Part shown: piece by piece, positions 1 through 64,000 of the stretch
Numbering within the stretch: the stretch's first letter is position 1
How the letters are laid out: each line of letters opens with the position of its first letter
Program-made: the position numbers and the translations under genes
Origin: Prorocentrum cordatum
Taxonomy: Eukaryota > Sar > Dinophyceae > Prorocentrales > Prorocentraceae
Direction: 5' to 3'
Assembly (NCBI GenBank): GCA_963575745.1
Contig: CAUYUJ010017997.1
Location: 153,744 to 217,743 of the forward strand
Length of the DNA: 64,000 nt
The notes under the pieces: model-generated
The model's input: the letters and a program-made list of their open reading frames with translations, nothing else
Told to the model about the DNA's origin: nothing
Databases searched by the model: none

Positions 1-249
1 CTCCTCCTCCTCCTCCTCCTTGTGCCCATCCTCATCCCCTTCCCCTTCCATCATTGCCAGCTGCATCATCACGCTTTGTTACCGTCAACTGGCGCATCCC
101 CCCGCTTCCTTCCGAACGCAAAGCCCGATCCGTTGCAGGAGGTCGCGTGGCACCCGCGCGCGCAAGCATTTAGGGTTAAGTTTGCGAGGGTGGGCCACGC
201 AGGCGCTTCCATAAGGCAGGGGGTGGTTCGGCTTCTCGCCGAAGGCGTC

Positions 250-1585
250 TTAAATATCCAAAGAAGAAGCGACAACGTGCAACAGAGACTGGCGAAAGGT
301 GCGCATCCAGCCGCCGAGGCGAAGTGACTTGGCACAGTGTATCATTCCAGGTATGCAGTCGTCAAGGAGTCCGAGGCCCTTACACAAGGACGTGACCCCC
401 TTATGGATGTCGCACCCCATATGCAATTTCACGTATTCGCCTGAAGCTGACTCAAGCGACGTCTCGGCAGAAAATTGGGCAGCGTACCTGTCCGAACAAA
501 CGACTCGCACTCGAAGGCGGTACGCGTGACAAACTCGCCACGGGCAAAACGATGACAGGTGCAAGGCTCGTGCGACGCAGGGGGCCGTTGTCCGCTGCAG
601 CACCTGTGGTGGCGAAGTCACATCAGATGTGCACACCATGTACTCATCGCGGCCATCCTGTCCAGTTCGCTTGAATAAAGCCCCCACAGACGTGAATGTC
701 TGAAAAAGCTTGGCAGGAACAGGTTCCACGATGCCCAGCGAATCAGCGGGCCCTCTGTTCACGCCGCCCAAGAACACTTCGGGGACCGATTCCGCCGCCT
801 GCCGCACTGACATCAGCGCTGTCGCTTCGCCATGGCGAACTGACTCCACGAGCACTAACGGCAGGACGTCCACAGGCGTGCTGCGCAGACGTGCCTGGCG
901 AAAGACATTGCTCTGTGAGCGCATGGTATTTGGCCACCTTCTTGGCAGTTTGCTCGGAAAAGGAAAGAGCTGAAAACGGTGAGAAGGGGGGAGCGGGAGA
1001 GAGGAACGGGGTCCGCGGGTCTGGGTTTGTGGGCGGCGGGGCGGAAGAAGGAGCAGGATGAGGGAAAGAAAAAGAATTGTCGGGAGTTTTCATTGGAGGC
1101 GGCCCGATGACCATTAGCTCAGCGAGCGAATGCCTTTCGAAGGCGTCAGCTGCGGCAGCGAGGCGCCGCTCCAGGTCCTTCAGCGGATCTGCGCCGACCA
1201 AGGCTGCTCGCGCAGCTCGCGGCATGGCCGCCCAAGACGGCAAGGTGCCCCAGAAACGCTGCGTCGCATTCAAAACGGCAGGGGCCAAACCGACACCGCT
1301 GGCAGCGACGGCCGCGACCGCGTGGCCAAGTGAGATGCGCCCCGCCTGCGTCACTGCAGCCAGCTCCAACTGACGGGGCGCGAGCGCAGCCTCCAGAACT
1401 GCGGTGGCCCCCGCAGGCGCCACCGCCATCGGCGCCACCTCGCCTCGGCGGGCTTCAAGCGCAGCTGCGGCAGCGATGCTCGGATCGTCGGCATCTCGGG
1501 CCCTCGCGCCCAGCGAGGCAGCCTCCGCGAGCCGATCCAACAGGGATGGGCGGCCGCGCTTCCTCCGAGGAGGCGCCCCCGCCAT
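250..1585 (-). CDS. Unidentified dinoflagellate protein, two coding segments around a probable intron
   Basis: Two minus-strand open segments in different frames read like protein. The first runs from an ATG at 1,585 to about 1,100. It is Ala/Arg-rich and starts with an AT-hook-like basic motif (PRRKRGRPSLLDR). The second runs from about 924 to a TAA at 250, and contains a Cys/His-containing stretch (CDIHKG...GLGLLDDCIPGMIHCAKSLR). The DNA between (about 960-1,100) is pyrimidine-rich on the coding strand and ends in AG, as expected of an intron, but I cannot fix the splice sites; dinoflagellate introns often break the GT-AG rule. A spliced-leader relic lies 47 nt upstream of the chosen ATG. 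An earlier ATG (about 1,628) is in another frame. Sense-like sequence continues past the stop towards the window edge, so the gene may be a pseudogene or end in another exon. No family was recognised. Confidence 0.4.
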
Positions 1586-1631
1586 CCCCCTCCAAACTTG
1601 TTTGGAACACAACGGGTTGAACCGACATTAG

Positions 1632-1652
1632 TTTGAGCCAAAATGGTGACGG
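1632..1652 (-). other. Relict dinoflagellate spliced-leader sequence
   Basis: The minus strand matches the 3' 21 nt of the dinoflagellate spliced leader at 18 of 21 positions. This includes a 14-nt uninterrupted core (CCATTTTGGCTCAA) and the leading CCGT. Dinoflagellate mRNAs receive this leader by trans-splicing, and genomic copies upstream of coding regions are known to arise when processed mRNAs are reverse transcribed and reinserted. Its orientation and position just 5' of the coding region ending at 1,585 fit that origin. The mismatches suggest an old insertion. Confidence 0.6.
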
Positions 1653-1784
1653 AAAGGTAACGGTGGTACGAGTTCGTCTTGGAACAACCTTCAGTAACGG
1701 ATGCACCTTCGCGGAATTGGTTTGGCATGTTGGGATGTCTCGAGCGAAAGATTTGGCGGCGCTGTCGACCGAAGTGCATGTAAT

Positions 1785-1925
1785 CTGCCTGCCGTGTGCA
1801 ATGATACATACCGTGTGTAATAAGACATAAAGTGTGTGATTATACATACCTGCCATGTAATCCGCCTACCTACTGAAATGTTGCGATTTGCCTACCGTGT
1901 GTAATAATACATAAATCATGCGTGC
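1785..1925. repeat. Degenerate tandem repeat of a TGTGTAATAATACATA-like word
   Basis: Several diverged copies of a roughly 25-45 bp unit (CTGCCGTGTGCAATGATACATA, ACCGTGTGTAATAAGACATA, TACCGTGTGTAATAATACATAA) follow one another in an otherwise GC-rich region. No coding potential was seen. Confidence 0.5.
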
Positions 1926-2524
1926 ACGCATGCCTCCTCCAAAATGCCTCCAAGATGGCTCAAAGACAAACCGCGAGCGGCTTAGAGGGCTCCCGTGCGA
2001 ACCCTAATCTCTTAACTTCGGCGGCCCCCACCAAGAGAGATACTCAAATATTATGATCCACAACGCCATAACACACATTGGTGCACAACGGAATTCCAAG
2101 AATTACGTCACGTGCACAAGGGAAGAGGCGAGAGCGAAAACGAGGACAAGTTTTTTTTGGGGCGCACCTCCAAAGGTATATCTTTTGAAAAATCTCAAGA
2201 CGGGGTTCCGGGTATATCTTTGGGATATCTTTTATTATTTCTGGTGATCTCCTCCTGGAGGGAGCTCGCCGACCATAGCGCTGCGAACGCCGCAACCGCG
2301 GCCGCGCGCCGGCGCCTGACTTCGTCGCCTCCGCGGCGGCGCCCACCGGGGGCCTTGCGGGCCGCCACTCGGGGATAGGGGGGCGCGCCCGAGCCCGGCA
2401 AATTGCAATTTTCCACGCGAGATCCGCCGACCTCCCGCGGGTCTCTCGGCGCGCGAGACCCCCCCCGCCGCGCCCCCCCCCCGCGGGGCCCCAAATCAAA
2501 GATTTACCCCCCCGCCCGGCGCGA

Positions 2525-3115
2525 CCCCGGACCGAGCGCGCCAAGGGGAACAGAGGGCCCCAAAACAAGCCAAGAGGGGGCAAAGACGCCTCCCCAAAGG
2601 TCCAAGAAAGCCAGCCCCAAGACACCCATGATGGTCTCAAGACGGCCCCACAGGCCTCCAGGACGCCCCGGGATGGTCTCAAAACGCCCCGGGAACCTCC
2701 TAGAGACGCCCCGACGAAAGTGCCCCAAAAGGCCAACATCATTGATTTTCATTGGTTTTGGCAAAATTTCGGGCGCCCTCGCCCCCGCGACTCCCCGGCG
2801 CTCCAAAACCGCCCGATAGGGGCCCAAAGCCGTTCCAAGACTGCCCGCGAGGCCCCCGAGACTGCCCAAGAATGCCCCGAAACGGCCCAAGAACCACCGA
2901 AGACTGCCCAAGAGGCCCCCAAGACGGGCCCAGGAGAGACCCAAGACAAGGACAAAGAACTGAAAAACCGAGCCCTCTGCCCCAAGAGGCCCCAAAGGGG
3001 CCCCAAGAGGCCCCCCAGACGCAACAGGGGGCCCCCCAAGAGGCTTGGAAAAGTCCACGAGGCTCCAAAACGGCCCCCCAGACGCTTCAAAAACTGCCAT
3101 GAAAAAGCGCCCGAG
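2525..3115 (+). repeat. Composite CCAAGAGGCC repeat, copy 1
   Basis: Short degenerate words of the type CCAAGAGGCC, CCAAGACGGCC and CCAAGATGGC recur every 10-14 bp. They are interrupted by two AT-richer islands: about 2,735-2,775 (AACATCATTGATTTTCATTGG) and about 2,940-2,990. Related islands occur in the copies at 13.0, 30.8 and 36.5 kb, so these are diverged copies of one longer dispersed element and not independent microsatellites. All copies lie in the same orientation. Open frames through it are products of the repeat. Confidence 0.6.
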
Positions 3116-3119
3116 AGGC

Positions 3120-4690
3120 CCGCCGCGAGATCCCAACCAACGCGCGAGGTTCCTGACCCACCGCCCAGGCGCGGCGGCAGGATAGGCCGCAGGCCACTAG
3201 TTAGCAGACCTGAGGGATGCCGCGCTGCATCGGGCACCAGGCACGTCAACCAATCCTCTGCGCCCTCAGTCACCCGGGCGATTCGGGGGCGGGCGGCGGA
3301 GCCCGCGCGCGCGATATCGGCCGCAGTGTTCGCCCCCATGCCGACGGCGCGCGGAAATTCCAAGATCGCCGGATGACGGGCCCATCGACGCGGCGGATAT
3401 TCCGACGCGCCGGACGCGTCCCGCAAGGGCGCCAGAGGCAGAGTATAGGTCCCCAAACCAGATCGCCACTCCTCCTCCTCCTCCCCCACCCCTGATGGCC
3501 CCGCTGCTAGCGGCCATGGCGCGGGCGCCCGGGCGAGAATCATTTGCACGCCTGACGCTTAAGCCCGCAACCAAGCCAAGATTCACCGACGGCCATGACA
3601 AACTGCACGGCCCAGACAAGCGAAAGGTCATTAGATCCAAGTTAAAAATGTTAGCCGACGTGCCTGCCATGTTCAGGGCCTCTGCCGCTGGGTCGATCTC
3701 TTCGCGCCCCTTTTCTCGTCGCGGGGGCGCGACGGCGCCGGGCCGGCGCTTTCCCGGAACGGGGGCCTCCGGCAAGCAGAAGCACTGGGATCTGCGCGCG
3801 ATTTTTTTCTGGGGGCCCCGGGGCCCCACGCTTCAAAACAACGCTGTCCGGAAACGAATCAGAACCGACCCGCGCGCATCCCGAACCCCCCCCCCCCCTG
3901 ATCGGAAGACGCGCGACATCTGCTCTGAAAGTTCGGGGGGGGGGGGGGGGGCGCACTTGAAACCAATGGTGCGTCCGAACCCCTATCCAAGGAGCGCCCA
4001 AGCCCCAATTCAAACAAAAAAAAAAAAAAAAAAAAAAAAAACAAAACTTGCTTTCTTCCAGCGGTTGTTCGAGGGGGTCCGGGCAATGCTATTGTTGACC
4101 TTCCTCGAACGCCGCGGCTGGGACTGCTGCAGCGTGCTCTAGGAACTCAGCTGCGAGTAGGTTGACATCGCGCTGTACCGCAACCCACCCAGACGCGCGC
4201 GCGCAGGTCCGTCTGGGGCCGGGTGATCCCAGATGAGTTTGCGCATCTCGCCTGGTGCAAGCACGTCGCGCGGGGGTTCCCATTCCCATCGACATCGGCG
4301 GCCTCCGCCTTGGACAGAGGGGCAACATCCACCGTGGGGCAATGGTGGTGTTCGTGGACCTCCGTGGACATGGCTCGTCGCAGTGCATGAAGGAACCCGC
4401 TGGGGCTCGGTCTTCGATAGTTCCCGAACGCAACCGAACGTGCCGACAACGCACCCTGCATGACCGTCTGATGATCGTGCGTTACGGGGGCCCACCACGC
4501 GGCGTCGATCAAGCGTCGGTCGCTCAGAGAATCCTCGCGGGACCCCATCGTCGATGGCCAGCAACGCCCCGTCGACGCGACGTGAATTGTCCGGGCGCGT
4601 TCCGGCCTGCGCGGGTTCGGCGCTGCCCCCCCTCGCGCCTGCCGCGTGGAGCTCATCCCCCACTCGATCGCCGAGGTCCGAAGCAGAGCC
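3120..4690. other. No recognised gene; GC-rich DNA with homopolymer runs
   Basis: Minus-strand frames near 3,170-3,490 have a protein-like composition but no recognised motif. Runs of C (about 3,890-3,900), G (about 3,935-3,950) and A (4,016-4,041) occur. I see no gene I can support. Confidence 0.4.
4016..4041 (+). repeat. Poly(A) run
   Basis: About 26 consecutive A residues. It could be the tail of a retroposed sequence on the plus strand, but nothing recognisable lies directly upstream and no flanking duplication was found. Confidence 0.6.
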
Positions 4691-5598
4691 CAGCTACCTG
4701 ACTGCGCATGAACAGGAGATAGCCCATTTTGCCGCGGTCGGGGCCGAGGGGCTCGACGAGGCTCCATCCTCCAGCCCCGAAGCTCCACAAGGCCTCTCCT
4801 TCGCGGTGGCCCGGCCCCCACTATTCCAGGAATCTTCCACGAAGGCTTTCTTCGGTCGCGACGCGGCCCAGGCTGCGGCCCAATGGGTCGGCCACAACAC
4901 TGCTGAAGCTGAAGACGTACCTGGCGAGGCACTCAAAGCCGAGCGCCACATGGCGCCGGGTCGCGGCGACGGCAAGGACCGCGCCAGCGTCGGCCAGGCC
5001 AAAGCTTTGAGTCTTCGCTGATAGGCTCACGACATACTGGCCCACCACCATCCGCGCCAGACCGCGGCGCGTCGCAAGCTGACTTGTCGCGCCGTTTGTA
5101 AACGTATTACCCAACCAGAAAAACATAACCGTCGTGCTTCTACAAGGCGGCACAATCGTCCAGCGCCTCGGTAGCCGACGGCCACGGCGCCGCGTCGGGC
5201 GCTCATCTCGTCGAGCGCGGCCAGGCCGTTCCGCCGACTCACATCCATAGTGAACGGAGCTCGGTAGAAGTCAACCTGCTCGCCTGGCTTGTGGTCCAGA
5301 GACTGTGGCATTTTTCTGCGAGGAACTGTTGATTGGCGAGATGGCCGAAGCCTCCGCGATCCGCTGCGGAGAGATCTCTCATGGCCAACGCGAGTTGCGC
5401 GCAACTCTGGCTTCGCGTGGTCGCGCCAACACGTGTTTCGGGGAAATGGTCGGGCATGCTGACTCGAGATCATTCATGTCGCAATAGTTTGCCAAGACAA
5501 CGCATGGCGCGCGGAAGGATGGCACCGCGACGCTCGATAATCCAAGCGCGCTGATGCGGGACCACAATGCCGCGTCGGTCCACGACTGGCGTAGCACG

Positions 5599-6682
5599 GG
5601 CCCCAAGTCTGCCGCGCCCACCGTTGACAATCGGGATTTTGAGCGGTCCGAATATCGGGGCCAAGCAAGACATGTTGCCATTGCGAAGGCGCCCAGAGGA
5701 TCGACGCCCAGCGTCGCCGGCATCCCCCTGGAGCAACCGCGCTGCGCGCCACCGGCCAGCTCTATCGATCACATGCCAAATTGGGCACTGGCGGTAGAAG
5801 GACGCCCCCTTCCACTTCCCGATCGGGAGCCGTGGCCAGCTCGACCGAGGCGCGAACTGCGACGCGCCGCTTGCCGAGGCTCGGCACTCGCAGCAGGCGT
5901 CTATAACGCCGACGATCACCTGGGCGGCGCTGCTCAGGCCCCAGGCTGCGATGAATATCTTTTCCATCTTGAAAGTGCATAGCGCGCCACCAGCGTATAT
6001 GTTGTTCGCGGATCTCACGTCGCATCTGCGATGCATCGCCCGTGCGCAGCACGCGCAGACGCTGCGCGGCGTCGAAAATCGCCCAACCCTCTGGCGCGTG
6101 ACCTGCTGTAGCGCACACGACTCGGAGTCGGCCGGCGGCGGGCCCCAATCTGCCGCGCCCACCATCGACAATCAAGGTTTTGAGCGGTCCGAAAATCGAG
6201 ACCAAGCAAGACACGTTGGCATAGCGAAGGCGCCCAGAGGATCGACGCCCAGCGTCGCTGGCACCCCCCTCGAGCAACCGCGCTGCATGCCGCTGGCCGG
6301 CTCTATCGATCACATGCCAAATTGGCCGCCGGCGGTAGAAGGACGCCCCCTTCCACATCCCGATCGGGAGCCGTGACCAGCTCGACCGAGGCGCGAACTG
6401 CGACGCGCCGCTTGCCGAGGCTCGGCACTCGCAGCAGGCGTCTATAACGCCGACGATCACCTGGGCGGCGCTGCTCAGGCCCCAGGCTGCGACGAATATC
6501 TGTTCCATCTTGAACGTGCATAGCGCGCCACCAGCGTATATTTTGTTCGCGGATCTCACGTCGCATCTGCGATGCATCGAGCGCGCGCAGCACGCGCAGA
6601 CGCTGCGCGGCGTCGAAAATCGCCCAACCCTCTGGCGCGTGACCCGCTGTACCGCACGCGACTCGGGATTGGCCGGCGGCGG
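5599..6682. repeat. Tandem duplication, two units of about 541 bp
   Basis: Positions 5,599-6,140 and 6,141-6,682 are direct copies differing by scattered substitutions and a few single-base indels; the shared word TTTGAGCGGTCCG, for example, recurs 541 bp apart. The minus strand stays open across much of both units (5,762-6,727) and encodes repeated Cys/Arg-rich peptides, but they match no family I know. The unit could be a truncated tandem gene array or simply a satellite-like duplication. Confidence 0.75.
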
Positions 6683-6689
6683 TGGCTCA

Positions 6690-7640
6690 CCGTCGTCGAG
6701 GTCGCCGCGCATAGACGCCGGCTGCACAGGGTCGCCGATGGGGCCACGGTCAAGGGGGGGCCATTAGACGTTTTGGTGCTATTCAAGGTTGGGGACGTCT
6801 TCTTTCCGTTTTCAAGATCGACGTTTGTTTTGCTGTTTTGGGATTGTCGCCCGGTCGCTTCTGGTTCGTTATTGGATCCTGTTTCATATTGTGTTGACTG
6901 CCATTTCTTTCCTGTGTCGCGTTTATGACAAGCGCTATAGATGTTGCGGGTTGTAGTTGTCTGTTTTGGGTTGCCATGTGTCGCTCGTTTTGGGCCTGGC
7001 TGGCGTCGATTCTGCACTGCGCTGGGTTGGCGCGCTTTCCTCTCCGGCAAACTGCGGCGAGAAAAATTGCCAGCGACAAAAAACGGAGAGCGGCCCATCG
7101 GCGTCGATACTCCCCTGCAACAGAAGAATTCCTGCCGCGGGATTTTGGCGCCGACGAACCCGTGCCTCGCGGGGAAAATATCCGCGTTGGCCAATGCGTC
7201 GCTCTTGGGCATCCCCGCGCGCCCCGTCGGGTCAGCGGCGCTCTCCGGGCCGCCCGGCGAGGACTGGGCGCGATCTGTCGCGCGGCGGATCGCACGCGCA
7301 TCTCGAGCATGAGCACGGCGACTCAACGCCGGGTGGGATTGCAGGAATTTTCTGGGGCCCCAATGCGACGCGAGCCCAGGCTGCCGCGATTCCCGCTGCA
7401 GCCCCGACATGCCGGGCATCGTTCTGCGCGCGGCGCGTTGGCCCCCTGCTCGGCAGCTGGCGCGACGGCGGACGCCCGCGCGCCCGAGGCTCGCGCCGGG
7501 GCCCCAGCCACTTTCAGTCGGGCTCGCGACTTTCCTGCCAGCGTTGGTGCCGGCGGCGCTCCGGCTCCTTCCAGGCGTTCGAATTATCGCGGAGACTCTG
7601 GGCTGATGCTGACTGGCCCCCGTGACCGGATAGCTCGACC
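6690..7640. other. No recognised gene
   Basis: Mixed-composition sequence, more AT-rich near 6,780-6,960. Several frames stay open but none shows a motif or a credible start context. Confidence 0.4.
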
Positions 7641-8005
7641 CTAATTGCGCGCGCGCCACCCTTGGTGACGCGCCCCCCGTCGACCTCCGTAAAGCTCCGC
7701 GGAATTTCAAATGAGTTTCTGGGAATTACAAGGCGATCTTCTTACTGTGGACAATGAAGAACTCACTGCGCGCGCGCCCCCCATGGGTGACGCGCCCCCC
7801 GTCGGCCCCCACTCATTGGGAATTGCAAGGCGATCTTCTCATTGTGGACAATGCAGCACTCCCTACGCGCGCGGGCACCCCACCTAGGCGACGCGCCCCC
7901 CGTCGGCCCCCTCAAAGCCCCACCGGGAAGTTCAATTCAGCTTTCGGGAATTACCAGGCGATCTTCTTATTGTAGACAATGCTGAACTTCCGCGCGCGTA
8001 ATTAG
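7640..8005 (+). repeat. Three imperfect tandem units of about 100-120 bp
   Basis: Each unit contains GCGCGCGCGCC(C), GGTGACGCGCCCCCCGTCG, GGGAATTACAAGGCGATCTT and a CTTATTGTGGACAATG word. They begin near 7,645, 7,768 and 7,866. No coding function is seen. Confidence 0.7.
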
Positions 8006-8074
8006 GGAGTTCTGTTTTGTCCACAAGAAGATGCTCGCATCCCCCTCATCCTCCTCCTCGTCTTCCTCCTCGTT

Positions 8075-8245
8075 AAATGGTGGCGGTGATAATGGTGGTG
8101 GCGGTTGTGGCTGCGACGGCGGCGGCGACCATGATGATGGTGGTGGCGGCGATGATGGCATTGACGGTGGTGGTGGCGGTGATGGCGATGGTGGTGGCGG
8201 TGATGATGGTGTGATGGCGGCGATGATGGTGGTCGTGACGGTGGT
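8075..8245 (+). repeat. GGTGGCGATGATGG-type triplet repeat
   Basis: Degenerate GGT/GGC/GAT triplets over about 170 bp. Open frames here are low-complexity Gly/Asp products of the repeat. Confidence 0.8.
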
Positions 8246-8249
8246 CACC

Positions 8250-9190
8250 GCTCCATATTCAACTGCGGCGCACCTGCTGCAACAACTCAACGAGCGCCAC
8301 TGCGGTTGAGGCCCCTGCCACTGCGGTGGATATTTCTGCGCCACTGCGTTTGAAATGCCAACCGAGACTGCGACAAACACCTACGCGCAAAGGCTCAAAA
8401 ACCTAGGCGTCACGGCTCACTCCACCTCGTCGTAAAAAACCGCTGTGCGTTCAGAAGGGTTTGTTATCCCTTTAAACCCTAAATTCTTAAGATCCTGTAT
8501 TCGGGCTTCAGGAGAACCAATTGGAAAATCCAATTTTGCCGAATCGAATACGGACTCCAATGCTTGCCTTCAGGGAAGATTGAGAGAATAAGGTCGCCTC
8601 GCGCGGGCGCCTACTTTATCGATGCGCTTGGAACGGCGTCGCTCTACTCCTCTGAGCGCCCCTTCCTGCGATCCGATGCTCAGCGAAGCCAACGGCTGAG
8701 CCGTCGCTTCGGCTGATAACCAGCTTTTTGCCTGGATAATCATAATCCCTGCAATGTGTTCCAATGATGTCTGATGTTCAAGGGGCCCCCGCTGAAACCA
8801 TGGCAAGGAAAGAGTTTACCGCTAAGCTAGCAACAGGGTAACCCTGAAGGAAGGGAGCCGGCCCGCAGGCCGACGCGCGCGCGCGGCCGAAGGCTCGCTC
8901 TTTTTCTGTTTCCCTAGAGCCAAATAGCTGTAACAGTAACAGAACAGTCGCACAGTGCAAACGAAGAGAGCAACGGGCAGCGGGATGGTGCTGCGGAAAG
9001 GAGCGCGTTGACTGATATGGCCTGCGGCCAACTCCACCACGGGGTTGACATTGGGACCTGCGCCGCAGCAAGCCACCCTAGGGGTGACAGGAAAAAGTGG
9101 ACCTCCCCGGAGCCCGACAGGGGGCGAAGGAGGGAGGAGAAGCAGGGGGGGAACGGGAGTGCACGGGCTGGCAGCTTCGAGGGAAAAGGA
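8250..9190. other. No recognised gene
   Basis: Ordinary-complexity DNA between two triplet-repeat tracts. No motif, RNA gene or repeat family was recognised. Confidence 0.4.
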
Positions 9191-9204
9191 GGAAGCGAGG
9201 AGAA

Positions 9205-9700
9205 GAGGGGAGACGGCAACGACGACGACGACGACGACCGCCAACACGTCGACGACCAACGCCACCACGATACGCTTTCTACCCAAGGCGCTGCGCGCAC
9301 TAAGCAGCGACACTGCGGGTTCCAGTACACGCCCAGCTCACGAGGCGGGACCGCATGGCCGGGCCTGGGGCACAGGGCCTCAGCTCGCCTCCGCCGCCGA
9401 GCGGCCCTCCTCCACGGCGCCCTGGAGGAGGACCAGCACCTTCGAAAAACAGGGGGAGGAGGAGCAGCAGGGAGGAGGAGGAGCAGCAGGAAGGAGGAGG
9501 AGGAGGAGGAGGAGGAGGAGGAGGAGGAGGAGGGAGGGGGAGGGGGAGGAACAGGAGGGAGGAGGGGGAGGAGGAGGAGGAGGAGGAGGAGGAGGAGGAG
9601 GAGGAGGAAGGGGAGGACGAGGAGGAGGAGGAGGACAAGGATAATGACGAAGAAGAGGAGGACGAGGAGGAGGAGAGGGAGAAGGGACCAATGCAAACCC
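9205..9700 (+). repeat. (GAC)n and long (GGA)n polypurine tract
   Basis: A short (GAC)n run at about 9,219-9,238 is followed by a GGA/GAG tract, densest at 9,455-9,660. The predicted poly-Glu, poly-Gly and poly-Arg frames are artefacts of the repeat. Confidence 0.9.
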
Positions 9701-10049
9701 AAGACGTATCGACGATGTTGCAACAAACATTCCTTCCTAATGCCCTCTTCACTCGCACATGCACAGAACATGTGTTCACCGAGTAAAGTGAAGGCCAGAC
9801 CGTTAGAGACTCCTCGATCGCGCCAGAACACCATGTCTTCACACGTCACCACCGCGAACCGACGTGACTGTTGAATCCTGACAACCCTGAGTCGTGCCAC
9901 AGCACCGTTCGTGGAGAATCGGCACCGCAAATCAACGTGACGGCTGCGCCCTGACAATGTAAATTCGCACCCACGACTGCGACTTCAACCCACGAATCCA
10001 AGAAACTGTTGCGAACGTTTGAGAACAATGTGACTGGCGACGGGGCGGG

Positions 10050-10470
10050 AGCTATAGTTTGAAAACGAGCAACCCTCCATCCTGAAAATTGCTGCGGGCT
10101 TTTTGTTTAACAAATGCGCGCGGCGCTGCAACGAGAGCCACAGCTTGAAAACCAACCGCCCTCTATCCTTGCAGCTGCTGCGGGCATTTCAAAAAATGCG
10201 CGCAGCGCTGAAACGAAAACCACAATTTGAACAAATACCCGCCATCCGTCCTTGAAACCGCTGCGCGCGTTCAAGGTGACGGTGCACGGCGCGAGGGCGA
10301 GAGCCAGTTTGAAAAATCACCCGGCCTGCATCATTCAAACTGTTGCAAACGTTTAAGACGAATGCGCGCAGTGCTCAAGAGAGAACCGCACGTTGAAAAC
10401 CTCCCGCCTTCGATTCTAACATACGTTGCAGATTGCCGGCTTCATGATGAAAACTCAAAAAAGAGAACTC
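10050..10470 (+). repeat. Degenerate tandem array, about five units of 75-90 bp
   Basis: Units begin with TTTGAAAAC or a variant at about 10,058, 10,144, 10,226, 10,318 and 10,392. They share CCATCCTTGAAACTGCTGCGCGC-like and ATGCGCGCAGCGCTGAAACGA-like parts, which appear in short matching blocks. Irregular spacing shows an old array. Confidence 0.65.
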
Positions 10471-11346
10471 AAGCGAAACGCCTGGCCCGCCCCACCAACG
10501 CGTCTGGAGGTGCGACAGGAAGGAGCTCGTTTACCTCCTCCTCCTCCTCCTCCTCAGGGAGAAGAGGGGGGATGGAGAGGAGGAGAAAGTTGAGAAAGAG
10601 GAGGCGAAGGGGGGGGGGCGAGGAAGAGGAAAAGAGGGTAAATAGAGGAGATGTCGGGATGCTCGTAAAGTAATCACCGCCAGCTCGACCCCTTCTAAAG
10701 GGGACGTGTCTCCCACTATCCCCCTAAGAAGTTTAAGGCTGTGCCAGGAAACATATGTGTTGCAGTATTAATGTTGCGTTTGATGCTGTGGATGGCAGCC
10801 TTTGGGGAAATGTGCCCAGGCCGCTCGCCCCGCACCTGTCGCGGCGGGATCGCGAGACCATCCCGGATTCGCCAGGCGGCCTCTCGAGCTGTGAAAACCA
10901 CAGCGGCGGCAGGCACACCACAAGAAACCATCAAGGTAGTCGAACAACGCGCACGCGTCGCCATTTCGCCCCACCTGACTGAGGTTGAGTCGGGGCAGGG
11001 GCCGCGCAGCGGCAAGAAGCGGGGCGCCGTTCCCCCCTGCTCCCCCGCAGGCAAGCCCCACGCTGCCAAGACTCCCCGGCCAGAGCCCAGTCGCGGACCC
11101 CACAAGTAGAAAAAACATCCTGCTTGGACGGCCTGGTAGATTCGATGTCCGAAAAAAATTACCGCGGCCCACGGGGGGGAACTCTCGTGGCCAGCGCGGC
11201 AAATGGCATGGCAATGCGTATCGCACGATCAATAGCTCGCAGCTTCTCTGGCTCAGCCTGCGGGTGCAGCCCGCGCATGCCTTCACAGCGCGGAAGGCAC
11301 AAATCGTTACCAACACAGAGCCAACACTTGTTCTGCAAGACCCGCC

Positions 11347-11930
11347 TCACGCAGGTCTTTGTGCGCAACAACTTTTAAAAGACCATGAAGTGCTGGCACA
11401 ACACCCTAAGTCGTTTCTAGCACAGACCCGGCTTGGGCCCTGTGGCCCCCAAGGTGGCCCCGAGGGCCCCTTGAGCCCGGGGAAACAACCGAGGCATATT
11501 CGGAACACAACGTTGCCAACCCGTCGAAGTTCACCACCGCGGCCGCAACTCGAGAATCCGCCCGATCGCAGGGGCGTGGGCATGGGAGCCCACGCGAGCC
11601 CGAATACTCTGTCCAACATGTGGCCCTGCTCCGAAAGAGGGACGAAGGCCCAACCTGGCCGCGAGAGTTCCCAAATCATGGGGCAGAGCAGCTGCATTCG
11701 AGGAACAAATACTTTCGAGTTTGACACTGCCGGGCCCAAAGAAGCCGAACCAGAGGCGTCAAACCCTTCCTGGAGCATCTCCACTTTGACTCATTCCACG
11801 CCGCGCTGGGCCAAAGACGTGGGCACGAGGCCGTCGAGGTAATCCAAACCGCCAATCAGGAAGCTGACCAGCTCGGAGAACCTTCAGCCAGGACCTACCT
11901 GCTTGACCCGTTCGATGACGTTAGCATATG
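11347..11930 (-). pseudogene. Possible degraded coding region, family unknown
   Basis: The minus strand reads as non-repetitive protein: from about 11,930 (LKLAYANVIERVKQ), after a frame change at about 11,885 (ELVSFLIGGLDYLDGLVPTSL), then after an in-frame TGA (about 11,795) into the 11,784-11,347 frame (EMLQEGFDASGSASLGPAVS). Hydrophobic and charged residues alternate naturally, unlike frames through repeats. No family was recognised, and the antisense frame is also open (10,985-11,842), so this could be chance in GC-rich DNA. Confidence 0.3.
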
Positions 11931-12489
11931 CCAGCTTTAATATGTCGTGCTGACAGGCCTCGCACTCTCACGGCCTGTGACAAATTTGTCACATCAGTCT
12001 TGCAAGCCAGGGAATGGGAACTCAGCTGGTAGCCGTACCTGCGCGCATGGGAATTGGCTCGCATTGCAAACGACAGCGCGTGAACATGCTCTGTCATGCC
12101 GAAAACGCCTTTCCAACGGAATCCAGCCATGATGACGTCAAAACACAAGCGACCCGATCTGGGCAAAGCGGGCGGACTCTGATCGCAGGCCGACTTCGCG
12201 GAAGGGTCAGGGGCAGCTGAGCTAGCGGGAGCGGTCTAGGGCTCCGACTCCACAGCCAGCATGCCACATAACAACTCCCCATCAGCCAGCTTGGAGCACG
12301 ATGCACGCTCTAGCTGCCGCACAGGAGGTGTCGCGGCCGAGGTAATCCCATCAGCCCTTTCGGGCGTAGGTGGTCTAGGGGGGTTCCTGCTCCAACCCCT
12401 TCTTCCTCTTCGGGGAGGGGTCTATCGGTGTTATATTCACACATATATGTATATATATACATATCTCTATTTACCTCGCGGCTAAATCT

Positions 12490-12632
12490 GGATCATGCGC
12501 GGCCATCCCGCGATCATTGTCAAATGGTTGTTGACAGGAACGGCGGGGGCGGTGGCGCGCGGCCTGCTGCGCGCAGGCCCACCAGACACAATGATGGGCA
12601 TCGGTTTTCGACAAGGATAGCGGGGGCCGACA
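12490..12632 (+). repeat. Isolated copy of the GACAGGACGGCGGGGG dispersed repeat
   Basis: It contains ATCATGCGCGGCCATCCCGCGATCATTG, seen as short matching blocks, then TTGTTGACAGGAACGGCGGGGGC and GCGCGCAGGCCCACCAGACACAATG. The same ordered words build the array at 54.88-55.81 kb, so this is a dispersed copy of that unit. Confidence 0.65.
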
Positions 12633-12654
12633 TGTTTCCCGATGGGTGTTGTCA

Positions 12655-12850
12655 CGTGCGCAGGCGCACCTGACGCACTCTGCTCGTGCCCCGAACATGG
12701 CGCACCTGGCGCGGCTGGAGTGCGCGGCACACCTGGCGCACTCGGAGCACATGGCGCATCTGGCGCACCAGGCGTGCCCGGCACGCTCGTGCCCCAGGGT
12801 TGCCTGGCGCGCATGGCGCCCCTGGCACGCGTGGCGCACCTCGCCCAAGC
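12655..12850 (+). repeat. GCGCACCTGGCGC minisatellite
   Basis: Degenerate CTGGCGCACYTGGCGCA words of about 12-15 bp repeat through this stretch. Open frames on both strands follow the repeat. Confidence 0.7.
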
Positions 12851-13039
12851 GTCCCGCACCTGGGGTCGGCTTTGGTTCCCAGTAGCTGTCCTTCCAAAGA
12901 CGACCGCTGAAAATGCTCAGGCTCGGGTGTTGGGAGAGCGGATGGGAGGGCATGACGGATTGCGGGCGGGCGGGTAGCTTGACCCCTCCCCCTGCCCCTC
13001 CCCCTGAACCTGGACGGGGGGGGGGGCGGCGAGGGTTTG

Positions 13040-13600
13040 GAGCGTCCAAGATGGCTCAAGATAGCCCCAGATGACTCAAGATGGCTTCCAAGGTGCTCCA
13101 AGAGGCCCCAAGACCGCTCCAAGACGGTACCAAGTGGCGACAGGGCCTTCCAGAGGCGGCCACCGAGATGTCAAAAACCTTTGAACAACAAACTAAGGAA
13201 CATCAGTGGTGGTGGCCTTATCGCCCTTTCGCTTCCCATGGCCTTCCAAGGCCTCAAGACGGCGTGGACACGGCCCAAAAGAGCCCCAAGAGAGGCTCAA
13301 GAGGGCCCCAAGACGGCCCCCAAAGCGCTCCAAGAGCGCCTCAAGAGGGGCCCAAGAGGCGATTCTTGGGGCGATTGATAGCCTCCAAGATGGCCCCAAG
13401 AGAGCCTCGAAAACCCCCAAAAGAGCGCCCCAAGAGGGCCCCGAGAGGCCCCAAGAGGCCCCAAGAGGCGCCCAAGAGGCCTCCAAGAGGCTCCCAAAAG
13501 GCGCCCAAGAGGCCCCAAAGGCTCCCCGAGGTACGCAAGAGGGCCTTCGGGACCGCCAGGCGGTCCCCAAGACGGCCGCAAAGGCCCACAAGCTCGCGAT
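13040..13600 (+). repeat. Composite CCAAGAGGCC repeat, copy 2
   Basis: Same word family and orientation as 2.5-3.1 kb. It begins with CCAAGATGGCTCAAGATAGC and has an AT-richer island at about 13,170-13,200. From about 13,430 the word period is close to 11 bp (GCCCCAAGAG repeated). It runs directly into a (TCC)n tract. Confidence 0.65.
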
Positions 13601-13604
13601 TATC

Positions 13605-13950
13605 CCCCCTCCTCTCCTCCTCCTCCTCCTCCTCCTCCTCCTCCTCCTCCTCCTCCTCCTCCTCCTCCTCCTCCTCCTCCTCTCCTCCCCTCCGCCTCCT
13701 CCTCCTCCTCCTCCTCCTCCTCCTCCTCCTCTTCCTCCTCCTCCTCTCTTCCTCCTCCTCCTCATCATCGTCCGCCTAAGTACCCCCCCCCCCCCCCCCC
13801 CCTTTACTCCTTCACACCCCCCACATCCTTTTCCTCTTCATCCCTCCCCCCTGCCCCCCCCTCCCCCGCGTCCTCCTCCTCCTCCCTCCCCCCTCCCCCC
13901 TCGCCATCCTCCCTCTCCTCCGGCTCCTCCTCCATATCCCCTCCTTCTGG
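13605..13950 (+). repeat. (TCC)n polypyrimidine tract with C run
   Basis: Near-pure (TCC)n to about 13,770, a run of about 19 C at 13,784-13,802, then degenerate TCC/CCC sequence. Confidence 0.95.
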
Positions 13951-13954
13951 TAGG

Positions 13955-15480
13955 ACGGCATCCCCCGCCCTGTGTTTCTCTACGCGCTTCCACTCCCCCC
14001 TCATCAAAGCAACTCCTCTGAGCATCGTTGCTGGGAAGCTAGCTGACAAATCCCGATCGTCGGTACTCTTCGCTAGAATTGTTGTTGAAGGATGGGCTGG
14101 TGGGGATTCGCGACGCGTCAGCAGTACACGTGCACATCGGGGTTGATCATGGCCCACCCACTGCGCTTCAAACCTGGAAACAATACAATACTCTTTGGCT
14201 CGAAACCATATTCCAAGTGTTCCCTGGAAGATCGAACGGTGGCCCACTCCAGGGTGCCAAGAAACCGTCTGGCGCGGAGGACCCAAACATCCGTGCATGA
14301 CGGGCGACAGCTCCAGATCACAGAGGATTTGCCGCGAACAAAGAGAGCGCAGTGAACGACCCCCAAGCGGCATCTAGCTTGACCATGCTGCAACAAATCT
14401 TCTCAACCCGTGAATTGCACCAGCGGTGCGACCGTACACGTCACGGCCAACAGTGTACCCAGACATCGGACCGGAGGTGAAAATGCGAACTGGTTTCCGC
14501 ACGAAGTGAGCTACGACGCTTCAGTCCTCGTGATGTTCCTGGCCATGTGCTACTTCATGGCTGCTCGCTTCCCCATCCTCCCACTGTAAATGCGGGGCGC
14601 CAAACCTACTGCGCCACCACAACCAGAATTGACAGCCGAGCCGCGAAACCCTGCCCAAGCACCAAGCTCGGCCTCCAACCGCTTACTGAGATCAGGGCAA
14701 ATTCACACCAGCGCCACCTTCTCAAGGGTCACGACGATACCCCCCTATAATCTGACGAGCAGCAGTGACACATTGAGAGGCCATCGAAATGTTCGCTTCA
14801 TAAACATAATATCGAGACCCGATGACCGACAGCCAGTGTTATAGACAATTCCTGCGCCTCTCGATCGATGGAATGCAAACTGGCAGAACAAGGGAACGAG
14901 TCGAAAGCGCCCATGGCGCAAACGCGAATCCATGAGGTGGCCGCGCTGCACCCAGCCACGATCCCCGAGGTGGCGTAAACGGCGCCCACAGAGAGACAAG
15001 TGCGCCGTGGAGAGGGGGGGGGAGGAAGGAGGGGACAAGGACAAGGACATGCGCTCCGAAGAACCTCAACACATCGGCTGAAGTACCTCGATCTACTCTA
15101 CGCTCGGAGGAAAATCCCGATGAGGACGGAAAGCGGGGCGAGGTGAACCTCCGGAGCATCGCCGAAAGCTAGCGCCCCGCCCCGAGGACCGCCAAAGGCA
15201 CGCGTTACCCAAGACGGGGCCCAGCGAAAAGTAGGGAGGGCGACGCGACAACAAAACGGAACGAGTCACGGCCCCAGGACCTCGGGAGGACCAGGGCGAC
15301 GGGGGAGGGGGTCTACTCTTCGCTCGGATTCCCCCCTCGCGAATCTAAATATATGCGCGCTATTGAACAACTTCTCAAAACTGGGACTTCCTGGAAATAT
15401 GTCGTTGGTTTTATATAAAAAACCACATATTCTCTAGCGCAAACTGAATCGGGGACCCCCCATCGGCTGCCCGCCCACTC
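13955..15480. other. No recognised gene
   Basis: Non-repetitive sequence. A minus-strand frame (13,804-14,373) has protein-like composition between 14,000 and 14,373 but no motif. A short GC-rich minisatellite of GAGGCCGCGGGCCTC-like words follows at about 15,490-15,615. Confidence 0.35.
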
Positions 15481-15489
15481 AGAGGAGGC

Positions 15490-15615
15490 AGGCGGCCTAG
15501 CTCCCGAAGGGCGAGGCGGCCTTGAGGTCGCCGAGGGAGGCGCCGAAACCGCGGGCCTCGAGGCCGCAGGTGCGGAGGGAGGCGCCGAGGCCGCGGGCCT
15601 CGAAGAGGGAGGTGT
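15490..15615 (+). repeat. GGCGCCGAGGCCGCGGGCCTCGA minisatellite
   Basis: Two to three tandem, partly palindromic units (GAGGGAGGCGCCGA and CCGCGGGCCTCGA) of about 50 bp. It gives Ala/Pro/Ser-rich frames that should not be taken as genes. Confidence 0.6.
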
Positions 15616-15929
15616 GGGCCCCGAACTCGGAGCTCCCAAGGTCGCAGTTGGTCTCGCAGGTCGCAATGGGCTCGCCCCGGTAACGCCCGTGTCGAGAATC
15701 AGAGCCGAGGTCGCGTCAGGCCGCATGAAGTCCGCTTCCATCGTACCAAAGCTCACCGGTAAACATTGCCCCCATCATCCACTGTGCCATTCGCGCCGTC
15801 ATTCCACGTCTCGTCATCAGCCCCCCCCCCCCCGCCCAAGGTCCAAGTCCCCCCGAAGGGGGCCAGAGATTCAGGCATTGCCCACCGGGGGCGGGGGGCT
15901 AAATGGGCGCGTTGCGGCATGAAGTAGTC

Positions 15930-17990
15930 GACTTACTCTTTCGTGAACGCCCCCGGCCGGTCCTGCAGGTCGCGCTCCACGTGGCTGACGGGGGCCCGAC
16001 CCTGCTTCCCCCCCACACCCGTCTGGACCATCAAGTTGATGATACATTGGCGGATCTCTGGGTGCAGGTGGAACATGAGCTTGCGCTTGTTGACATCGTA
16101 GCACCGATCCATCTTGCAGAATTTGATCATGTCCCCCCGCTTCGTCATGTCCCATGTTTCGATGATCTGCTTCAACTCCATCAGCTTATTGGCGTTGGCG
16201 GCTCCGACCGCGCCCTTGCGCTAGCGCAATGCCGCGAGGATGCCGCCGAAGACCCACAAGTGCGGGGGGCCATGATTGTGGCCTGTGCCTGAGGCCGTGA
16301 CGGCCTCGTCGCAGCGTGCACCTTGGGCGCTCATCTGGGTCGCCTCCTGGCTGGCACCGTCGAGGATCAGACAATCGAACACCACTCCCTCGACGTTGCG
16401 CTTGGACTGCCCAAGCTGGAGAAGGAACTTCAACATCGGCATCTGCAACGTCTTCTGGCCGCCCTTGAGTCCGAGGTCTGTCTTGGCCTGTCCGTCGTTC
16501 TTGGCCTTCACGCGCCTCGGCTGCTGCTCGGCCACCGCGGCGGCGCCCTCGGCGGGGAACATCTCGCCCCCGCCGCTCTGGAGGTCCCGTCCGAGGGCCG
16601 ATGGGCCCAACCCCTCGCTCTCGAGGGGAAACTGCAGCAGGTGGAGGACGGGGAAGATGGTGTGACGTCGCATGATCATTATACTGCTCGATCGTGTCGA
16701 ATGTGATATCGCAATACAGACAGCGATATTCGTTCGGAGGTATGAGTGGCCCTCGGAACGAAGTTCGTCCCATTCTACAGACTGGACTACCCCATGCTGT
16801 GCGTACATGTTGACGGGCACTGCCTTTCGTAGAGAATGTTTGTTTACACCATGGACACATGTTGCGATTAACACAAGTGAGCAGCGGGTTACGTCGGCCG
16901 TGTTCTCCCCCACGTGAGTGATACATGTCTGGCGTGAGGGCTCCGTGCGAAGAGAATGTTTGTGAGCACCACATTCCGCGCTCGCCCTTCAGCGTGCACA
17001 CGCGGTGAGACTCTCCTCCGTCGGGGGCTCCATAGCTCGAGCAGGCCCTCGAAGGCGGCGGAAGAAAGCGGCCAAGCGGCCTCCCCCTCCGTGAGGATGG
17101 ATGCCTTCAAAATCGATGCGTCCACTGCGAGGAGTGCGTCCCTCACTTCGTCGTTGTGAAAAAGAGCGATATATGAATAATCCCACTCCTCCCACCTCTC
17201 GTAAAAATCCTCCATCCCACTAGTACCAGCAAAACTCCATAGATCTATCTCTACTTGGTGCGCCAGCGGTGGGGCCTGCCGAGTGAGGTGTCCACGGGAG
17301 TCCAGGGCGGGCGGGTCGTGTCCCAGGGCTCCCCAGGGGGCCGCGATGACTTGGGCGTGGGCCTTGGGGTCTCGGACCATCTTCTGCACCCAAGCGAACC
17401 GTCGAGAGGCTTGTGCGCACCTAGTAGGGATGACCTTCCACTTTCTTCAGAGAACGGCATGCGGCAAACTCGTGGGATGGGCCCCCGTCCAGTCGGTGGC
17501 TTTCCCCCTCTCGAGAGTGCGTAAATACTTGGCAACAACGCTATGCATCTGATCGGTCATCTCTGCCGTGAAACAGTAGGGCTCGTTTGCAGACAGGCCC
17601 GCTTCGATAACATGCCCTTGAAATGTTCAAATCTTAAGTTTATTTGAAATCCTGCTACTCCACAGCTTCCCCATGTTTGCCCATCCCGGCTTCATTGCAG
17701 AGCATCGATACTGAAGCTCTTCCATAGTAGCGAGATTCCAAGCGTAGCGGCCTCCAAGATAGCGAGCTCTAGCTAGTACCTTCCCCTCCGTGGTCAGTTC
17801 TCCGAATCGTTTTGCTTCGTGTCGAGCGTGAAAGCTAGGAACGATATCCCTCTTCCCCTTATTTTGCAGTAGTCCTACTTCTTGGAGGGCGATATCTAAT
17901 GAGCATCGCTCTGGTTCGTAGGAAGGAGGGGGAGGGGAGGGAGGGAGAGGAGAAGCCAGGACGAGGATAACATCGGGGGATGATAAATCT
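15930..17990 (-). mobile_element. LINE remnant 1: RT thumb, zinc fingers and C-terminal domain
   Basis: The minus strand from about 17,990 to 15,930 reads, with several frame changes, as the last third of a dinoflagellate LINE polyprotein. In order: a post-RT segment (about 17,880-17,630, with MEELQYRCSAMKPGW); a linker ending in VQKMVRDPKAHAQVIAAPWG (about 17,390); an acidic patch with YIALFHNDEVRDALLAVD; three C2H2/CCHH-like zinc fingers at about 16,990-16,680 (CPWCKQTFSTKGSARQHV and YRCLYCDITFDTIEQYNDH are clear); and a C-terminal domain ending near 15,935 (KFCKMDRCYDVNKRKL). Zinc fingers in this position are typical of dinoflagellate LINEs. No endonuclease or catalytic RT part is present: the copy is 5'-truncated, as LINEs usually are, and frameshifted. 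Confidence 0.7.
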
Positions 17991-17999
17991 AGCATTTCC

Positions 18000-18885
18000 G
18001 AGATCCGGCGGTTCTGAGGGATGTCTCGGGCGCAGCGGCCTTCTCAGAGCGTTCCGAAACGCTGGAACGGATTATCTTCGTCCTTGGGGAGACCAACAAG
18101 TACCGATACCGCTACTCCCCGGACCTCTCCCAGGGTGCGTTCTGGCCAGAATTTCGAGGCGAATCCAGCGGTGGCGACGAGGGCCTCCTTGGAGGCCCAA
18201 CAAGGGGAAAACGGGTAAGGGGGAGGAAGCATGGGTACTTTTTCGTTCTCCGAGCCCCAGCCCCGTCCGAAGGGGTGGGCCCAGCCAGGATCGGTGAGCT
18301 GGCCAGCCGACGCCGCCCAAGGGAGGGGCTGGCTGGACACAGCTCGGAGGTCCTGGCGGCGCAATCTTTTCGAGCCCGGCGTTGTGTGTGTTGTTGTTCG
18401 GGCCCTGAGGCCCTCGCAGATGGATCCGGCTCAAAAAATTGCGCAGAAAGAACGGGTCTAGGGCTCCAGTCGCAGTTTTTCCTGATGTCTCAATTGTTTC
18501 GAGACGTCGGATCTCGGGGGGAAGCGGGGGGGGTGGCCAGGGGGGCGGGAGCGAGGGAGCCCTCGAATTTTTGTTGCACACCATGCCCTCCCCACCCCAG
18601 TCAGATTTCCACCCCGCGGGGCCACGTTCGGCACGCAAAAACAACGACCCAGGGAGGGAATCCCGCACACAAAACCCACGACCAGGACCATCGCTCATCC
18701 CCCAAGGCGTTTGGGCACAGCGTGCAAAATTGCCAGGTGGAGGGGAAGCCTTCGGGGGGGACTGGCGCGGGGAAGCGCCGCTGCATCGCTGCATCGCTGG
18801 CGAGGGGACCTGGAAGCGGCGCTGCATCGCCGAGAGACCGGCGACAGGCCCACGACAGCGGAACCGGGCGCTCCTGGGGGGTGTG
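18000..18885. other. No supported gene
   Basis: A plus-strand stretch at about 18,003-18,123 (DVSGAAAFSERSETLERIIF and following) resembles an exon followed by a GT-like donor, but there is no second exon or known motif to support it. The rest is GC-rich and unassigned. Confidence 0.3.
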
Positions 18886-18887
18886 GT

Positions 18888-19050
18888 TTCTCCTCCTCCT
18901 CCTCCTCCTCCTCCTCCTCCCTCCTCCTCCTCCTCCTCCTCCTCCTCCCTCCTCCCTCCTCCCTCCTCCCTCCTCCCTCCTCCCTCCTCCCTCCTCCCTC
19001 CTCCTTCCTCCCTCCTCCCTTCTCCACTTCTCTCCTTCTCCCTCCTCGTT
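18888..19050 (+). repeat. (TCC)n followed by (CTCCTCC)n tract
   Basis: Pure TCC triplets to about 18,945, then seven-base units TCCTCCC repeated about ten times. Confidence 0.95.
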
Positions 19051-19434
19051 ATGGGGCCCCTGTCGGCGATCAGTGGGCGACTGGGGGACGATGCACAGCC
19101 AAGAACATCCGATGTCTTGATGTTTCGACGCGCGGTCCCCGAATCCCGACCCTTTCCCCGAGGCGGGTGTTTCAACGTTTTTGGGCGGCGCCGAGGGCCG
19201 ACCAAGGCCCCTGGATGCCGAGACTGGCGACGAAGAACTCCCGTCGAGAATTTGTCACGGCGCGAAGGGGATTGGGGGGCGATTCCCCCCCCCTTCTCTG
19301 AACCCAGCCTGCCCTAACCTTGCCCCAGAGGGGAGCGGGCACGCGGAGGGGCGATGGGGCCTTCCTGCAGTTGCTGCTCGTCGTCGCGGCCTCGGTGTGG
19401 TCGTCCTCCCCCAGCAGGCCTCCGACGACGGGAG

Positions 19435-19545
19435 GGGGGGCGGAGGAGGAGGAGACGGAGAAGGGGACGGAGGAGGAAACGGAGGAGGAGGAGGAGGAGG
19501 AGGAGAGGAGGAGGAGGAGGAGGAGAGGAGGAGGAGGAGGAGTTC
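19435..19545 (+). repeat. (GGA)n polypurine tract
   Basis: Degenerate GGA/GGAGAC repeat of about 110 bp next to the 3' side of the LINE remnant. Confidence 0.9.
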
Positions 19546-21699
19546 GAGTTCGACCCCATTCGCGAAGCGAAATCCCGCACTTACGAACCTCTGCGAGCCT
19601 TTTCTGCCCTGCTGAGCGCCTTCGGCCATTGGCCATTGGCACTGCGGGACAGGTACTCTGACCGACTGGAGTTCGCGGCCTGTGGCATTCATTCCCAAGA
19701 CCCTTCAGCATCTGACTGGCGAAGCATCCACATCGACTACAGGAACCAGAGCTTTAAAGTACCGTGCAAACGCATACAGTGCGCATGGTGCACCCACCCA
19801 CCCACCCGCAATGTGCAGCTCTACTCCAGACGGAGCCTCAAAATAATCACCATAGGCATGAACAGGGAGAAAACATCGGGCGTCCCTCCAGGAAGCCTTC
19901 TTCGTATGGGCGGCGGAACTACAGCACCGCGCGCAGCGGCGTCCTGTTTTATCAAGGCAATGGGCGGTGGGAAAAAACTTGGACCACCGAGGGGGCAGGC
20001 GGAGGAGGGCAGGACTCACGCTTTCCCCGACCCCTCGACACCAGCTGCTTCTCGGCCTCAAGCGCGCCAATAGTGGCTCGGAGGAGGCGAAGCCTGACCG
20101 CGCGGATTGCGTGCTCCCAGACCTCGGCTCGCCCTCTCGCCTCAATGTCGACCTGACATCTAGAAGCCGCGGCACCTGCAAGAGTCCACCGGCGCCGAGG
20201 GGGCAGTCCTCGTAGCCAGAAGCACTCGGTGGCCTCCCAGCTGGTGAAAGCCTCGCCCAGTAGCGCATATGAGAAATGGTATGCTGCAGCCCCTGCGTTC
20301 TTGCTGCAGCTCCACATCCGATGGAATGGTGTCTCGCCCTCTTTCCCGCAATGGGGGACGTCCCGTCAATCTTCACACTAGCCGGAGCCCGATCTGCCCA
20401 TCGCGCGCGTGTCCTGTAGGCCCCGGCTGCAATGGTTCCCAGGAGTTCGGCAAGGCGTGCTCCTCGATCGAGGGGCTGCAGCTGGCGATGAAGCCGCCGA
20501 AGGGACGCGCAGTCGACGCCGTCCTCCATGCCGCCGCCGCAAAAGTGCGCCGCTGCCTGGGGCCACAGCGACTCGCCAATGGGCTGCTGGACGTCCGGGA
20601 TGAGCATGCCTGGGTCGTCAACATCTGGCCAGCCCGTCCACGCAGCGTCAGGGAAATGCCTTTTTGTCGATTCACCTCCAGGCGCGACAACTGGCCGCGC
20701 CCAGTCCGCGGCGGCTGCAGGGCCCCAACCGTTATTCAACAACAAAGTGGTCACGGCAGAGGCTGGCCCTCTGATGTGCCGCGCGCGTTGCCCTGGGGAG
20801 ATGGCCCGAAGCTTCTCCGCCGGGAGGCGCCGCGCGCGGCTTGCCCCAGGGCGCACCGATGGCTCCACTTGCCAGACTCGGAACCACTGTCGAAGCATCT
20901 CGTCGGGGAGCTTGCGGGCAGGGTCCCGCGGCGCCTTGATGGCCAGCACCGCAGTCAGACACCCGCCCGTGGAAGGCGCCGCAAGGACCGCCCCAAGTCG
21001 GCGCCTGCTCTGCTCCAAGTAAATTCCGAAAGTACCAATAATCTGACGCCCGCAAAGCCCCGCGGCCTGAGCTCCCAGGCGTTCCGGCTTCGACGTCGCA
21101 CCGCAACGGCGCCCCGCTCTGGCGAAACGCCGAGCCCGAGCACGCATCAACCCGTGCTTGTCAGCACGCTTGCGTTTCGCGGCTCTCGCGCGGCGCCGCC
21201 CGGCGCTGAGCTCAGCACCCAGGTGCCCAGTGGAATGTCGCGGCCGCACTGCGGACCCATCAAGGCGCAAAGCTCGGCAGACTCGAACAACATCGAGGTG
21301 GAGAGAGCAGGCCGCCGCATATTTGGGCGCCCGAAATGGGCACGGAAAAAATGCTACGATGCCCAACATCAAATGTTGACCCAAACCAAAAGCGGCCGCT
21401 GTTGGGCAGGCGGCCTTCTGTCTCGAATGGGCACAGGCCGCGGCGGCGTGGACAGCGAATGCTGTTCAAAATGAACAGGAACTGCTGTTGGGCATTGCAC
21501 CCATTCTTTCCGCGCCCATTTCGGGCGTGCAGAACAGACTTCGAAGCGACCTGCAGCTTCATAGAGCGAAGACCCCGACGCGCATCTCGAAGGCTGGTGA
21601 CGAGTTGCCGCCGCGCACTAGCCCGAGACCCGATGGCACGTCGGGCGAGATCGCCCACCCATATGCGGCGCCCCATGCGAGGGTGGGCTGCGCAGATCT

Positions 21700-22440
21700 T
21701 ATCTAGTACAAAATGCCCCACGACACGCCCGAAGCCGGCACCCGAACGGAGCCCTCGGACGACCGAGCGCGCGGGCGCGAAATGCAAGGCCCACGAACTG
21801 CACTGACCAAGGGCCCGCAGAGCCATACATTGCAGCACCTCCAGGCAGCTGGGAAGCCGAGCTGCAAGCCCTTGGGAATGAGGATCCCCCAGAGAACAGT
21901 CTCGTAAAAAGCCGTCGCTGCCTAGAAATCCAGGACCTGAGCTGACAGCTGGCGACCGACCTCCTCCTCCGGGGCGCGCGCGGAGGCTTCGCGGAGGGCC
22001 GCGTTGACCTTGGCCGCGGAGCCCCAGTGCGGGGCCGAAATATCTGCCCATTGACGCGCGATTGGCTCTCGAGCGAGCGACCAGAGCCGACTGATCGTCG
22101 AACGCAGACCGAGACTGCGGTCCCCCTCCGTCTTCTACGGCAAAAGTCGCCCGAGGGTGAGCACGATTTGATCTGGCCAAACCAATCTCGATTCGATGAT
22201 CATGCACAAGTCGGCCAGCTCCTCCACGGCAGTAGGAGCCGACAGGGGACATGCGATCGCATCCCTGCACAGCGCTCGCCGCCACGCCCCTGGCTGCCCG
22301 TCTACTACGGCGGTCGCCTCAGCATCCATGCTCGGAGCCCACTTCGTCCGCCACTTCGCCGCCTTGTGATCGACCAGCCCCAGCGGTTGGAACAGCGTCT
22401 CGCGTCTGATCGCCAACCCCAAGTTCTTGCTTCACGAGGG
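21700..22440 (-). pseudogene. Reverse transcriptase fragment of LINE remnant 2
   Basis: Reading 22,422 downwards gives KAAKWRTKWAPSMDAEA, then a lead-in (WPDQIVLTLGRLLP), an in-frame TAG, KTEGDRSLGLRSTISRLW (in place of the KP-GG-RPI/L block of non-LTR RTs), a QW...A segment and LDF, a second stop, then AFYETVLWGILIPKGLQLGF. The last matches the first catalytic region (DxxxFYExV), but the catalytic Asp is not visible. The YVDD-type motif was not found downstream. Confidence 0.5.
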
Positions 22441-23199
22441 GGTCCTGCCGAATACCCCGACGATGAGGCCCAATGGAGGGTTGCTTCGTCCTTCATTCAC
22501 TGAATGGGAGCACTGGGACAACCATCGCCCTCTGCTGGGCACGGCCTGCCATGCGTAAAGAAAAATCAGCGATAGCCTGCAGCCGCCGCGCATCCACTGC
22601 GGCCGTCGCCTCACGCAACTCAGTGGCCAGGTCGACCCGCTGCTGCCACTGCGGATCGCGATCGCGCAGAACGGCGTGAATGCGCTCAGGGCGCGTGGTC
22701 ATCTGCAACTCCAACGCCGCCAGAAGCTCGGCCCGTTGGCGACGACCTCTGTCACGACCGATATGGCCACGGAGCCCTGCAAGTAGTGCGTGGAATCGGC
22801 TCCACCACTTCGCCAGCTGATCTGAGCTGGCAACGGATATCTGCCTCTTCTGCTGCCGAACTGCGGCCGCGCGAAAAACTGGGTCGTCTGCCGCGAGAAG
22901 TCCCAGAAGAAACCCGAATCTCATGATGCCTCTGAATGGCCAGCTCTGCAGTTCACACCCATGGGGGGCACGTGGAAGCAACTGCCTGGGCGGCGTCAGG
23001 ATGGCATAGCCGAAATGCTGTTGATTGAACGAGGGCCGGGGCAGATAGACACTCAATACTGGTCTGAAGCCCAACTCCGCGCTTGCACGCAAGCCGCGTC
23101 GGCTCGGCCACAAAGAAGTCACACTCGTTGACCCGTTGCGAATTGTCGGCAGAGGCCGGCTGCGATACCTCGGAAGACTTGCTCGCGGGCAGCGCGGCA

Positions 23200-24501
23200 T
23201 CAACAGGGGGGGGGGGGGGGGCGGGGGCGGGGGAGGAGCGGGGATGGGTCGACCGTCGGATTTCGAACTTCGGCTGCAGCTTTCCTTCGGGGGTCTCTGG
23301 CATGAATTCCAGACTGACTTGGAGCAGCAGGTTCAGCTGACACACTCGGGCACGCAAGAGTAGCCGTCGGAACCGCAGGTTTAAACTCGGGCTCCTGGGC
23401 CCCGGGGCCATCCCCCTCAGACCAGCGGCCTTCGCCCCCAGGGTCAGAATCTGAATTGTCGAGGTCCTCGAGAAAACGGCCCCCATCGGAACAATCTAAG
23501 CTGTTGCAACTATCCATTTCGACTGTGGACTCAGACTCAGCGCCGGCGGCAAACGCATCAGAGAAGAACACGCGGAAATGCCATCCTCTCGCAAGCGCTT
23601 GCTCGAGACGCTTCTCGGCCTGAGCTGCCCGAGCCTCGGCTGACTTGGAGCCGGGCGCGGGCGGCCCCCCGGGGCGCACCGCCTGCGGCGGGCGCCTCAG
23701 CAGGTCCAAGTGCCTCGCCTGCAGCAGCTTCGCGGATCTCCGAATCCGCACCAGCAGCCCGACACGAGGCCTCCGTGGAACGCTGACCACTGGCTCCAGC
23801 GAGGCGACAACGGGGTGCGCCTCTGCAGAGATGAGCACGTAGTCCAGGTGGCTCTGGCCCTTCTGTCCCGCGTTGCAAGTGGCCGCCAGTTCAATCTGCC
23901 AGATTGCGGGGTGCCCCTTGAGCCCAAGTGGGAAGGCGGACTTCTGAAGGGTGCTGGGAGGGGCGCCCCAGCCGCCCACGACTAGCCACGGCACAGCCAG
24001 CGAGTTCAGGAGGGCGGCGAGCCGCTGGAATCTGCCGAGGCTCGCCCCCGCGATCCCGAGCGAGGGCAAACCATAGAACGGCGCGGCCGCCAGCGTGAAT
24101 CCGCATAAGTGGAGTAAAACTGCATGAAATCCATCGAGAGGTCGATGGCCCACAGCACGTAACGGCTTCGATCCTGCTTCCGAAAGGAGGGTCATCATCT
24201 GTAAATGACCCTTGGCGAGCACCCACTCGCATCCTTCGTTGGCTCGAGCCTGCTGCTGTCGCGAAACCCTCTTGCCGTGCCACCCCCGAGCTCTGTTCCC
24301 TAAGAGTCGATGCCCAGACGCTCTGGCTCGCTTATCCCAGGTAGGAAGGTTAGAAAGAGAGACGCGAGCCTCTACGGCAGCTGCAACATCAAAACTGTTA
24401 TCAGTGAGATACCGAAATGACTTGTCCCCAATACAGGTAAAATTGGCGAAGGATAAAGTGACGAGCGCTGCCTCATCGGACGGCGGCGCCCCCTCGCCCA
24501 T
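23200..24501 (-). pseudogene. Degenerate APE-type endonuclease domain of LINE remnant 2
   Basis: This 433-codon frame contains the layout of an exonuclease-endonuclease-phosphatase fold. Near the start is an FANFTCIGDKSFRYLTDN segment, corresponding to the first strand and loop in LINE endonucleases. A hydrophobic strand with WLVVGGWGAPP stands where active enzymes have GDxN, and LDYVLISAEAHPV is the family's conserved (L/S)DYVL(V/A)S block. The family's nicking residues are therefore partly lost (GGWG for GDWN). After about residue 270 the frame is acidic, Ser/Pro-rich linker. These enzymes nick target DNA for target-primed reverse transcription. Confidence 0.55.
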
Positions 24502-25039
24502 GGCACTCGAAGCCTCGAGGACTATCGAGTTGGGCGCCGTACTCGAAAGGGAAGATAGTCACGAAGCGGCCGTGCTGACCGCCTCTCCTGCCTGGGCTGC
24601 CGGGGTGGTCCCCTTGCCGTTGTCGGTTGGAACGCCCTTGCCTTTGCCCGTGGCCCCCTTGGCGTTGGCCTGCTGCTCCTGGAGCAGCATGTTCTGCGCT
24701 GCCAGAAGCGCCTGCGAGAGACGCGCCGCGGCCTGGCGGAGCTCCGCGTCCTCGGCGGGCTCCGCATCCGCGGTCGCTGTCGCGGAGCCGCCGTCCACGG
24801 GGCCTTCTCCGGGTCAGATGGCGAGCCGCCCTTGTCCGCGCCTGCGCCTCCCGTAGCCGCCGTCGCGTCTGGCGCCTCAACCTCATCAGTCTTGCGCTTC
24901 TTGCTGAACCTATCCTACAGCATGGCGGTGACCTCCGCCTCTTTGCCCTGCATGACCGACTGGAGCTGCTCAAGGTCGCGCTTGATATTACGGAGCTCGG
25001 TGCGCTCCTTCTCGGTGCAATCCAGCTCCTCGACGCCGT

Positions 25040-25745
25040 GAGGAGGAGGAGGAGGAGGAGGAGGAGGAGGAGGTGGAGTGGGAGAGGGAGGAAGACGAGG
25101 AGGAGGAGAAGGAGGAGGAGGAGGAGGATGGGGGGAGACTGAGGAGAAGGAGGAGGAGGACGAGGAGGAGGAGGAGGGAAGGAGCAGGGAGCAGGAGGAG
25201 AGGAAGGTGGACGGAGGCGGTGAAGTAGGGGAGGAAGTGGAGAAGGAGAAGGAAGGAAAGGGGAAAGAGGAGGGAAGGAAAATGGGCGGAGAAGAAGGAA
25301 TATATGGAAAGGAAGAGGACAGGAAGAGGTTACGCGGGAGGATGGGACAAGGAGGAGGAGGAGGAGGAGGAGAAGGGGAACCGGAGGGATGGGGAGGAGG
25401 AGGAGGAAAACCAGAACAAGAGAGGCGGGGAAGGCGGGGAGGAGAGGGAGGCGGGGAAGAGGAGGAGGACGAGATGGGGAGGAGAAGGGGGAGGAGGAGG
25501 AGGAGGAGGAGGAGGAAGAGGGGGAGGAAGATGAGGAGGAGAAGGCGGAGGAGGAGGAGGAGGAAGAGAAAGAGAGAGAGAGAGGGAAGAGGAGGGAGGA
25601 AGAGGAGGAGGGGGGGGAGAGGGAGGAGAAGGGGAGGATGAAAGGAAGACGAGAGCAAGAGAGGAGAAGGGAGGCGAAAGAGAGAAGAAGAAAATAATAG
25701 GGAGGGAGGGAGGAGGAAAAGGCGGAGGAGAAAACGAGGGAGGGA
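25040..25745 (+). repeat. Long (GGA)n/(GAA)n polypurine tract
   Basis: About 700 bp of almost pure purine on the plus strand. Long Arg/Glu/Gly and, on the other strand, Pro/Ser/Leu frames are artefacts. Mirror symmetry makes intramolecular triplex formation plausible. Confidence 0.95.
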
Positions 25746-25799
25746 GGACAAGAACAGAAGGAGGAGGCGGGCGAGGTCCTCCAACAGGATAGCCGGTCG

Positions 25800-26955
25800 C
25801 CTTGAGGTGCCGCACGAGGAAGTTCAGGTAGCTGGTGCCCGTCGACGTGTGGCCGTAGACCACCTTCGAGGGTCAGGGTCGGGGGAGCCTCGGAAGCGAC
25901 ATGGCGACTGGGACCTTGGAGCGGGATGCATCGCGACTCCCGAGACGCTTGCAGTCAACCCGCATGCGAAGGACGCGCGGTAAGGATGCAGGGGCCTTGG
26001 GAGGCCATGCCGACACTCTGCGGGCGGGGCGCGGCCAGCGAGAACTGCCAGGGATGGGCCGAAGGGGAAGGATGCAAGGGTGACCTTGGAAAGTGACTCA
26101 TCCTTCCTATGCGGGAAGACTGTGACTGAATTCGCTGGGCCGCACATCGCGCAACGCGATGCCTGACCCGCGGGTATCTTCGAGCCCTCGCGCCCTCTCG
26201 TCGCCCTTCGCTGGAGGAGGACAGCCCTGAGTCCTCTCAGATCTTGCGCACGCGCCAGCATGGATTGCAGTCGAAGTACAACCAGAAGGAACGCTAAAAA
26301 GGTAACGAAGCCCCTTCTGGGCCCCAGAAGCGCCTCGGTGCACGAAGAGTGAGAAAAGCACAACCGCGGAAGGACCACAGGAATAGCGAGCCCCTTTTCG
26401 AACCCAGAGCGGTGCTTATTTCAGCGTCTTGGCTGCGGGGATCTGCGGATATGGCGCGTGGGCGACAAATGCGCGGATCGGGAAACGTGCCCCCAAAAAA
26501 CGCGGCGGCGCCAGAGCCGCCTCAGTTGGCGACGCAGCGCGCCGAGTACGCACGGAGGCGGGACGAGTCGCAGATCCACGCGCCTGAGATCCACACGTCC
26601 TTGACCATCTGAAGAAGATTGGCGGCGAACCTGGGGGGGAAGTGAGCAGGGGCGGGCCTTCCCAGGAGGCTCGGAAGGTCTCTGGCCCTCCGAAGTGTTC
26701 TGAGCCCCCCCCCCCCCGACGACGCAACACAAACGTACCAGGAGGCGCGAGGGCTTCCGAGAAGCCCCGATGCCTTCCGAGAAGGCACTCCCCCCCAGCC
26801 TCGCCACCGAGGAGAGGGAGGTCATCAAACCTCGCACCGCGCGCCGCGCGGAGCGCAAACACGATAGTTTTCGAGCCACTGCGCGCCCCTGGCCCTCCCC
26901 AGCGCGGGCTGCGGAGAACGCAGCGCAGTCCAGCCTGTGCGGGCGACCCTGGGGA
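25800..26955. other. No supported gene
   Basis: Mixed sequence. A short minus-strand stretch at about 25,860-25,790 (VYGHTSTGTSYLNFLVRHLK) is protein-like and may belong to the 5' side of LINE remnant 2, but it is too short to assign. Confidence 0.3.
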
Positions 26956-26974
26956 CGGAGGCCACTCGCGCTGT

Positions 26975-27140
26975 CGTTCCTCCTCCTCCTCCTTCCTTCC
27001 TCCATCTCTCCCTCCCTCCCTCACTCCCTCCATCCCTCACTCTCTCCCTCCCTCCCTCCCTCCCCTCCTCCTCCCCCTCCCCCTCCTCCTCCTCCTCCTC
27101 CTCCTCCTCCCCATCCCTCCTCCTCCCTCCTCCTCCCGAC
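26975..27140 (+). repeat. (TCC)n/(CTCC)n polypyrimidine tract
   Basis: TCCTCC and CCCTCCCT words over about 165 bp. Confidence 0.9.
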
Positions 27141-27384
27141 ACACACTGCCGCGGCCCTGGTGTCTGCGGTTTCCGGGAATATCCGAAGCAGGTGTCAGAC
27201 ACTCCCCCGAGAGGTTCGAGCACAACGCCCTACAACTCGTCGTGCACTCCAGAAGGGCTGCCCGCAGCATGAAGCCTATACCGATGGATCCCGATGTAAG
27301 AAAGAGCGTGTTCTACCGCTGCTGGCGGAAAACCGGGGGGGGGGGGGGGGGCACTTTGGGTCCCCAACACGCCCCCCCCCTCGA

Positions 27385-27490
27385 AAACTGGGGGGGGGTC
27401 ACTACCGCCCCGAACCCCCTCTCCCCCACCCCCCAGTCCATCATGAAAAGGGGGGGCGGGTCACTACCGGTTCGAACCCCCCCCTTCGCC
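27385..27490 (+). repeat. Left flank repeat with GTCACTACCGGTTCGAACCC motif
   Basis: Two copies of GGGTCACTACCG(G/C)(T/C)(T/C)CGAACCCCC. The motif recurs in inverted orientation at 28,570-28,700, on the far side of the GGGGACAGTG minisatellite. Confidence 0.7.
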
Positions 27491-27524
27491 GCTGGCAAAC
27501 GATTCCCGCTCTTCGGACCAGTTG

Positions 27525-28560
27525 GACAGTGGTGAAGACACTGGGACAGTAGTGGGGACGGTAGTGGTGGGGACAGTGGTGTGGGGACAGTGGTGTGGGG
27601 ACAGTGGTGTGGGGGCAGTGGCGTGGGGACAGTGGGACAGTGGTGCAGACAGTGAGACAGAAGTGGGGACGGTGGCGGCGGGGGCAGTGGTAGGGGGCAG
27701 CGGGACAGTGGTGGGGTCAGTGGGGACAGTGGGACAGTGATGGGGACGGTAGTGATGGGGACAGCGGTGAAGGCGGTGGTGAGGACGGCGGTGGGACAGT
27801 AGTGCAGTGCGGAGAAGTGGTGGGGACAGTGGGGACAGTGGCGACAGTGAGACAGCGGTGGGGAAAGTGGGGACAGTGGGACAGCTCAGTGGGACAGCGG
27901 CGGGGACAGTGGGGACAGTGGGACAGTGGTGGGAACAGTGGGACAGTGATGGGGACAGTGGGGACAATGGGGAGAGTGGGACCGTGGTGGGACAATGGTG
28001 GGGACAATGGGGACAGCGGGACATTGGCGGGGGCACTGGTGGGGACGGCGGTGACAATGGTGGGAACAGTGGGGTCAGTGGGACAGTGGTGGGGACTGTG
28101 GGACAGTGATGGGGGCGGCGGTGGTGGGGACAGTGGTGTGGGGACAGTGGGACATCGGTGGGGACAGTGGGGACAGTGGTGGGGACAGTGGTGATGGGAA
28201 CAGTGGTGAGGGCGGTGGCGAGGACGGTGGTGGGACAATGGGATGGAGGTACAGTGGGGACAGTGGGGACAGTGGTGGGAACAGTGGGACAGCTCAGTGG
28301 GACAGCGGCGGGGACAGTGAGACAGTGCGACACTGGGGACATTGGGGACAGTGGGACAGTGGTGGGGACCGTGGGGAAAGTGGGGAGAGTGGGACCGTGG
28401 TGGGAACAGTGGTGGGGACAATGGGGACAGTGCGACAGCGGTGGGGGCACTGGTGGGAACAGTGGGGACGGTGGTGGGAATAGTGGGGACAGGTGGTGGT
28501 GGGGGCGGCGCTGGGGACAGCGGTGGGGGATGTGGTGCGGACGGTGGTGGGGGCCCGGGA
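27525..28560 (+). repeat. GTGGGGACAGTGGGACAGTG minisatellite, about 1 kb
   Basis: About 100 degenerate copies of GGGGACAGTG and GTGGGACAGTG, strongly G-rich on the plus strand with many GGG runs. The Val/Gly/Thr-rich frames are artefacts. Confidence 0.95.
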
Positions 28561-28574
28561 GTCGTTAGCCGGCG

Positions 28575-28720
28575 GTGAATGGGCGGGGGGGGGCTCGAAC
28601 CGGTAGTGACCCCAGTTGTTCTCTTGGAGGAGGGGGGGGGTTCGAACTGGCAGTGACCCCCGCCCCGGTTATCTGGAAGGGGGGGGGGTCGAACCGGCAG
28701 TGAGCCCCCCCCGTTTTCCA
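28575..28720 (-). repeat. Right flank repeat, inverted copies of the 27.4-kb motif
   Basis: Three copies of GGTTCGA(A/G)CCGG(T/C)AGTGA(C/G)CCC orientation words, which are the reverse complement of the left flank motif. Together with the left flank they bracket the minisatellite like inverted terminal repeats. Confidence 0.65.
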
Positions 28721-28829
28721 GAGAGGGGGGGTTGGGGGTGGCGCCCGGGGAAGGGCGGGGGGGGTCCAAAGGGGGGGGAGTGCAAGGGGGTGGGGGCCTC
28801 GGGCTCCGGAGGAAGAGGGGGGGAATTTT

Positions 28830-29985
28830 CCATAATAAAGCGGCGGTGGATCACGCGTTCTCTGATGCTAGGACGGCCCCGCATACTACCACGCCGCGGG
28901 ATGGACAATCATGAAATTGTCCTCCGCTGGAGGTCTGATCGTCTTGCTCTAAAGAGAGGTCGGAACAGATTTTTTCCCAGCATCTCCAGCGGCCGAACAC
29001 GTTGCAGCGCTACCACTCACGCTGACTCACCCAAGGTCCACAACTACTTTTTGTTTATGTTCTTCACTTTCCTGCAACGCCTTGGCCGCAGGCAACTGCT
29101 CGCCAGCACCTGTACGGGGGACTGCGCGCGTAGATGAGAAGACCCCCCAGGGGTCGGCCTGAAATGCGTTTTGGCGATTTCGTGGGCCGCTAATGTTTGA
29201 AGCCATTTTGCAGAAAACGCGGATTGACGACAAAACAAAGAAACACGAAAACAAAACGAAACGAAAAACACTGTTTAGGCCGGTCCATGGGACCCCCATT
29301 GTGGGCACACCAATCTAGTCCCATACCCTCCCGCAGATGCGACCAGAGGTGCTTCGAGCAGTAAGCGATGACCTTGCCGATCGATTCGCCGAGGAATATG
29401 GCGACCCCAATCCCTAGCTTTTTGCAGGGTTCTCGGGTGGACCAAAAAAATGAGGGCAAACTCGGAGAGACGCACGGGGGAGGGTCTGGGGGGCTGGGGA
29501 ACGGAAAATATCGCCTGCCCACTGAGGCTAAAAACTCAAAAGAACGCCGGCGTCGAGAACGAACGACGCCGGAAGTCTGGGCCGGGGAAGTCCTGCGACC
29601 GCTCCCGTCAGCACGCGGCGGGGATGTCGGGGCTGCGCCCAAGCAGATCTCGACAGCCCTCGTCAACCGCCAGGCCAGAAGCGCTCGGGGCTGACCCACT
29701 CCTCCCAACTCCTTCACCCTCCTGCTCCTCGCCCTCCTCCCTTTCCACGGTTCACGTCGCTATGTGCGGCCTTCATCTCGATGCGGTGCTTCCGCGTTCC
29801 GAAGTGCATCCAGTTGGTGCCCTTCGGGTGCTGGCTCCTGCATGGTTTCCAACTCCTCCGTTCCCACTGATAAGCCGTAATCTAACAACACAAACTCTAT
29901 GAGGCCACGCTCCCCCCACCCCACCCCCGCGCACCCTTCCCACCTCTAACACTTCCCCTCCTCCCCAACCTTCTCCTCCTCCTCC
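28830..29985. other. No recognised gene
   Basis: Mixed-composition DNA. A GCCATTTTG word at about 29,200 resembles part of the spliced leader but stops after 9-11 nt. No gene motif was found. Confidence 0.4.
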
Positions 29986-29989
29986 CCCT

Positions 29990-30455
<466 letters not shown>

Positions 30456-30589
30456 CCCCCATGCCCTCGCCGTTCCTTTCTCCTTCTCATTTCACCTCCC
30501 CCTCACTCCTGTCATTCCCTTGACCCCTCCAGATCCGCCACCGCGCCGCTGGGCACGGAGTGGGCGTGTCCTCCGGTCCTAGCCAATCC

Positions 30590-30720
30590 TCTAAGCCTCA
30601 ATCCTCATTCCTGAAGAGTCTTTAAATGCCTCTAAGCCTCAAGCCTCAAGCCTCATTCCTCAATCCTCTAAACCTCAATCCTCATTCCTTCAAGCCTGGG
30701 CCCCTCGCTCTCAAATCTCC
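30590..30720 (+). repeat. CCTCAAGCCTCAATCCTCATTC repeat
   Basis: Short tandem words CCTCTAAGCCTCAA, CCTCATTCCTCAA and CCTCAATCC over about 125 bp. Confidence 0.75.
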
Positions 30721-30779
30721 CGAAGCTACCCGCGTGCCTCCTGGGTTCTGGGCAATGTATTCGCATGACTCTTCCAGGG

Positions 30780-31400
30780 CCAAGAAGGCGCCAAGCGGTT
30801 TCCAAGATGGCCCAAGAAAGCTCCGAGACGCTCAAACATCGGCCCAATACGCCCAAGATGGCCTCGCAGCAGCCCAAGAAGCCTGAAATCCGGCCCAAGA
30901 GAGCTCCACGAGGCCTCCCAAGAGAACCCTAAGAGGCCAAACTCGTCAATGATACCCAGGTGTTTGAAAGATGATGCCGTTCTCGCTTTGTCTGTTGCCA
31001 GACGCTTCAACGGCTCAAGGGGCTCTCAAACCCGTTCCAAGACGGCCCAGAAGGACTCCGAGAGGGCTCCAAGACGGCCCCAGAGGTCCCCAACACGGCC
31101 GAAGAGGCGCCAACGACGTCCCAAGTGGGTCCAAGATGAACCTGAGAGGGGCCCAGGAAGGAGACCACGAACCAAAAATTTGACGATTTGTGCCCCAAGA
31201 GGCTTCCAGGAGGGCCCCAGAGGCACCCAGGAGGACCAAAGAGGCTCCAAGAGGCGCACAAAGCGCACAAAAGGCCCCCAAGAGGCTCCCAAGAGGCTCC
31301 CAAGAGGCCCAAAAGAGAGCCCAAGAGGCCCCCAAACGGCCCCCCAAATGCTTCAAAACTGCTTCCAAGACGCCGCCGAGAAGCTTCCCACGCCACCCCA
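30780..31400 (+). repeat. Composite CCAAGAGGCC repeat, copy 3
   Basis: Same words and orientation as 2.5 and 13.0 kb. AT-richer islands occur at about 30,945-31,010 (TCAATGATACCCAGG) and 31,150-31,190 (GACCACGAACCAAAAATTTG). CAAATGCTTCAAAACTGC at about 31,346 parallels CAGACGCTTCAAAAACTGCC at about 3,080 in copy 1. Confidence 0.65.
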
Positions 31401-31619
31401 TCAGACATGCCAGCGGCCTCCAATCCACACACCCCCCGCGTCCCCCCCACAATCCAAGTTTTCTTATCGTCCTCCTCATCGTTCTACTCCTGTGGCCCGT
31501 TTTCCTCCTCCGCCTACTCCTCTTGTTCCTCCCTCTCCCCCTTCGTTCGTTATCCATCAAGTGGTGCCGCGGGATACCACCTGAAGCCCATGGCTGTGGG
31601 CCCACAGCTTCCTCGCTAC

Positions 31620-32050
31620 CTGTGGACATGCTTGAAGTTGTACTAGTTCGGTGACATTTCAGGCACGCATGCGACCTCAAGCGGCACATGCCTCAAGCAG
31701 TACTTGTGCCGCACCACGCGGGGCACACAGACGACATACCCCACGCGTTCGTGGTTGGTACAACTTGAAGCGTGCATACGACATGCCTCCAGTGGTACAT
31801 GCCTCAGGTGGTACTCGTTGTTGATCGACTGAAGCATACATACGAGATGTATCAAAATATACTTGGACGGTACCAGGCGAAGCATTCCTATGTAATCTAT
31901 CGCGCGGTATATTTATTCATCACGGGTACATGTACCGTACCATTTGAAGCATACAGACGGCATGCCTCAACCTGTACTTGGTCGGTACCACGTGGTGCGT
32001 ACATGCGACGCGCCGCACGTGGAACAGGCCACAGTTGGTACTTGGTAAAC
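31620..32050 (+). repeat. Degenerate tandem repeat with TTGAAGC-ATACGACATGCCTCAA words
   Basis: Units of roughly 45-60 bp carry (C/T)TGAAGC(A/G)TACATACGA, ATGCCTCAAG and GTGGTACTTG in order. Seven or so diverged copies are recognisable. Confidence 0.65.
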
Positions 32051-32129
32051 CCGCCGATCCGGCGTGTGTGTTTCTGAGAGCGTGGGCTGAGCTCGCTCAA
32101 CCTTCGCTCTGCCAGGGGGGGCGGGTGCT

Positions 32130-32480
32130 CAGCTCGGGGGCGAGGGGGCCCACAGGCCCCCCAAAAGCCCCCCGGAGGCCCCATGAGGCCCCCAAGAGGC
32201 CCGGAAGAAACCCCAAGAAACCCCCACACGACCCCCAAGAGGCTTCCACAGGCCCTTGTTCAATCCCCTGGGTCAAGCCTGAGGATTCTTGACGGGCTCG
32301 GACCCTAAGATCTCAAATCTGTTGAGGCTCCCCGCGCGCCCACTGGGGCCCTCAGAATGTTCCCGCATATCTTTTTCGAGCCCAAGAGAAGCCCAAGACG
32401 GGCCAACAGGGCCCCAAGGGACCCTCAGGAGGCCCAAGAAAGCCCCGATTCACCGAACGATCGGTCCAAGACGCCCAAGA
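32130..32480 (+). repeat. Composite CCAAGAGGCC repeat, copy 4 (partial)
   Basis: CCCCCAAGAGGC and GCCCAAGAAAGCC words, same orientation. A (CAC)n tract then interrupts the array, which resumes at about 32,672-32,790. Confidence 0.55.
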
Positions 32481-32514
32481 TGGCCCCATGGCCATTACCA
32501 TGATAAGCATCATC

Positions 32515-32668
32515 GTTATCAGCATCGTCACCACCACCACCACCATCATCACCACCACCACCACCACAACCACACAACCACCACCACCACCATCACCACC
32601 ACCACCACCACAGCCCACCACCACCACCACAGCCCACCACCACCACCACCACCACCACCACCACCTCA
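32515..32668 (+). repeat. (CAC)n microsatellite
   Basis: CAC and CAT triplets for about 150 bp, inserted within the composite repeat. Confidence 0.95.
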
Positions 32669-33164
32669 GAGCTTCAGAGAGGCCCCAAGAGACGCCCAAG
32701 AGGCGCCCAGGAGGCTGCACAAATGCCCTTCGCAGGCCCCCGGAGAGTCCTCCGACGAGACGAGACCCCAAGAGGCATCCAGTAGGACTCTGACCCAAAA
32801 CCAAAGCACGGTGGCGGAGCGTCGTCGTCGTCGCCATCGTAGTCACCGTCGTCCTCGTCGACGTTCCCCGCCGCCGCCATCGCCCGCCGCCGCAGGCGCC
32901 GGCGCCGGCCCAGAAAGGGAAGTCATTGTCCCCGCCGCCGCCGCCACCCGCCGCCGACGCAGGCGCCGGCCCGAGGAGAGGGAGAGAGGAGAAGTAAGGG
33001 AGGAGGGGGAGGGGAGACGGGGGGGGTTCGAACCCGCCCCCCCCACCGTCACGGGAGGGGGGGAGGGGTTCGACCCCCCCCCCTCCATCCAAGGGGGGAA
33101 GGGGTCCAGTTCCCCCCCCCCTCCAAGCGACCACAGAAGGCATTCTTTCCTACCTTTCTGTCCC

Positions 33165-33188
33165 TCCATCAATCAATCAATCTATCTA

Positions 33189-33232
<44 letters not shown>

Positions 33233-33258
33233 TCTATCTACTATCTATCTATCTATGA
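33165..33258 (+). repeat. (TCTA)n/(TCTG)n microsatellite
   Basis: TCAA, TCTA and TCTG tetranucleotides over about 90 bp. Confidence 0.95.
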
Positions 33259-33302
33259 GAGAACGCGCCCACAGGGCCCGAGCAAAGGGGAGGGGGGGCT
33301 AG

Positions 33303-33765
33303 GCTTAAGCTACCCCCCCCTCCCTTGAGCCGCCCTTGTTGGAAGCACCCCCCCCCCTCCCCCCTTTTTTTTGCAAGGGGGGGGGGGCTTACAGCTACCC
33401 CCCCCTCCCCCCTTGGGCCCTCCCCGGAAGCTACCCCCCCCCTCCCCCCCTTTCCAAAGGGGGGATGGTGCTTAAGCTACCCCCCCCCTCCCTTGGCGCT
33501 GCCCTGCTGGAAGCTACCCCCCCCCTCCCCCCCTTTCGTGCAAAGGGGGGGGGGTGCTTGGAAGCTACCCACCCCCCCCCCCCTTTGGCCGCCCCGGAAG
33601 CTACCCCCCCCCCCCCCTTCCCAAAGGGAGGGGGGTGCTTAAGCTACCCCCGCCCTCCCTTGGAGCCGCCCTGCTGGAAGCTCCCCCCCCCTCCCCCCCT
33701 TTGTGCCAAAGGGGGGGGGGCTTGGAAGCCCCCCCCCTTCCCTCCTTTGGCCGCCCAGCCCCCGG
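33303..33765 (+). repeat. C-rich minisatellite with GAAGCTACCCCCCC words
   Basis: Units of about 80-90 bp contain GGAAGCTACCCCCCCCTCC, CCCTTT and AAGGGGGGGG. The alternation of C and G runs gives each unit hairpin potential. Frames are low-complexity. Confidence 0.85.
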
Positions 33766-33769
33766 AGCC

Positions 33770-33900
33770 TCCACGATCCACGATCGAGGAACAATCCACG
33801 ATCGAGGATGGACGATCGAGGATGGACGATCCAAAATGAACAATCCACGATCGAGGATGGACGATCGACGATCAACGATCGACGATCGAAAATCCCAATC
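33770..33900 (+). repeat. ACGATCGAGGATGG tandem repeat
   Basis: CCACGATCGAGGATGGACGATCGA words, rich in the palindromes CGATCG and GATC, over about 125 bp. Confidence 0.85.
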
Positions 33901-34165
33901 GAATCGCTTGCAATCGATTGCACTCCATTCCACTGCAATCCCCCTCCCCACCTCCCTCCGCTCCCTCCCCTCCCTCCCCACCCTTCGTTCCATCTCCTCC
34001 CTCCCCTCCCTCTCCTCCCCTCCCTCCCTTCCGTCCTGTCCCTCCCCTGCAATCCAATCGATCGAATCGTTTGCAATTCAACCGATTGCAATCCAATCGA
34101 TTGCAATCCAATGGATTGCAATCGAATCGTTTGAAATCCAATGGATTGCAATCGATTGCAACGCA
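33895..34165 (+). repeat. GCAATCCAATCGATT tandem repeat around a (CTCC)n core
   Basis: Two blocks of TTGCAATCGATTGCAATCC-like words (33,895-33,945 and 34,045-34,165) flank a CCTCCCTCCC tract. ATCGAT and TTGCAA palindromes dominate. Confidence 0.8.
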
Positions 34166-34424
34166 AGTGTATCATTCAAGTCGTCCCGTGCCAACGCCCG
34201 GGAACTAAAAATTACCCTGGCGACGGACCCAACCCCTGCGCAAACGCGGGGCGCAAATAGTTTAGGACACTTTATAAAGGGGGCGATGACGGAGCGAGGG
34301 TTGCATATGTCTGCAGACGGAATTCGGGAGACTCGCAGGACACTGGCTTCAGGACAAGGACTAGATAAAGCTGATTAGTTGCAATCCCTGAGCAACCCTA
34401 GCCACTTCGAAAGCGGGGATCTCA

Positions 34425-35447
34425 GATCGCAGCCCCCCAGGGATGGCGAGGTCTAATTTGGGTCCGCCCGTGGCGTCACTGTGCTGGGCCCCCCAGCAGG
34501 CCTCGAAAGTGGCGACAGTTTCACAGATCGCAGCCCCCCAGGGATGGCGAGGTCTAATTTGGGTCCGCCCGTGGCGTCACTGTGCTGGGCCCCCCAGCAG
34601 GCCTCGAAAGTGGCGACAGTTTCACAGATCGCAGCCCCCCAGGGATGGCGAGGTCTAATTTGGGTCCGCCGTGGCGTCACTGTGCTGGGCCCCCCAGCAG
34701 GCCTCGAAAGTGGCGACAGTTTCACAGATCGCAGCCCCCCAGGGATGGCGAGGTCTAATTTGGGTCCGCCCGTGGCGTCACTGTGCTGGGCCCCCCAGCA
34801 GGCCTCGAAAGTGGCGACAGTTTCACAGATCGCAGCCCCCCAGGGATGGCGAGGTCTAATTTGGGTCCGCCCGTGGCGTCACTGTGCTGGGCCCCCCAGC
34901 AGGCCTCGAAAGTGGCGACAGTTTCACAGATCGCAGCCCCCCAGGGATGGCGAGGTCTAATTTGGGTCCGCCCGTGGCGTCACTGTGCTGGGCCCCCCAG
35001 CAGGCCTCGAAAGTGGCGACAGTTTCACAGGTCGCAGCCCCCCAGGGATGGCGAGGTCTAATTCGGGTCCGCCCGTGGCGTCACTGTGCTGGCCCCCCCA
35101 GCAGGCCTCGAAAGTGGCGACAGTTTCACAGACCGCAGCCCCCCAGGGATGGCGAGGTCTAAGTTGGGTCCGCCCGTGGCGTCACTGTGCTGGCCCCCCC
35201 AGCAGGCCTCGAAAATGGCGACAGTTTCACAGATCGCAGCCCCCCAGGGATGGCGGGGTCTAATTTGGGTCCGCCCGTGGCGTCACTGTGCTGGGCCCCC
35301 CAGCAGGCCTCGAAAGTGGCGACAGTTTCACATATCGCAGCCCCCCAGGGATGGCGAGGTCTAATGTGGGTCCGCCCGTGGCGTCACTGTGCTGGCCCCC
35401 CCAGCAAGCCTCGAAAGTGGCGACAGTTTCACAGATCGCAGCCCCCC
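34425..35447 (+). repeat. 101-bp satellite, ten full copies plus a partial one
   Basis: Units start at 34,425, 34,526, 34,627, 34,727, 34,828, 34,929, 35,030, 35,131, 35,232 and 35,333, with a fragment from 35,434. One unit is 100 bp because a single C is missing. Copies differ at only a few positions (GATCGCAG, GGTCGCAG, GACCGCAG, CATATCGCAG). Because 101 is not a multiple of three, the open frames cycle through three phases and repeat every three units, giving overlapping 92-residue frames; these are repeat artefacts. High identity indicates recent expansion or homogenisation. Confidence 0.97.
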
Positions 35448-35639
35448 GCAGGCAAGACAGGATGAGGCAAGAGGGAGACGGGACGGGATGGAGGAAGTGG
35501 AGGCCACACTGCTCTATTCAAAACGAATACCCAACCAAGGAGGGTTGGGGAAAATACTATTCCCCCCCGAAGGTTGCACGAAGTGTAATTCGGAAAACGC
35601 CAGCCCGTCGGGTTTGGCAGTGTTCGTGTAAGACGGCGG

Positions 35640-36110
35640 CCAGCTGGGGGAGGAGGAGGCGGAGAATGGGGGAGGCGGAGGGGGAGGAGGAGGAGGAGGA
35701 GGAGGAGGAGGAGGAGGAGGAGGAGGAGGAGGAGGGAGGAGGAGGAGGAGGAGGAGGGGGAGGAGGAGGAGGAGGAGGCGGAATAATGAGGAGGGGAGGG
35801 GGGGAGGAAAAGGTGGAAAAGAGGAGGAGGAGGAGGAGGAGGAGAGGAGGAGGAGGAGAGGAGGGAGGAGGAGGAGGAGGAGGAGGGGAGGAGGAGGAGG
35901 AGGAGGGAGGAGGAGGAGGAGGAGAAGGAGGCGGAGGAGGAGGAGGAGGAGGTGGAGGAGGAGGAGGAGGAGGAGAGGGAAGAGGAGGAGGAGGATGGGG
36001 AAACGGAGGAGGAGGATAACGAGGAGGAGGAGGAGGAGGGACAAATGGAGGAGGAAAAGGAGGAGAAAGTCGAGAAGGAGGAGGAACGGAACGGAAGGAC
36101 CCGCGGGGGA
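35640..36110 (+). repeat. (GGA)n polypurine tract
   Basis: About 470 bp of nearly pure GGA/GAG on the plus strand. Confidence 0.95.
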
Positions 36111-36111
36111 G

Positions 36112-36165
36112 TACGATGATGATGATGATGATGATGACGATGATGACGATGATGACTATGAGGAG
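36112..36165 (+). repeat. (GAT)n microsatellite
   Basis: GAT/GAC triplets over about 50 bp at the end of the polypurine tract. Confidence 0.9.
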
Positions 36166-36339
36166 GATGAGGAGGACGAGGAAGAGGAGGAGGCAAAAGG
36201 AAGAAGAGGAGGAGGGAGAGGGGCGGGAATTCGCCGGCCCAACGGGCCAGAGGCGTGCTAAGATCTCCGGTAACTGGTTAACAATTTTCTAGTTCGCGCG
36301 CGCGGGGCGGCCCCTGGGGGTCCCCGGACGAAAAGTACC

Positions 36340-36445
36340 CCGACCAGGTCCCGGCCGGTCCCCGGCCGGTCCCCGGCCGGGTCCCGGCCGGGTCCCGGCC
36401 GGGTCCCGGCCGGGTCCCGGCCGGGTCCCGGCCAGGTCCCCCCGA
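36340..36445 (+). repeat. GGTCCCGGCCG tandem repeat
   Basis: Nine or so 11-bp units GGTCCCGGCCG(G), each partly self-complementary (CCGGCCGG). Confidence 0.9.
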
Positions 36446-36454
36446 GCGCTCCAT

Positions 36455-37070
36455 GAGCGCACCAACAGGGCTCCGAGACGTCCCCGAGAGCCCCAAGAAA
36501 GGCCAAGAGGCCCCCAAGAGGCCCCCAAGATGGTACACGAGGGGTCCGACATGCCACAAGATCGCTCCAAGACGCCCAAGATAGCCCCCAGACGCCCCAA
36601 GAGGCCTCCAAGAGCACTCCCAATAGGGCCCCCGGAGGCAAAAATCATTGTTTTTCCATAGGTTTTTGAGAGATTTTGGAGCTTCCACCTTTTCGGCTTC
36701 CCGACGCCCCAAGACGGCCCAAGAGGCCCCCAAGATCGCCCCAAGAGGGCCCAAGAGGCACCCAAGAGGGCCCCAAGATGGCCCAAGAGGGCTCGAAGAC
36801 GGCCCAAGAAGCCTCCAAAACGGTCCAAGAGGGCCCCAAGAACGCCCCCAAAGGGGCCCCAGAGAGGGAACACGAAACAACATTTCGAGCCCTCGGCCCT
36901 AAGAAGCCCCTACGAGGCCCCTAAGAGGCCCCAAGAGGCCCCCACGGGGCCCTCAGGAGGCCCCCAAGAGTCCCCCAAGCGGCCCCAGGAGGCCCCCCAA
37001 ATGCCCCCCCGAGCGCCCCAGGAGTCCCCCAAGCGGCCCCAGGAACCCCCAAAGCGCCGCATTGACACCA
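36455..37070 (+). repeat. Composite CCAAGAGGCC repeat, copy 5
   Basis: Same orientation as the other copies. The AT-rich island at about 36,640-36,700 (AAAAATCATTGTTTTTCCATAGG) aligns with the island of copy 1 (ATCATTGATTTTCATTGG). It ends about 90 bp from the retrotransposon's target duplication. Confidence 0.65.
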
Positions 37071-37156
37071 GGCCCTCGGGCAAACGGCAGACATGAGACT
37101 GTATGGGCCGGCGGAATGAGCGAAGCGATTAAATAAATGGAGGCGAAAGGGAGGGC

Positions 37157-37161
37157 GATGG
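37157..37161 (+). other. Target-site duplication, left copy
   Basis: GATGG directly outside the 3' LTR, identical to 53,049-53,053 outside the 5' LTR. Five bp is the usual length for copia-type integrases. Confidence 0.8.
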
Positions 37162-37430
37162 AGTCGAAAGTGAGCCTGGTAACTCAAATAGCATCCGATT
37201 CCATGATAGACATCGGATGACAAATAGCGTCCATCGCTCTGCTGTGGTAGTACAGTATGAGGGGTGGACGGATAAGATAGGATAAGATCGATGTAATGAT
37301 CTTTCCAGCACATAGCGAACACTCGCGGTGTCCGGGCAAATAGGGCGCGCGTGCCTTGGGCCAAAGGCAACGGCGCGCGCGAGCTATGCTCCCGATACTA
37401 TAACATATCCCAAAGACCTGCCCTTAAAGT
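37162..37430 (-). repeat. 3' LTR (longer form)
   Basis: 269 bp. Blocks 37,162-37,191 and 37,308-37,430 match the 5' LTR; 37,192-37,307 is absent there. On the coding strand the extra part carries ATG TGC TGG... (from about 37,313) that stays open and enters the gag frame at YLSYQAHF. The longer form is therefore probably ancestral, with the gag start codon inside the LTR. Confidence 0.88.
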
Positions 37431-37796
37431 CGGGAGGGGAGGAGACGGAGAGCATAGTCGCACGCAAAGGTCGCGCGCACGACTGTTTGCAAAAAAGAAA
37501 ACAGTGCGTACAGTCTGGCCTAACACCAGACTGCAAGGCGAGTTTCCTCGCAAAGTATTTCACGCAAATACAAGACAGCCCCTTCAAACAATGAAGGGCT
37601 ATCGGCTCAGTTAGAGGTAAGCCAAACAGGCCATACCTCACCAAGCAAATGTGTATTAAGGCAAAGAGCCTGAGTTGTACGAAGCCGGCTCGTTGCCAGG
37701 CGTGAAATATAAGGCTCGTTTCCGAGCAACTAGAGGGGCGCCTTTATAGTAGGCGCCCGTGCTGGCAAATTGGACCGCGAGGGCAACAAGGACAGA
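37431..37796 (-). other. 3' untranslated region of the retrotransposon
   Basis: It lies between the RNase H stop and the 3' LTR. It holds two perfect GNRA hairpins (37,538-37,551 and 37,714-37,727) and a longer hairpin GGGCGCC-TTTATAGTA-GGCGCCC at 37,736-37,758. No polypurine tract is seen on the coding strand next to the LTR; the purine run (GGGAGGGGAGGAGACGGAGAG) is on the other strand, which is unusual. Confidence 0.6.
37736..37758 (-). other. 7-bp hairpin near the 3' end of the element
   Basis: Plus strand GGGCGCC, loop TTTATAGTA, GGCGCCC. It lies in the 3' untranslated region, just after the last coding stop, and differs in loop and stem from the GNRA family. Possible RNA processing or packaging role; inference only. 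Confidence 0.5.
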
Positions 37797-38504
37797 CTAA
37801 AATTGATTAGACTTAGGTTTGTCTCTGTCCTCGGGACCCCGAAAGGGAACAAATTGCTTCACGTCATACTTAAATGACTGAGTGCCTGACATCACTTCCA
37901 GAAGCAGCTCCCGATCGATGCTTCCCTTTGTATGCCCATCTGCGGTCATATCCCTAGTATCACACCATTGCACATTATGTACTATACCTATATCCATGAG
38001 CTCACGTATCCAGCTGATATGTCCAAGCAGAGTCCGTTCTGTAGGTATTTTGAGATCCCTGCTTGATAAAGATTTGTAGACGGACTCGGCGTCTATGGTA
38101 AGAGAGACTTTGATAGCTAGGCCTCCAACTTCACGCATGTCTCGTAGTTGTCGTGGAGTCAAAGCTCCTGCCTTAAGCTCGTGGAGAGTAATGAGCGTAG
38201 GGTAACACTCATCAAGGTTATGTGCGGCTGCAAGTGCCTCCGCAGCATAACTGGACCTCACCTGTAATCGGTGTGATTTGCATAGTCCGTCACAGAGGTG
38301 AACGACGGACTTGCCTTGAGGCGAGTTTCCTCGCCGTAGTACGTTGGCCCCGCGTATGCCGTAGCCCTTGGTCTCGTCATCCTCCTCCCCGGTAAGCTTC
38401 CGATACCCCGAATCGCTATGGATGTCAACTTCATTCGTCGGCTTCATCCGAGGGAAGGTGATACGTTTCGGGCTGCTGATCAGCTTTCGCGTCACAGCAT
38501 TCAA
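37797..38504 (-). CDS. Polyprotein part 10: RNase H
   Basis: 235 codons from a TTG; it continues part 9 directly (LNAVTRKLISSPKRI follows SPPICKSDV). Copia RNase H catalytic residues are in place: Asp31 (HSDSGY), Glu90 (SSYAAEALAAAH), Asp139 (LTIDAESVY) and Asp190 (DTRDMTADGHTKG, the family's LAD-x-TK block). It removes the RNA strand during reverse transcription. Normal stop at 37,797. Its frame contains one GNRA hairpin with a 6-bp stem (38,320-38,335). Confidence 0.9.
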   Translation of the reverse strand: MNAVTRKLISSPKRITFPRMKPTNEVDIHSDSGYRKLTGEEDDETKGYGIRGANVLRRGNSPQGKSVVHLCDGLCKSHRLQVRSSYAAEALAAAHNLDECYPTLITLHELKAGALTPRQLRDMREVGGLAIKVSLTIDAESVYKSLSSRDLKIPTERTLLGHISWIRELMDIGIVHNVQWCDTRDMTADGHTKGSIDRELLLEVMSGTQSFKYDVKQFVPFRGPEDRDKPKSNQF

Positions 38505-40504
38505 ACGTCCGACTTGCAGATTGGTGGGCTGTTGAATTTTCTGAAGAGAGAGACCACGTATACCATGAGCCAGATTTGGGTAAGAAGGGCATAGGCGAGG
38601 GCTCCTCGCAGGCTGACGAACATGTCGGTAATGAGTTTCGTGGCTTTGGCATCGGCCGCCGCTCCTGTAAGTTCTGGGTGTGTGATAGGACGTAGTTGTT
38701 TGATATACTCGTCCTGGTCCATGATCACATCTCCTTGATCATTCTTAGTGTAGCGAACGGCGCAGTTCGTATATGTGTGCTTGTTGAGCTTGCATTTGCC
38801 AAACACCTTTTCGACACGTTGTACATAGTCGTCTATATTTTTCTCTAGACCTGTCATGTTAATATCATCGACATGTTTTGCCGTCAGAAGGTCTTGGCTG
38901 AATTCAAATTCAGGATCGTAGCTGGTCGGTGCAAGTCCTATAGCTCGTGTGGTCGTACGAAGTTTGAGAGAGAACGCTCTTGGAGCGTCCTTTGTACCCG
39001 TTCCTGGTTTGAGGCATCTAAGACAGTGTCGACTTTCGTCGTAGGATGAGAAGCCGGGTAATGTACGAAGTACCTGAGCACTTCCTGGTGGAAGAGTAAA
39101 GCAAACCATGCGAGTTTCCTCGCCGGTGGCATGGGCAAGTTCCTCATAGGTCAAACCCTTGAGGAACGCCTTATCGATATCCATGGATGCTAAGATCCAC
39201 TCTGGATGGCATGCCGCTTCACTTGCCAGGAGTCGTTGGGACTGCCTTCGGGCGGTTCCCGAAAATGTTTCCACATCAAAATCCTCAATATCCATAAATC
39301 CACGCAGGACCAGTCTGAGACGAATGGTTTTAACGCTCTCGGTACCCATCTTTACGAACTTCCACTTGTATACATACCTGGATGTCATGATGTTGGAAGC
39401 TTTGGATAAACCATACATCTCAAAGCATCGGTTATCAATCCAGATTTTGAGCTCAGTATACAAAGCTTCACTAACCTCCTTTGGACGTGCTGCTATGTCG
39501 GCTTTGGTCAGTAGATCATCTTCTTTGACAACCACAGCACGTTTAGCAGCAGAGGATACATATACTCTCATCGTTGCGACCATATCGGTATCGAGCTGTG
39601 CAAGTTGAGTCTGATCCAACACTATTTTTGACACTTCTGATGTAAAGCATAATTCAACGTAAGGACCATATTCATCACTGTCAAGAGAGTAGCTCTCGTC
39701 GGTTGTGGTTGAACAAAGAGAGACTAGACAGGACTCACGTGATTTCGGCTCGTCTCCGAGCATATCTGATGATATAATATCATCTTCGTCCATAAATGCT
39801 GAAACCAAAACACATTGGTCGGGCAGCATAGTTGTTGGGACGCAATAAAGATAATAATCGGTAATCGTCGTAGGATGAAGGTCCATACGTAGCTCGTCGT
39901 ACCACTCTTCCAGCATCATAGCTTCGATATTGTGTTCCTCATTTTCCTCATAGATTGTCGACAGACGGCCTTCACTCGGCGATGAAGCATCTGGTGTGTC
40001 TGGAGAAGGCCTGTTTCCAGGCGACTCGTGTTCTCCAGACGTGTTGCTTGAATGCTGATATTTAACCAAATCGTCGTGAAATCCTAAGGAAGGGACACGT
40101 GAAGTCAAGCATTGAATAAGTCTGGAGTGAGTGCTACCAGTGATCTGAGAAATGTTTAAGCCGGTGCCCACACATTCGTAATAGTGGAACGCCGGGCTGA
40201 TGTCGTTGTCATAGTGGATCAGCGTAGACCCGGTGGCGTACTTTACTGCAGGTAGGCTTGACACACTCTTAGCCAATCGAACTGCTACTACATGTTCTAC
40301 TCGGAAGTAATTTCGCACGAGATACTGTAGTGCTAAGTGTACGCGCGGGTGAAACTTGCTGTCGTCTGACAGATTAAGGTTTCCCTTGTAATCGGGGATA
40401 TAACCGAAAACTTTGGCAGGTTTCCCTGCGCTGAGGTGTGCCACATAAGCAAGGACGGTTTGCATGGCCATATTACCATGCCAAGTTCCCGCGTGAGGAG
40501 ACAT
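38501..40504 (-). CDS. Polyprotein part 9: copia-type reverse transcriptase
   Basis: 667 codons. An N-terminal region (HPRVHLALQYLVRNYFRVEHVV) links integrase and RT, then comes an acidic variable stretch. RT is recognised from about residue 340: IMTSRYVYKWKFVKMG (copia fingers block), ILASMDIDKAFLKG (first catalytic Asp, about 440), LKPGTGTKDAPRAFSLKLR, and AKHVDDINMTG (about 543), the catalytic Asp pair with His in place of the usual Tyr/Phe of YVDD. It copies the RNA into DNA. The last part (LRGALAYALLTQIWLMVYVV) leads into RNase H; a TGA at 38,501 follows a -1 type change in a T run (GTTTGAA), consistent with loss of one T. Confidence 0.92.
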   Translation of the reverse strand: MSPHAGTWHGNMAMQTVLAYVAHLSAGKPAKVFGYIPDYKGNLNLSDDSKFHPRVHLALQYLVRNYFRVEHVVAVRLAKSVSSLPAVKYATGSTLIHYDNDISPAFHYYECVGTGLNISQITGSTHSRLIQCLTSRVPSLGFHDDLVKYQHSSNTSGEHESPGNRPSPDTPDASSPSEGRLSTIYEENEEHNIEAMMLEEWYDELRMDLHPTTITDYYLYCVPTTMLPDQCVLVSAFMDEDDIISSDMLGDEPKSRESCLVSLCSTTTDESYSLDSDEYGPYVELCFTSEVSKIVLDQTQLAQLDTDMVATMRVYVSSAAKRAVVVKEDDLLTKADIAARPKEVSEALYTELKIWIDNRCFEMYGLSKASNIMTSRYVYKWKFVKMGTESVKTIRLRLVLRGFMDIEDFDVETFSGTARRQSQRLLASEAACHPEWILASMDIDKAFLKGLTYEELAHATGEETRMVCFTLPPGSAQVLRTLPGFSSYDESRHCLRCLKPGTGTKDAPRAFSLKLRTTTRAIGLAPTSYDPEFEFSQDLLTAKHVDDINMTGLEKNIDDYVQRVEKVFGKCKLNKHTYTNCAVRYTKNDQGDVIMDQDEYIKQLRPITHPELTGAAADAKATKLITDMFVSLRGALAYALLTQIWLMVYVVSLFRKFNSPPICKSDV

Positions 40505-43500
40505 TCGATGTATAGTGTGTGACGAGCATCAGGATACATCACAATTACCTCACGAGATCCTGCCTTGACAACAATATGTCCTCTTTCAGGCACATTTCGG
40601 ATCACCGGGAATGGGCCATTCCAGCCTCCATGGTCGTCCTTGGTGGCAGTAGGTCGGTGGTAATCGACCAAATCCCCTGATGAGTAGAGGCGAGCACCAT
40701 CAGGAGTCGTCTTAGCCCTAAGAGCCCGATTTGTCTTGGCCACAGCAGTAGCCTGAGTTATAGCTTCTAGGCTGACTTCCCTTACACGACGTTCTCGTTC
40801 GTGTCCTGAAGTCTCGGGCCCCTTGGGAAAGTCAAGGGTATCGAGATCAGGGGGGAAAGAAGGCTGACGTCCTGTGTGTGCCTGATATGGCGATACTCCG
40901 TTATAAAACGTAAACGCATTAGTAACGAAGATGCCTTCCGCCAATACTCTAGTGAATGCAACAGGGATGTGGTGTCTATTCAATTCTTCCTCAATCATAT
41001 GGAGGACGCCTCTGAGAATGCCGTTTCGTGACTCAATTGAAGTCGCGTGTTGGCCAGGTGCTCGGATACGAAGTTCCGCGCCCTTATTGGCCATCATGGT
41101 TTTAGCGGCATCGTTATTCAGGGCGCCTTCTCCGTCTGAGTATAAAACTTTGAAGGGTCCGCGATAGGCAATCCAGCAGTAGTGGTAGGCGTCGATGATA
41201 GCGTCGCGTTCTCTGTCGGAAATTTCGAGGCCTGCTGCCAGGCGAATACAACGATCCATAATATGAAATATGGTCCGTTTCTTGTAAAACATGAGGTCCA
41301 TTCCCCCTTCATCGAGCCAGTTACCAGGAAGGCTCACCGATGGTAGCGTTGAGTTTCCTGGACGTTCCCATGCTCTGCATTCCCGACAGGTATCGCAAAC
41401 TTCCTTGATCATGTTCAGTCGAACGTTATCAAGCCCCACCTTTTCGAAGATTAGCCTCATCTTTGGCTCCTTCGCATGATGCCATCGCAGATGCAGTTTT
41501 CGGAGTTCCTTTTTCACGACATGGGGTTCGTGACTACGGAGACTCTGTAGACTGTGTTGGATGTCGAATCTCGTCCAGCCGGGTAGTCGTGGAGCCCCAG
41601 AGCCGGTGGAGGCAAGAGGGTTCCTTGTAGCTCTCCGTAGTTGGTCCCCTGTGTTAACTGCGTCTGGAGGTGGTGGTACGCCTTGTAGACGGCCGCGGCG
41701 GGCCGCTACCTGTGGCGCTTCGCTAGAAGACGCAGAAGGCGTGTTTCCACGCTCGGGGGCGTCTCGTAGCATGTCGTAGCTGCTGGCACCAGATGTCGGA
41801 TCGACGTTGCCGAAGGATCGTGGTCGTGGTGGCCTGGCGTGTGCGCCTTGACGGCCACCTGAAGCTGAAGCTTGGCCCTCACCAGGTTTAGGTAAGGGTT
41901 TCCACCAAGCTGGCACGGTTTTGCCTTCGGGGTCGTGGTCGTCTGGTAGTTTAAATGGTTCAGCAAAACGACATTTACCAGGTTCGGTATCGAGGTGGTT
42001 CTTAACACCCTTGCTTCTCGTAAGATCCCTCTGACATGCTGGACATGGCCAATATACAGAAATGGAATCACGATATTTACATTGCGTAGGGTCTCTGTTA
42101 TGGCTAGGACTGTCCTTTCGAACGTTGTCGATGCATGCCGGGCAAGTAGCCACCTTTGGGATGATACGATCATCGATGCGTCTCATACCTTCGCCTGGTT
42201 CGGCTTGATCGGGAAGGTCTGCAGGATAAGCATGTGCGGTACTTATAGGCGCGTTTCCGCGCGTGGTGTCAATGGCTTTCGCCAAATAGACGGCTTCCAC
42301 GAAGGCAGACTGCAGTCGTCGAGTGTATTTTTGTGCCAGTGAAAGCTCTGTATTGCACGGTTGTGCGTGCACATGCTGACCGTTGCATTTGAGTCGCTCA
42401 AAGGGTTTAAGAATTGTCTCGTCGTTGCTGGTGATATTTGTCGGCTTCTTAATATAGTCACCAGTCGTATCTTTAAGTCCCGTAGCGCATTGGTCAAAGC
42501 GCACGGTTGTAATGTGTGGTCGGTTGGCAAGCTTCGTCCATGGAGAAATATCATCCACCCATGTTCCTGTAGGTTGTTCGCGTATAAACCACCTCCGAGC
42601 GTCATCTTGGGTTACAGCAATTTTACCACAATAAGTTATGTGTGGTAAGTCTTCTTTATGGTGCTGTTCCCAAGTGTTGTAGTTGACTTTGTAGTTGTAG
42701 TAGGATGGTGGTCCTGTGGTGCGGCAGCTGGGTTGCAGCATGGCAACTCGTACGTAGCATATAGCAAAGTAATGATCTATAACCTGCTGCACCGAGGGGT
42801 CTCCCAGGTCGACATATGTAGTCTGGTCCAGGTTGCCGCCTGAGGAAAGTCCCCTTGAGAAGGCAAGCTCTGAGATGCCACCCTCACCGCCACAAAGCTC
42901 CAACATATCCACGCAGTTGTTATGACCATAGCATAGCGTAGCAACTATGCTGTATATGTTAGCGCGTGTGTCGGGCATAGATGTGGGGAGGGCAAGGAAC
43001 AGGTCATCGTCCTCGTCGGAGCTCATCAGCTCAACAGGGACGTCAGTACTCCAGGTTGCCATAAGATCCTGTCCGAGTCCTGACAAGTCGTCGCCGCAAT
43101 CATCGTTTCCGTCTTCAACGTGCTTTTTAATGCGGCGAGGCTTGATGCCTGCTTCCTTTTCGGCTTTGAGCCTCTCCTTCTGCTTTATACGCGACTCAGT
43201 GGGCAAAGCTTGCTCGTATTGTTCGTCGGTCTGTGTACTCATTGTCGCGGTTGAATGGGTACATGCGTCAATCGCCAGAGTCGGGAGGGGGAGAGAACAG
43301 TCATCTATGATGACGCGTCGATGTTTCTGTGGTGATTGAGTCGGCTCGTTTCCGAGCAAGACCGGTTCCTCGGGTTGCCAATACAACCGAGCACTGATGT
43401 TGGCAACCCCTGCAGGTAATGGTGCATGCCAATCATAGCCTGTTGGTTGATCGGTAAGTGAGATATCCTGAATAACCGCATTGGTATCCAGGTTGATTGT

Positions 43501-43938
43501 TACACGGCGGATGACTTCAGACCATTTTGGTCCTCCCTTATTAGTCGTCACGTAGTGACGGGTGTTATGGTCTGTACGTGTATACGTATTCAAGTATACG
43601 GGCACGTTTCCGTGCGTGGTGGTGCTTCCCAGGATGTTGTCGTTCAAGTGGCGGATGAGTGTAGTACGTGTCTGAGCTCGCCATTCAGCATGCCGCACTG
43701 TATGACCGTACCAATCCAACACATGTTGTGGTATTGCCTGCTTACAGGTACATGCCCACAGCTTCGAGCTAATCGGTATTGATGATGCTACCTGCATATA
43801 AGTACCGTTTGGTGTACTGTCTTGCATATTGAACCGAATACCGAAGTGACACAAACGCATCCGTATTACTGACAACTTTAGATCTTCCAACGGTATCACG
43901 TACTGGAGATAACTTCCAAACATATCCTGGGGGACCAA
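40333..43938 (-). CDS. Polyprotein part 8: methyltransferase-like domain, zinc segment and integrase
   Basis: 1,201 codons. Residues 330-520 resemble a C5-cytosine methyltransferase: DMLELCGGEGG (SAM-binding motif I), LQPSCRTTGPPS at the place of the catalytic PC loop, IREQPTGTW at the ENV motif, then RFDQCATGL. The loop reads PSC in place of PC, so activity is uncertain. At 590-670 are CPAC pairs and CPACQRDLTRSKGVKNHL, a zinc-binding stretch. The integrase follows: HLRWHH...CDTCREC (HHCC) at 820-855 and a DDE core with Asp in GGMDLMFY (about 881), Asp in LYSDGEGAL (about 930) and Glu in SIESRNG (about 967). It inserts the cDNA. A -1 change at about 40,500 leads to RT. No perfect hairpin lies in the integrase part. 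Confidence 0.85.
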   Translation of the reverse strand: MVPQDMFGSYLQYVIPLEDLKLSVIRMRLCHFGIRFNMQDSTPNGTYMQVASSIPISSKLWACTCKQAIPQHVLDWYGHTVRHAEWRAQTRTTLIRHLNDNILGSTTTHGNVPVYLNTYTRTDHNTRHYVTTNKGGPKWSEVIRRVTINLDTNAVIQDISLTDQPTGYDWHAPLPAGVANISARLYWQPEEPVLLGNEPTQSPQKHRRVIIDDCSLPLPTLAIDACTHSTATMSTQTDEQYEQALPTESRIKQKERLKAEKEAGIKPRRIKKHVEDGNDDCGDDLSGLGQDLMATWSTDVPVELMSSDEDDDLFLALPTSMPDTRANIYSIVATLCYGHNNCVDMLELCGGEGGISELAFSRGLSSGGNLDQTTYVDLGDPSVQQVIDHYFAICYVRVAMLQPSCRTTGPPSYYNYKVNYNTWEQHHKEDLPHITYCGKIAVTQDDARRWFIREQPTGTWVDDISPWTKLANRPHITTVRFDQCATGLKDTTGDYIKKPTNITSNDETILKPFERLKCNGQHVHAQPCNTELSLAQKYTRRLQSAFVEAVYLAKAIDTTRGNAPISTAHAYPADLPDQAEPGEGMRRIDDRIIPKVATCPACIDNVRKDSPSHNRDPTQCKYRDSISVYWPCPACQRDLTRSKGVKNHLDTEPGKCRFAEPFKLPDDHDPEGKTVPAWWKPLPKPGEGQASASGGRQGAHARPPRPRSFGNVDPTSGASSYDMLRDAPERGNTPSASSSEAPQVAARRGRLQGVPPPPDAVNTGDQLRRATRNPLASTGSGAPRLPGWTRFDIQHSLQSLRSHEPHVVKKELRKLHLRWHHAKEPKMRLIFEKVGLDNVRLNMIKEVCDTCRECRAWERPGNSTLPSVSLPGNWLDEGGMDLMFYKKRTIFHIMDRCIRLAAGLEISDRERDAIIDAYHYCWIAYRGPFKVLYSDGEGALNNDAAKTMMANKGAELRIRAPGQHATSIESRNGILRGVLHMIEEELNRHHIPVAFTRVLAEGIFVTNAFTFYNGVSPYQAHTGRQPSFPPDLDTLDFPKGPETSGHERERRVREVSLEAITQATAVAKTNRALRAKTTPDGARLYSSGDLVDYHRPTATKDDHGGWNGPFPVIRNVPERGHIVVKAGSREVIVMYPDARHTLYIECLLTRELGMVIWPCKPSLLMWHTSAQGNLPKFSVISPITRETLICQTTASFTRAYT

Positions 43939-44263
43939 ATACTATGATCTTCATGCGGAGTTTCTTGGCTTTTATCAACAGGTTCTGGATACGTGACCAA
44001 TGTGGGGCCACTCTCTTTCCTGGAGTTCGTACGTACCAGTCACCCGGAGTACTAATCCATATGAGAGTGTAATCTCCACTGATCACCGCACCTAGGTAGT
44101 TTGTGCCCACGCTTGTCATAAGTTCGTTGTGGGAAATGCGATCACAAATATATCCTCGTGTGCGAAGGTCGGCACAGGCCTCCCTCGTATCTTCAATGAC
44201 AAAAGCCCTCTTACTAAGGCAGGTTACCCCGCTGTCCTTGTTACCCCCCGGCTTTTCAGCCAA
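43769..44263 (-). CDS. Polyprotein part 7: unassigned globular domain
   Basis: Same frame as part 6, separated only by the TGA at 44,303, so it probably continues that protein. The sequence is compact and well mixed: YTLIWISTPGDWYV, a basic stretch, LRMKIIVFGPPGYVW. A +1 frame change at about 43,890 leads into part 8, where LSVIRMRLCHFGIRF and GTYMQVASSI follow and look like the same domain. Beta-strand and Pro-Pro pattern suggest a Rossmann-like fold, but I do not recognise the family. Confidence 0.6.
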   Translation of the reverse strand: MAEKPGGNKDSGVTCLSKRAFVIEDTREACADLRTRGYICDRISHNELMTSVGTNYLGAVISGDYTLIWISTPGDWYVRTPGKRVAPHWSRIQNLLIKAKKLRMKIIVFGPPGYVWKLSPVRDTVGRSKVVSNTDAFVSLRYSVQYARQYTKRYLYAGSIINTD

Positions 44264-44302
44264 CAGGCAAGACGACGAGGGGGCGACGTCGCCCTGCCAT
44301 CT

Positions 44303-46201
44303 TCAAGATGAAGAAGATGTGCCTGCAATATCTGCCAGCATCTGGGCTTCCCTCAGATGCTGGAGCTCAGCACTGCAGCGCGCCGTGGCCTCAGAGGCGG
44401 ATTGCTCCGCAAATGCTGTCAGCATCGATGGATTATCCATCAGCTGTTTCAGCACGCCTTTGGACCTAGCGTCGCTGACCGTATGCAATTCACGATTAGT
44501 GTATCCCATCACTATCTTACGGCGGGACTGTACAGCGTCCATGGGTACACTTCCACCATGCTGGGCCAGTGTCCTGGCAACAAAACAATCGAACGTCTCA
44601 AGATCGTCGATGTTGTCGCCTCGCACGGTGGCCTTGGCGAGTGTCTCCATCAACCCCTGAGGCAGGTTTCCCTGCAATTGCTCGCGCTCCTGCGCCGGGG
44701 TCGGCTCGCCCGTCAGCACTGTCTGGAATGACGTGCTGCTTGAGCTCGAGGCGGGTTGCCCCGCAGCTCCAAAACAATCACACCTGATCGACAGATGCCC
44801 TGACGGCAACTTTGTCGTTGGCATGATTTGGGAGCCTTCTGGGAGCTCCATTTTGACATGCCCCTTACCAGGGAATATCAGCTTCTCCTGGCCTCGTTCA
44901 AGCACGATGATCGTGCGTTTGTCCTGCATACTATCGAGGCCTAGGATGGCTGGCAGGTCCTTGCCACAGCCTGACACAATGTTCGTCTTGTATGAATCGA
45001 GTTGGGCCGACCCCTGGTACTCGCAGGCAATACTGAATGTGCCTACGGTATCCGCTGGGGCCGACCCTTCTCCCACTCCGTTGATATTCAAACGAGAGCG
45101 GGGCTCGAACGTACAAGTACGGCCATGTGCCTCGGCAGCCTGGACGAACTTGCGGCTCGTGTTCTCGCCCATGATATTGATCTTCGAGCCGACATCGATG
45201 AGTATGGAATTTCCACCATCATCCAAGAACGTCTTACTCGGCTGCTTGATGCGCACAGTTTCTGAAGTGTCGGCTGTGTCGGTAGGCGGGTTTCCCCGCG
45301 GCACAGTCGCACTCCCTGGCGGGTTACCCCGCGTGACACTGGCATGCGACTCGCTTTCGGCCATGCGTGCCAGGTCGATGTACTGGAAGTACGACACGTG
45401 CTGGGCGTGATCGCCACGCTCCTCCCGCCAGTTGGCATACTCATCACGTATGCTCTTATACTGCTCGCGGGTCGTGCGCCTTGTCAACGTCAAGTACGAA
45501 TGAAGGGCGATGTCTTGCAGCCCCTCGTTCGTGATGTGATCCCGGTACTGCAGCCACTCCTCGAACTCCTCGTTCGTCGCTGTGATGTTGACGGCCCTGG
45601 CTGCTGTTGCTGCTGTTGCCACTGAAGATTCTGATAAGTCTAGCGACGGACTATCAGTTTCAGGATTGTTGGCATCCAGCATAAATGTTGCGTGCGCATT
45701 ATCCATCTGATTCTGGAAATGTCGTACACGCAATTCACGCAGCTGATCAGGGCCCAGTGACATCTCAGCCCCATCTCCACTCTGGGGAGACATCTGAGGA
45801 GTATCATGCAGGTTTCCCTGCTGAGGCGCCGTCATCGGGATAAGCTGATCAAAATATCCCGTTTCCATAGGCGGCCTTACCTCTTCTGGCAGGTATCCCT
45901 GCTGTTGAGACTGAGCTGTCTGCATAGCTAGCATCCTAGCCGTCATCTCCTCCACCATGCTCCTCAGCTCCCGCAGCTCTCTCGCTGGCTGCTCAGGAGT
46001 CTGACCAAAGGAGCCGGTCCATGGGAAGGATGATGCTATGATGCCAGGTGCTCGGCAGATAGCACATGGTGGCTGCTGGGGATCCCCCCCACGCTGGTTT
46101 GCAACGTGGCCCACCACATTTGAATTCCAGCATCCCTCGTGGAACAAGTGATTGCACTCAAGCGGTAAACACTGTCCCTGGGCTGAAATTCTTCGAGGCA
46201 T
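44303..46201 (-). CDS. Polyprotein part 6: RING-H2 second half and aspartic protease
   Basis: 632 codons. The start gives CNHLFHEGCW and PPCAICRAPG, completing the C3H2C3 pattern with part 5; the annotated first ATG overlaps the first half in the other frame. RING-H2 fingers usually belong to ubiquitin ligases. Residues 40-320 are a low-complexity linker with a helical stretch. At about 325-430 is a retropepsin-like protease: ILIDVGSKINIMG carries the active Asp (DVGS in place of DTG/DSG), and LPAILGLDSM is the family's ILG-x-D block near the second flap. The protease would cut the polyprotein. It ends at a TGA with the same frame open behind it. Confidence 0.8.
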   Translation of the reverse strand: MPRRISAQGQCLPLECNHLFHEGCWNSNVVGHVANQRGGDPQQPPCAICRAPGIIASSFPWTGSFGQTPEQPARELRELRSMVEEMTARMLAMQTAQSQQQGYLPEEVRPPMETGYFDQLIPMTAPQQGNLHDTPQMSPQSGDGAEMSLGPDQLRELRVRHFQNQMDNAHATFMLDANNPETDSPSLDLSESSVATAATAARAVNITATNEEFEEWLQYRDHITNEGLQDIALHSYLTLTRRTTREQYKSIRDEYANWREERGDHAQHVSYFQYIDLARMAESESHASVTRGNPPGSATVPRGNPPTDTADTSETVRIKQPSKTFLDDGGNSILIDVGSKINIMGENTSRKFVQAAEAHGRTCTFEPRSRLNINGVGEGSAPADTVGTFSIACEYQGSAQLDSYKTNIVSGCGKDLPAILGLDSMQDKRTIIVLERGQEKLIFPGKGHVKMELPEGSQIMPTTKLPSGHLSIRCDCFGAAGQPASSSSSTSFQTVLTGEPTPAQEREQLQGNLPQGLMETLAKATVRGDNIDDLETFDCFVARTLAQHGGSVPMDAVQSRRKIVMGYTNRELHTVSDARSKGVLKQLMDNPSMLTAFAEQSASEATARCSAELQHLREAQMLADIAGTSSSS

Positions 46202-47223
46202 ACCGCACAGGTATCTTCCATCCCAGTAAAGACCTCTACGTCTGCTGCCCTGGGATATACCCGCCGCTGCCTCTCCAGTACCGTCTCGGAGGGCATGAAG
46301 GCTGATGGGGGAGTCCCCGTTAGGTCCATCACCTCCGGCACTTCGACATTTGGCATGGAAGTGGTAGGAGTCACGGCGGGCGAGTTACCTCGCAAAGGTG
46401 AGCCCCTGTTTCTCACCACATCAAGTGCAGCTGCACGCGACTGATCCCGCACACTTTGCACCGCCTGCCTTCTCCTGAAACATGCCTGCTGAGTGTGGTG
46501 AGTCTGCCTGATGTAGTCAGGCACGCCCCTACTGCCAGACGATATTGAATGGGCAGTGGGCTGTGCAACCACCTCTGGTGATGTTGGTGAAGGCATGAAG
46601 GCCATGTGCGGGTACATGGAATGGTCACTGCAGCGCACATTAGTGAGGTTATGCATCTGATCCGCCAATTCGCGAACAAATTTGCTCGGAACCCTTGACC
46701 CATCAGGGTATAATGGCGGGTTCATCTGCGCTGGTGGTGGCCTCTGGCCCTGAGACATGTTCGGATGGGCATTGAACGCCGGGATAAAGGCTCGTTGCCG
46801 AGCAGGATCCCGCGGGTTGGGACCCTCAGGCTCCCAGGACCAGGCTGGCCTCCACCTCTGCCCACTTGGGCGAGGCAGATTATGGCTCTGCACCTGCTGC
46901 ACCGCGGCCGCCACTCTTGAGCGATAGTCGTCAGGTACACCAGCCCTGTGGTGGCTTGGTGTGCCAGGCAGGTTTCCCTGCTGACTTGTTGGCGTGCCGG
47001 GCGGCATCATGTTGAGGAGGGCTGTGCTGTGCTCAGCCCTAGCCGCAGCTATCCTCTCCATGAGAGTGCCGTTTGTGGCAGGGCGGACAGGTGTCCCGAA
47101 CGGGGATTGCGCAGGTGGTGTGCCCAATGGAGTCATGCCCCTTGGGGCGTGCATGCTCTGAGTGGGGCTTCCATGCATTTGCTGAAACAGAGCAGGTCCG
47201 CTTGTAGGCAGGTTTCCCTGCAC
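46036..47223 (-). CDS. Polyprotein part 5: Pro/Gln-rich linker and first half of a RING-H2 finger
   Basis: 395 codons. It begins at the hairpin-derived QGNLP peptide, with no ATG; it is a continuation, not a separate gene. Mostly Pro, Gln, Met and Ser-rich, probably disordered. Near the end TCAVCLEEFQPRDSVY gives the first Cys pair of a RING-H2 finger. A -1 frame change at about 46,175 moves the rest of the finger into part 6; after it this frame reads unrelated residues to 46,036. Confidence 0.75.
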   Translation of the reverse strand: MQGNLPTSGPALFQQMHGSPTQSMHAPRGMTPLGTPPAQSPFGTPVRPATNGTLMERIAAARAEHSTALLNMMPPGTPTSQQGNLPGTPSHHRAGVPDDYRSRVAAAVQQVQSHNLPRPSGQRWRPAWSWEPEGPNPRDPARQRAFIPAFNAHPNMSQGQRPPPAQMNPPLYPDGSRVPSKFVRELADQMHNLTNVRCSDHSMYPHMAFMPSPTSPEVVAQPTAHSISSGSRGVPDYIRQTHHTQQACFRRRQAVQSVRDQSRAAALDVVRNRGSPLRGNSPAVTPTTSMPNVEVPEVMDLTGTPPSAFMPSETVLERQRRVYPRAADVEVFTGMEDTCAVCLEEFQPRDSVYRLSAITCSTRDAGIQMWWATLQTSVGGIPSSHHVLSAEHLAS

Positions 47224-50200
47224 GGCCTGACGATTCTCGTAGCCATAGCGGACATTGCTCCCTGGCCTGCGGCCCAGGGGTCCTGCTGGTATAACCTGTC
47301 CGCCAGCTGTTCTACCTGGTCAGGGTTCAGCGCGGCTGCGATCTGATCCAGGTCCGAGGTACTGATGGCCTGCCAAGACACGGCACTAGGCCCTTGGCTT
47401 GGGGCACGGCTTGGAGCCGCGCTCCCGGCCTCACTCTCGGTGATCATGAAGATCCGATGGATCTCAGGCTGGTTTCCCAGCTTGGTAGGGCTATAGTGGT
47501 CCCCAACTTCCCTGTGGAGGTAGACCATGGGGGGGTCGACGCCCTCTTGGTCTCGGGACCACTGATATTTGACGCTAGCAGTGCCAACGTCAGCCCACCT
47601 GTCAGGAGCAGACATCATTGCGACAGAGACTCGCGCATGGCGGTTCCCCAGATACTCTGGATTACGCCAGTGCCTCCCCGTGGACAGGTCCTCTACATGA
47701 GAGATGTAATACGGTTCAATGATACCGTTATTTCCCTCAGACAAGAGGACTCCGTTATCGGACCAACAGAACTTCATGCCATCTTGTATGGCCTTACGCC
47801 AATCTACAAAGATGATGATGTCTGAGTCTGGGTCCCACCCACTGTTCACGGCACGGCGGCGAACTGTCGGCACGAAATGAATGTGCGACCGGCCTGTCCA
47901 CCTTTTCTTCGTGTTATGCTCAGGTCTACATGACAGGCCGTGCCACATAATACCTTCGAAGGCGTGCCATCGAGTGCCATGCATGGCCACTTCGGGGTAT
48001 GGGGCCGGTCTCCCGGCAGGTTGGTCGCACAGCACAATGTAGCTGTACAGCGACCATGGAGCTTTCAATGTCCATGAATGCCCCTGAGAGGCGCGGATGA
48101 AGATAGCGGGCTCGCCGGAGTCCCGAATCAACACCTTGAACTGTAGGCGCTGTTTTTCTTCTCCGTCTGGTTCGCGGACATGAACAACTTCCATCATGAT
48201 GGCTGCTAGTTGATCAACCGAGCGCCCATATAGCTGCTCGTTGATGACTTTGGCCTCGTCATATTTTGGATTATACCCAGCGTGTTTTGATTGACCTGTG
48301 TTCCACGGATAATGGTTCACGAGCTCCACGAGGTTAACCCAACCATCATGATCATCGAAAGATTCCAGGCCCAACACAGGATTGCGTGGTCTGTCTGGCG
48401 CATGTCTGCATATCCTGCTGAGAGCTTTACTCAGCTGTTTGAGAATGTCATTTGATGTGGGAAGGATTCCAGCTTTCCTGCATTCCTTCATGAATGTCTC
48501 ATCCACCGAGCGTATCGGTGGGATCTTCCGAAGCGCAAGTCTATCCCTGATCACATTCGGAGTCCCACTAGTGAAGGACGTGTCACCTGGGTGGTGCAGC
48601 TGATCCACTGGCGGGTTTCCCCGCATACGAGCCTCTGTCGCTGCGGAGGCTGCGGCTCCAGAAGAGGATGAAGCTGCGGCGGCAGCGCCTGGCGGGTTTC
48701 CCCGCGGTGATGCGCGACTGGCGCTGCCCCTGATCTTCGGCACCCAGGTACCCCTCGACATAGCACCTTCATCGGACCTCCTGGAGCGGGCCGCCACAGG
48801 CGAAGCTGGCGCAGGGGCATACCCACTGCGCTCGAAAGCTGCCGCCCTTTTCGCAATGGAGCTGCTGCGACTAGGCGGGCGTCTTCGTTCCTCCACAGGG
48901 TCCTGAGGTTGCTGCTTGGGCTCAGACGCTTGTGTAGGAGTTGCGCCAATCGGCGGCCTCGGAAGTTCAGTTCGAGGCACCTCCATCTGCACGTCTGGCC
49001 TAGGGTCCTGAGAGCTCACCTTCGGTTTCGGCCCCGAGGACGGCTTAGGTGTCGGGGGTTCACTCTTAGCCTTCGAAGTTAGTGGGAGTGGGGGCTTCGT
49101 GGCCCCCTTCATGTATATCTTGCTGGAATCCTCCAACATATTGCGAGTTGCCTCGCGTGTGCGTTCTTCTGCTGTCCGCATACGCTCCTCGTCCTCCGCC
49201 ACACGTTGAGCCTTTTTCTCATCCTTGATTGTCGGTTCAGGTTGTTGGGACTGGCTAGAAACGCCAGGCGAGTTTCCTCGCATTCCAGGAAGACTAAAGA
49301 GCGCGTCTTTTTCTTCCTGGGTCATGGGCACCAGTCCCCTTGGAGCCGTGGGAGGTTTATCCTCTTCGGCCTTCGGATCCAAATGGCTCAAGATCCCAAG
49401 ACGGTGATTCACTTCTGCGATCTCGTCCTGTGTCATTGGGATAAGTTGCGGATGGCCCTCTTTATGAGGGGTGTTGCCTCTGTTGGGACTCAGGCCTTCG
49501 TTGTTGCCAACGGGGCATCCTGGCCTGTGGTTCTGGGACGGTTCGGAGCAAGGTCCGCAAGCTGCGTGAGGCCTATACTGCTTGCGAGCCGCGATAATGT
49601 CTCGCAGCTGAGTCCGCGCTTCTTGAATTTCAGGGCGGCGGATATTTGTTGCAAGCTGATAGCCTCCGCGGATGGCCTTGCCCTCACTGTCCCTATAAGC
49701 AGGGTTGCCCTTGCCGAAGGCCGAGTGTTCCCCTGTTCGGCGTCTTGGATCGTTATATGGAAGTAGATGGCCCCCTCTCCTGAGAGCGTGTTCTTTTGGG
49801 CCAGCCTGCCTCCACTCACGAGGAAGTCGAGCCTGTGGATGTGGCTCTTCTCTGACGCGCGTATGGGAACGAGACCTTCCGGTGTTCTCATCAGAAGAAG
49901 CTGCCGAAGCAGCAGGAGCGGCACCCGGTGGAGGTGCCTGAGGAGGCTCCTGTACGATCCCAGATGGATCGTCCGATGGAGGCAGGTCTCCCTGCTGGAT
50001 GGAACTCGGCGCAAATGGCGCTTGTGCCGATGGTGATGATGATTCAGACTCGTCAGGATCGAAGTCAACCTCTTCCTCACCATTCACGCCCATCATGAGG
50101 ATGGTGACGTCATCCTCATCTAACCCGCAACCATCGCCTTCTACTTCTTCTGATGTCGAACTACCGATGATGATGGCCATTGGCGTATCTGGTACAGGCA

Positions 50201-51083
50201 GGTTTCCCTGCATAGCCGGCGTCTGTGCGTCGCTCGGCTGCCCCGGGGTAGGAGGCGCCGCTGTCGGCTCGGGCTCGTTGCCGAGCACAGGCTGCCCGGC
50301 AATGTTGCGCATGGCCGTATGGTTTGGCCACATTCCCACCGCCTGGAGACCCCATCCTGGCGGAGGAAGATCATGACCGCGCATAGCAATAGCCATTTCT
50401 AGAGCATTACGCCATCTACCACGGGAGTATATCAAGTGTCTCTGCACGTCCTGAGGATGCACGCTGTCAATGAGAGTCAGAGCTGCCAACAACAGCTCTG
50501 AGCTACCACAAGCGTCAGTATCCTGCATTATCATAATGTCAGCTTCGATATGTTCTTGACTCTCAGGATAACCAGTAATAAGTATCTCATGCATCCTCAT
50601 GAGGGTCTGCAAAAGGGTGCGTGGTCCATATTCGCCTGGAGCAATCGAACCAGGAGGTATAAACGGAGTATCTGGTTCGCCTGCAATGAAGGCCTGAACA
50701 AATGCCTGAGACTCCATTTCGATTAAGTCTTCAGTGGTCTGGGGATATTCTCCCATCAAAGAAAGCCTGTTTCCAGGCGGGATTTCGGGCAGAGGTTCGA
50801 GGTGTCGTTGAACCTCGGAAGGCGAAGCCTCTATAGTGGTGTCCTCGTCGCTGCTCTCGTAGGCCATGATGTTGCCTGGGTTCCCGAACATCCAGTCGAA
50901 GAAGGATAAAGGGTAATTTCCCAGCGCCCCGTGTTCCACGGGAGTGAGCTCGTTGTTGCCCTCAACGAACCTGCGAACATACTCGAGGTAGTACGCGTAC
51001 AATCCATGACCATACGCCTCGAGCTCGTCGACGTTGTCCACGCAGCTGACCCAAGTGAAAAAATATCTGCTCCATAGCCTCAA
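47133..51083 (-). CDS. Polyprotein part 4: linker region and KptA/Tpt1-like domain
   Basis: 1,316 codons. Residues 1-300 are acidic and mostly helical; 300-860 are Pro/Ser/Lys-rich, probably disordered. At about 880-1,140 stands an RNA 2'-phosphotransferase (KptA/Tpt1) domain: LSKALSRICRHAPD, DGWVNLVELVNH, IFIRASQGHSW, HGTRWHAFEGIMWHGL, SHIHFVP and DGMKFCWSDNGVLL, in the family order. Tpt1 transfers a splice-junction 2'-phosphate from tRNA to NAD. Three of the catalytic Arg-His-Arg-Arg tetrad appear kept (RH of CRHAP, Arg of IRASQGHS). The fourth, the Arg of F-x-R-S, is Trp here (codon TGG, one C-to-T change from CGG). Sixteen of the GNRA hairpins lie in this part. Near 47,225 the path shifts -1. 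Confidence 0.8.
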   Translation of the reverse strand: MRLWSRYFFTWVSCVDNVDELEAYGHGLYAYYLEYVRRFVEGNNELTPVEHGALGNYPLSFFDWMFGNPGNIMAYESSDEDTTIEASPSEVQRHLEPLPEIPPGNRLSLMGEYPQTTEDLIEMESQAFVQAFIAGEPDTPFIPPGSIAPGEYGPRTLLQTLMRMHEILITGYPESQEHIEADIMIMQDTDACGSSELLLAALTLIDSVHPQDVQRHLIYSRGRWRNALEMAIAMRGHDLPPPGWGLQAVGMWPNHTAMRNIAGQPVLGNEPEPTAAPPTPGQPSDAQTPAMQGNLPVPDTPMAIIIGSSTSEEVEGDGCGLDEDDVTILMMGVNGEEEVDFDPDESESSSPSAQAPFAPSSIQQGDLPPSDDPSGIVQEPPQAPPPGAAPAASAASSDENTGRSRSHTRVREEPHPQARLPREWRQAGPKEHALRRGGHLLPYNDPRRRTGEHSAFGKGNPAYRDSEGKAIRGGYQLATNIRRPEIQEARTQLRDIIAARKQYRPHAACGPCSEPSQNHRPGCPVGNNEGLSPNRGNTPHKEGHPQLIPMTQDEIAEVNHRLGILSHLDPKAEEDKPPTAPRGLVPMTQEEKDALFSLPGMRGNSPGVSSQSQQPEPTIKDEKKAQRVAEDEERMRTAEERTREATRNMLEDSSKIYMKGATKPPLPLTSKAKSEPPTPKPSSGPKPKVSSQDPRPDVQMEVPRTELPRPPIGATPTQASEPKQQPQDPVEERRRPPSRSSSIAKRAAAFERSGYAPAPASPVAARSRRSDEGAMSRGTWVPKIRGSASRASPRGNPPGAAAAASSSSGAAASAATEARMRGNPPVDQLHHPGDTSFTSGTPNVIRDRLALRKIPPIRSVDETFMKECRKAGILPTSNDILKQLSKALSRICRHAPDRPRNPVLGLESFDDHDGWVNLVELVNHYPWNTGQSKHAGYNPKYDEAKVINEQLYGRSVDQLAAIMMEVVHVREPDGEEKQRLQFKVLIRDSGEPAIFIRASQGHSWTLKAPWSLYSYIVLCDQPAGRPAPYPEVAMHGTRWHAFEGIMWHGLSCRPEHNTKKRWTGRSHIHFVPTVRRRAVNSGWDPDSDIIIFVDWRKAIQDGMKFCWSDNGVLLSEGNNGIIEPYYISHVEDLSTGRHWRNPEYLGNRHARVSVAMMSAPDRWADVGTASVKYQWSRDQEGVDPPMVYLHREVGDHYSPTKLGNQPEIHRIFMITESEAGSAAPSRAPSQGPSAVSWQAISTSDLDQIAAALNPDQVEQLADRLYQQDPWAAGQGAMSAMATRIVRPCRETCLQADLLCFSKCMEAPLRACTPQGA

Positions 51084-51627
51084 AGTCCTGGAGGCTTAGA
51101 TACTCAATGAATGGTTCACTTGAGCCAAAATGGACTTCGGTCGACCTGCCCTTTCCATTTCCCTTCACTGGACAATCTCGCACAAGATGATCGGTACTAC
51201 CACACTCATGGCATTTAAGAACCTGGCCGTCTCTACCTCGCGGGTTTCCCCGCCTACCTTTGCCTTTTCCTGAGGTCTCTCTACGGCCTTTGCCGCGGCC
51301 CTTTCCCCCAAAGAATATCTCATTATGTTGTTCATCTGAGAGCCTCTGGAGAAATGCCGCGATGCCTCGTCCGTTCAACCTCCGACGACCTCGCTTACCT
51401 TTACCTTTTCCATTAAAACTTCTCCGTATCCTCCTTCTAACACGACGCACTGGTTTTCGCGCGAACCTCCCCCACCTTCGTTTAGCCTGTTGTAGTAACC
51501 AGAACAAATGTTCAGCACGCTGATTGTCGTTATCCATATTCATGATATCTGACCAATCTAAAGCTTCAACACCATCTGATGATATAGTGTCTGCATCGGT
51601 GCCGGAGTCGAAATCCTCGTCTCCCAA
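50962..51627 (-). CDS. Polyprotein part 3: nucleocapsid with CCHC zinc knuckle
   Basis: 221 codons, in frame with part 2 behind the TAA. An acidic N-terminal stretch is followed by a very basic segment (RRVRRRIRRSFNGKGKGKRG, about residues 63-85) and a classical retroviral zinc knuckle CHECGSTDHLVRDC (C-x2-C-x4-H-x4-C) at about residues 138-152. These bind the genomic RNA. Directly after the knuckle the DNA encoding VHFGSSE is an exact 15-nt copy of the spliced-leader core. The frame runs on to 50,962 but the polyprotein shifts +1 into part 4 near 51,070. Confidence 0.85.
   Translation of the reverse strand: MGDEDFDSGTDADTISSDGVEALDWSDIMNMDNDNQRAEHLFWLLQQAKRRWGRFARKPVRRVRRRIRRSFNGKGKGKRGRRRLNGRGIAAFLQRLSDEQHNEIFFGGKGRGKGRRETSGKGKGRRGNPRGRDGQVLKCHECGSTDHLVRDCPVKGNGKGRSTEVHFGSSEPFIEYLSLQDFEAMEQIFFHLGQLRGQRRRARGVWSWIVRVLPRVCSQVR
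51119..51133 (-). other. Exact spliced-leader core inside the retrotransposon
   Basis: The coding strand carries CCATTTTGGCTCAAG, identical to the 3' 15 nt of the dinoflagellate spliced leader, translated in frame as part of VHFGSSE. Roughly 0.0001 such matches would be expected by chance in 64 kb on two strands. It is oriented as a leader would be for the downstream coding part. Possible reading: a trans-spliced cDNA was captured and fused to gag here. Confidence 0.6.
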
Positions 51628-51741
51628 GTAGGTGGATACACCGTCGGTTAGGGGGTTTGATTCCCCCCATAAAGAACGGTGTGGTTGTGGTTTTCTAGAA
51701 GGAGGGCTGGTTGCCCAGCTTGGTTGTGATCGATCCCCTGC

Positions 51742-52230
51742 TTATAAAGCAGTGGATTCTCCTGGGTCATCGGCCCATATGCTTGAGGGCCCGTTTCCAG
51801 GCTGGGCTTCAGTAGTCAAGGTAGTGTAGAAATTTCCACTACCAGATCCCCTCCCCCTTCCAAACACAGATCCTATGTTACCAGGAGACCGTTCAGATAG
51901 GTGGCCTATCGAACGCATCCTCTCCAGCAACTCATCATACTGTTGTTGTGTTCGGGGCATTTGGTGATTGAGTGGCTGTGAGAGTTGCATGGCTCGCTGG
52001 TTGCCGACGCCTAAGGCGCGGAATAGGATAGTGGTTAGCAGTTGGAAGTTGGGAACATCGAATCCCTTAGACTGTGCCTCAAGTCGGGCCATTTCGAATC
52101 GGGTAAGGGTGACATCGATTCGTTCCCCGTGAGGCACGTGGAAGTCGATGAGTTGTGTGCCGGAAGTGAGCTGTCGCTCATCTTCCAGGCGTTCGAACTT
52201 CATGCTTAGGAGGAACATGATGTAGGTCAC
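51742..52230 (-). CDS. Polyprotein part 2: gag body
   Basis: 162 codons continuing gag in the +1 frame. It is helical and rich in charged and hydrophobic residues (YIMFLLSMKFERLEDERQL, then FHVPHGERIDVTLTRFEMAR, which resembles the gag block where a flexible loop precedes a helix near the C-terminal half). It ends in a Gly/Arg/Ser-rich tail and an in-frame TAA. The same frame then stays open for another 38 codons into the next part, so the stop looks like one point mutation or a read-through site. Gag packages the element's RNA. Confidence 0.75.
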   Translation of the reverse strand: MTYIMFLLSMKFERLEDERQLTSGTQLIDFHVPHGERIDVTLTRFEMARLEAQSKGFDVPNFQLLTTILFRALGVGNQRAMQLSQPLNHQMPRTQQQYDELLERMRSIGHLSERSPGNIGSVFGRGRGSGSGNFYTTLTTEAQPGNGPSSIWADDPGESTAL

Positions 52231-52255
52231 TGGGTCGGTGTGGACCCCATCGATG

Positions 52256-52957
52256 TCAGCACCATAGTTTATATATAATGTCAGGCGGTACCCTCATGGC
52301 GAGTGTCCTCGCTAGGCCACCTAGGCCGCGCTGTATTGCGGCCGCTTGGGCCTGTGGCGTCATACGCCCGCTTGTAACGTTGAGCCATGCGTTGACCTCG
52401 TAAATGTACTCGCGAAAAGGTACATTACCTTGAGGGTCCCAATATGGGCCACGTGTTTGCCCATCGGTGCTGTTTTCTCCACGACGCATGCGTCCGATTG
52501 CTGCCCCCAGCGCGAACCGTATAATAGCGAAAACGACTAGCCCGAGAATGTGTAGAGAAGGACGGTTATTATGCGCGTTGCCGCGCTGGGGTAGCGCATT
52601 GTCGAATCTTCGAGGCGCTCTATCTGGCGGGTCTCCCCGCCTCTGCTTCAAGTATTGCGCTGTTAGCTCGTTGCCGAGCGGTTGGTGGTAACGCAGTGAT
52701 GAAGCGCATATGGTACCAATCTGGTCGTCTAGACGTCGTACCTCTCGTGTTGCTTCTTGCTCTTGAATAGATCCTCGTAAACGTACTGGGAGTGGTGGCG
52801 CAGGGTGGTAGGTGGTCACGAAGATCGTGCCGAAGAATATGAGGCTAAGAAGAGCAAGAGCTGACCACACGAGAGTGCGGCCAGCTCCGCTACCAAGTCG
52901 AAAGTGAGCCTGGTAACTCAAATAGGCACATAGCGAACACTCGCGGTGTCCGGGCAA
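52256..52957 (-). CDS. Polyprotein part 1: membrane-segment leader and gag start
   Basis: This 233-codon frame begins at a TTG in the LTR; no ATG precedes residue about 157, because the 5' LTR lacks the part that holds it. The first 21 residues are LTR-encoded. Two strongly hydrophobic segments stand at residues 29-50 (WSALALLSLIFFGTIFVTTY) and 135-155 (LHILGLVVFAIIRFALGAAI), separated by a basic, Pro-rich stretch. From about residue 180 the sequence turns into a gag-like helical region (EYIYEVNAWLNV). Membrane helices are not usual in copia gag. It ends at a TGA after a frame change near 52,258; the next frame takes up the gag sequence directly. Confidence 0.7.
   Translation of the reverse strand: MPGHRECSLCAYLSYQAHFRLGSGAGRTLVWSALALLSLIFFGTIFVTTYHPAPPLPVRLRGSIQEQEATREVRRLDDQIGTICASSLRYHQPLGNELTAQYLKQRRGDPPDRAPRRFDNALPQRGNAHNNRPSLHILGLVVFAIIRFALGAAIGRMRRGENSTDGQTRGPYWDPQGNVPFREYIYEVNAWLNVTSGRMTPQAQAAAIQRGLGGLARTLAMRVPPDIIYKLWC
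52884..52895 (-). other. Primer-binding site, initiator-Met tRNA type
   Basis: The coding strand reads TGGTAGCGGAGC one base after the 5' LTR. It matches 10 of 12 positions of TGGTATCAGAGC, the site complementary to the 3' end of initiator Met-tRNA used by many copia elements. It fixes the LTR boundary and the element's orientation. Confidence 0.75.
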
Positions 52958-53048
52958 TTAGGGCGCGCGTTCCTTGGGCCAAAGGCAACGGCGCGCGCGA
53001 GCTATGCTCCCGATACTATAACATATCCCAAAGACCTACCCTTAAAGT
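52896..53048 (-). repeat. 5' LTR (shortened)
   Basis: It is 153 bp and matches the other LTR except for three substitutions and a missing stretch of about 116 bp between 52,925 and 52,926. Ends do not follow the TG...CA rule (plus strand AGTCGAAAG...CTTAAAGT). The coding frame of gag begins inside it. The missing stretch corresponds to the part of the other LTR that holds an in-frame ATG. Confidence 0.9.
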
Positions 53049-53053
53049 GATGG
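53049..53053 (+). other. Target-site duplication, right copy
   Basis: GATGG directly outside the 5' LTR, the partner of 37,157-37,161. Confidence 0.8.
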
Positions 53054-53054
53054 C

Positions 53055-53275
53055 TCCGGGAGCTGGGCGGCCAAAGGGGGAAAGGGGGGGGGGGCCCTTT
53101 CAAAGGGGGGGGGGGCTCACCCCAGCTCCATTAAAAGGAGGGAGGGGGGTAGCTTGGAAGCCCCCCCCCCCCCCCTTTCCGGACCACGAAAAGGGAGGGA
53201 GGGGGGGGGGGGGGTTCCGAAGCCCCCCCCCCTTTAGCAAGGAAGGGGGGAGGGGGTAACTTCAACCTGGGGCCC
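53055..53275 (+). repeat. G/C homopolymer-rich tract
   Basis: Alternating runs of G and C with GGGGGCTCACCCC and GGAAGCCCCCCC words, related to the 33.3-33.8 kb minisatellite. It begins right next to the retrotransposon's right target duplication. Confidence 0.75.
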
Positions 53276-53309
53276 CCCTTCTAGTCTGTCGGGCCCCACG
53301 AGCGCGGTC

Positions 53310-53368
53310 TATCCTATCTATCTATCTATCTATCTATCGATATATCTATCTATCTCATATATCTATGA
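53310..53368 (+). repeat. (ATCT)n microsatellite
   Basis: ATCT tetranucleotides with a CGATAT interruption. Confidence 0.9.
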
Positions 53369-53387
53369 ACGATCTCGACAGCCACCC

Positions 53388-53560
53388 AGACAACCGTCGG
53401 GGCAACCCCCAGGACAACCATCGGGGCAACCACCAGGGCAACCACCAGTGCAACGATCGGGACAACCGCAGGGACAACCATCGGGACAAACATCGGGACA
53501 ACAACCATCGGGACAACCATCGGGACAACCATCGGGGCAACCATCGGCGGAGGGGGCAGG
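53388..53560 (+). repeat. CAACCATCGGGA 12-bp minisatellite
   Basis: About 14 units of CAACCATCGGGA or variants (GGGGCAACCACC). Twelve bp keeps frame, so it gives GQPS-type peptides in a long plus-strand frame (53,448-55,025) that I do not accept as a gene. Confidence 0.9.
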
Positions 53561-53929
53561 GCGCGGGGGCACTCTCACGCAGCGAAGCTGCGGCGAGTGC
53601 GCGGGAGCGGCCTGGCTCAAGGGCAGCCCCTGGCAGCTGCCACTGGGCGGCGTCGCAGAGCACCCAGGGGAAGAGCCAGCAGCCACAGTGCGGGCAGGGC
53701 CCAGCAAGTGGGGGGGCGGGAGCAACAGGCGGCCAGAGGACTGGAGCGCTGGCGGGGGGGGGGGGGGGCAGCGGCGCGGGGGTTGGCGGCGGCCAGAGGC
53801 AACGTGCGCCGGCGCTGCAGCAGCTGCGAGGGGCACAGGGGCGGCGTGTATAGCGGGCGGGCACGCGGCGAGGCCGCGGTGCGACTGGCCGACCTTCCGC
53901 AGGGCACGGGAAAGCGGCAGAAATACCCG

Positions 53930-54740
53930 GAGAAGAACTGATGAAATTCCGAAGCCGGTGCACGACATCACGTTCAGGAGTTGGGCGTCACCCATTGCAC
54001 GTGGCGCACGGGCGGAGCCCCGCGAGGGGAAAGAGGGCGGGCCCAGCAGAGGCCATCAAAGTGGAGGCCGCAAGGCAAACAAGGAGGCGAGCCGCAACGT
54101 ACGGCGGTGGCCCCCGAAGTGGGAAAGCGAAACTGCGGACAGGAGCAAAACCACCTGTGCGGCGCACGGACTGCAAGAGCGAGCGCTGGCGTGGGCCGGC
54201 CCGGCGCGTCGCTCGCTAGGCGAAAGCGGTGCAGGATGCGCGTGCCACCCCAAGGCCGGTGCACGGCATCACGGCCAGGGGCTGGCAGGAGGAGACGGGT
54301 CGCTACGCGGAGCCGTCCGGGGGGCGCCAAGGCCGGCAGCTATCCGGGAGAACGGCAAAGCGGGAGGTGAGCCGCAACAGCGGGGAGCCCCAAACGGGGC
54401 AGCACACACTGCCGACAGGGAAGTGACCGCTGCAAGGCGCCAGGGGTGCAAACGGCATCATTCGCGGGGAAGGCCCAGCGCGCGGTTCGCTCGGGGAGGA
54501 GCGGCGAGCCAAGGGGGTGGCAAGCCGCAGGAAGTGGAGCCACGGGAGGGCGGGCGACAGCGCCCGGCCAGAGGGGGTGCCAAGTGCGGCACGCCACCAG
54601 GGAAGATGGCGCGCCCGTGGCTGGGGCGGCGACGCAGGCAAGGCACCGCTGCGCACTGCCTGGGTTGGACAGTGCGAAGGAGACCGAGCGGCGGGCGCGC
54701 CGAGGAAGCGCGGCAAGAGAAAACCGAACTGGTGCGCAGA
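53930..54740 (+). repeat. Degenerate tandem repeat with GGTGCACGGCATCACG words
   Basis: GCCGGTGCACGACATCACG (about 53,953) and GCCGGTGCACGGCATCACG (about 54,255), and a weaker copy at about 54,447, each lead into Gly/Arg-coding GC-rich sequence with GGCGAGCCGCAA words. Spacing is roughly 200-300 bp. No protein family was recognised. Confidence 0.45.
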
Positions 54741-54879
54741 CTGGTGGAAAAAATGGCGGCGCCTTCCAGGGTTGGGAGGGCGCCGGAGCCGTCCCCCACG
54801 GAGCAAGGGATTGTGGAAACACCAGACTGCGTTGGTTGGATGGCCCACCGCGGTCAGCACCGAAACCCCCTTCCTAACA

Positions 54880-55815
54880 CACAATGCCAAAACAACTGCG
54901 TCAACATATCGGCCGCGCGCATATGGCCCGTGATCACCTTGTATCTGTGGTTGACAGGACGGCGGGGGTACCCCCCTGCTGTCCGCCCTGTGCAGGTCCA
55001 TCACCCCTGTCAACACATAATGTAAAATACAACGCGCGGCAAAACAGAAAAAACGCGCGCGGGCGCCCCGTGAGCACTTCGCACAGGTGTTTGACGAGGA
55101 CGGCGGCGGTATCCTCGCACTGCCCGCTCTGCGCAGACCCACCGCCCCTGCAAACACAGTGCAAAATCTACGTTGTGGCGACATCTGTTTCACGCGCGGC
55201 CCCCCCGCGATCATGTTGGCGCTGGTGTTGGTGATGGCGTTTCGGGAGTCACCTTTCTCACTGAACGTTCGGCAAACCACTTCCGAAGGGTTCCTGATTC
55301 ATGAACTATTGGGATCGGGGCCCCAGGCTCGGATGTTGCCTATGTGTTGGGAGGGCGGGTGGGAATGAGCGGCACGGCTTGCGGCTTGGGATAGATTGAA
55401 CACTTGTCCTACTTAACCTGCACCCCGTCCCCCAACCGACCAAAGACAAACCCAGGATCACACGGGCCCCAACCCCGCCATCCCGCTCATAAAAAACAAT
55501 GCACATCGCAGATTGCGGCAAAATCTTAAGTCGTGTTCGGGGGGGCGCGAGCGTTTTGCATTGTCTTCTGACAGGGGCCGCGGGGGACCCAACACATGGC
55601 ATAGAATGCGCAACGCCACCAACCCCGTCATGAACAATACATCCACGTATAGACAATGCGCGGGCGCCCCTTGACAGGGACGGCGGGGGTGTTTGCATAT
55701 AGCAAACCGCGCGCAGGCCAAAACCCCACAATCTGAATCATGCGCGGACGCCCCCTGATCACTTTGCATTGGCTTTTGACAGGGATGGGGGGCGGCATCT
55801 CGCCTGTTGCGTGCC
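54880..55815 (+). repeat. Degenerate array of the TTGACAGGGACGGCGGGGGT repeat
   Basis: Units of about 110-140 bp share, in order, (A/G)CGCGGGCGCCCC, GTGATCACTTTGCATTGG, TTTTGACAGGGACGGCGGGGGT and GCGCAGGCCCACC...ACACAATG. Clear units begin near 54,905, 55,050, 55,540, 55,650 and 55,735. A related single copy lies at 12,490. Confidence 0.65.
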
Positions 55816-55904
55816 AGGCCAAGAGACAAGAGACAAGAGCCCGCGTCGAAGCACCTACGAGGGTGCGGCGGGGGGGCGCCGGGGCGCCGCTCAAAAGCCG
55901 GGGT

Positions 55905-56430
55905 CGGGAAATGGCAGCCGGGTCGGAAAGATGGGAGTGCTGACGGAGCCGCAGTCGGAGAAGAAGATTCACACGTACTGCCACAGTCGAATACATTTGA
56001 GCAAAATCGGGACCACCGTCGGAAAGATGGAGATAGGAATCGGGACCTGAATCGGATAGATGGGATTTGACCTGGAAGCGGAAAATTGGGACCCGGAGTT
56101 GGAGCCGGAGCCGAATCTGGAACCGGAGAAATGAGATTGCAGAGTCGGACAAATGGCAGCCAGAGTCGGAGCCAGAGTCGGAGGGATGAAATGGGAGAGC
56201 CAAACTCGGAAAGATGGGACCTGGAGTCGGAGCCGGAGACGGACGGACGAGATGGGAGAGGCGGAGTCGGAAAGATGGGATCCGGAGTCGTAGCCGGACT
56301 CGGAGACATAGGATGGGAGAGCCAGAGTCGGAAAGATGGGACCTGGAGTCGGAGCCGGAGTCGGAGGGATGAGATGGGAGAGCCAGAGTCGGAAAGAAGG
56401 GGGCCGGAGTCGGAGCCGGGGACGGGGAGA
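55905..56430 (+). repeat. GGAGCCGGAGTCGGAAAGATGGGA minisatellite
   Basis: Higher-order units of about 60-80 bp made of GTCGGAGCCGGAGTCGGA and GATGGGAGAGCCAGAGTCGGAAAGATGGGACC words. Confidence 0.85.
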
Positions 56431-56479
56431 CATTGAACTGCCGCCAGAATCGGGGAATCGTCATTCGTGTCAGCGAACT

Positions 56480-58470
56480 GATCGGGAGTCGTGCTTCCGA
56501 AGTCGGGGCATCGGTAGTCGTGCCAGGGTTAATGTCGGCGCACGAAGCCACCTTCGAGAGTTCCCCACATATTCGTCGAAGCAATACCAAGTATTTCTAA
56601 AGGTGCGACGGATGATGGGGACGATGGTGATACAATGAAGCGCGATAAGCTTGTTGCCGTAACTGCGTCGTTGCATGCCGTGCACAAATATTGTCTCAAA
56701 TCGTGCAACCATCTTTGTTTGGGCTGTCCTATTCGGCGGGTTGCATTGTACCTCACGTCCTGTTCCGGCGTCCATTGTGAAGCAAGTTTCGCCCATTCGG
56801 CGGCTTCCGTCGTTGCAAGGTGCCGCGCCCACCTCCATATCTGTCATCGTGCTAACGCTGTCCAGTCGTCGATATTGAGTCGTTTTAGGTTCTCTTCTGC
56901 GGCGTGAGTGGGTCGTCGGATCCAGTCCGCCCAGGGCTCTTCCACTTCTGCGTGAGGAATGCCACATGGCGCAGAGGAGGGCGTTGTGGTGTCGTCATCG
57001 TCGCTAGTATTGGTTTGGGCGTCGTGGCTGTGCGTGTACCTGCGGGCGCTCTCACCAGTCAGCGCGTCTGTGTCAGAAGGGCGTTGTTGCATCGGCGTGG
57101 TTGGGGAACGAAAAGCCGACATAAACATAATAGGCACACAATTTCCGATTGGGTGCCCGCCTCTGCGCGCGGGCTGGCGCGCGAACCTATTTGATCGGGG
57201 CGTGCAGACAAATGTGCCCGCGTCACCCCACTCGAACACACGCCCGCTTCCAGGGCGTCAGCGATTTCGAAGCGGCAATCTCCAGGGACCGCCAGGCGTC
57301 GGAAAACAGACCCAGCGGGCGAGCGGAAAAGCCGAAAGTCCTCGCCGGCGGATTTCCCAGAACAGTTCTCACTTTCTGAATTCCATTCGGACGGTTCGAG
57401 CGGCAACGCGAGTTGGAGTGTTATGTAAATCCCACATGCTCTGCGTATATCAATCAAAAGTTTTATGTCACACCAGGACACCCAATGACGCAAAAAAAAC
57501 CAAGAACCCTGCTCCGCACACCTCAAAACACCATCGCGGATAGGTTGGTGCTTGATTTTTGGCGCGGCGATGACGCAGGGAACCTACGGCAGCAACTGCT
57601 CGCCCTATACAGGCCGTTTGCGCACTTGGGGGAACTGCGGCATCACGGACGAATTGGTGCGAACATTGGCCTATGTTTGTTGCGAATCAGTCTCAGCCGT
57701 TTTCGCGGAATTGCGCAAAATTGGTCCTGTTATTATGTTTATGCGGTCGTTTTGTTCCTGAGCGGTTGCGTTGCTCATGCGACGTGGCATGCGCACGATC
57801 ATCCAGAGCATCTGCCGTTGAGTCTTCCGCAACCATTGTTCCAATTGTTTTGTAATGGTCCAAGCTTCGCAAACATACAGAACCGTCGGGGCGATCGTTC
57901 CGTGGAACAGTTTGCGCCGGCCGTTGGGAGAGTAGTTGTTGCTTGTAAGGTCAGTCTTCAATGTGCGAAATCTACGCTAAGCCGTGGCGATGATATTCTC
58001 TATCTCTGTCGCATGAAAATCGTCGAGGTCCACTCTTCTCCCCAAGTATTGAATACTCTGATAAGGCGGTAAGAATTCTATACTCATACCACGGACATCA
58101 TCGCGCGTGGGCGGTCGCTCTGCTCTGGATGGTCTGTGTCCGTTGCGCAGGATCTTCGTCTTGTCTGCTTCTTCTGCTTCCCCACTTAGGACCCCCAGCA
58201 TGCTCTTGACGTGGTCATTCGTTCCAGCGACAAGAAGAATGTCATCAGCAAAGCGGAGATTCGTGAGGCGGTCGTTGGTGTGGGTCTCTAAGCAATGCTC
58301 TTTGACGTCCAAACTTGTTTCGCCCGCTGCATCACGTGCTCGGAAACGCTGTTGAACAATAGTGAACTCAATGGGTCGCCTTGCTTTGTCCCGCGGCGAA
58401 TTTCAAAAGTCCGACTGTTCTGGTCGGTCCTGACCGAGGCAGTTTGGTAGTAATGAAGTTTCGACAGCAA
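56480..58470 (-). mobile_element. LINE remnant 3: RT with QGDPLS and FADD motifs, and C-terminal region
   Basis: Minus strand, high to low. RT palm: RRGTKQGDPLSSLLFNSVSE (58,470-58,290). Catalytic block: LTNLRFADDILLVAGTNDHV (about 58,280), with the Asp pair intact as FADD. Then YLGRRVDLDD, and a thumb segment YVCEAWTITKQLEQWLRKTQ (about 57,870). C-terminal tail: EPWADWIRRPTHAAEENLKRL (about 56,935), WQMWRWARHLATTE and RRIGQPKQRWLHDLRQYL (about 56,730), the basic Trp-rich end common to this LINE type. Frame changes separate the pieces and the 5' half is missing. It is a different LINE type from remnants 1 and 2. The (ATC)n tract replaces its upstream part. Confidence 0.85.
57977..58312 (-). 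pseudogene. RT catalytic fragment of LINE remnant 3
   Basis: 111-codon frame with DRLTNLRFADDILLVA, the core of the RT palm; both catalytic Asp residues are present. The next upstream piece with QGDPLS lies in another frame (58,470-58,288) and overlaps by 25 bp, so one indel separates them. Confidence 0.85.
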
Positions 58471-58519
58471 TTGCGTGTGCGCTGGTGGTGTGCCCTGCTC
58501 TGCAAGCGCTTGCCAAATG

Positions 58520-58528
58520 CTGCTATGC

Positions 58529-58611
<83 letters not shown>

Positions 58612-58618
58612 CCATCAC

Positions 58619-58651
<33 letters not shown>

Positions 58652-58655
58652 GACC
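58520..58655 (+). repeat. (ATC)n microsatellite
   Basis: ATC triplets with two CACC interruptions, adjoining the truncated end of LINE remnant 3. Confidence 0.97.
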
Positions 58656-58934
58656 ATCACCATAATCACCATCATCATCAGCATCACCATCATCATTTTC
58701 ACCATCAGCATCAACATGGTCATCATCACTGCACGTTACCTTCATCATCCTCACCAACATCATGGAGCCCATCTCCTCCTCCACACCGAACTCCTCGTCC
58801 TCCCTCCTTTTCCCCCTCCTCTTCATTATTGTACTTATCCTCCCTATGATCACCTTCGTACTCGTAGTCCAAATCTTCTTCCACCTCCCCCTCCTCCTCC
58901 AACTCCTCTTCACCATCCCGTCATCCTCTTCCTC

Positions 58935-58977
58935 CTACCCGTCATCATCAGCATCATCAGCATCATCATCATAATCG

Positions 58978-59026
<49 letters not shown>

Positions 59027-59027
59027 G

Positions 59028-59059
<32 letters not shown>

Positions 59060-59123
59060 GATCATCATCATCATCATCATCATTATTGCCATCATCATCA
59101 TCATCCATATCATCAGCATCCAT

Positions 59124-59170
<47 letters not shown>

Positions 59171-59175
59171 CATCC

Positions 59176-59230
<55 letters not shown>

Positions 59231-59231
59231 G

Positions 59232-59298
<67 letters not shown>

Positions 59299-59335
59299 GT
59301 CATCATCATCATCATCATCGCCGTCATCATCATCA
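58935..59335 (+). repeat. (ATC)n microsatellite, about 400 bp
   Basis: ATC triplets with occasional ATG, ATT and CTC; similar in kind to 29,990-30,455. Confidence 0.97.
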
Positions 59336-59344
59336 TCGCCCTGT

Positions 59345-60990
59345 TGGACTTCCTCCCCACCCTCCCCTCCGGGTGCGCGCGTTGAAGTGGAGGCCGCCCT
59401 GCCGGTGCCCGTACACCCACTGGCCGGTGACGTTCAGCGTCTGGGGGCCCATCCTCCTCCAGCCCCACTCATCCTCATCCTCGCCCTCCATGCCTCCTCC
59501 TCCCTCCTTTCCCTCTACCTCCACGTCCCCCTCCTCCTGAAAATGTGGCAGGAGCTGTTTCTCGAAAAGGCAAGAGAGTACCTGGGCCAAACACTGATGG
59601 CATCAGACAAACACGCAAAATCGTCTGACACGCATCGGGCAAACGAACATCCTCACCCAATCACGCGCCCATGTCCTCACAGCCTCCCTCGGCCAACGTT
59701 GGCCGAATAAGGCGACAGATGAAGAATTTCTATAAAGCGAACTGGCTAGGAACTAACTAAGTGGTGCCAATAGAAAACAATATAATAGAGATATACGTAT
59801 ACACTTGCGACTGCAAAAGCAGAAGTTACAAAACGTCCTGCGGCGAAACTAAACGCGCAAACTGATTAAAATCGCAAGTGGTGCAGATAGAACGTCGGGT
59901 GCAAACGCGCAGGGGCCTCCTAACACGTCATGCACTATTTTGCAAGACTCGCAACAGCACCAAATCACGCTGGACACTTGAATTTAACACAATTGCACGC
60001 AGACGATCAAATGGATATCAACTGACCACGATTTCAACTCCCCGCCACAGCGGCGTGCGAAGAGAAGCCAGACAAACATTAGGCTTACACTCAGTAGCGG
60101 GCGCAAACTCACGCCTCGCGTCAACAATTTGTTGAGTTGTGCCTGGCATGTGCCTGGACAGACCGCTCCTTCTAACATAGTTGGTTAGAGCGTCAGCAAA
60201 ATCCCCTTGCGGTTCCTATTCCGATCAGTTTGATGCCTCCTCGTCGCACCTTCTTCTGCAACCAAACACGACAAACGTCGATGTGTCAGATTGTTCCCAA
60301 ACTCCTCGCCGCCTCGCAATGGCAATGACCGCGCTAGCACCACTCTTTAACACGGTACCACAATCATCATCGAAATATGTCAAAACTGCCCGTGGTCCTA
60401 GCGCTGCTGACCCACGTTTCACCGTTCCGCGGTACTCTGGTTATCCGGAAGATATCGCCAAAACTCTCAGAGCTGAGCTCCGCGACCTGATCAAAACTGA
60501 TATACACAAAACTGTTTTCCCATTTGTTGTTATACGTGTTCCCGTGCATGTGGCCTTGTCGGCGTCGGCAAACACGGTTAAATCGTTGGGGCATACCCGA
60601 TGCATGCGCTGATGCCCACACCTGTTGCGGCCCTTGCGGTGCTTGCCCCGCTTTACGAAGCTGTTCCATGCCAAGCGAATCGGAACCGACTAAGAGCGCG
60701 CAAGCTCCTCAACTGAAAACTGCAGGCCCTGTTGCTCCAGGCTTGATTCACTGACGAATATATCGGCGCGTCTTGGACCCGCCCCATGCCGCGGCCCATC
60801 CTGGCTCCACTCCACAGATCGGCCGAGAACCCTGTTCGACTTCAAGAGCATCCGCCCCGGCCCCAGTACACCTCGGGCTTTGATTTCAAATGTCGAACTT
60901 CTCCGTCGAACCAGCCAAGGTCCACATCGCCGCCCAATAAAGCGAAGTCATATCCGCGCACTTCTGACCTGATTCGCCGCGACCTGGGCT
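59345..60990. other. No recognised gene
   Basis: Lower GC content between 59,700 and 60,700 than in the surroundings. A plus-strand frame 60,181-60,612 (143 codons) and its antisense counterpart are both open; neither shows a motif. Confidence 0.4.
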
Positions 60991-60991
60991 T

Positions 60992-60994
<3 letters not shown>

Positions 60995-61034
<40 letters not shown>

Positions 61035-61080
61035 TATATGAATGAGTGAATGTATGTATGTATACATGTGTATATATAAC
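60995..61080. repeat. (TA)n and TATG/TGTA repeat
   Basis: (TA)n of about 45 bp followed by ATGTATGTATACATG words. Confidence 0.95.
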
Positions 61081-61084
61081 CAAC

Positions 61085-62895
61085 ACGCGGTCGCGCTACG
61101 CCGCCGTCAAAGCCGACGTCGCACGCGGAAGCAATGCAACGGTCTTCCCAGTTGATGGCAGCGCCCCAGCTTTAATTATCTGAAACGCGCGCTTGGCTCG
61201 CGATCATCTTCGAGCAACCCGACGGAGCGGCCCATCTTGGCCATGGCGCATGAGCGCGCCCGCCCGCCATCAGAAAATCCCGGCCGCAGTCCTTTTTCAC
61301 GCCCCCCCGCGGTTATGCCCCACCCCCTCGGCAACGGCCGCGGAGAACAAAGCGTTTTGGGCTTCCAGCAGAGGCGCGACTGCAAGTGTGTTATTGTCCG
61401 TGGAATTTATCTTAACTTGCTGCGCCGCTGGCCGGGGCCGGCGCCGGGGGTCGGCCCTCCCCCCCTGCCGACGTCTATCCGCCTCGCGCCGATGAGGGGG
61501 CTTTGCCCGCGGCCGCCCAGCGTTCCCCCCCCTTTAGCTCTCTCGTGGACCTCGCGCTGCCTAAATGCCCGTCAAAGTCCCCCCCCCCGCCAAGCCGCCG
61601 ACGCGAGGCCGGGAAGGGTCGCAAGCGGGGGGCGCGTCGTCGCACGCACGCAACTTCCCACGTCAGCGACGAACGAAACGCATCTCCTCAGACAACCAGC
61701 CGCGCCCCCCCCCCCCCCCCCCCAGCGCCTCCGCAAGCCTCGCGCGCCTCGGGGGCCCTCGACCGCCCCAGGCGCCAGCGCTCTCCGCGCGCCCATTGGC
61801 GAGGCCGGGTGCCCCGAGTATCGCCATGGGTGAATTCGCGCGCAACTCCACTGCATTTGCCCCCCCGCCGCTTCCTCCATTCTCGCTGGCCCCCCTGCCC
61901 TCGAGCGCCTGGCCGGCGCCCAAGTCCCGAGTAACTCCGCGCCGCCGCGCGCGCGAAGTCGGCGCTGGATTTCCAGGGGGCGCGCGACGCGACGCGGGCG
62001 CGACGCGCTGGAATCCCCTCTGGCGCAGGATACGGCAAGCCCACTTCCGCGCCCACGTGGATCGCCCCAGACCTCATCGATTGAAACTCCTCCGTCGGTT
62101 TCAGCCCAGTGGGCCTCGCTGGCGCCGGGGAAGCGAGTCCCGATGGGGGGGGGCCCAGCCTGTCGTCGCCCGTCAACTGGCCAGCTACGCCGCCAATATA
62201 GCCCGACAAAGAGTCGGCCCGATCGACCTCTGACCTCCTCTTCCCGCCTCCGCCAATGAACTCGACGCGCCCGCGCCGGCCAATAGATTTCGCGCCGAGG
62301 GCTTCTCCGACGCAAGGGCCGGTCGCCATGGGCCGCCCGGGTTGCTCCGCGAGCCCCCCCATCGCCCTTTTAACGCGTGCTTCAAGCCGTCGCGGCGCAA
62401 GTCCCCGTCGCACGCGCTCGCGCCGTCGCGCTTCAACGCCCCCTGCGACGGCGGCGCTGCCCAACTTGAGGCCCGCGCAGGGTGTCCGAAGAGACAGCAT
62501 CACCCATTATTTCTTCGAGTCTGAAAGTGCCCCAGCGCGAGATGTTCAACCGCGTTGCCAAGCATGCCCGTCGTTAGATCCGGCCGGAGTCCCATTGCAT
62601 TGAGAGCCATTAGCCTGCTGCCGGCTGCGCGCATGGAACTCGAGATTCGCAAGATGGATCCTTTGTTCTTGCTGGCGCGCATTGCCCCTCCTCGCATCGC
62701 GTCGCAGATGAAGCGCCATGGCCCCCCATGATCATCGCAAGTACTTCGGCCCGCGCCCCATCTGTTTCGCCGCGCCAATAACTCGGACCAGCGAAAGTGT
62801 CTCAGTAACGCGCGCCTGCGCGTCATGCTAGCACTTGCCGCGCGGCCTTGCGATTCCCCGGTTCTCCATCACATGTCGACTGAGACGTCCTCATC
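61085..62895. other. GC-rich stretch without a supported gene
   Basis: Overlapping long frames on both strands (for example 61,688-62,503 minus and 61,565-62,233 plus) are expected from high GC and lack of stops. No domain was recognised. C runs at 61,582-61,590 and 61,706-61,725. Confidence 0.4.
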
Positions 62896-62899
62896 AAAG

Positions 62900-63570
62900 C
62901 GCATCATGTTTAACCCGATGAGACAATCGTCAATGTTCTACGCGCCCTGTTCTTCACTCTCTTGGTCGGGTTGAGTTTCTTCCATGTTCTCAGTGTCGGG
63001 ATTCTCGCCACCTCCGACTTCTTGAACCCCCTGATGCATGTCCTCGCCTTCAGCTTCTTCCTCTCGAACTTCCCTGGTCCTCTGATCGCCTCCAGAGCCC
63101 CCTGCCTTGCTCACTGATGCTGATCCCGGCGGGGCGGCGTCAGCCCATCGCTCATCGCCACCTGCCGAAGCAACGCGGGACCCAGTCAGGCACGTCAGAA
63201 ACCCTGGCAACCCCCTCCCATCTTAAAGTTGCCCATCGTCGGCGGTAACTTCCATTTCGCCAGTTTCCCGATCAATAATCGCACGTGCTCCTCTCTTATT
63301 GCGCCATCAATGTAGCGCTCTACTCTCATGTCTCTAGGCGCATGCACTTTGCTTCTGGTTTCGCGGCGCTGTCGACTGACTCACCCAGCCCTGGAACCAG
63401 CCGTCTACCAATGGATCATTCCTGTCCACGTCCTCCTGGAAACACCTGGGATCCATCCTCATCTGGGGGGCTGCGAATCTCTCTTGGATGCACGGGTCGC
63501 GCTGCCCTGAGACACTCGACAACACGCTCTCGGCACTCTGCACAGCGACGCCCCCAGGCTGCATCTCCTC
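62900..63570 (-). pseudogene. Coding relic with conserved-looking acidic and basic parts
   Basis: Minus strand, two or three frames. The first (63,564-63,334) gives AAPQMRMDPRCFQEDVDRND and PLVDGWFQGWVSQST. After a frame change at about 63,335 comes PRDMRVERYIDGAIREEHVR, then LLIGKLAKWKLPPTMGNFKM, to a stop at about 63,196. Another piece (about 63,090-62,915) gives KKLKARTCIRGFKKSEVARI and a Lys/Arg-rich RKNRARRT-like end. Composition is natural and non-repetitive. It may be the N-terminal region of a retroelement ORF, but I cannot name the family. Confidence 0.4.
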
Positions 63571-64000
63571 GGGCTATGGCCATGCACCCAGAACGTCCCA
63601 GCGTAGGGCCCCATGGCCACGGACTCCAGCTTCTTCACTGCAAACCCTGATGCTACTAAGTGCTGGGTGTCTGCAGCTACGCCTTGACTGGGCCACCGCC
63701 ATCGGCGAGGTCAGGCTGGCCGAAAAATTCCACGCCACGCGCGTTCGGGCCTGGTTGCCAGTGTAATCGCTTCATTTTGCTAACCTCATTTCAGTTCCAC
63801 TTATCATCGTCGCCCCCGTGTGCCTGAGCTCGCGAGTCTAGACTGCGCCCATGACAAGCTCTTTGACTGGCTTCATGTTTTCCCAGAAGCACACCACTCT
63901 CCCACCTCGCTTTGAGGTCCTTGCTTCCCCGTGTAAGTGGAGTCTGCAAGTGCATGACGCAATCTCCCAAACTCGGGCAACGGTTCGTTCAATTTTCACC

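Follow-up and report, generated by a model that had tools for sequence, protein, structure and literature searches.

Some forty short tetraloop hairpins of one sense along a Copia-type LTR retrotransposon, and their possible role in RNA recognition

Described hairpin systems and the locus

In lambda, the boxB hairpin, with a 5-bp stem and a GNRA-like loop, is bound by the Arg-rich N peptide and acts in antitermination at one or two sites. The packaging signals of single-stranded RNA viruses share a loose motif, and their binding by coat protein has been measured. The GACG hairpins of alpha- and gammaretroviruses are few and located in the leader. Short palindromic repeats inside genes are also known as the Rickettsia palindromic elements, which are seen as mobile.

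For MS2 and other single-stranded RNA viruses, passages of PMC6281560 present dispersed packaging signals as the Twarock/Stockley model, and passages of PMC516450 describe GACG tetraloop hairpins involved in the packaging of alpha- and gammaretroviruses. How LTR retrotransposons select their own RNA is called poorly defined in parts of PMC4974528 and PMC11381356, among which a 2016 review expected scattered extra sites. For Ty1, sections of PMC4974528 place the needed packaging sequence near the ends and report most internal sequence, up to 5 kb, as dispensable for transposition; Copia-type packaging therefore need not use dispersed sites, which counts against the reading that we favour below. 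In a text search of the available portions, the word 'hairpin' was absent from PMC4974528, and 'tetraloop' and 'GNRA' from PMC11381356. Selfish palindromic repeats are described for Volvox organelle DNA, and the abstract of PMC6649704 describes inverted repeats of up to 284 bp within coding sequences of Nematomorpha mitochondria.

Here, we analysed a Copia-type LTR retrotransposon of 15.9 kb (37162-53048) from a dinoflagellate-like genome, whose minus strand carries the hairpins; the window is the whole stretch of 64,000 nucleotides in which it lies. The Ty1/Copia assignment follows from LTRs with a 5-bp target-site duplication (GATGG on both sides) and an RVT_2-type reverse transcriptase. A 116-nt insertion (37192-37307) is found in the 3' LTR only and is missing from the 5' LTR. 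The nucleocapsid-like frame contains, by eye, an Arg-rich stretch. The frame with the integrase-like part lies upstream of the reverse transcriptase and is without a Pfam match of its own, and a Pfam search with the frame at the C-terminal end of pol gave no match either. The KptA/Tpt1-like domain also matches PDB 7yw3 (E 3.5e-11) and is, to our knowledge, an unusual cargo in retroelements; a protein search with the frame bearing it as query returned no match.

The hairpin array and its conservation

Within 37538-52679, our scan found 54 perfect hairpins with a 5-bp stem and a 4-nt loop, and the loop reads GNRA on the minus (coding) strand in 37, on the plus strand in none and on neither strand in 17. 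Outside this region there are 104 such hairpins, with GNRA loops in 2 on each strand. Between the LTRs, the coding strand has 38 copies of the fixed motif GCNNG-GNRA-CNNGC (35 fully Watson-Crick paired, 2 with one G.U and 1 mismatched) and the opposite strand none, nor is there a copy on either strand in the remaining 48.1 kb of the window. The dispersed array of a single strand sense claimed in a preliminary description of this DNA is thus real, and the opposite-strand count proposed there as a check came out at zero. With variants containing one G.U or a GAYA loop the family has 42 members rather than the roughly 40 first given, two further sites having decayed in this copy, and it has 13 different 5' arms. 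Base 15 is conserved as well, being C in 34 of the 42 hairpins; loops are GNRA or GNNA across the element, and GACG loops are absent among the 42. In all, a single short structural motif recurs about 42-44 times on the element's sense strand. It has a 5-bp stem in which the outer G-C and C-G pairs and the loop-closing G-C pair are fixed and the two middle positions are free but paired; the loop reads G-N-N-A, in most cases GNRA, and a C follows the stem.

The outermost hairpins lie 216 nt inward of the 5' LTR edge and 107 nt short of the 3' LTR, the LTRs themselves containing no perfect 5-bp/4-nt hairpin on either strand, and the spacing along the array is barely more even than random (CV 0.75, P 0.037). 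The segment 40,430-42,248, earlier thought to be free of them, contains the hairpin at 41739-41752. By longest open frame, the 40 coding hairpins fall into the three codon phases as 29/6/5, the phase of those at 47208 and 40416 being uncertain because frames overlap there; all phases are used, as had been stated, but very unevenly. Two hairpins lie outside long frames near the 3' end, which agrees with the earlier placement of some copies in the probable 3' UTR.

Could such an array arise by chance or from base composition? We regard this as practically negligible, given the strand and motif counts, the stem conservation reported below and the shuffles. In 300 dinucleotide shuffles the motif appeared on average 0.14 times (maximum 2). 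The codon-preserving check gave the same answer: 300 synonymous-codon shuffles of ten ORFs, with overlaps counted twice, yielded a mean of 3.6 motifs (maximum 10) and 1.4 paired copies (maximum 5), against 37 and 35, respectively, in the real ORFs. The non-GNRA 5-bp/4-nt hairpins of the region number 17, with 15.1 expected from base composition, and stem-6/loop-3 and other geometries in the element stay near the level of the window's remainder. In folding calculations, pair probability exceeded 0.5 in 31 of 37 hairpins with 75-nt flanks and in 27 of 37 with 150-nt flanks, and in 9 of the 17 other hairpins of the region. Among the 27 matches listed for the Rfam 15 covariance models over 36000-54000 (E up to 1), none fell inside 37431-52895. 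The sequence CCTAAG, which we take to be half of the 11-nt tetraloop receptor, is present in three copies, from which no lead emerged.

Table 1. Features of the element. Hairpin rows are based on the hairpin scan, the family listing and the comparison with sister copies, unless stated
Feature	Position	Strand	Remarks
5' LTR	52896..53048	-	direct repeats D5 (98%), D8 (100%)
3' LTR	37162..37430	-	direct repeats D5 and D8
Target-site duplication GATGG, left	37157..37161	.	read from sequence
Target-site duplication GATGG, right	53049..53053	.	read from sequence
Primer-binding-site-like TGGTAGCGGAGCTGGC	52880..52895	-	abuts 5' LTR; role by analogy
Open frame, probable Gag capsid part	51745..52293	-	by place only
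Open frame, nucleocapsid-like, CCHC zinc knuckle	50965..51741	-	zf-CCHC E 1.2e-4, above cut-off
Open frame with KptA/Tpt1-like domain, residues 886-1121	47136..51095	-	PTS_2-RNA E 8.7e-25
Open frame, integrase-like part	40336..43941	-	27 homologues, one with PF00665
Open frame, reverse transcriptase	38504..40528	-	RVT_2 E 1e-9, above cut-off
Open frame, pol C-terminal end, RNase H-like by place	37800..38738	-	72% identical to L158 counterpart
Hairpin GCTCG-GCAA-CGAGC	52666..52679	-	
Hairpin GCGGG-GAGA-CCCGC	52627..52640	-	pair 5 is A-T in copy C56
Hairpin GCGCG-GCAA-CGCGC	52573..52586	-	
Hairpin GCGAG-GACA-CTCGC	52299..52312	-	family listing and sister copies
Hairpin GCCTG-GAAA-CGGGC, one G.U	51789..51802	-	motif search and sister copies
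Hairpin GCTGG-GCAA-CCAGC	51706..51719	-	
Hairpin GCGGG-GAAA-CCCGC	51240..51253	-	
Decayed site	50912..50925	-	intact in 9 other copies: GCTGG/CCAGC (7), GCTCG/CGAGC (2)
Hairpin GCCTG-GAAA-CAGGC	50765..50778	-	
Hairpin GCTCG-GCAA-CGAGC	50273..50286	-	lost in copies C2 and C130
Hairpin GCAGG-GAAA-CCTGC	50198..50211	-	
Hairpin GCAGG-GAGA-CCTGC	49982..49995	-	
Hairpin CGTTG-GCAA-CAACG	49499..49512	-	outlier stem, weakly conserved among sister copies and perhaps fortuitous
Hairpin GCGAG-GAAA-CTCGC	49268..49281	-	GCGGG/CCCGC in four copies
Hairpin GCGAG-GCAA-CTCGC	49143..49156	-	
Hairpin GCGGG-GAAA-CCCGC	48692..48705	-	
Hairpin GCGGG-GAAA-CCCGC	48611..48624	-	
Hairpin GCCGG-GAGA-CCGGC	48004..48017	-	within KptA-like domain
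Hairpin GCTGG-GAAA-CCAGC	47468..47481	-	
Hairpin GCAGG-GAAA-CCTGC	47208..47221	-	overlapping frames
Hairpin GCAGG-GAAA-CCTGC	46968..46981	-	
Hairpin GCTCG-GCAA-CGAGC	46790..46803	-	
Hairpin GCGAG-GTAA-CTCGC	46380..46393	-	
Hairpin GCAGG-GATA-CCTGC	45889..45902	-	GCGGG/CCCGC in 4 copies; A.C and G.U in 2 further ones
Hairpin GCAGG-GAAA-CCTGC	45808..45821	-	
Hairpin GCGGG-GTAA-CCCGC	45319..45332	-	
Hairpin GCGGG-GAAA-CCCGC	45286..45299	-	
Hairpin GCGGG-GCAA-CCCGC	44751..44764	-	unchanged in 10/10 copies
Hairpin GCAGG-GAAA-CCTGC	44662..44675	-	
Hairpin GCCAG-GACA-CTGGC	44565..44578	-	family listing and sister copies
Hairpin GCGGA-GCAA-TCCGC	44397..44410	-	
Hairpin GCGGG-GTAA-CCTGC, one G.U	44219..44232	-	motif search and sister copies
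Hairpin GCACG-GAAA-CGTGC	43602..43615	-	
Hairpin GCTCG-GAAA-CGAGC	43344..43357	-	
Hairpin GCGCG-GAAA-CGCGC	42249..42262	-	scan, metagenomic relatives, sister copies
Hairpin GCGTG-GAAA-CACGC	41739..41752	-	within 40,430-42,248
Hairpin GCAGG-GAAA-CCTGC	40416..40429	-	AGKPA vs AGKTP in most aligned relatives, equal length; overlapping frames
Hairpin GCCTG-GAAA-CAGGC	40009..40022	-	
Hairpin GCTCG-GAGA-CGAGC	39748..39761	-	aligns with L158 GCAAG-GCCA-CTTGC; gap-rich linker
Hairpin GCGAG-GAAA-CTCGC	39110..39123	-	RT domain; GEETR replaces GEKER, equal length
Hairpin GCGAG-GAAA-CTCGC	38321..38334	-	L158 orthologous site GCGTG-GCCA-CACGC
Hairpin GCTCG-GAAA-CGAGC	37714..37727	-	probable 3' UTR
Mismatched site	37688..37701	-	pairable in four other copies
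Hairpin GCGAG-GAAA-CTCGC	37538..37551	-	probable 3' UTR

The conservation of the hairpins was assessed against ten other copies of the element in the same 4.1-Gb genome, a non-random sample, since possession of several GCAGG hairpins was the criterion for picking these copies. Among the seven copies with the greatest divergence, stems differ by 3.0% and flanks by 22.1%, with sharp edges, so that the related copies, called upon earlier as a check, show stems that hardly change; near-frozen stems amid such diverged flanks imply that the hairpins are under selection. Over all ten copies and 29 hairpins, third codon positions were changed in 38 of 1058 cases in stems (3.6%) and in 928 of 3157 in flanks (29.4%), and leaving out the outlier at 49499 (28 hairpins) gave 26/1026 (2.5%) and 883/3061. 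Only hairpins intact in the window copy were included, which by our estimate may lower their apparent rate about two-fold, against the eight- to eleven-fold difference seen. In 2000 random in-frame placements, the third-position change averaged 0.286 and never fell below 0.18. Codon-level selection is therefore insufficient, as had been argued. There is strong support for selection at the level of the nucleic acid, whichever codon phase a hairpin occupies and also outside the coding frames.

At which level of nucleic acid does this selection act? In the seven most diverged copies, loop position N7 (the N of GNRA) diverges by 19.1%, nearly at the flank rate, and across the sister copies R8 and A9 are more constrained than N7; some copies show GAAG or GCAG loops. 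G.U outnumbers A.C in stems by 29:13 cells (background 12085:14685, p 0.003) and by 21:12 when distinct states are counted (p 0.025). The loop pattern and this excess point to the RNA level. A DNA-level site, active in recombination, strand transfer or integration as a cruciform or while the plus-strand cDNA is single-stranded, seems improbable: the palindrome is equally present in DNA, and loops closed by G and A can be stable there too, but the loop constraint follows the RNA GNRA pattern, the GNRA copies of the window have one sense, and G.U exceeds A.C. Two-sided Watson-Crick changes are found at four sites (52627, 49268, 45889 and 50925), the first three contributing 9 cells in the seven most diverged copies. 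The compensatory changes first claimed thus exist, but as distinct states they (4/58, one of which, at 45808, is a misalignment) are no commoner than in control column pairs (4.9%). An apparent 15-nt insertion in one copy (C337) proved to be hairpin 45808 misaligned, and the same misalignment voids the two-sided change there.

Loop types and origin of sites in relatives

A relative in the same genome (L158), whose reverse transcriptase is 64% identical to that of the element, has 16 coding-strand hairpins with a GCCA loop and no perfect one on the other strand, two of which align with the window sites 39748 and 38321; it also has GNRA hairpins, 4 on each strand, and 3 of those on the coding strand belong to the window type. 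A related family thus keeps the hairpin architecture with the loop changed to GCCA. Genome-wide, one GCCA 14-mer occurs 8343 times (127 for the reversed control) and one GAAA 15-mer 5249 times (3 for the control). Five isolated or edge hits were examined for copies at unrelated loci, and three lay in near copies and two in or beside diverged relatives. A degraded relative (contig C186) has only 7 versus 2 hairpins. DNA of relatives was sought in viral contigs and genome contigs, and none was found. The matches to the 15-nt pattern in viral contigs (L001-L120) are due to chance and served as background DNA only, a biased one since every locus had been selected for containing one perfect hairpin.

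A palindrome that copies itself, e.g. when reverse transcription switches templates, and is only tolerated in linkers would account for three hairpins standing in tandem, 24 nt apart, in L158 and in another relative (L151), for the repeated DPGNRI of the metagenomic relative protein P0039, whose implied hairpin is absent from this genome, and for the many sites in variable linkers, with gaps flanking the hairpin peptides in protein alignments. We consider such self-dispersal very improbable as the whole cause, as stems are nearly unchanged even at third codon positions, hairpins 39110 and 40416 were made by substitution in conserved pol without change of length, and the fixed motif is missing from the window's other 48 kb. 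The sister copies show no sure case of a DNA-level insertion at an empty site. Of the two roles first offered, at the RNA level or as a micro-element, the former fits the observed selection, and mere spread does not suffice. Spread may explain the birth of hairpins but not their maintenance, and it is possible that some were born by duplication, as in the 24-nt tandem arrays.

Might the encoded peptides be what is selected, e.g. as protease sites in xGNxP-like linkers, with the palindrome as a by-product? In its favour, 29 of the 40 coding hairpins share one phase, and metagenomic relatives are rich in the same pentapeptides; peptides from the other phases are mostly absent in the relatives examined, and phase-blind placement is therefore disfavoured in those relatives. 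Against it, the stem third positions are nearly frozen, which refutes it as a sufficient cause; 11 hairpins lie in the two other phases and 2 outside long frames, and synonymous shuffles destroy the hairpins. In the metagenomic protein relatives, moreover, the pairing is visible as correlated amino acids, residues 1 and 4 co-varying as reverse-complementary codons in a permutation that omitted 46 rows judged by eye to lie in conserved protein contexts. With these rows the count was 65 versus 37.7, of 170, and the control class, whose fifth residue cannot be coded with a first C, also reached significance. We thus hold a protein-level origin to be highly implausible. Peptides of the GCCA type are not enriched in 52 metagenomic proteins (8 versus 5.3 shuffled).

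Possible recognition by Gag and comparison with known systems

The hairpins most probably serve as RNA recognition sites whose loops are specific to the family. We infer that a protein binds the motif in RNA, recognising both its tip and its base, and that its likeliest reader would be the element's own Gag, acting through the Arg-rich stretch and the CCHC knuckle. A large number of low-affinity sites over 15 kb could provide avidity, by which full-length sense RNA of the right family would be collected and condensed into the particle. Judged from sequence, it is an even call whether Gag binds the hairpins multivalently during packaging. Counting against this reading are the nearly random spacing of the hairpins, the GNRA hairpins on both strands of L158, the low hairpin number of the relative on C186, the GAAG and GCAG loops of some sister copies and the control-level share of two-sided changes. 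Substitutions or short duplications would create new sites, and the loop would shift family by family while Gag and RNA co-evolve; such co-evolution is a guess.

Another RNA-level reader, such as a host RNA-binding protein or a KptA-like or RING protein, or a role in nuclear export, localisation, stability or escape from silencing, would fit the stem and flank, third-position and G.U data equally well, and the family does encode a KptA/Tpt1-like domain, of which a distant relative has a weak remnant, together with RING cysteines seen by eye. As an element-encoded reader accounts for family-specific loops more readily than a host factor common to all families would, we rate this as possible but on the unlikely side. 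Dimerisation, named in the preliminary description beside KptA-like or RING recognition, would be a further candidate role. With Gag as the reader, the hairpins might even form an RNA 'password': each family would write its own type (loop, stem and flank) tens of times, its own Gag would read it by avidity, and families sharing a cell would avoid cross-packaging by the switch from GNRA to GCCA at orthologous sites. We offer this extension tentatively and with more doubt than the binding itself; if it is true, self/non-self RNA recognition would be a distributed, countable code and not a single packaging domain.

The candidate cis sites are individually enumerable, have known free and fixed positions and recur thousands of times in the genome. 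With these properties, and with two or more loop types side by side in a single genome, their specificity is directly testable. The array also shows that strong selection for structure runs through coding sequence. What is new is the sequence phenomenon, and if Gag binding is true it would represent a variant of dispersed packaging signals, an idea that gains a case with a near-invariant motif.

How does the array compare with the known systems? As in the viruses treated in passages of PMC6281560, several stem-loops with a common motif are scattered along a genomic RNA, their recognition being proposed here; unlike in those viruses, a near-invariant motif is combined with stems that vary but stay paired and with family-specific loops; it belongs to an LTR retrotransposon and is known from sequence alone. 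With the retroviral GACG hairpins it shares the tetraloop in a retroelement and a link to packaging, which parts of PMC516450 show for the former and which is putative for the element; unlike them, it comprises about 42 hairpins along the whole RNA, with GNRA or, in the relative, GCCA loops. Portions of PMC4974528 and PMC11381356 describe, for Ty1 and Ty3, the recognition of LTR retrotransposon genomic RNA by Gag that we propose for the element. The likeness to lambda boxB lies in the 5-bp stem and GNRA-like loop, the difference in the roughly 42 sites. The repeats of Volvox and of Rickettsia are viewed as mobile, whereas orthologous sites of the element are kept by selection. The Nematomorpha repeats are long, and their abstract mentions no common loop motif, whereas the hairpins of the element are short and share a loop.

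Strand distribution of the hairpins in the element and its relatives

Perfect 5-bp GNRA hairpins numbered 37 on the coding strand of the element region and 0 on the opposite strand, and the window outside it held 2 on each strand. Using a fixed motif that constrains ten positions and leaves the four central ones open, we found 38 copies in the element, none on the opposite strand and none elsewhere in the window; 35 of the 38 were Watson-Crick paired at both free pairs, against about 2 (1/16) by chance. The family comprises 42 hairpins once variants with one G.U pair or a GAYA loop are counted. The first base after the hairpin (base 15) is C in 34 of the 42, and G precedes the hairpin (base -1) in just 4. 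No shuffle, whether dinucleotide, synonymous-codon or codon-order, reproduced the array, and the remaining hairpins of this geometry (5 bp, 4-nt loop) in the region numbered 17, versus 15.1 predicted from composition.

Across 26 pieces of the element family and one distant relative, the coding strand carries 348 perfect GNRA hairpins and the opposite strand 12. The distant relative itself, spread over three adjoining stretches and with RT at 43-47% over the longer tblastn segments, carries 17 pairable GNRA hairpins on the coding strand versus 1 opposite, and a degraded relative on contig C186 carries 7 versus 2. The loop is G-N-N-A with a family-specific middle: L158, a relative whose RT is 64% identical to that of the window element, bears GCCA loops in 16 perfect hairpins of the coding strand and in 0 of the opposite one, together with 4 GNRA hairpins on each strand. 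Two of its GCCA hairpins align with window GNRA sites, 38321 in a gap-free stretch and 39748 in a gap-rich linker. Base 15 shows no preference in L158 and is C in 325 of 380 cases in near copies. Throughout the 4.13-Gb assembly, one GCCA 14-mer occurs 8343 times (reversed control, 127) and one GAAA 15-mer 5249 times (control, 3).

In 52 metagenome proteins, examined at the peptide level so that pairing is seen indirectly and not in the underlying DNA, hairpin-encodable pentapeptides numbered 45 versus 8.7 in shuffles. Residues 1 and 4 co-vary as reverse-complementary codons in 57 of 120 distinct instances versus 28.7 (46 rows dropped beforehand; permutation maximum 48 in 20,000), and in 34 of 93 versus 20.6 when each protein contributed a given residue pair once (p 0.0007). 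One linker column reads LGDEP (window), LGNEL, HGDVL, RGNSL, HGDVH and HGNVH across elements; the unpairable HGNTH and HGNEL are also present there.

Conservation and pairing of the stems

Paired structure is under selection at dozens of sites in one sense, as follows from stem conservation, from stems that vary yet stay paired within the element, and from an excess of G.U pairs. We compared 20 stretches with ten other copies from the same genome, 6-23% diverged, in which orthologous hairpins are mostly intact, with some losses and length changes (e.g. 50273 in C2 and C130, 48611 in C70, 46790 in C200). Substitution rates in the seven most diverged copies were 0.03 in stems versus 0.22 in flanks, rose from 0.000 at base 14 to 0.38 at base 16, and were 0.19, 0.13 and 0.09 at the second, third and fourth loop bases. 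Over all ten copies, third codon positions of 28 one-phase hairpins changed in 26/1026 stem versus 883/3061 flank cells (38/1058 versus 928/3157 with the outlier 49499 added); other-phase and 3'-end hairpins were similar (stems 0.012-0.018, flanks 0.13-0.16), and all 42 together gave 90/3813 versus 2372/13617.

Of 1900 stem pairs in the ten copies, 78 changed. One-sided changes led to G.U in 29, to Watson-Crick in 1 and to a mismatch in 36; two-sided changes gave 10 Watson-Crick pairs, 1 G.U and 1 mismatch, one Watson-Crick pair and the G.U coming from a misaligned C337 stretch. Sound two-sided changes fall at four sites (52627, 49268, 45889, 50925). At 50925 seven copies have G-C and two have C-G, and the window copy is decayed; at 45889 A-T and G-C occur as end states, with A.C as well as G.U as intermediates. 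Counted by cells, where several copies share one change, two-sided Watson-Crick changes exceed control column pairs (10/77 versus 2126/43638, p 0.004); as distinct states (4/58) they show no excess over these controls. G.U exceeds A.C both by cells (29:13, p 0.003) and as distinct states (21:12, p 0.025). Chance, protein-level selection and mere spread are each excluded as a sufficient cause.

The element and its parts

The shared LTR parts are 98-100% alike, and a TGG.. primer-binding-like site directly follows the 5' LTR. A CCHC knuckle accompanies the domains tabulated below. The distant-relative stretch L151 retains a weaker KptA/Tpt1-like remnant and a RING-like pattern within a single frame; the window copy is probably frameshifted, since its own pattern is split. 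The spliced-leader words correspond to the dinoflagellate leader and make a host from that group likely; the part downstream of the exact match looks as if captured from a trans-spliced, reverse-copied mRNA.

Features of the element, its surroundings and its relatives
Feature	Position	Strand	Remarks
Copia-type element	37162-53048	minus	LTRs, GATGG at either end, RVT_2
KptA/Tpt1-like RNA 2'-phosphotransferase domain, in retrotransposon	47136-51095, residues 886-1121	minus	
Spliced-leader word	51119-51133	minus	15-nt exact match; open frame just past zinc knuckle
Spliced-leader near copy	1632-1652	minus	3 mismatches in 21
RING-like cysteine pattern	46036-46384	minus	by eye; two overlapping frames
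Tract before 3' LTR	37431-37450	minus	pyrimidine-rich on coding strand; purine-rich expected
Frame right past primer-binding-like site	52259-52894	minus	two hydrophobic, membrane-helix-like stretches (judged by eye); unusual at the start of Gag
Insertion interrupting 3' LTR	37192-37307		116 nt
Tandem repeat array adjoining element	34266-35574		101-bp unit
Hairpin triplet, L151	2931-2992	minus	24-nt spacing, GCAA loops
Hairpin triplet, L158	2011-2072	coding	24-nt spacing, GCCA loops

A putative reader of the hairpins

A protein probably reads the tip and base of the hairpin in the RNA. Three points favour the element's own Gag as the putative reader: the sites run along the genomic RNA and leave out the LTRs, a loop that differs by family suggests a partner encoded by the element, and hairpins with tetraloops participate in retroviral packaging (PMC516450). 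The literature searched, which did not extend to preprints and most subscription journals and so does not prove absence, contained no report of a comparable array. The array would work like dispersed packaging signals (PMC6281560) and is a candidate member of that class.
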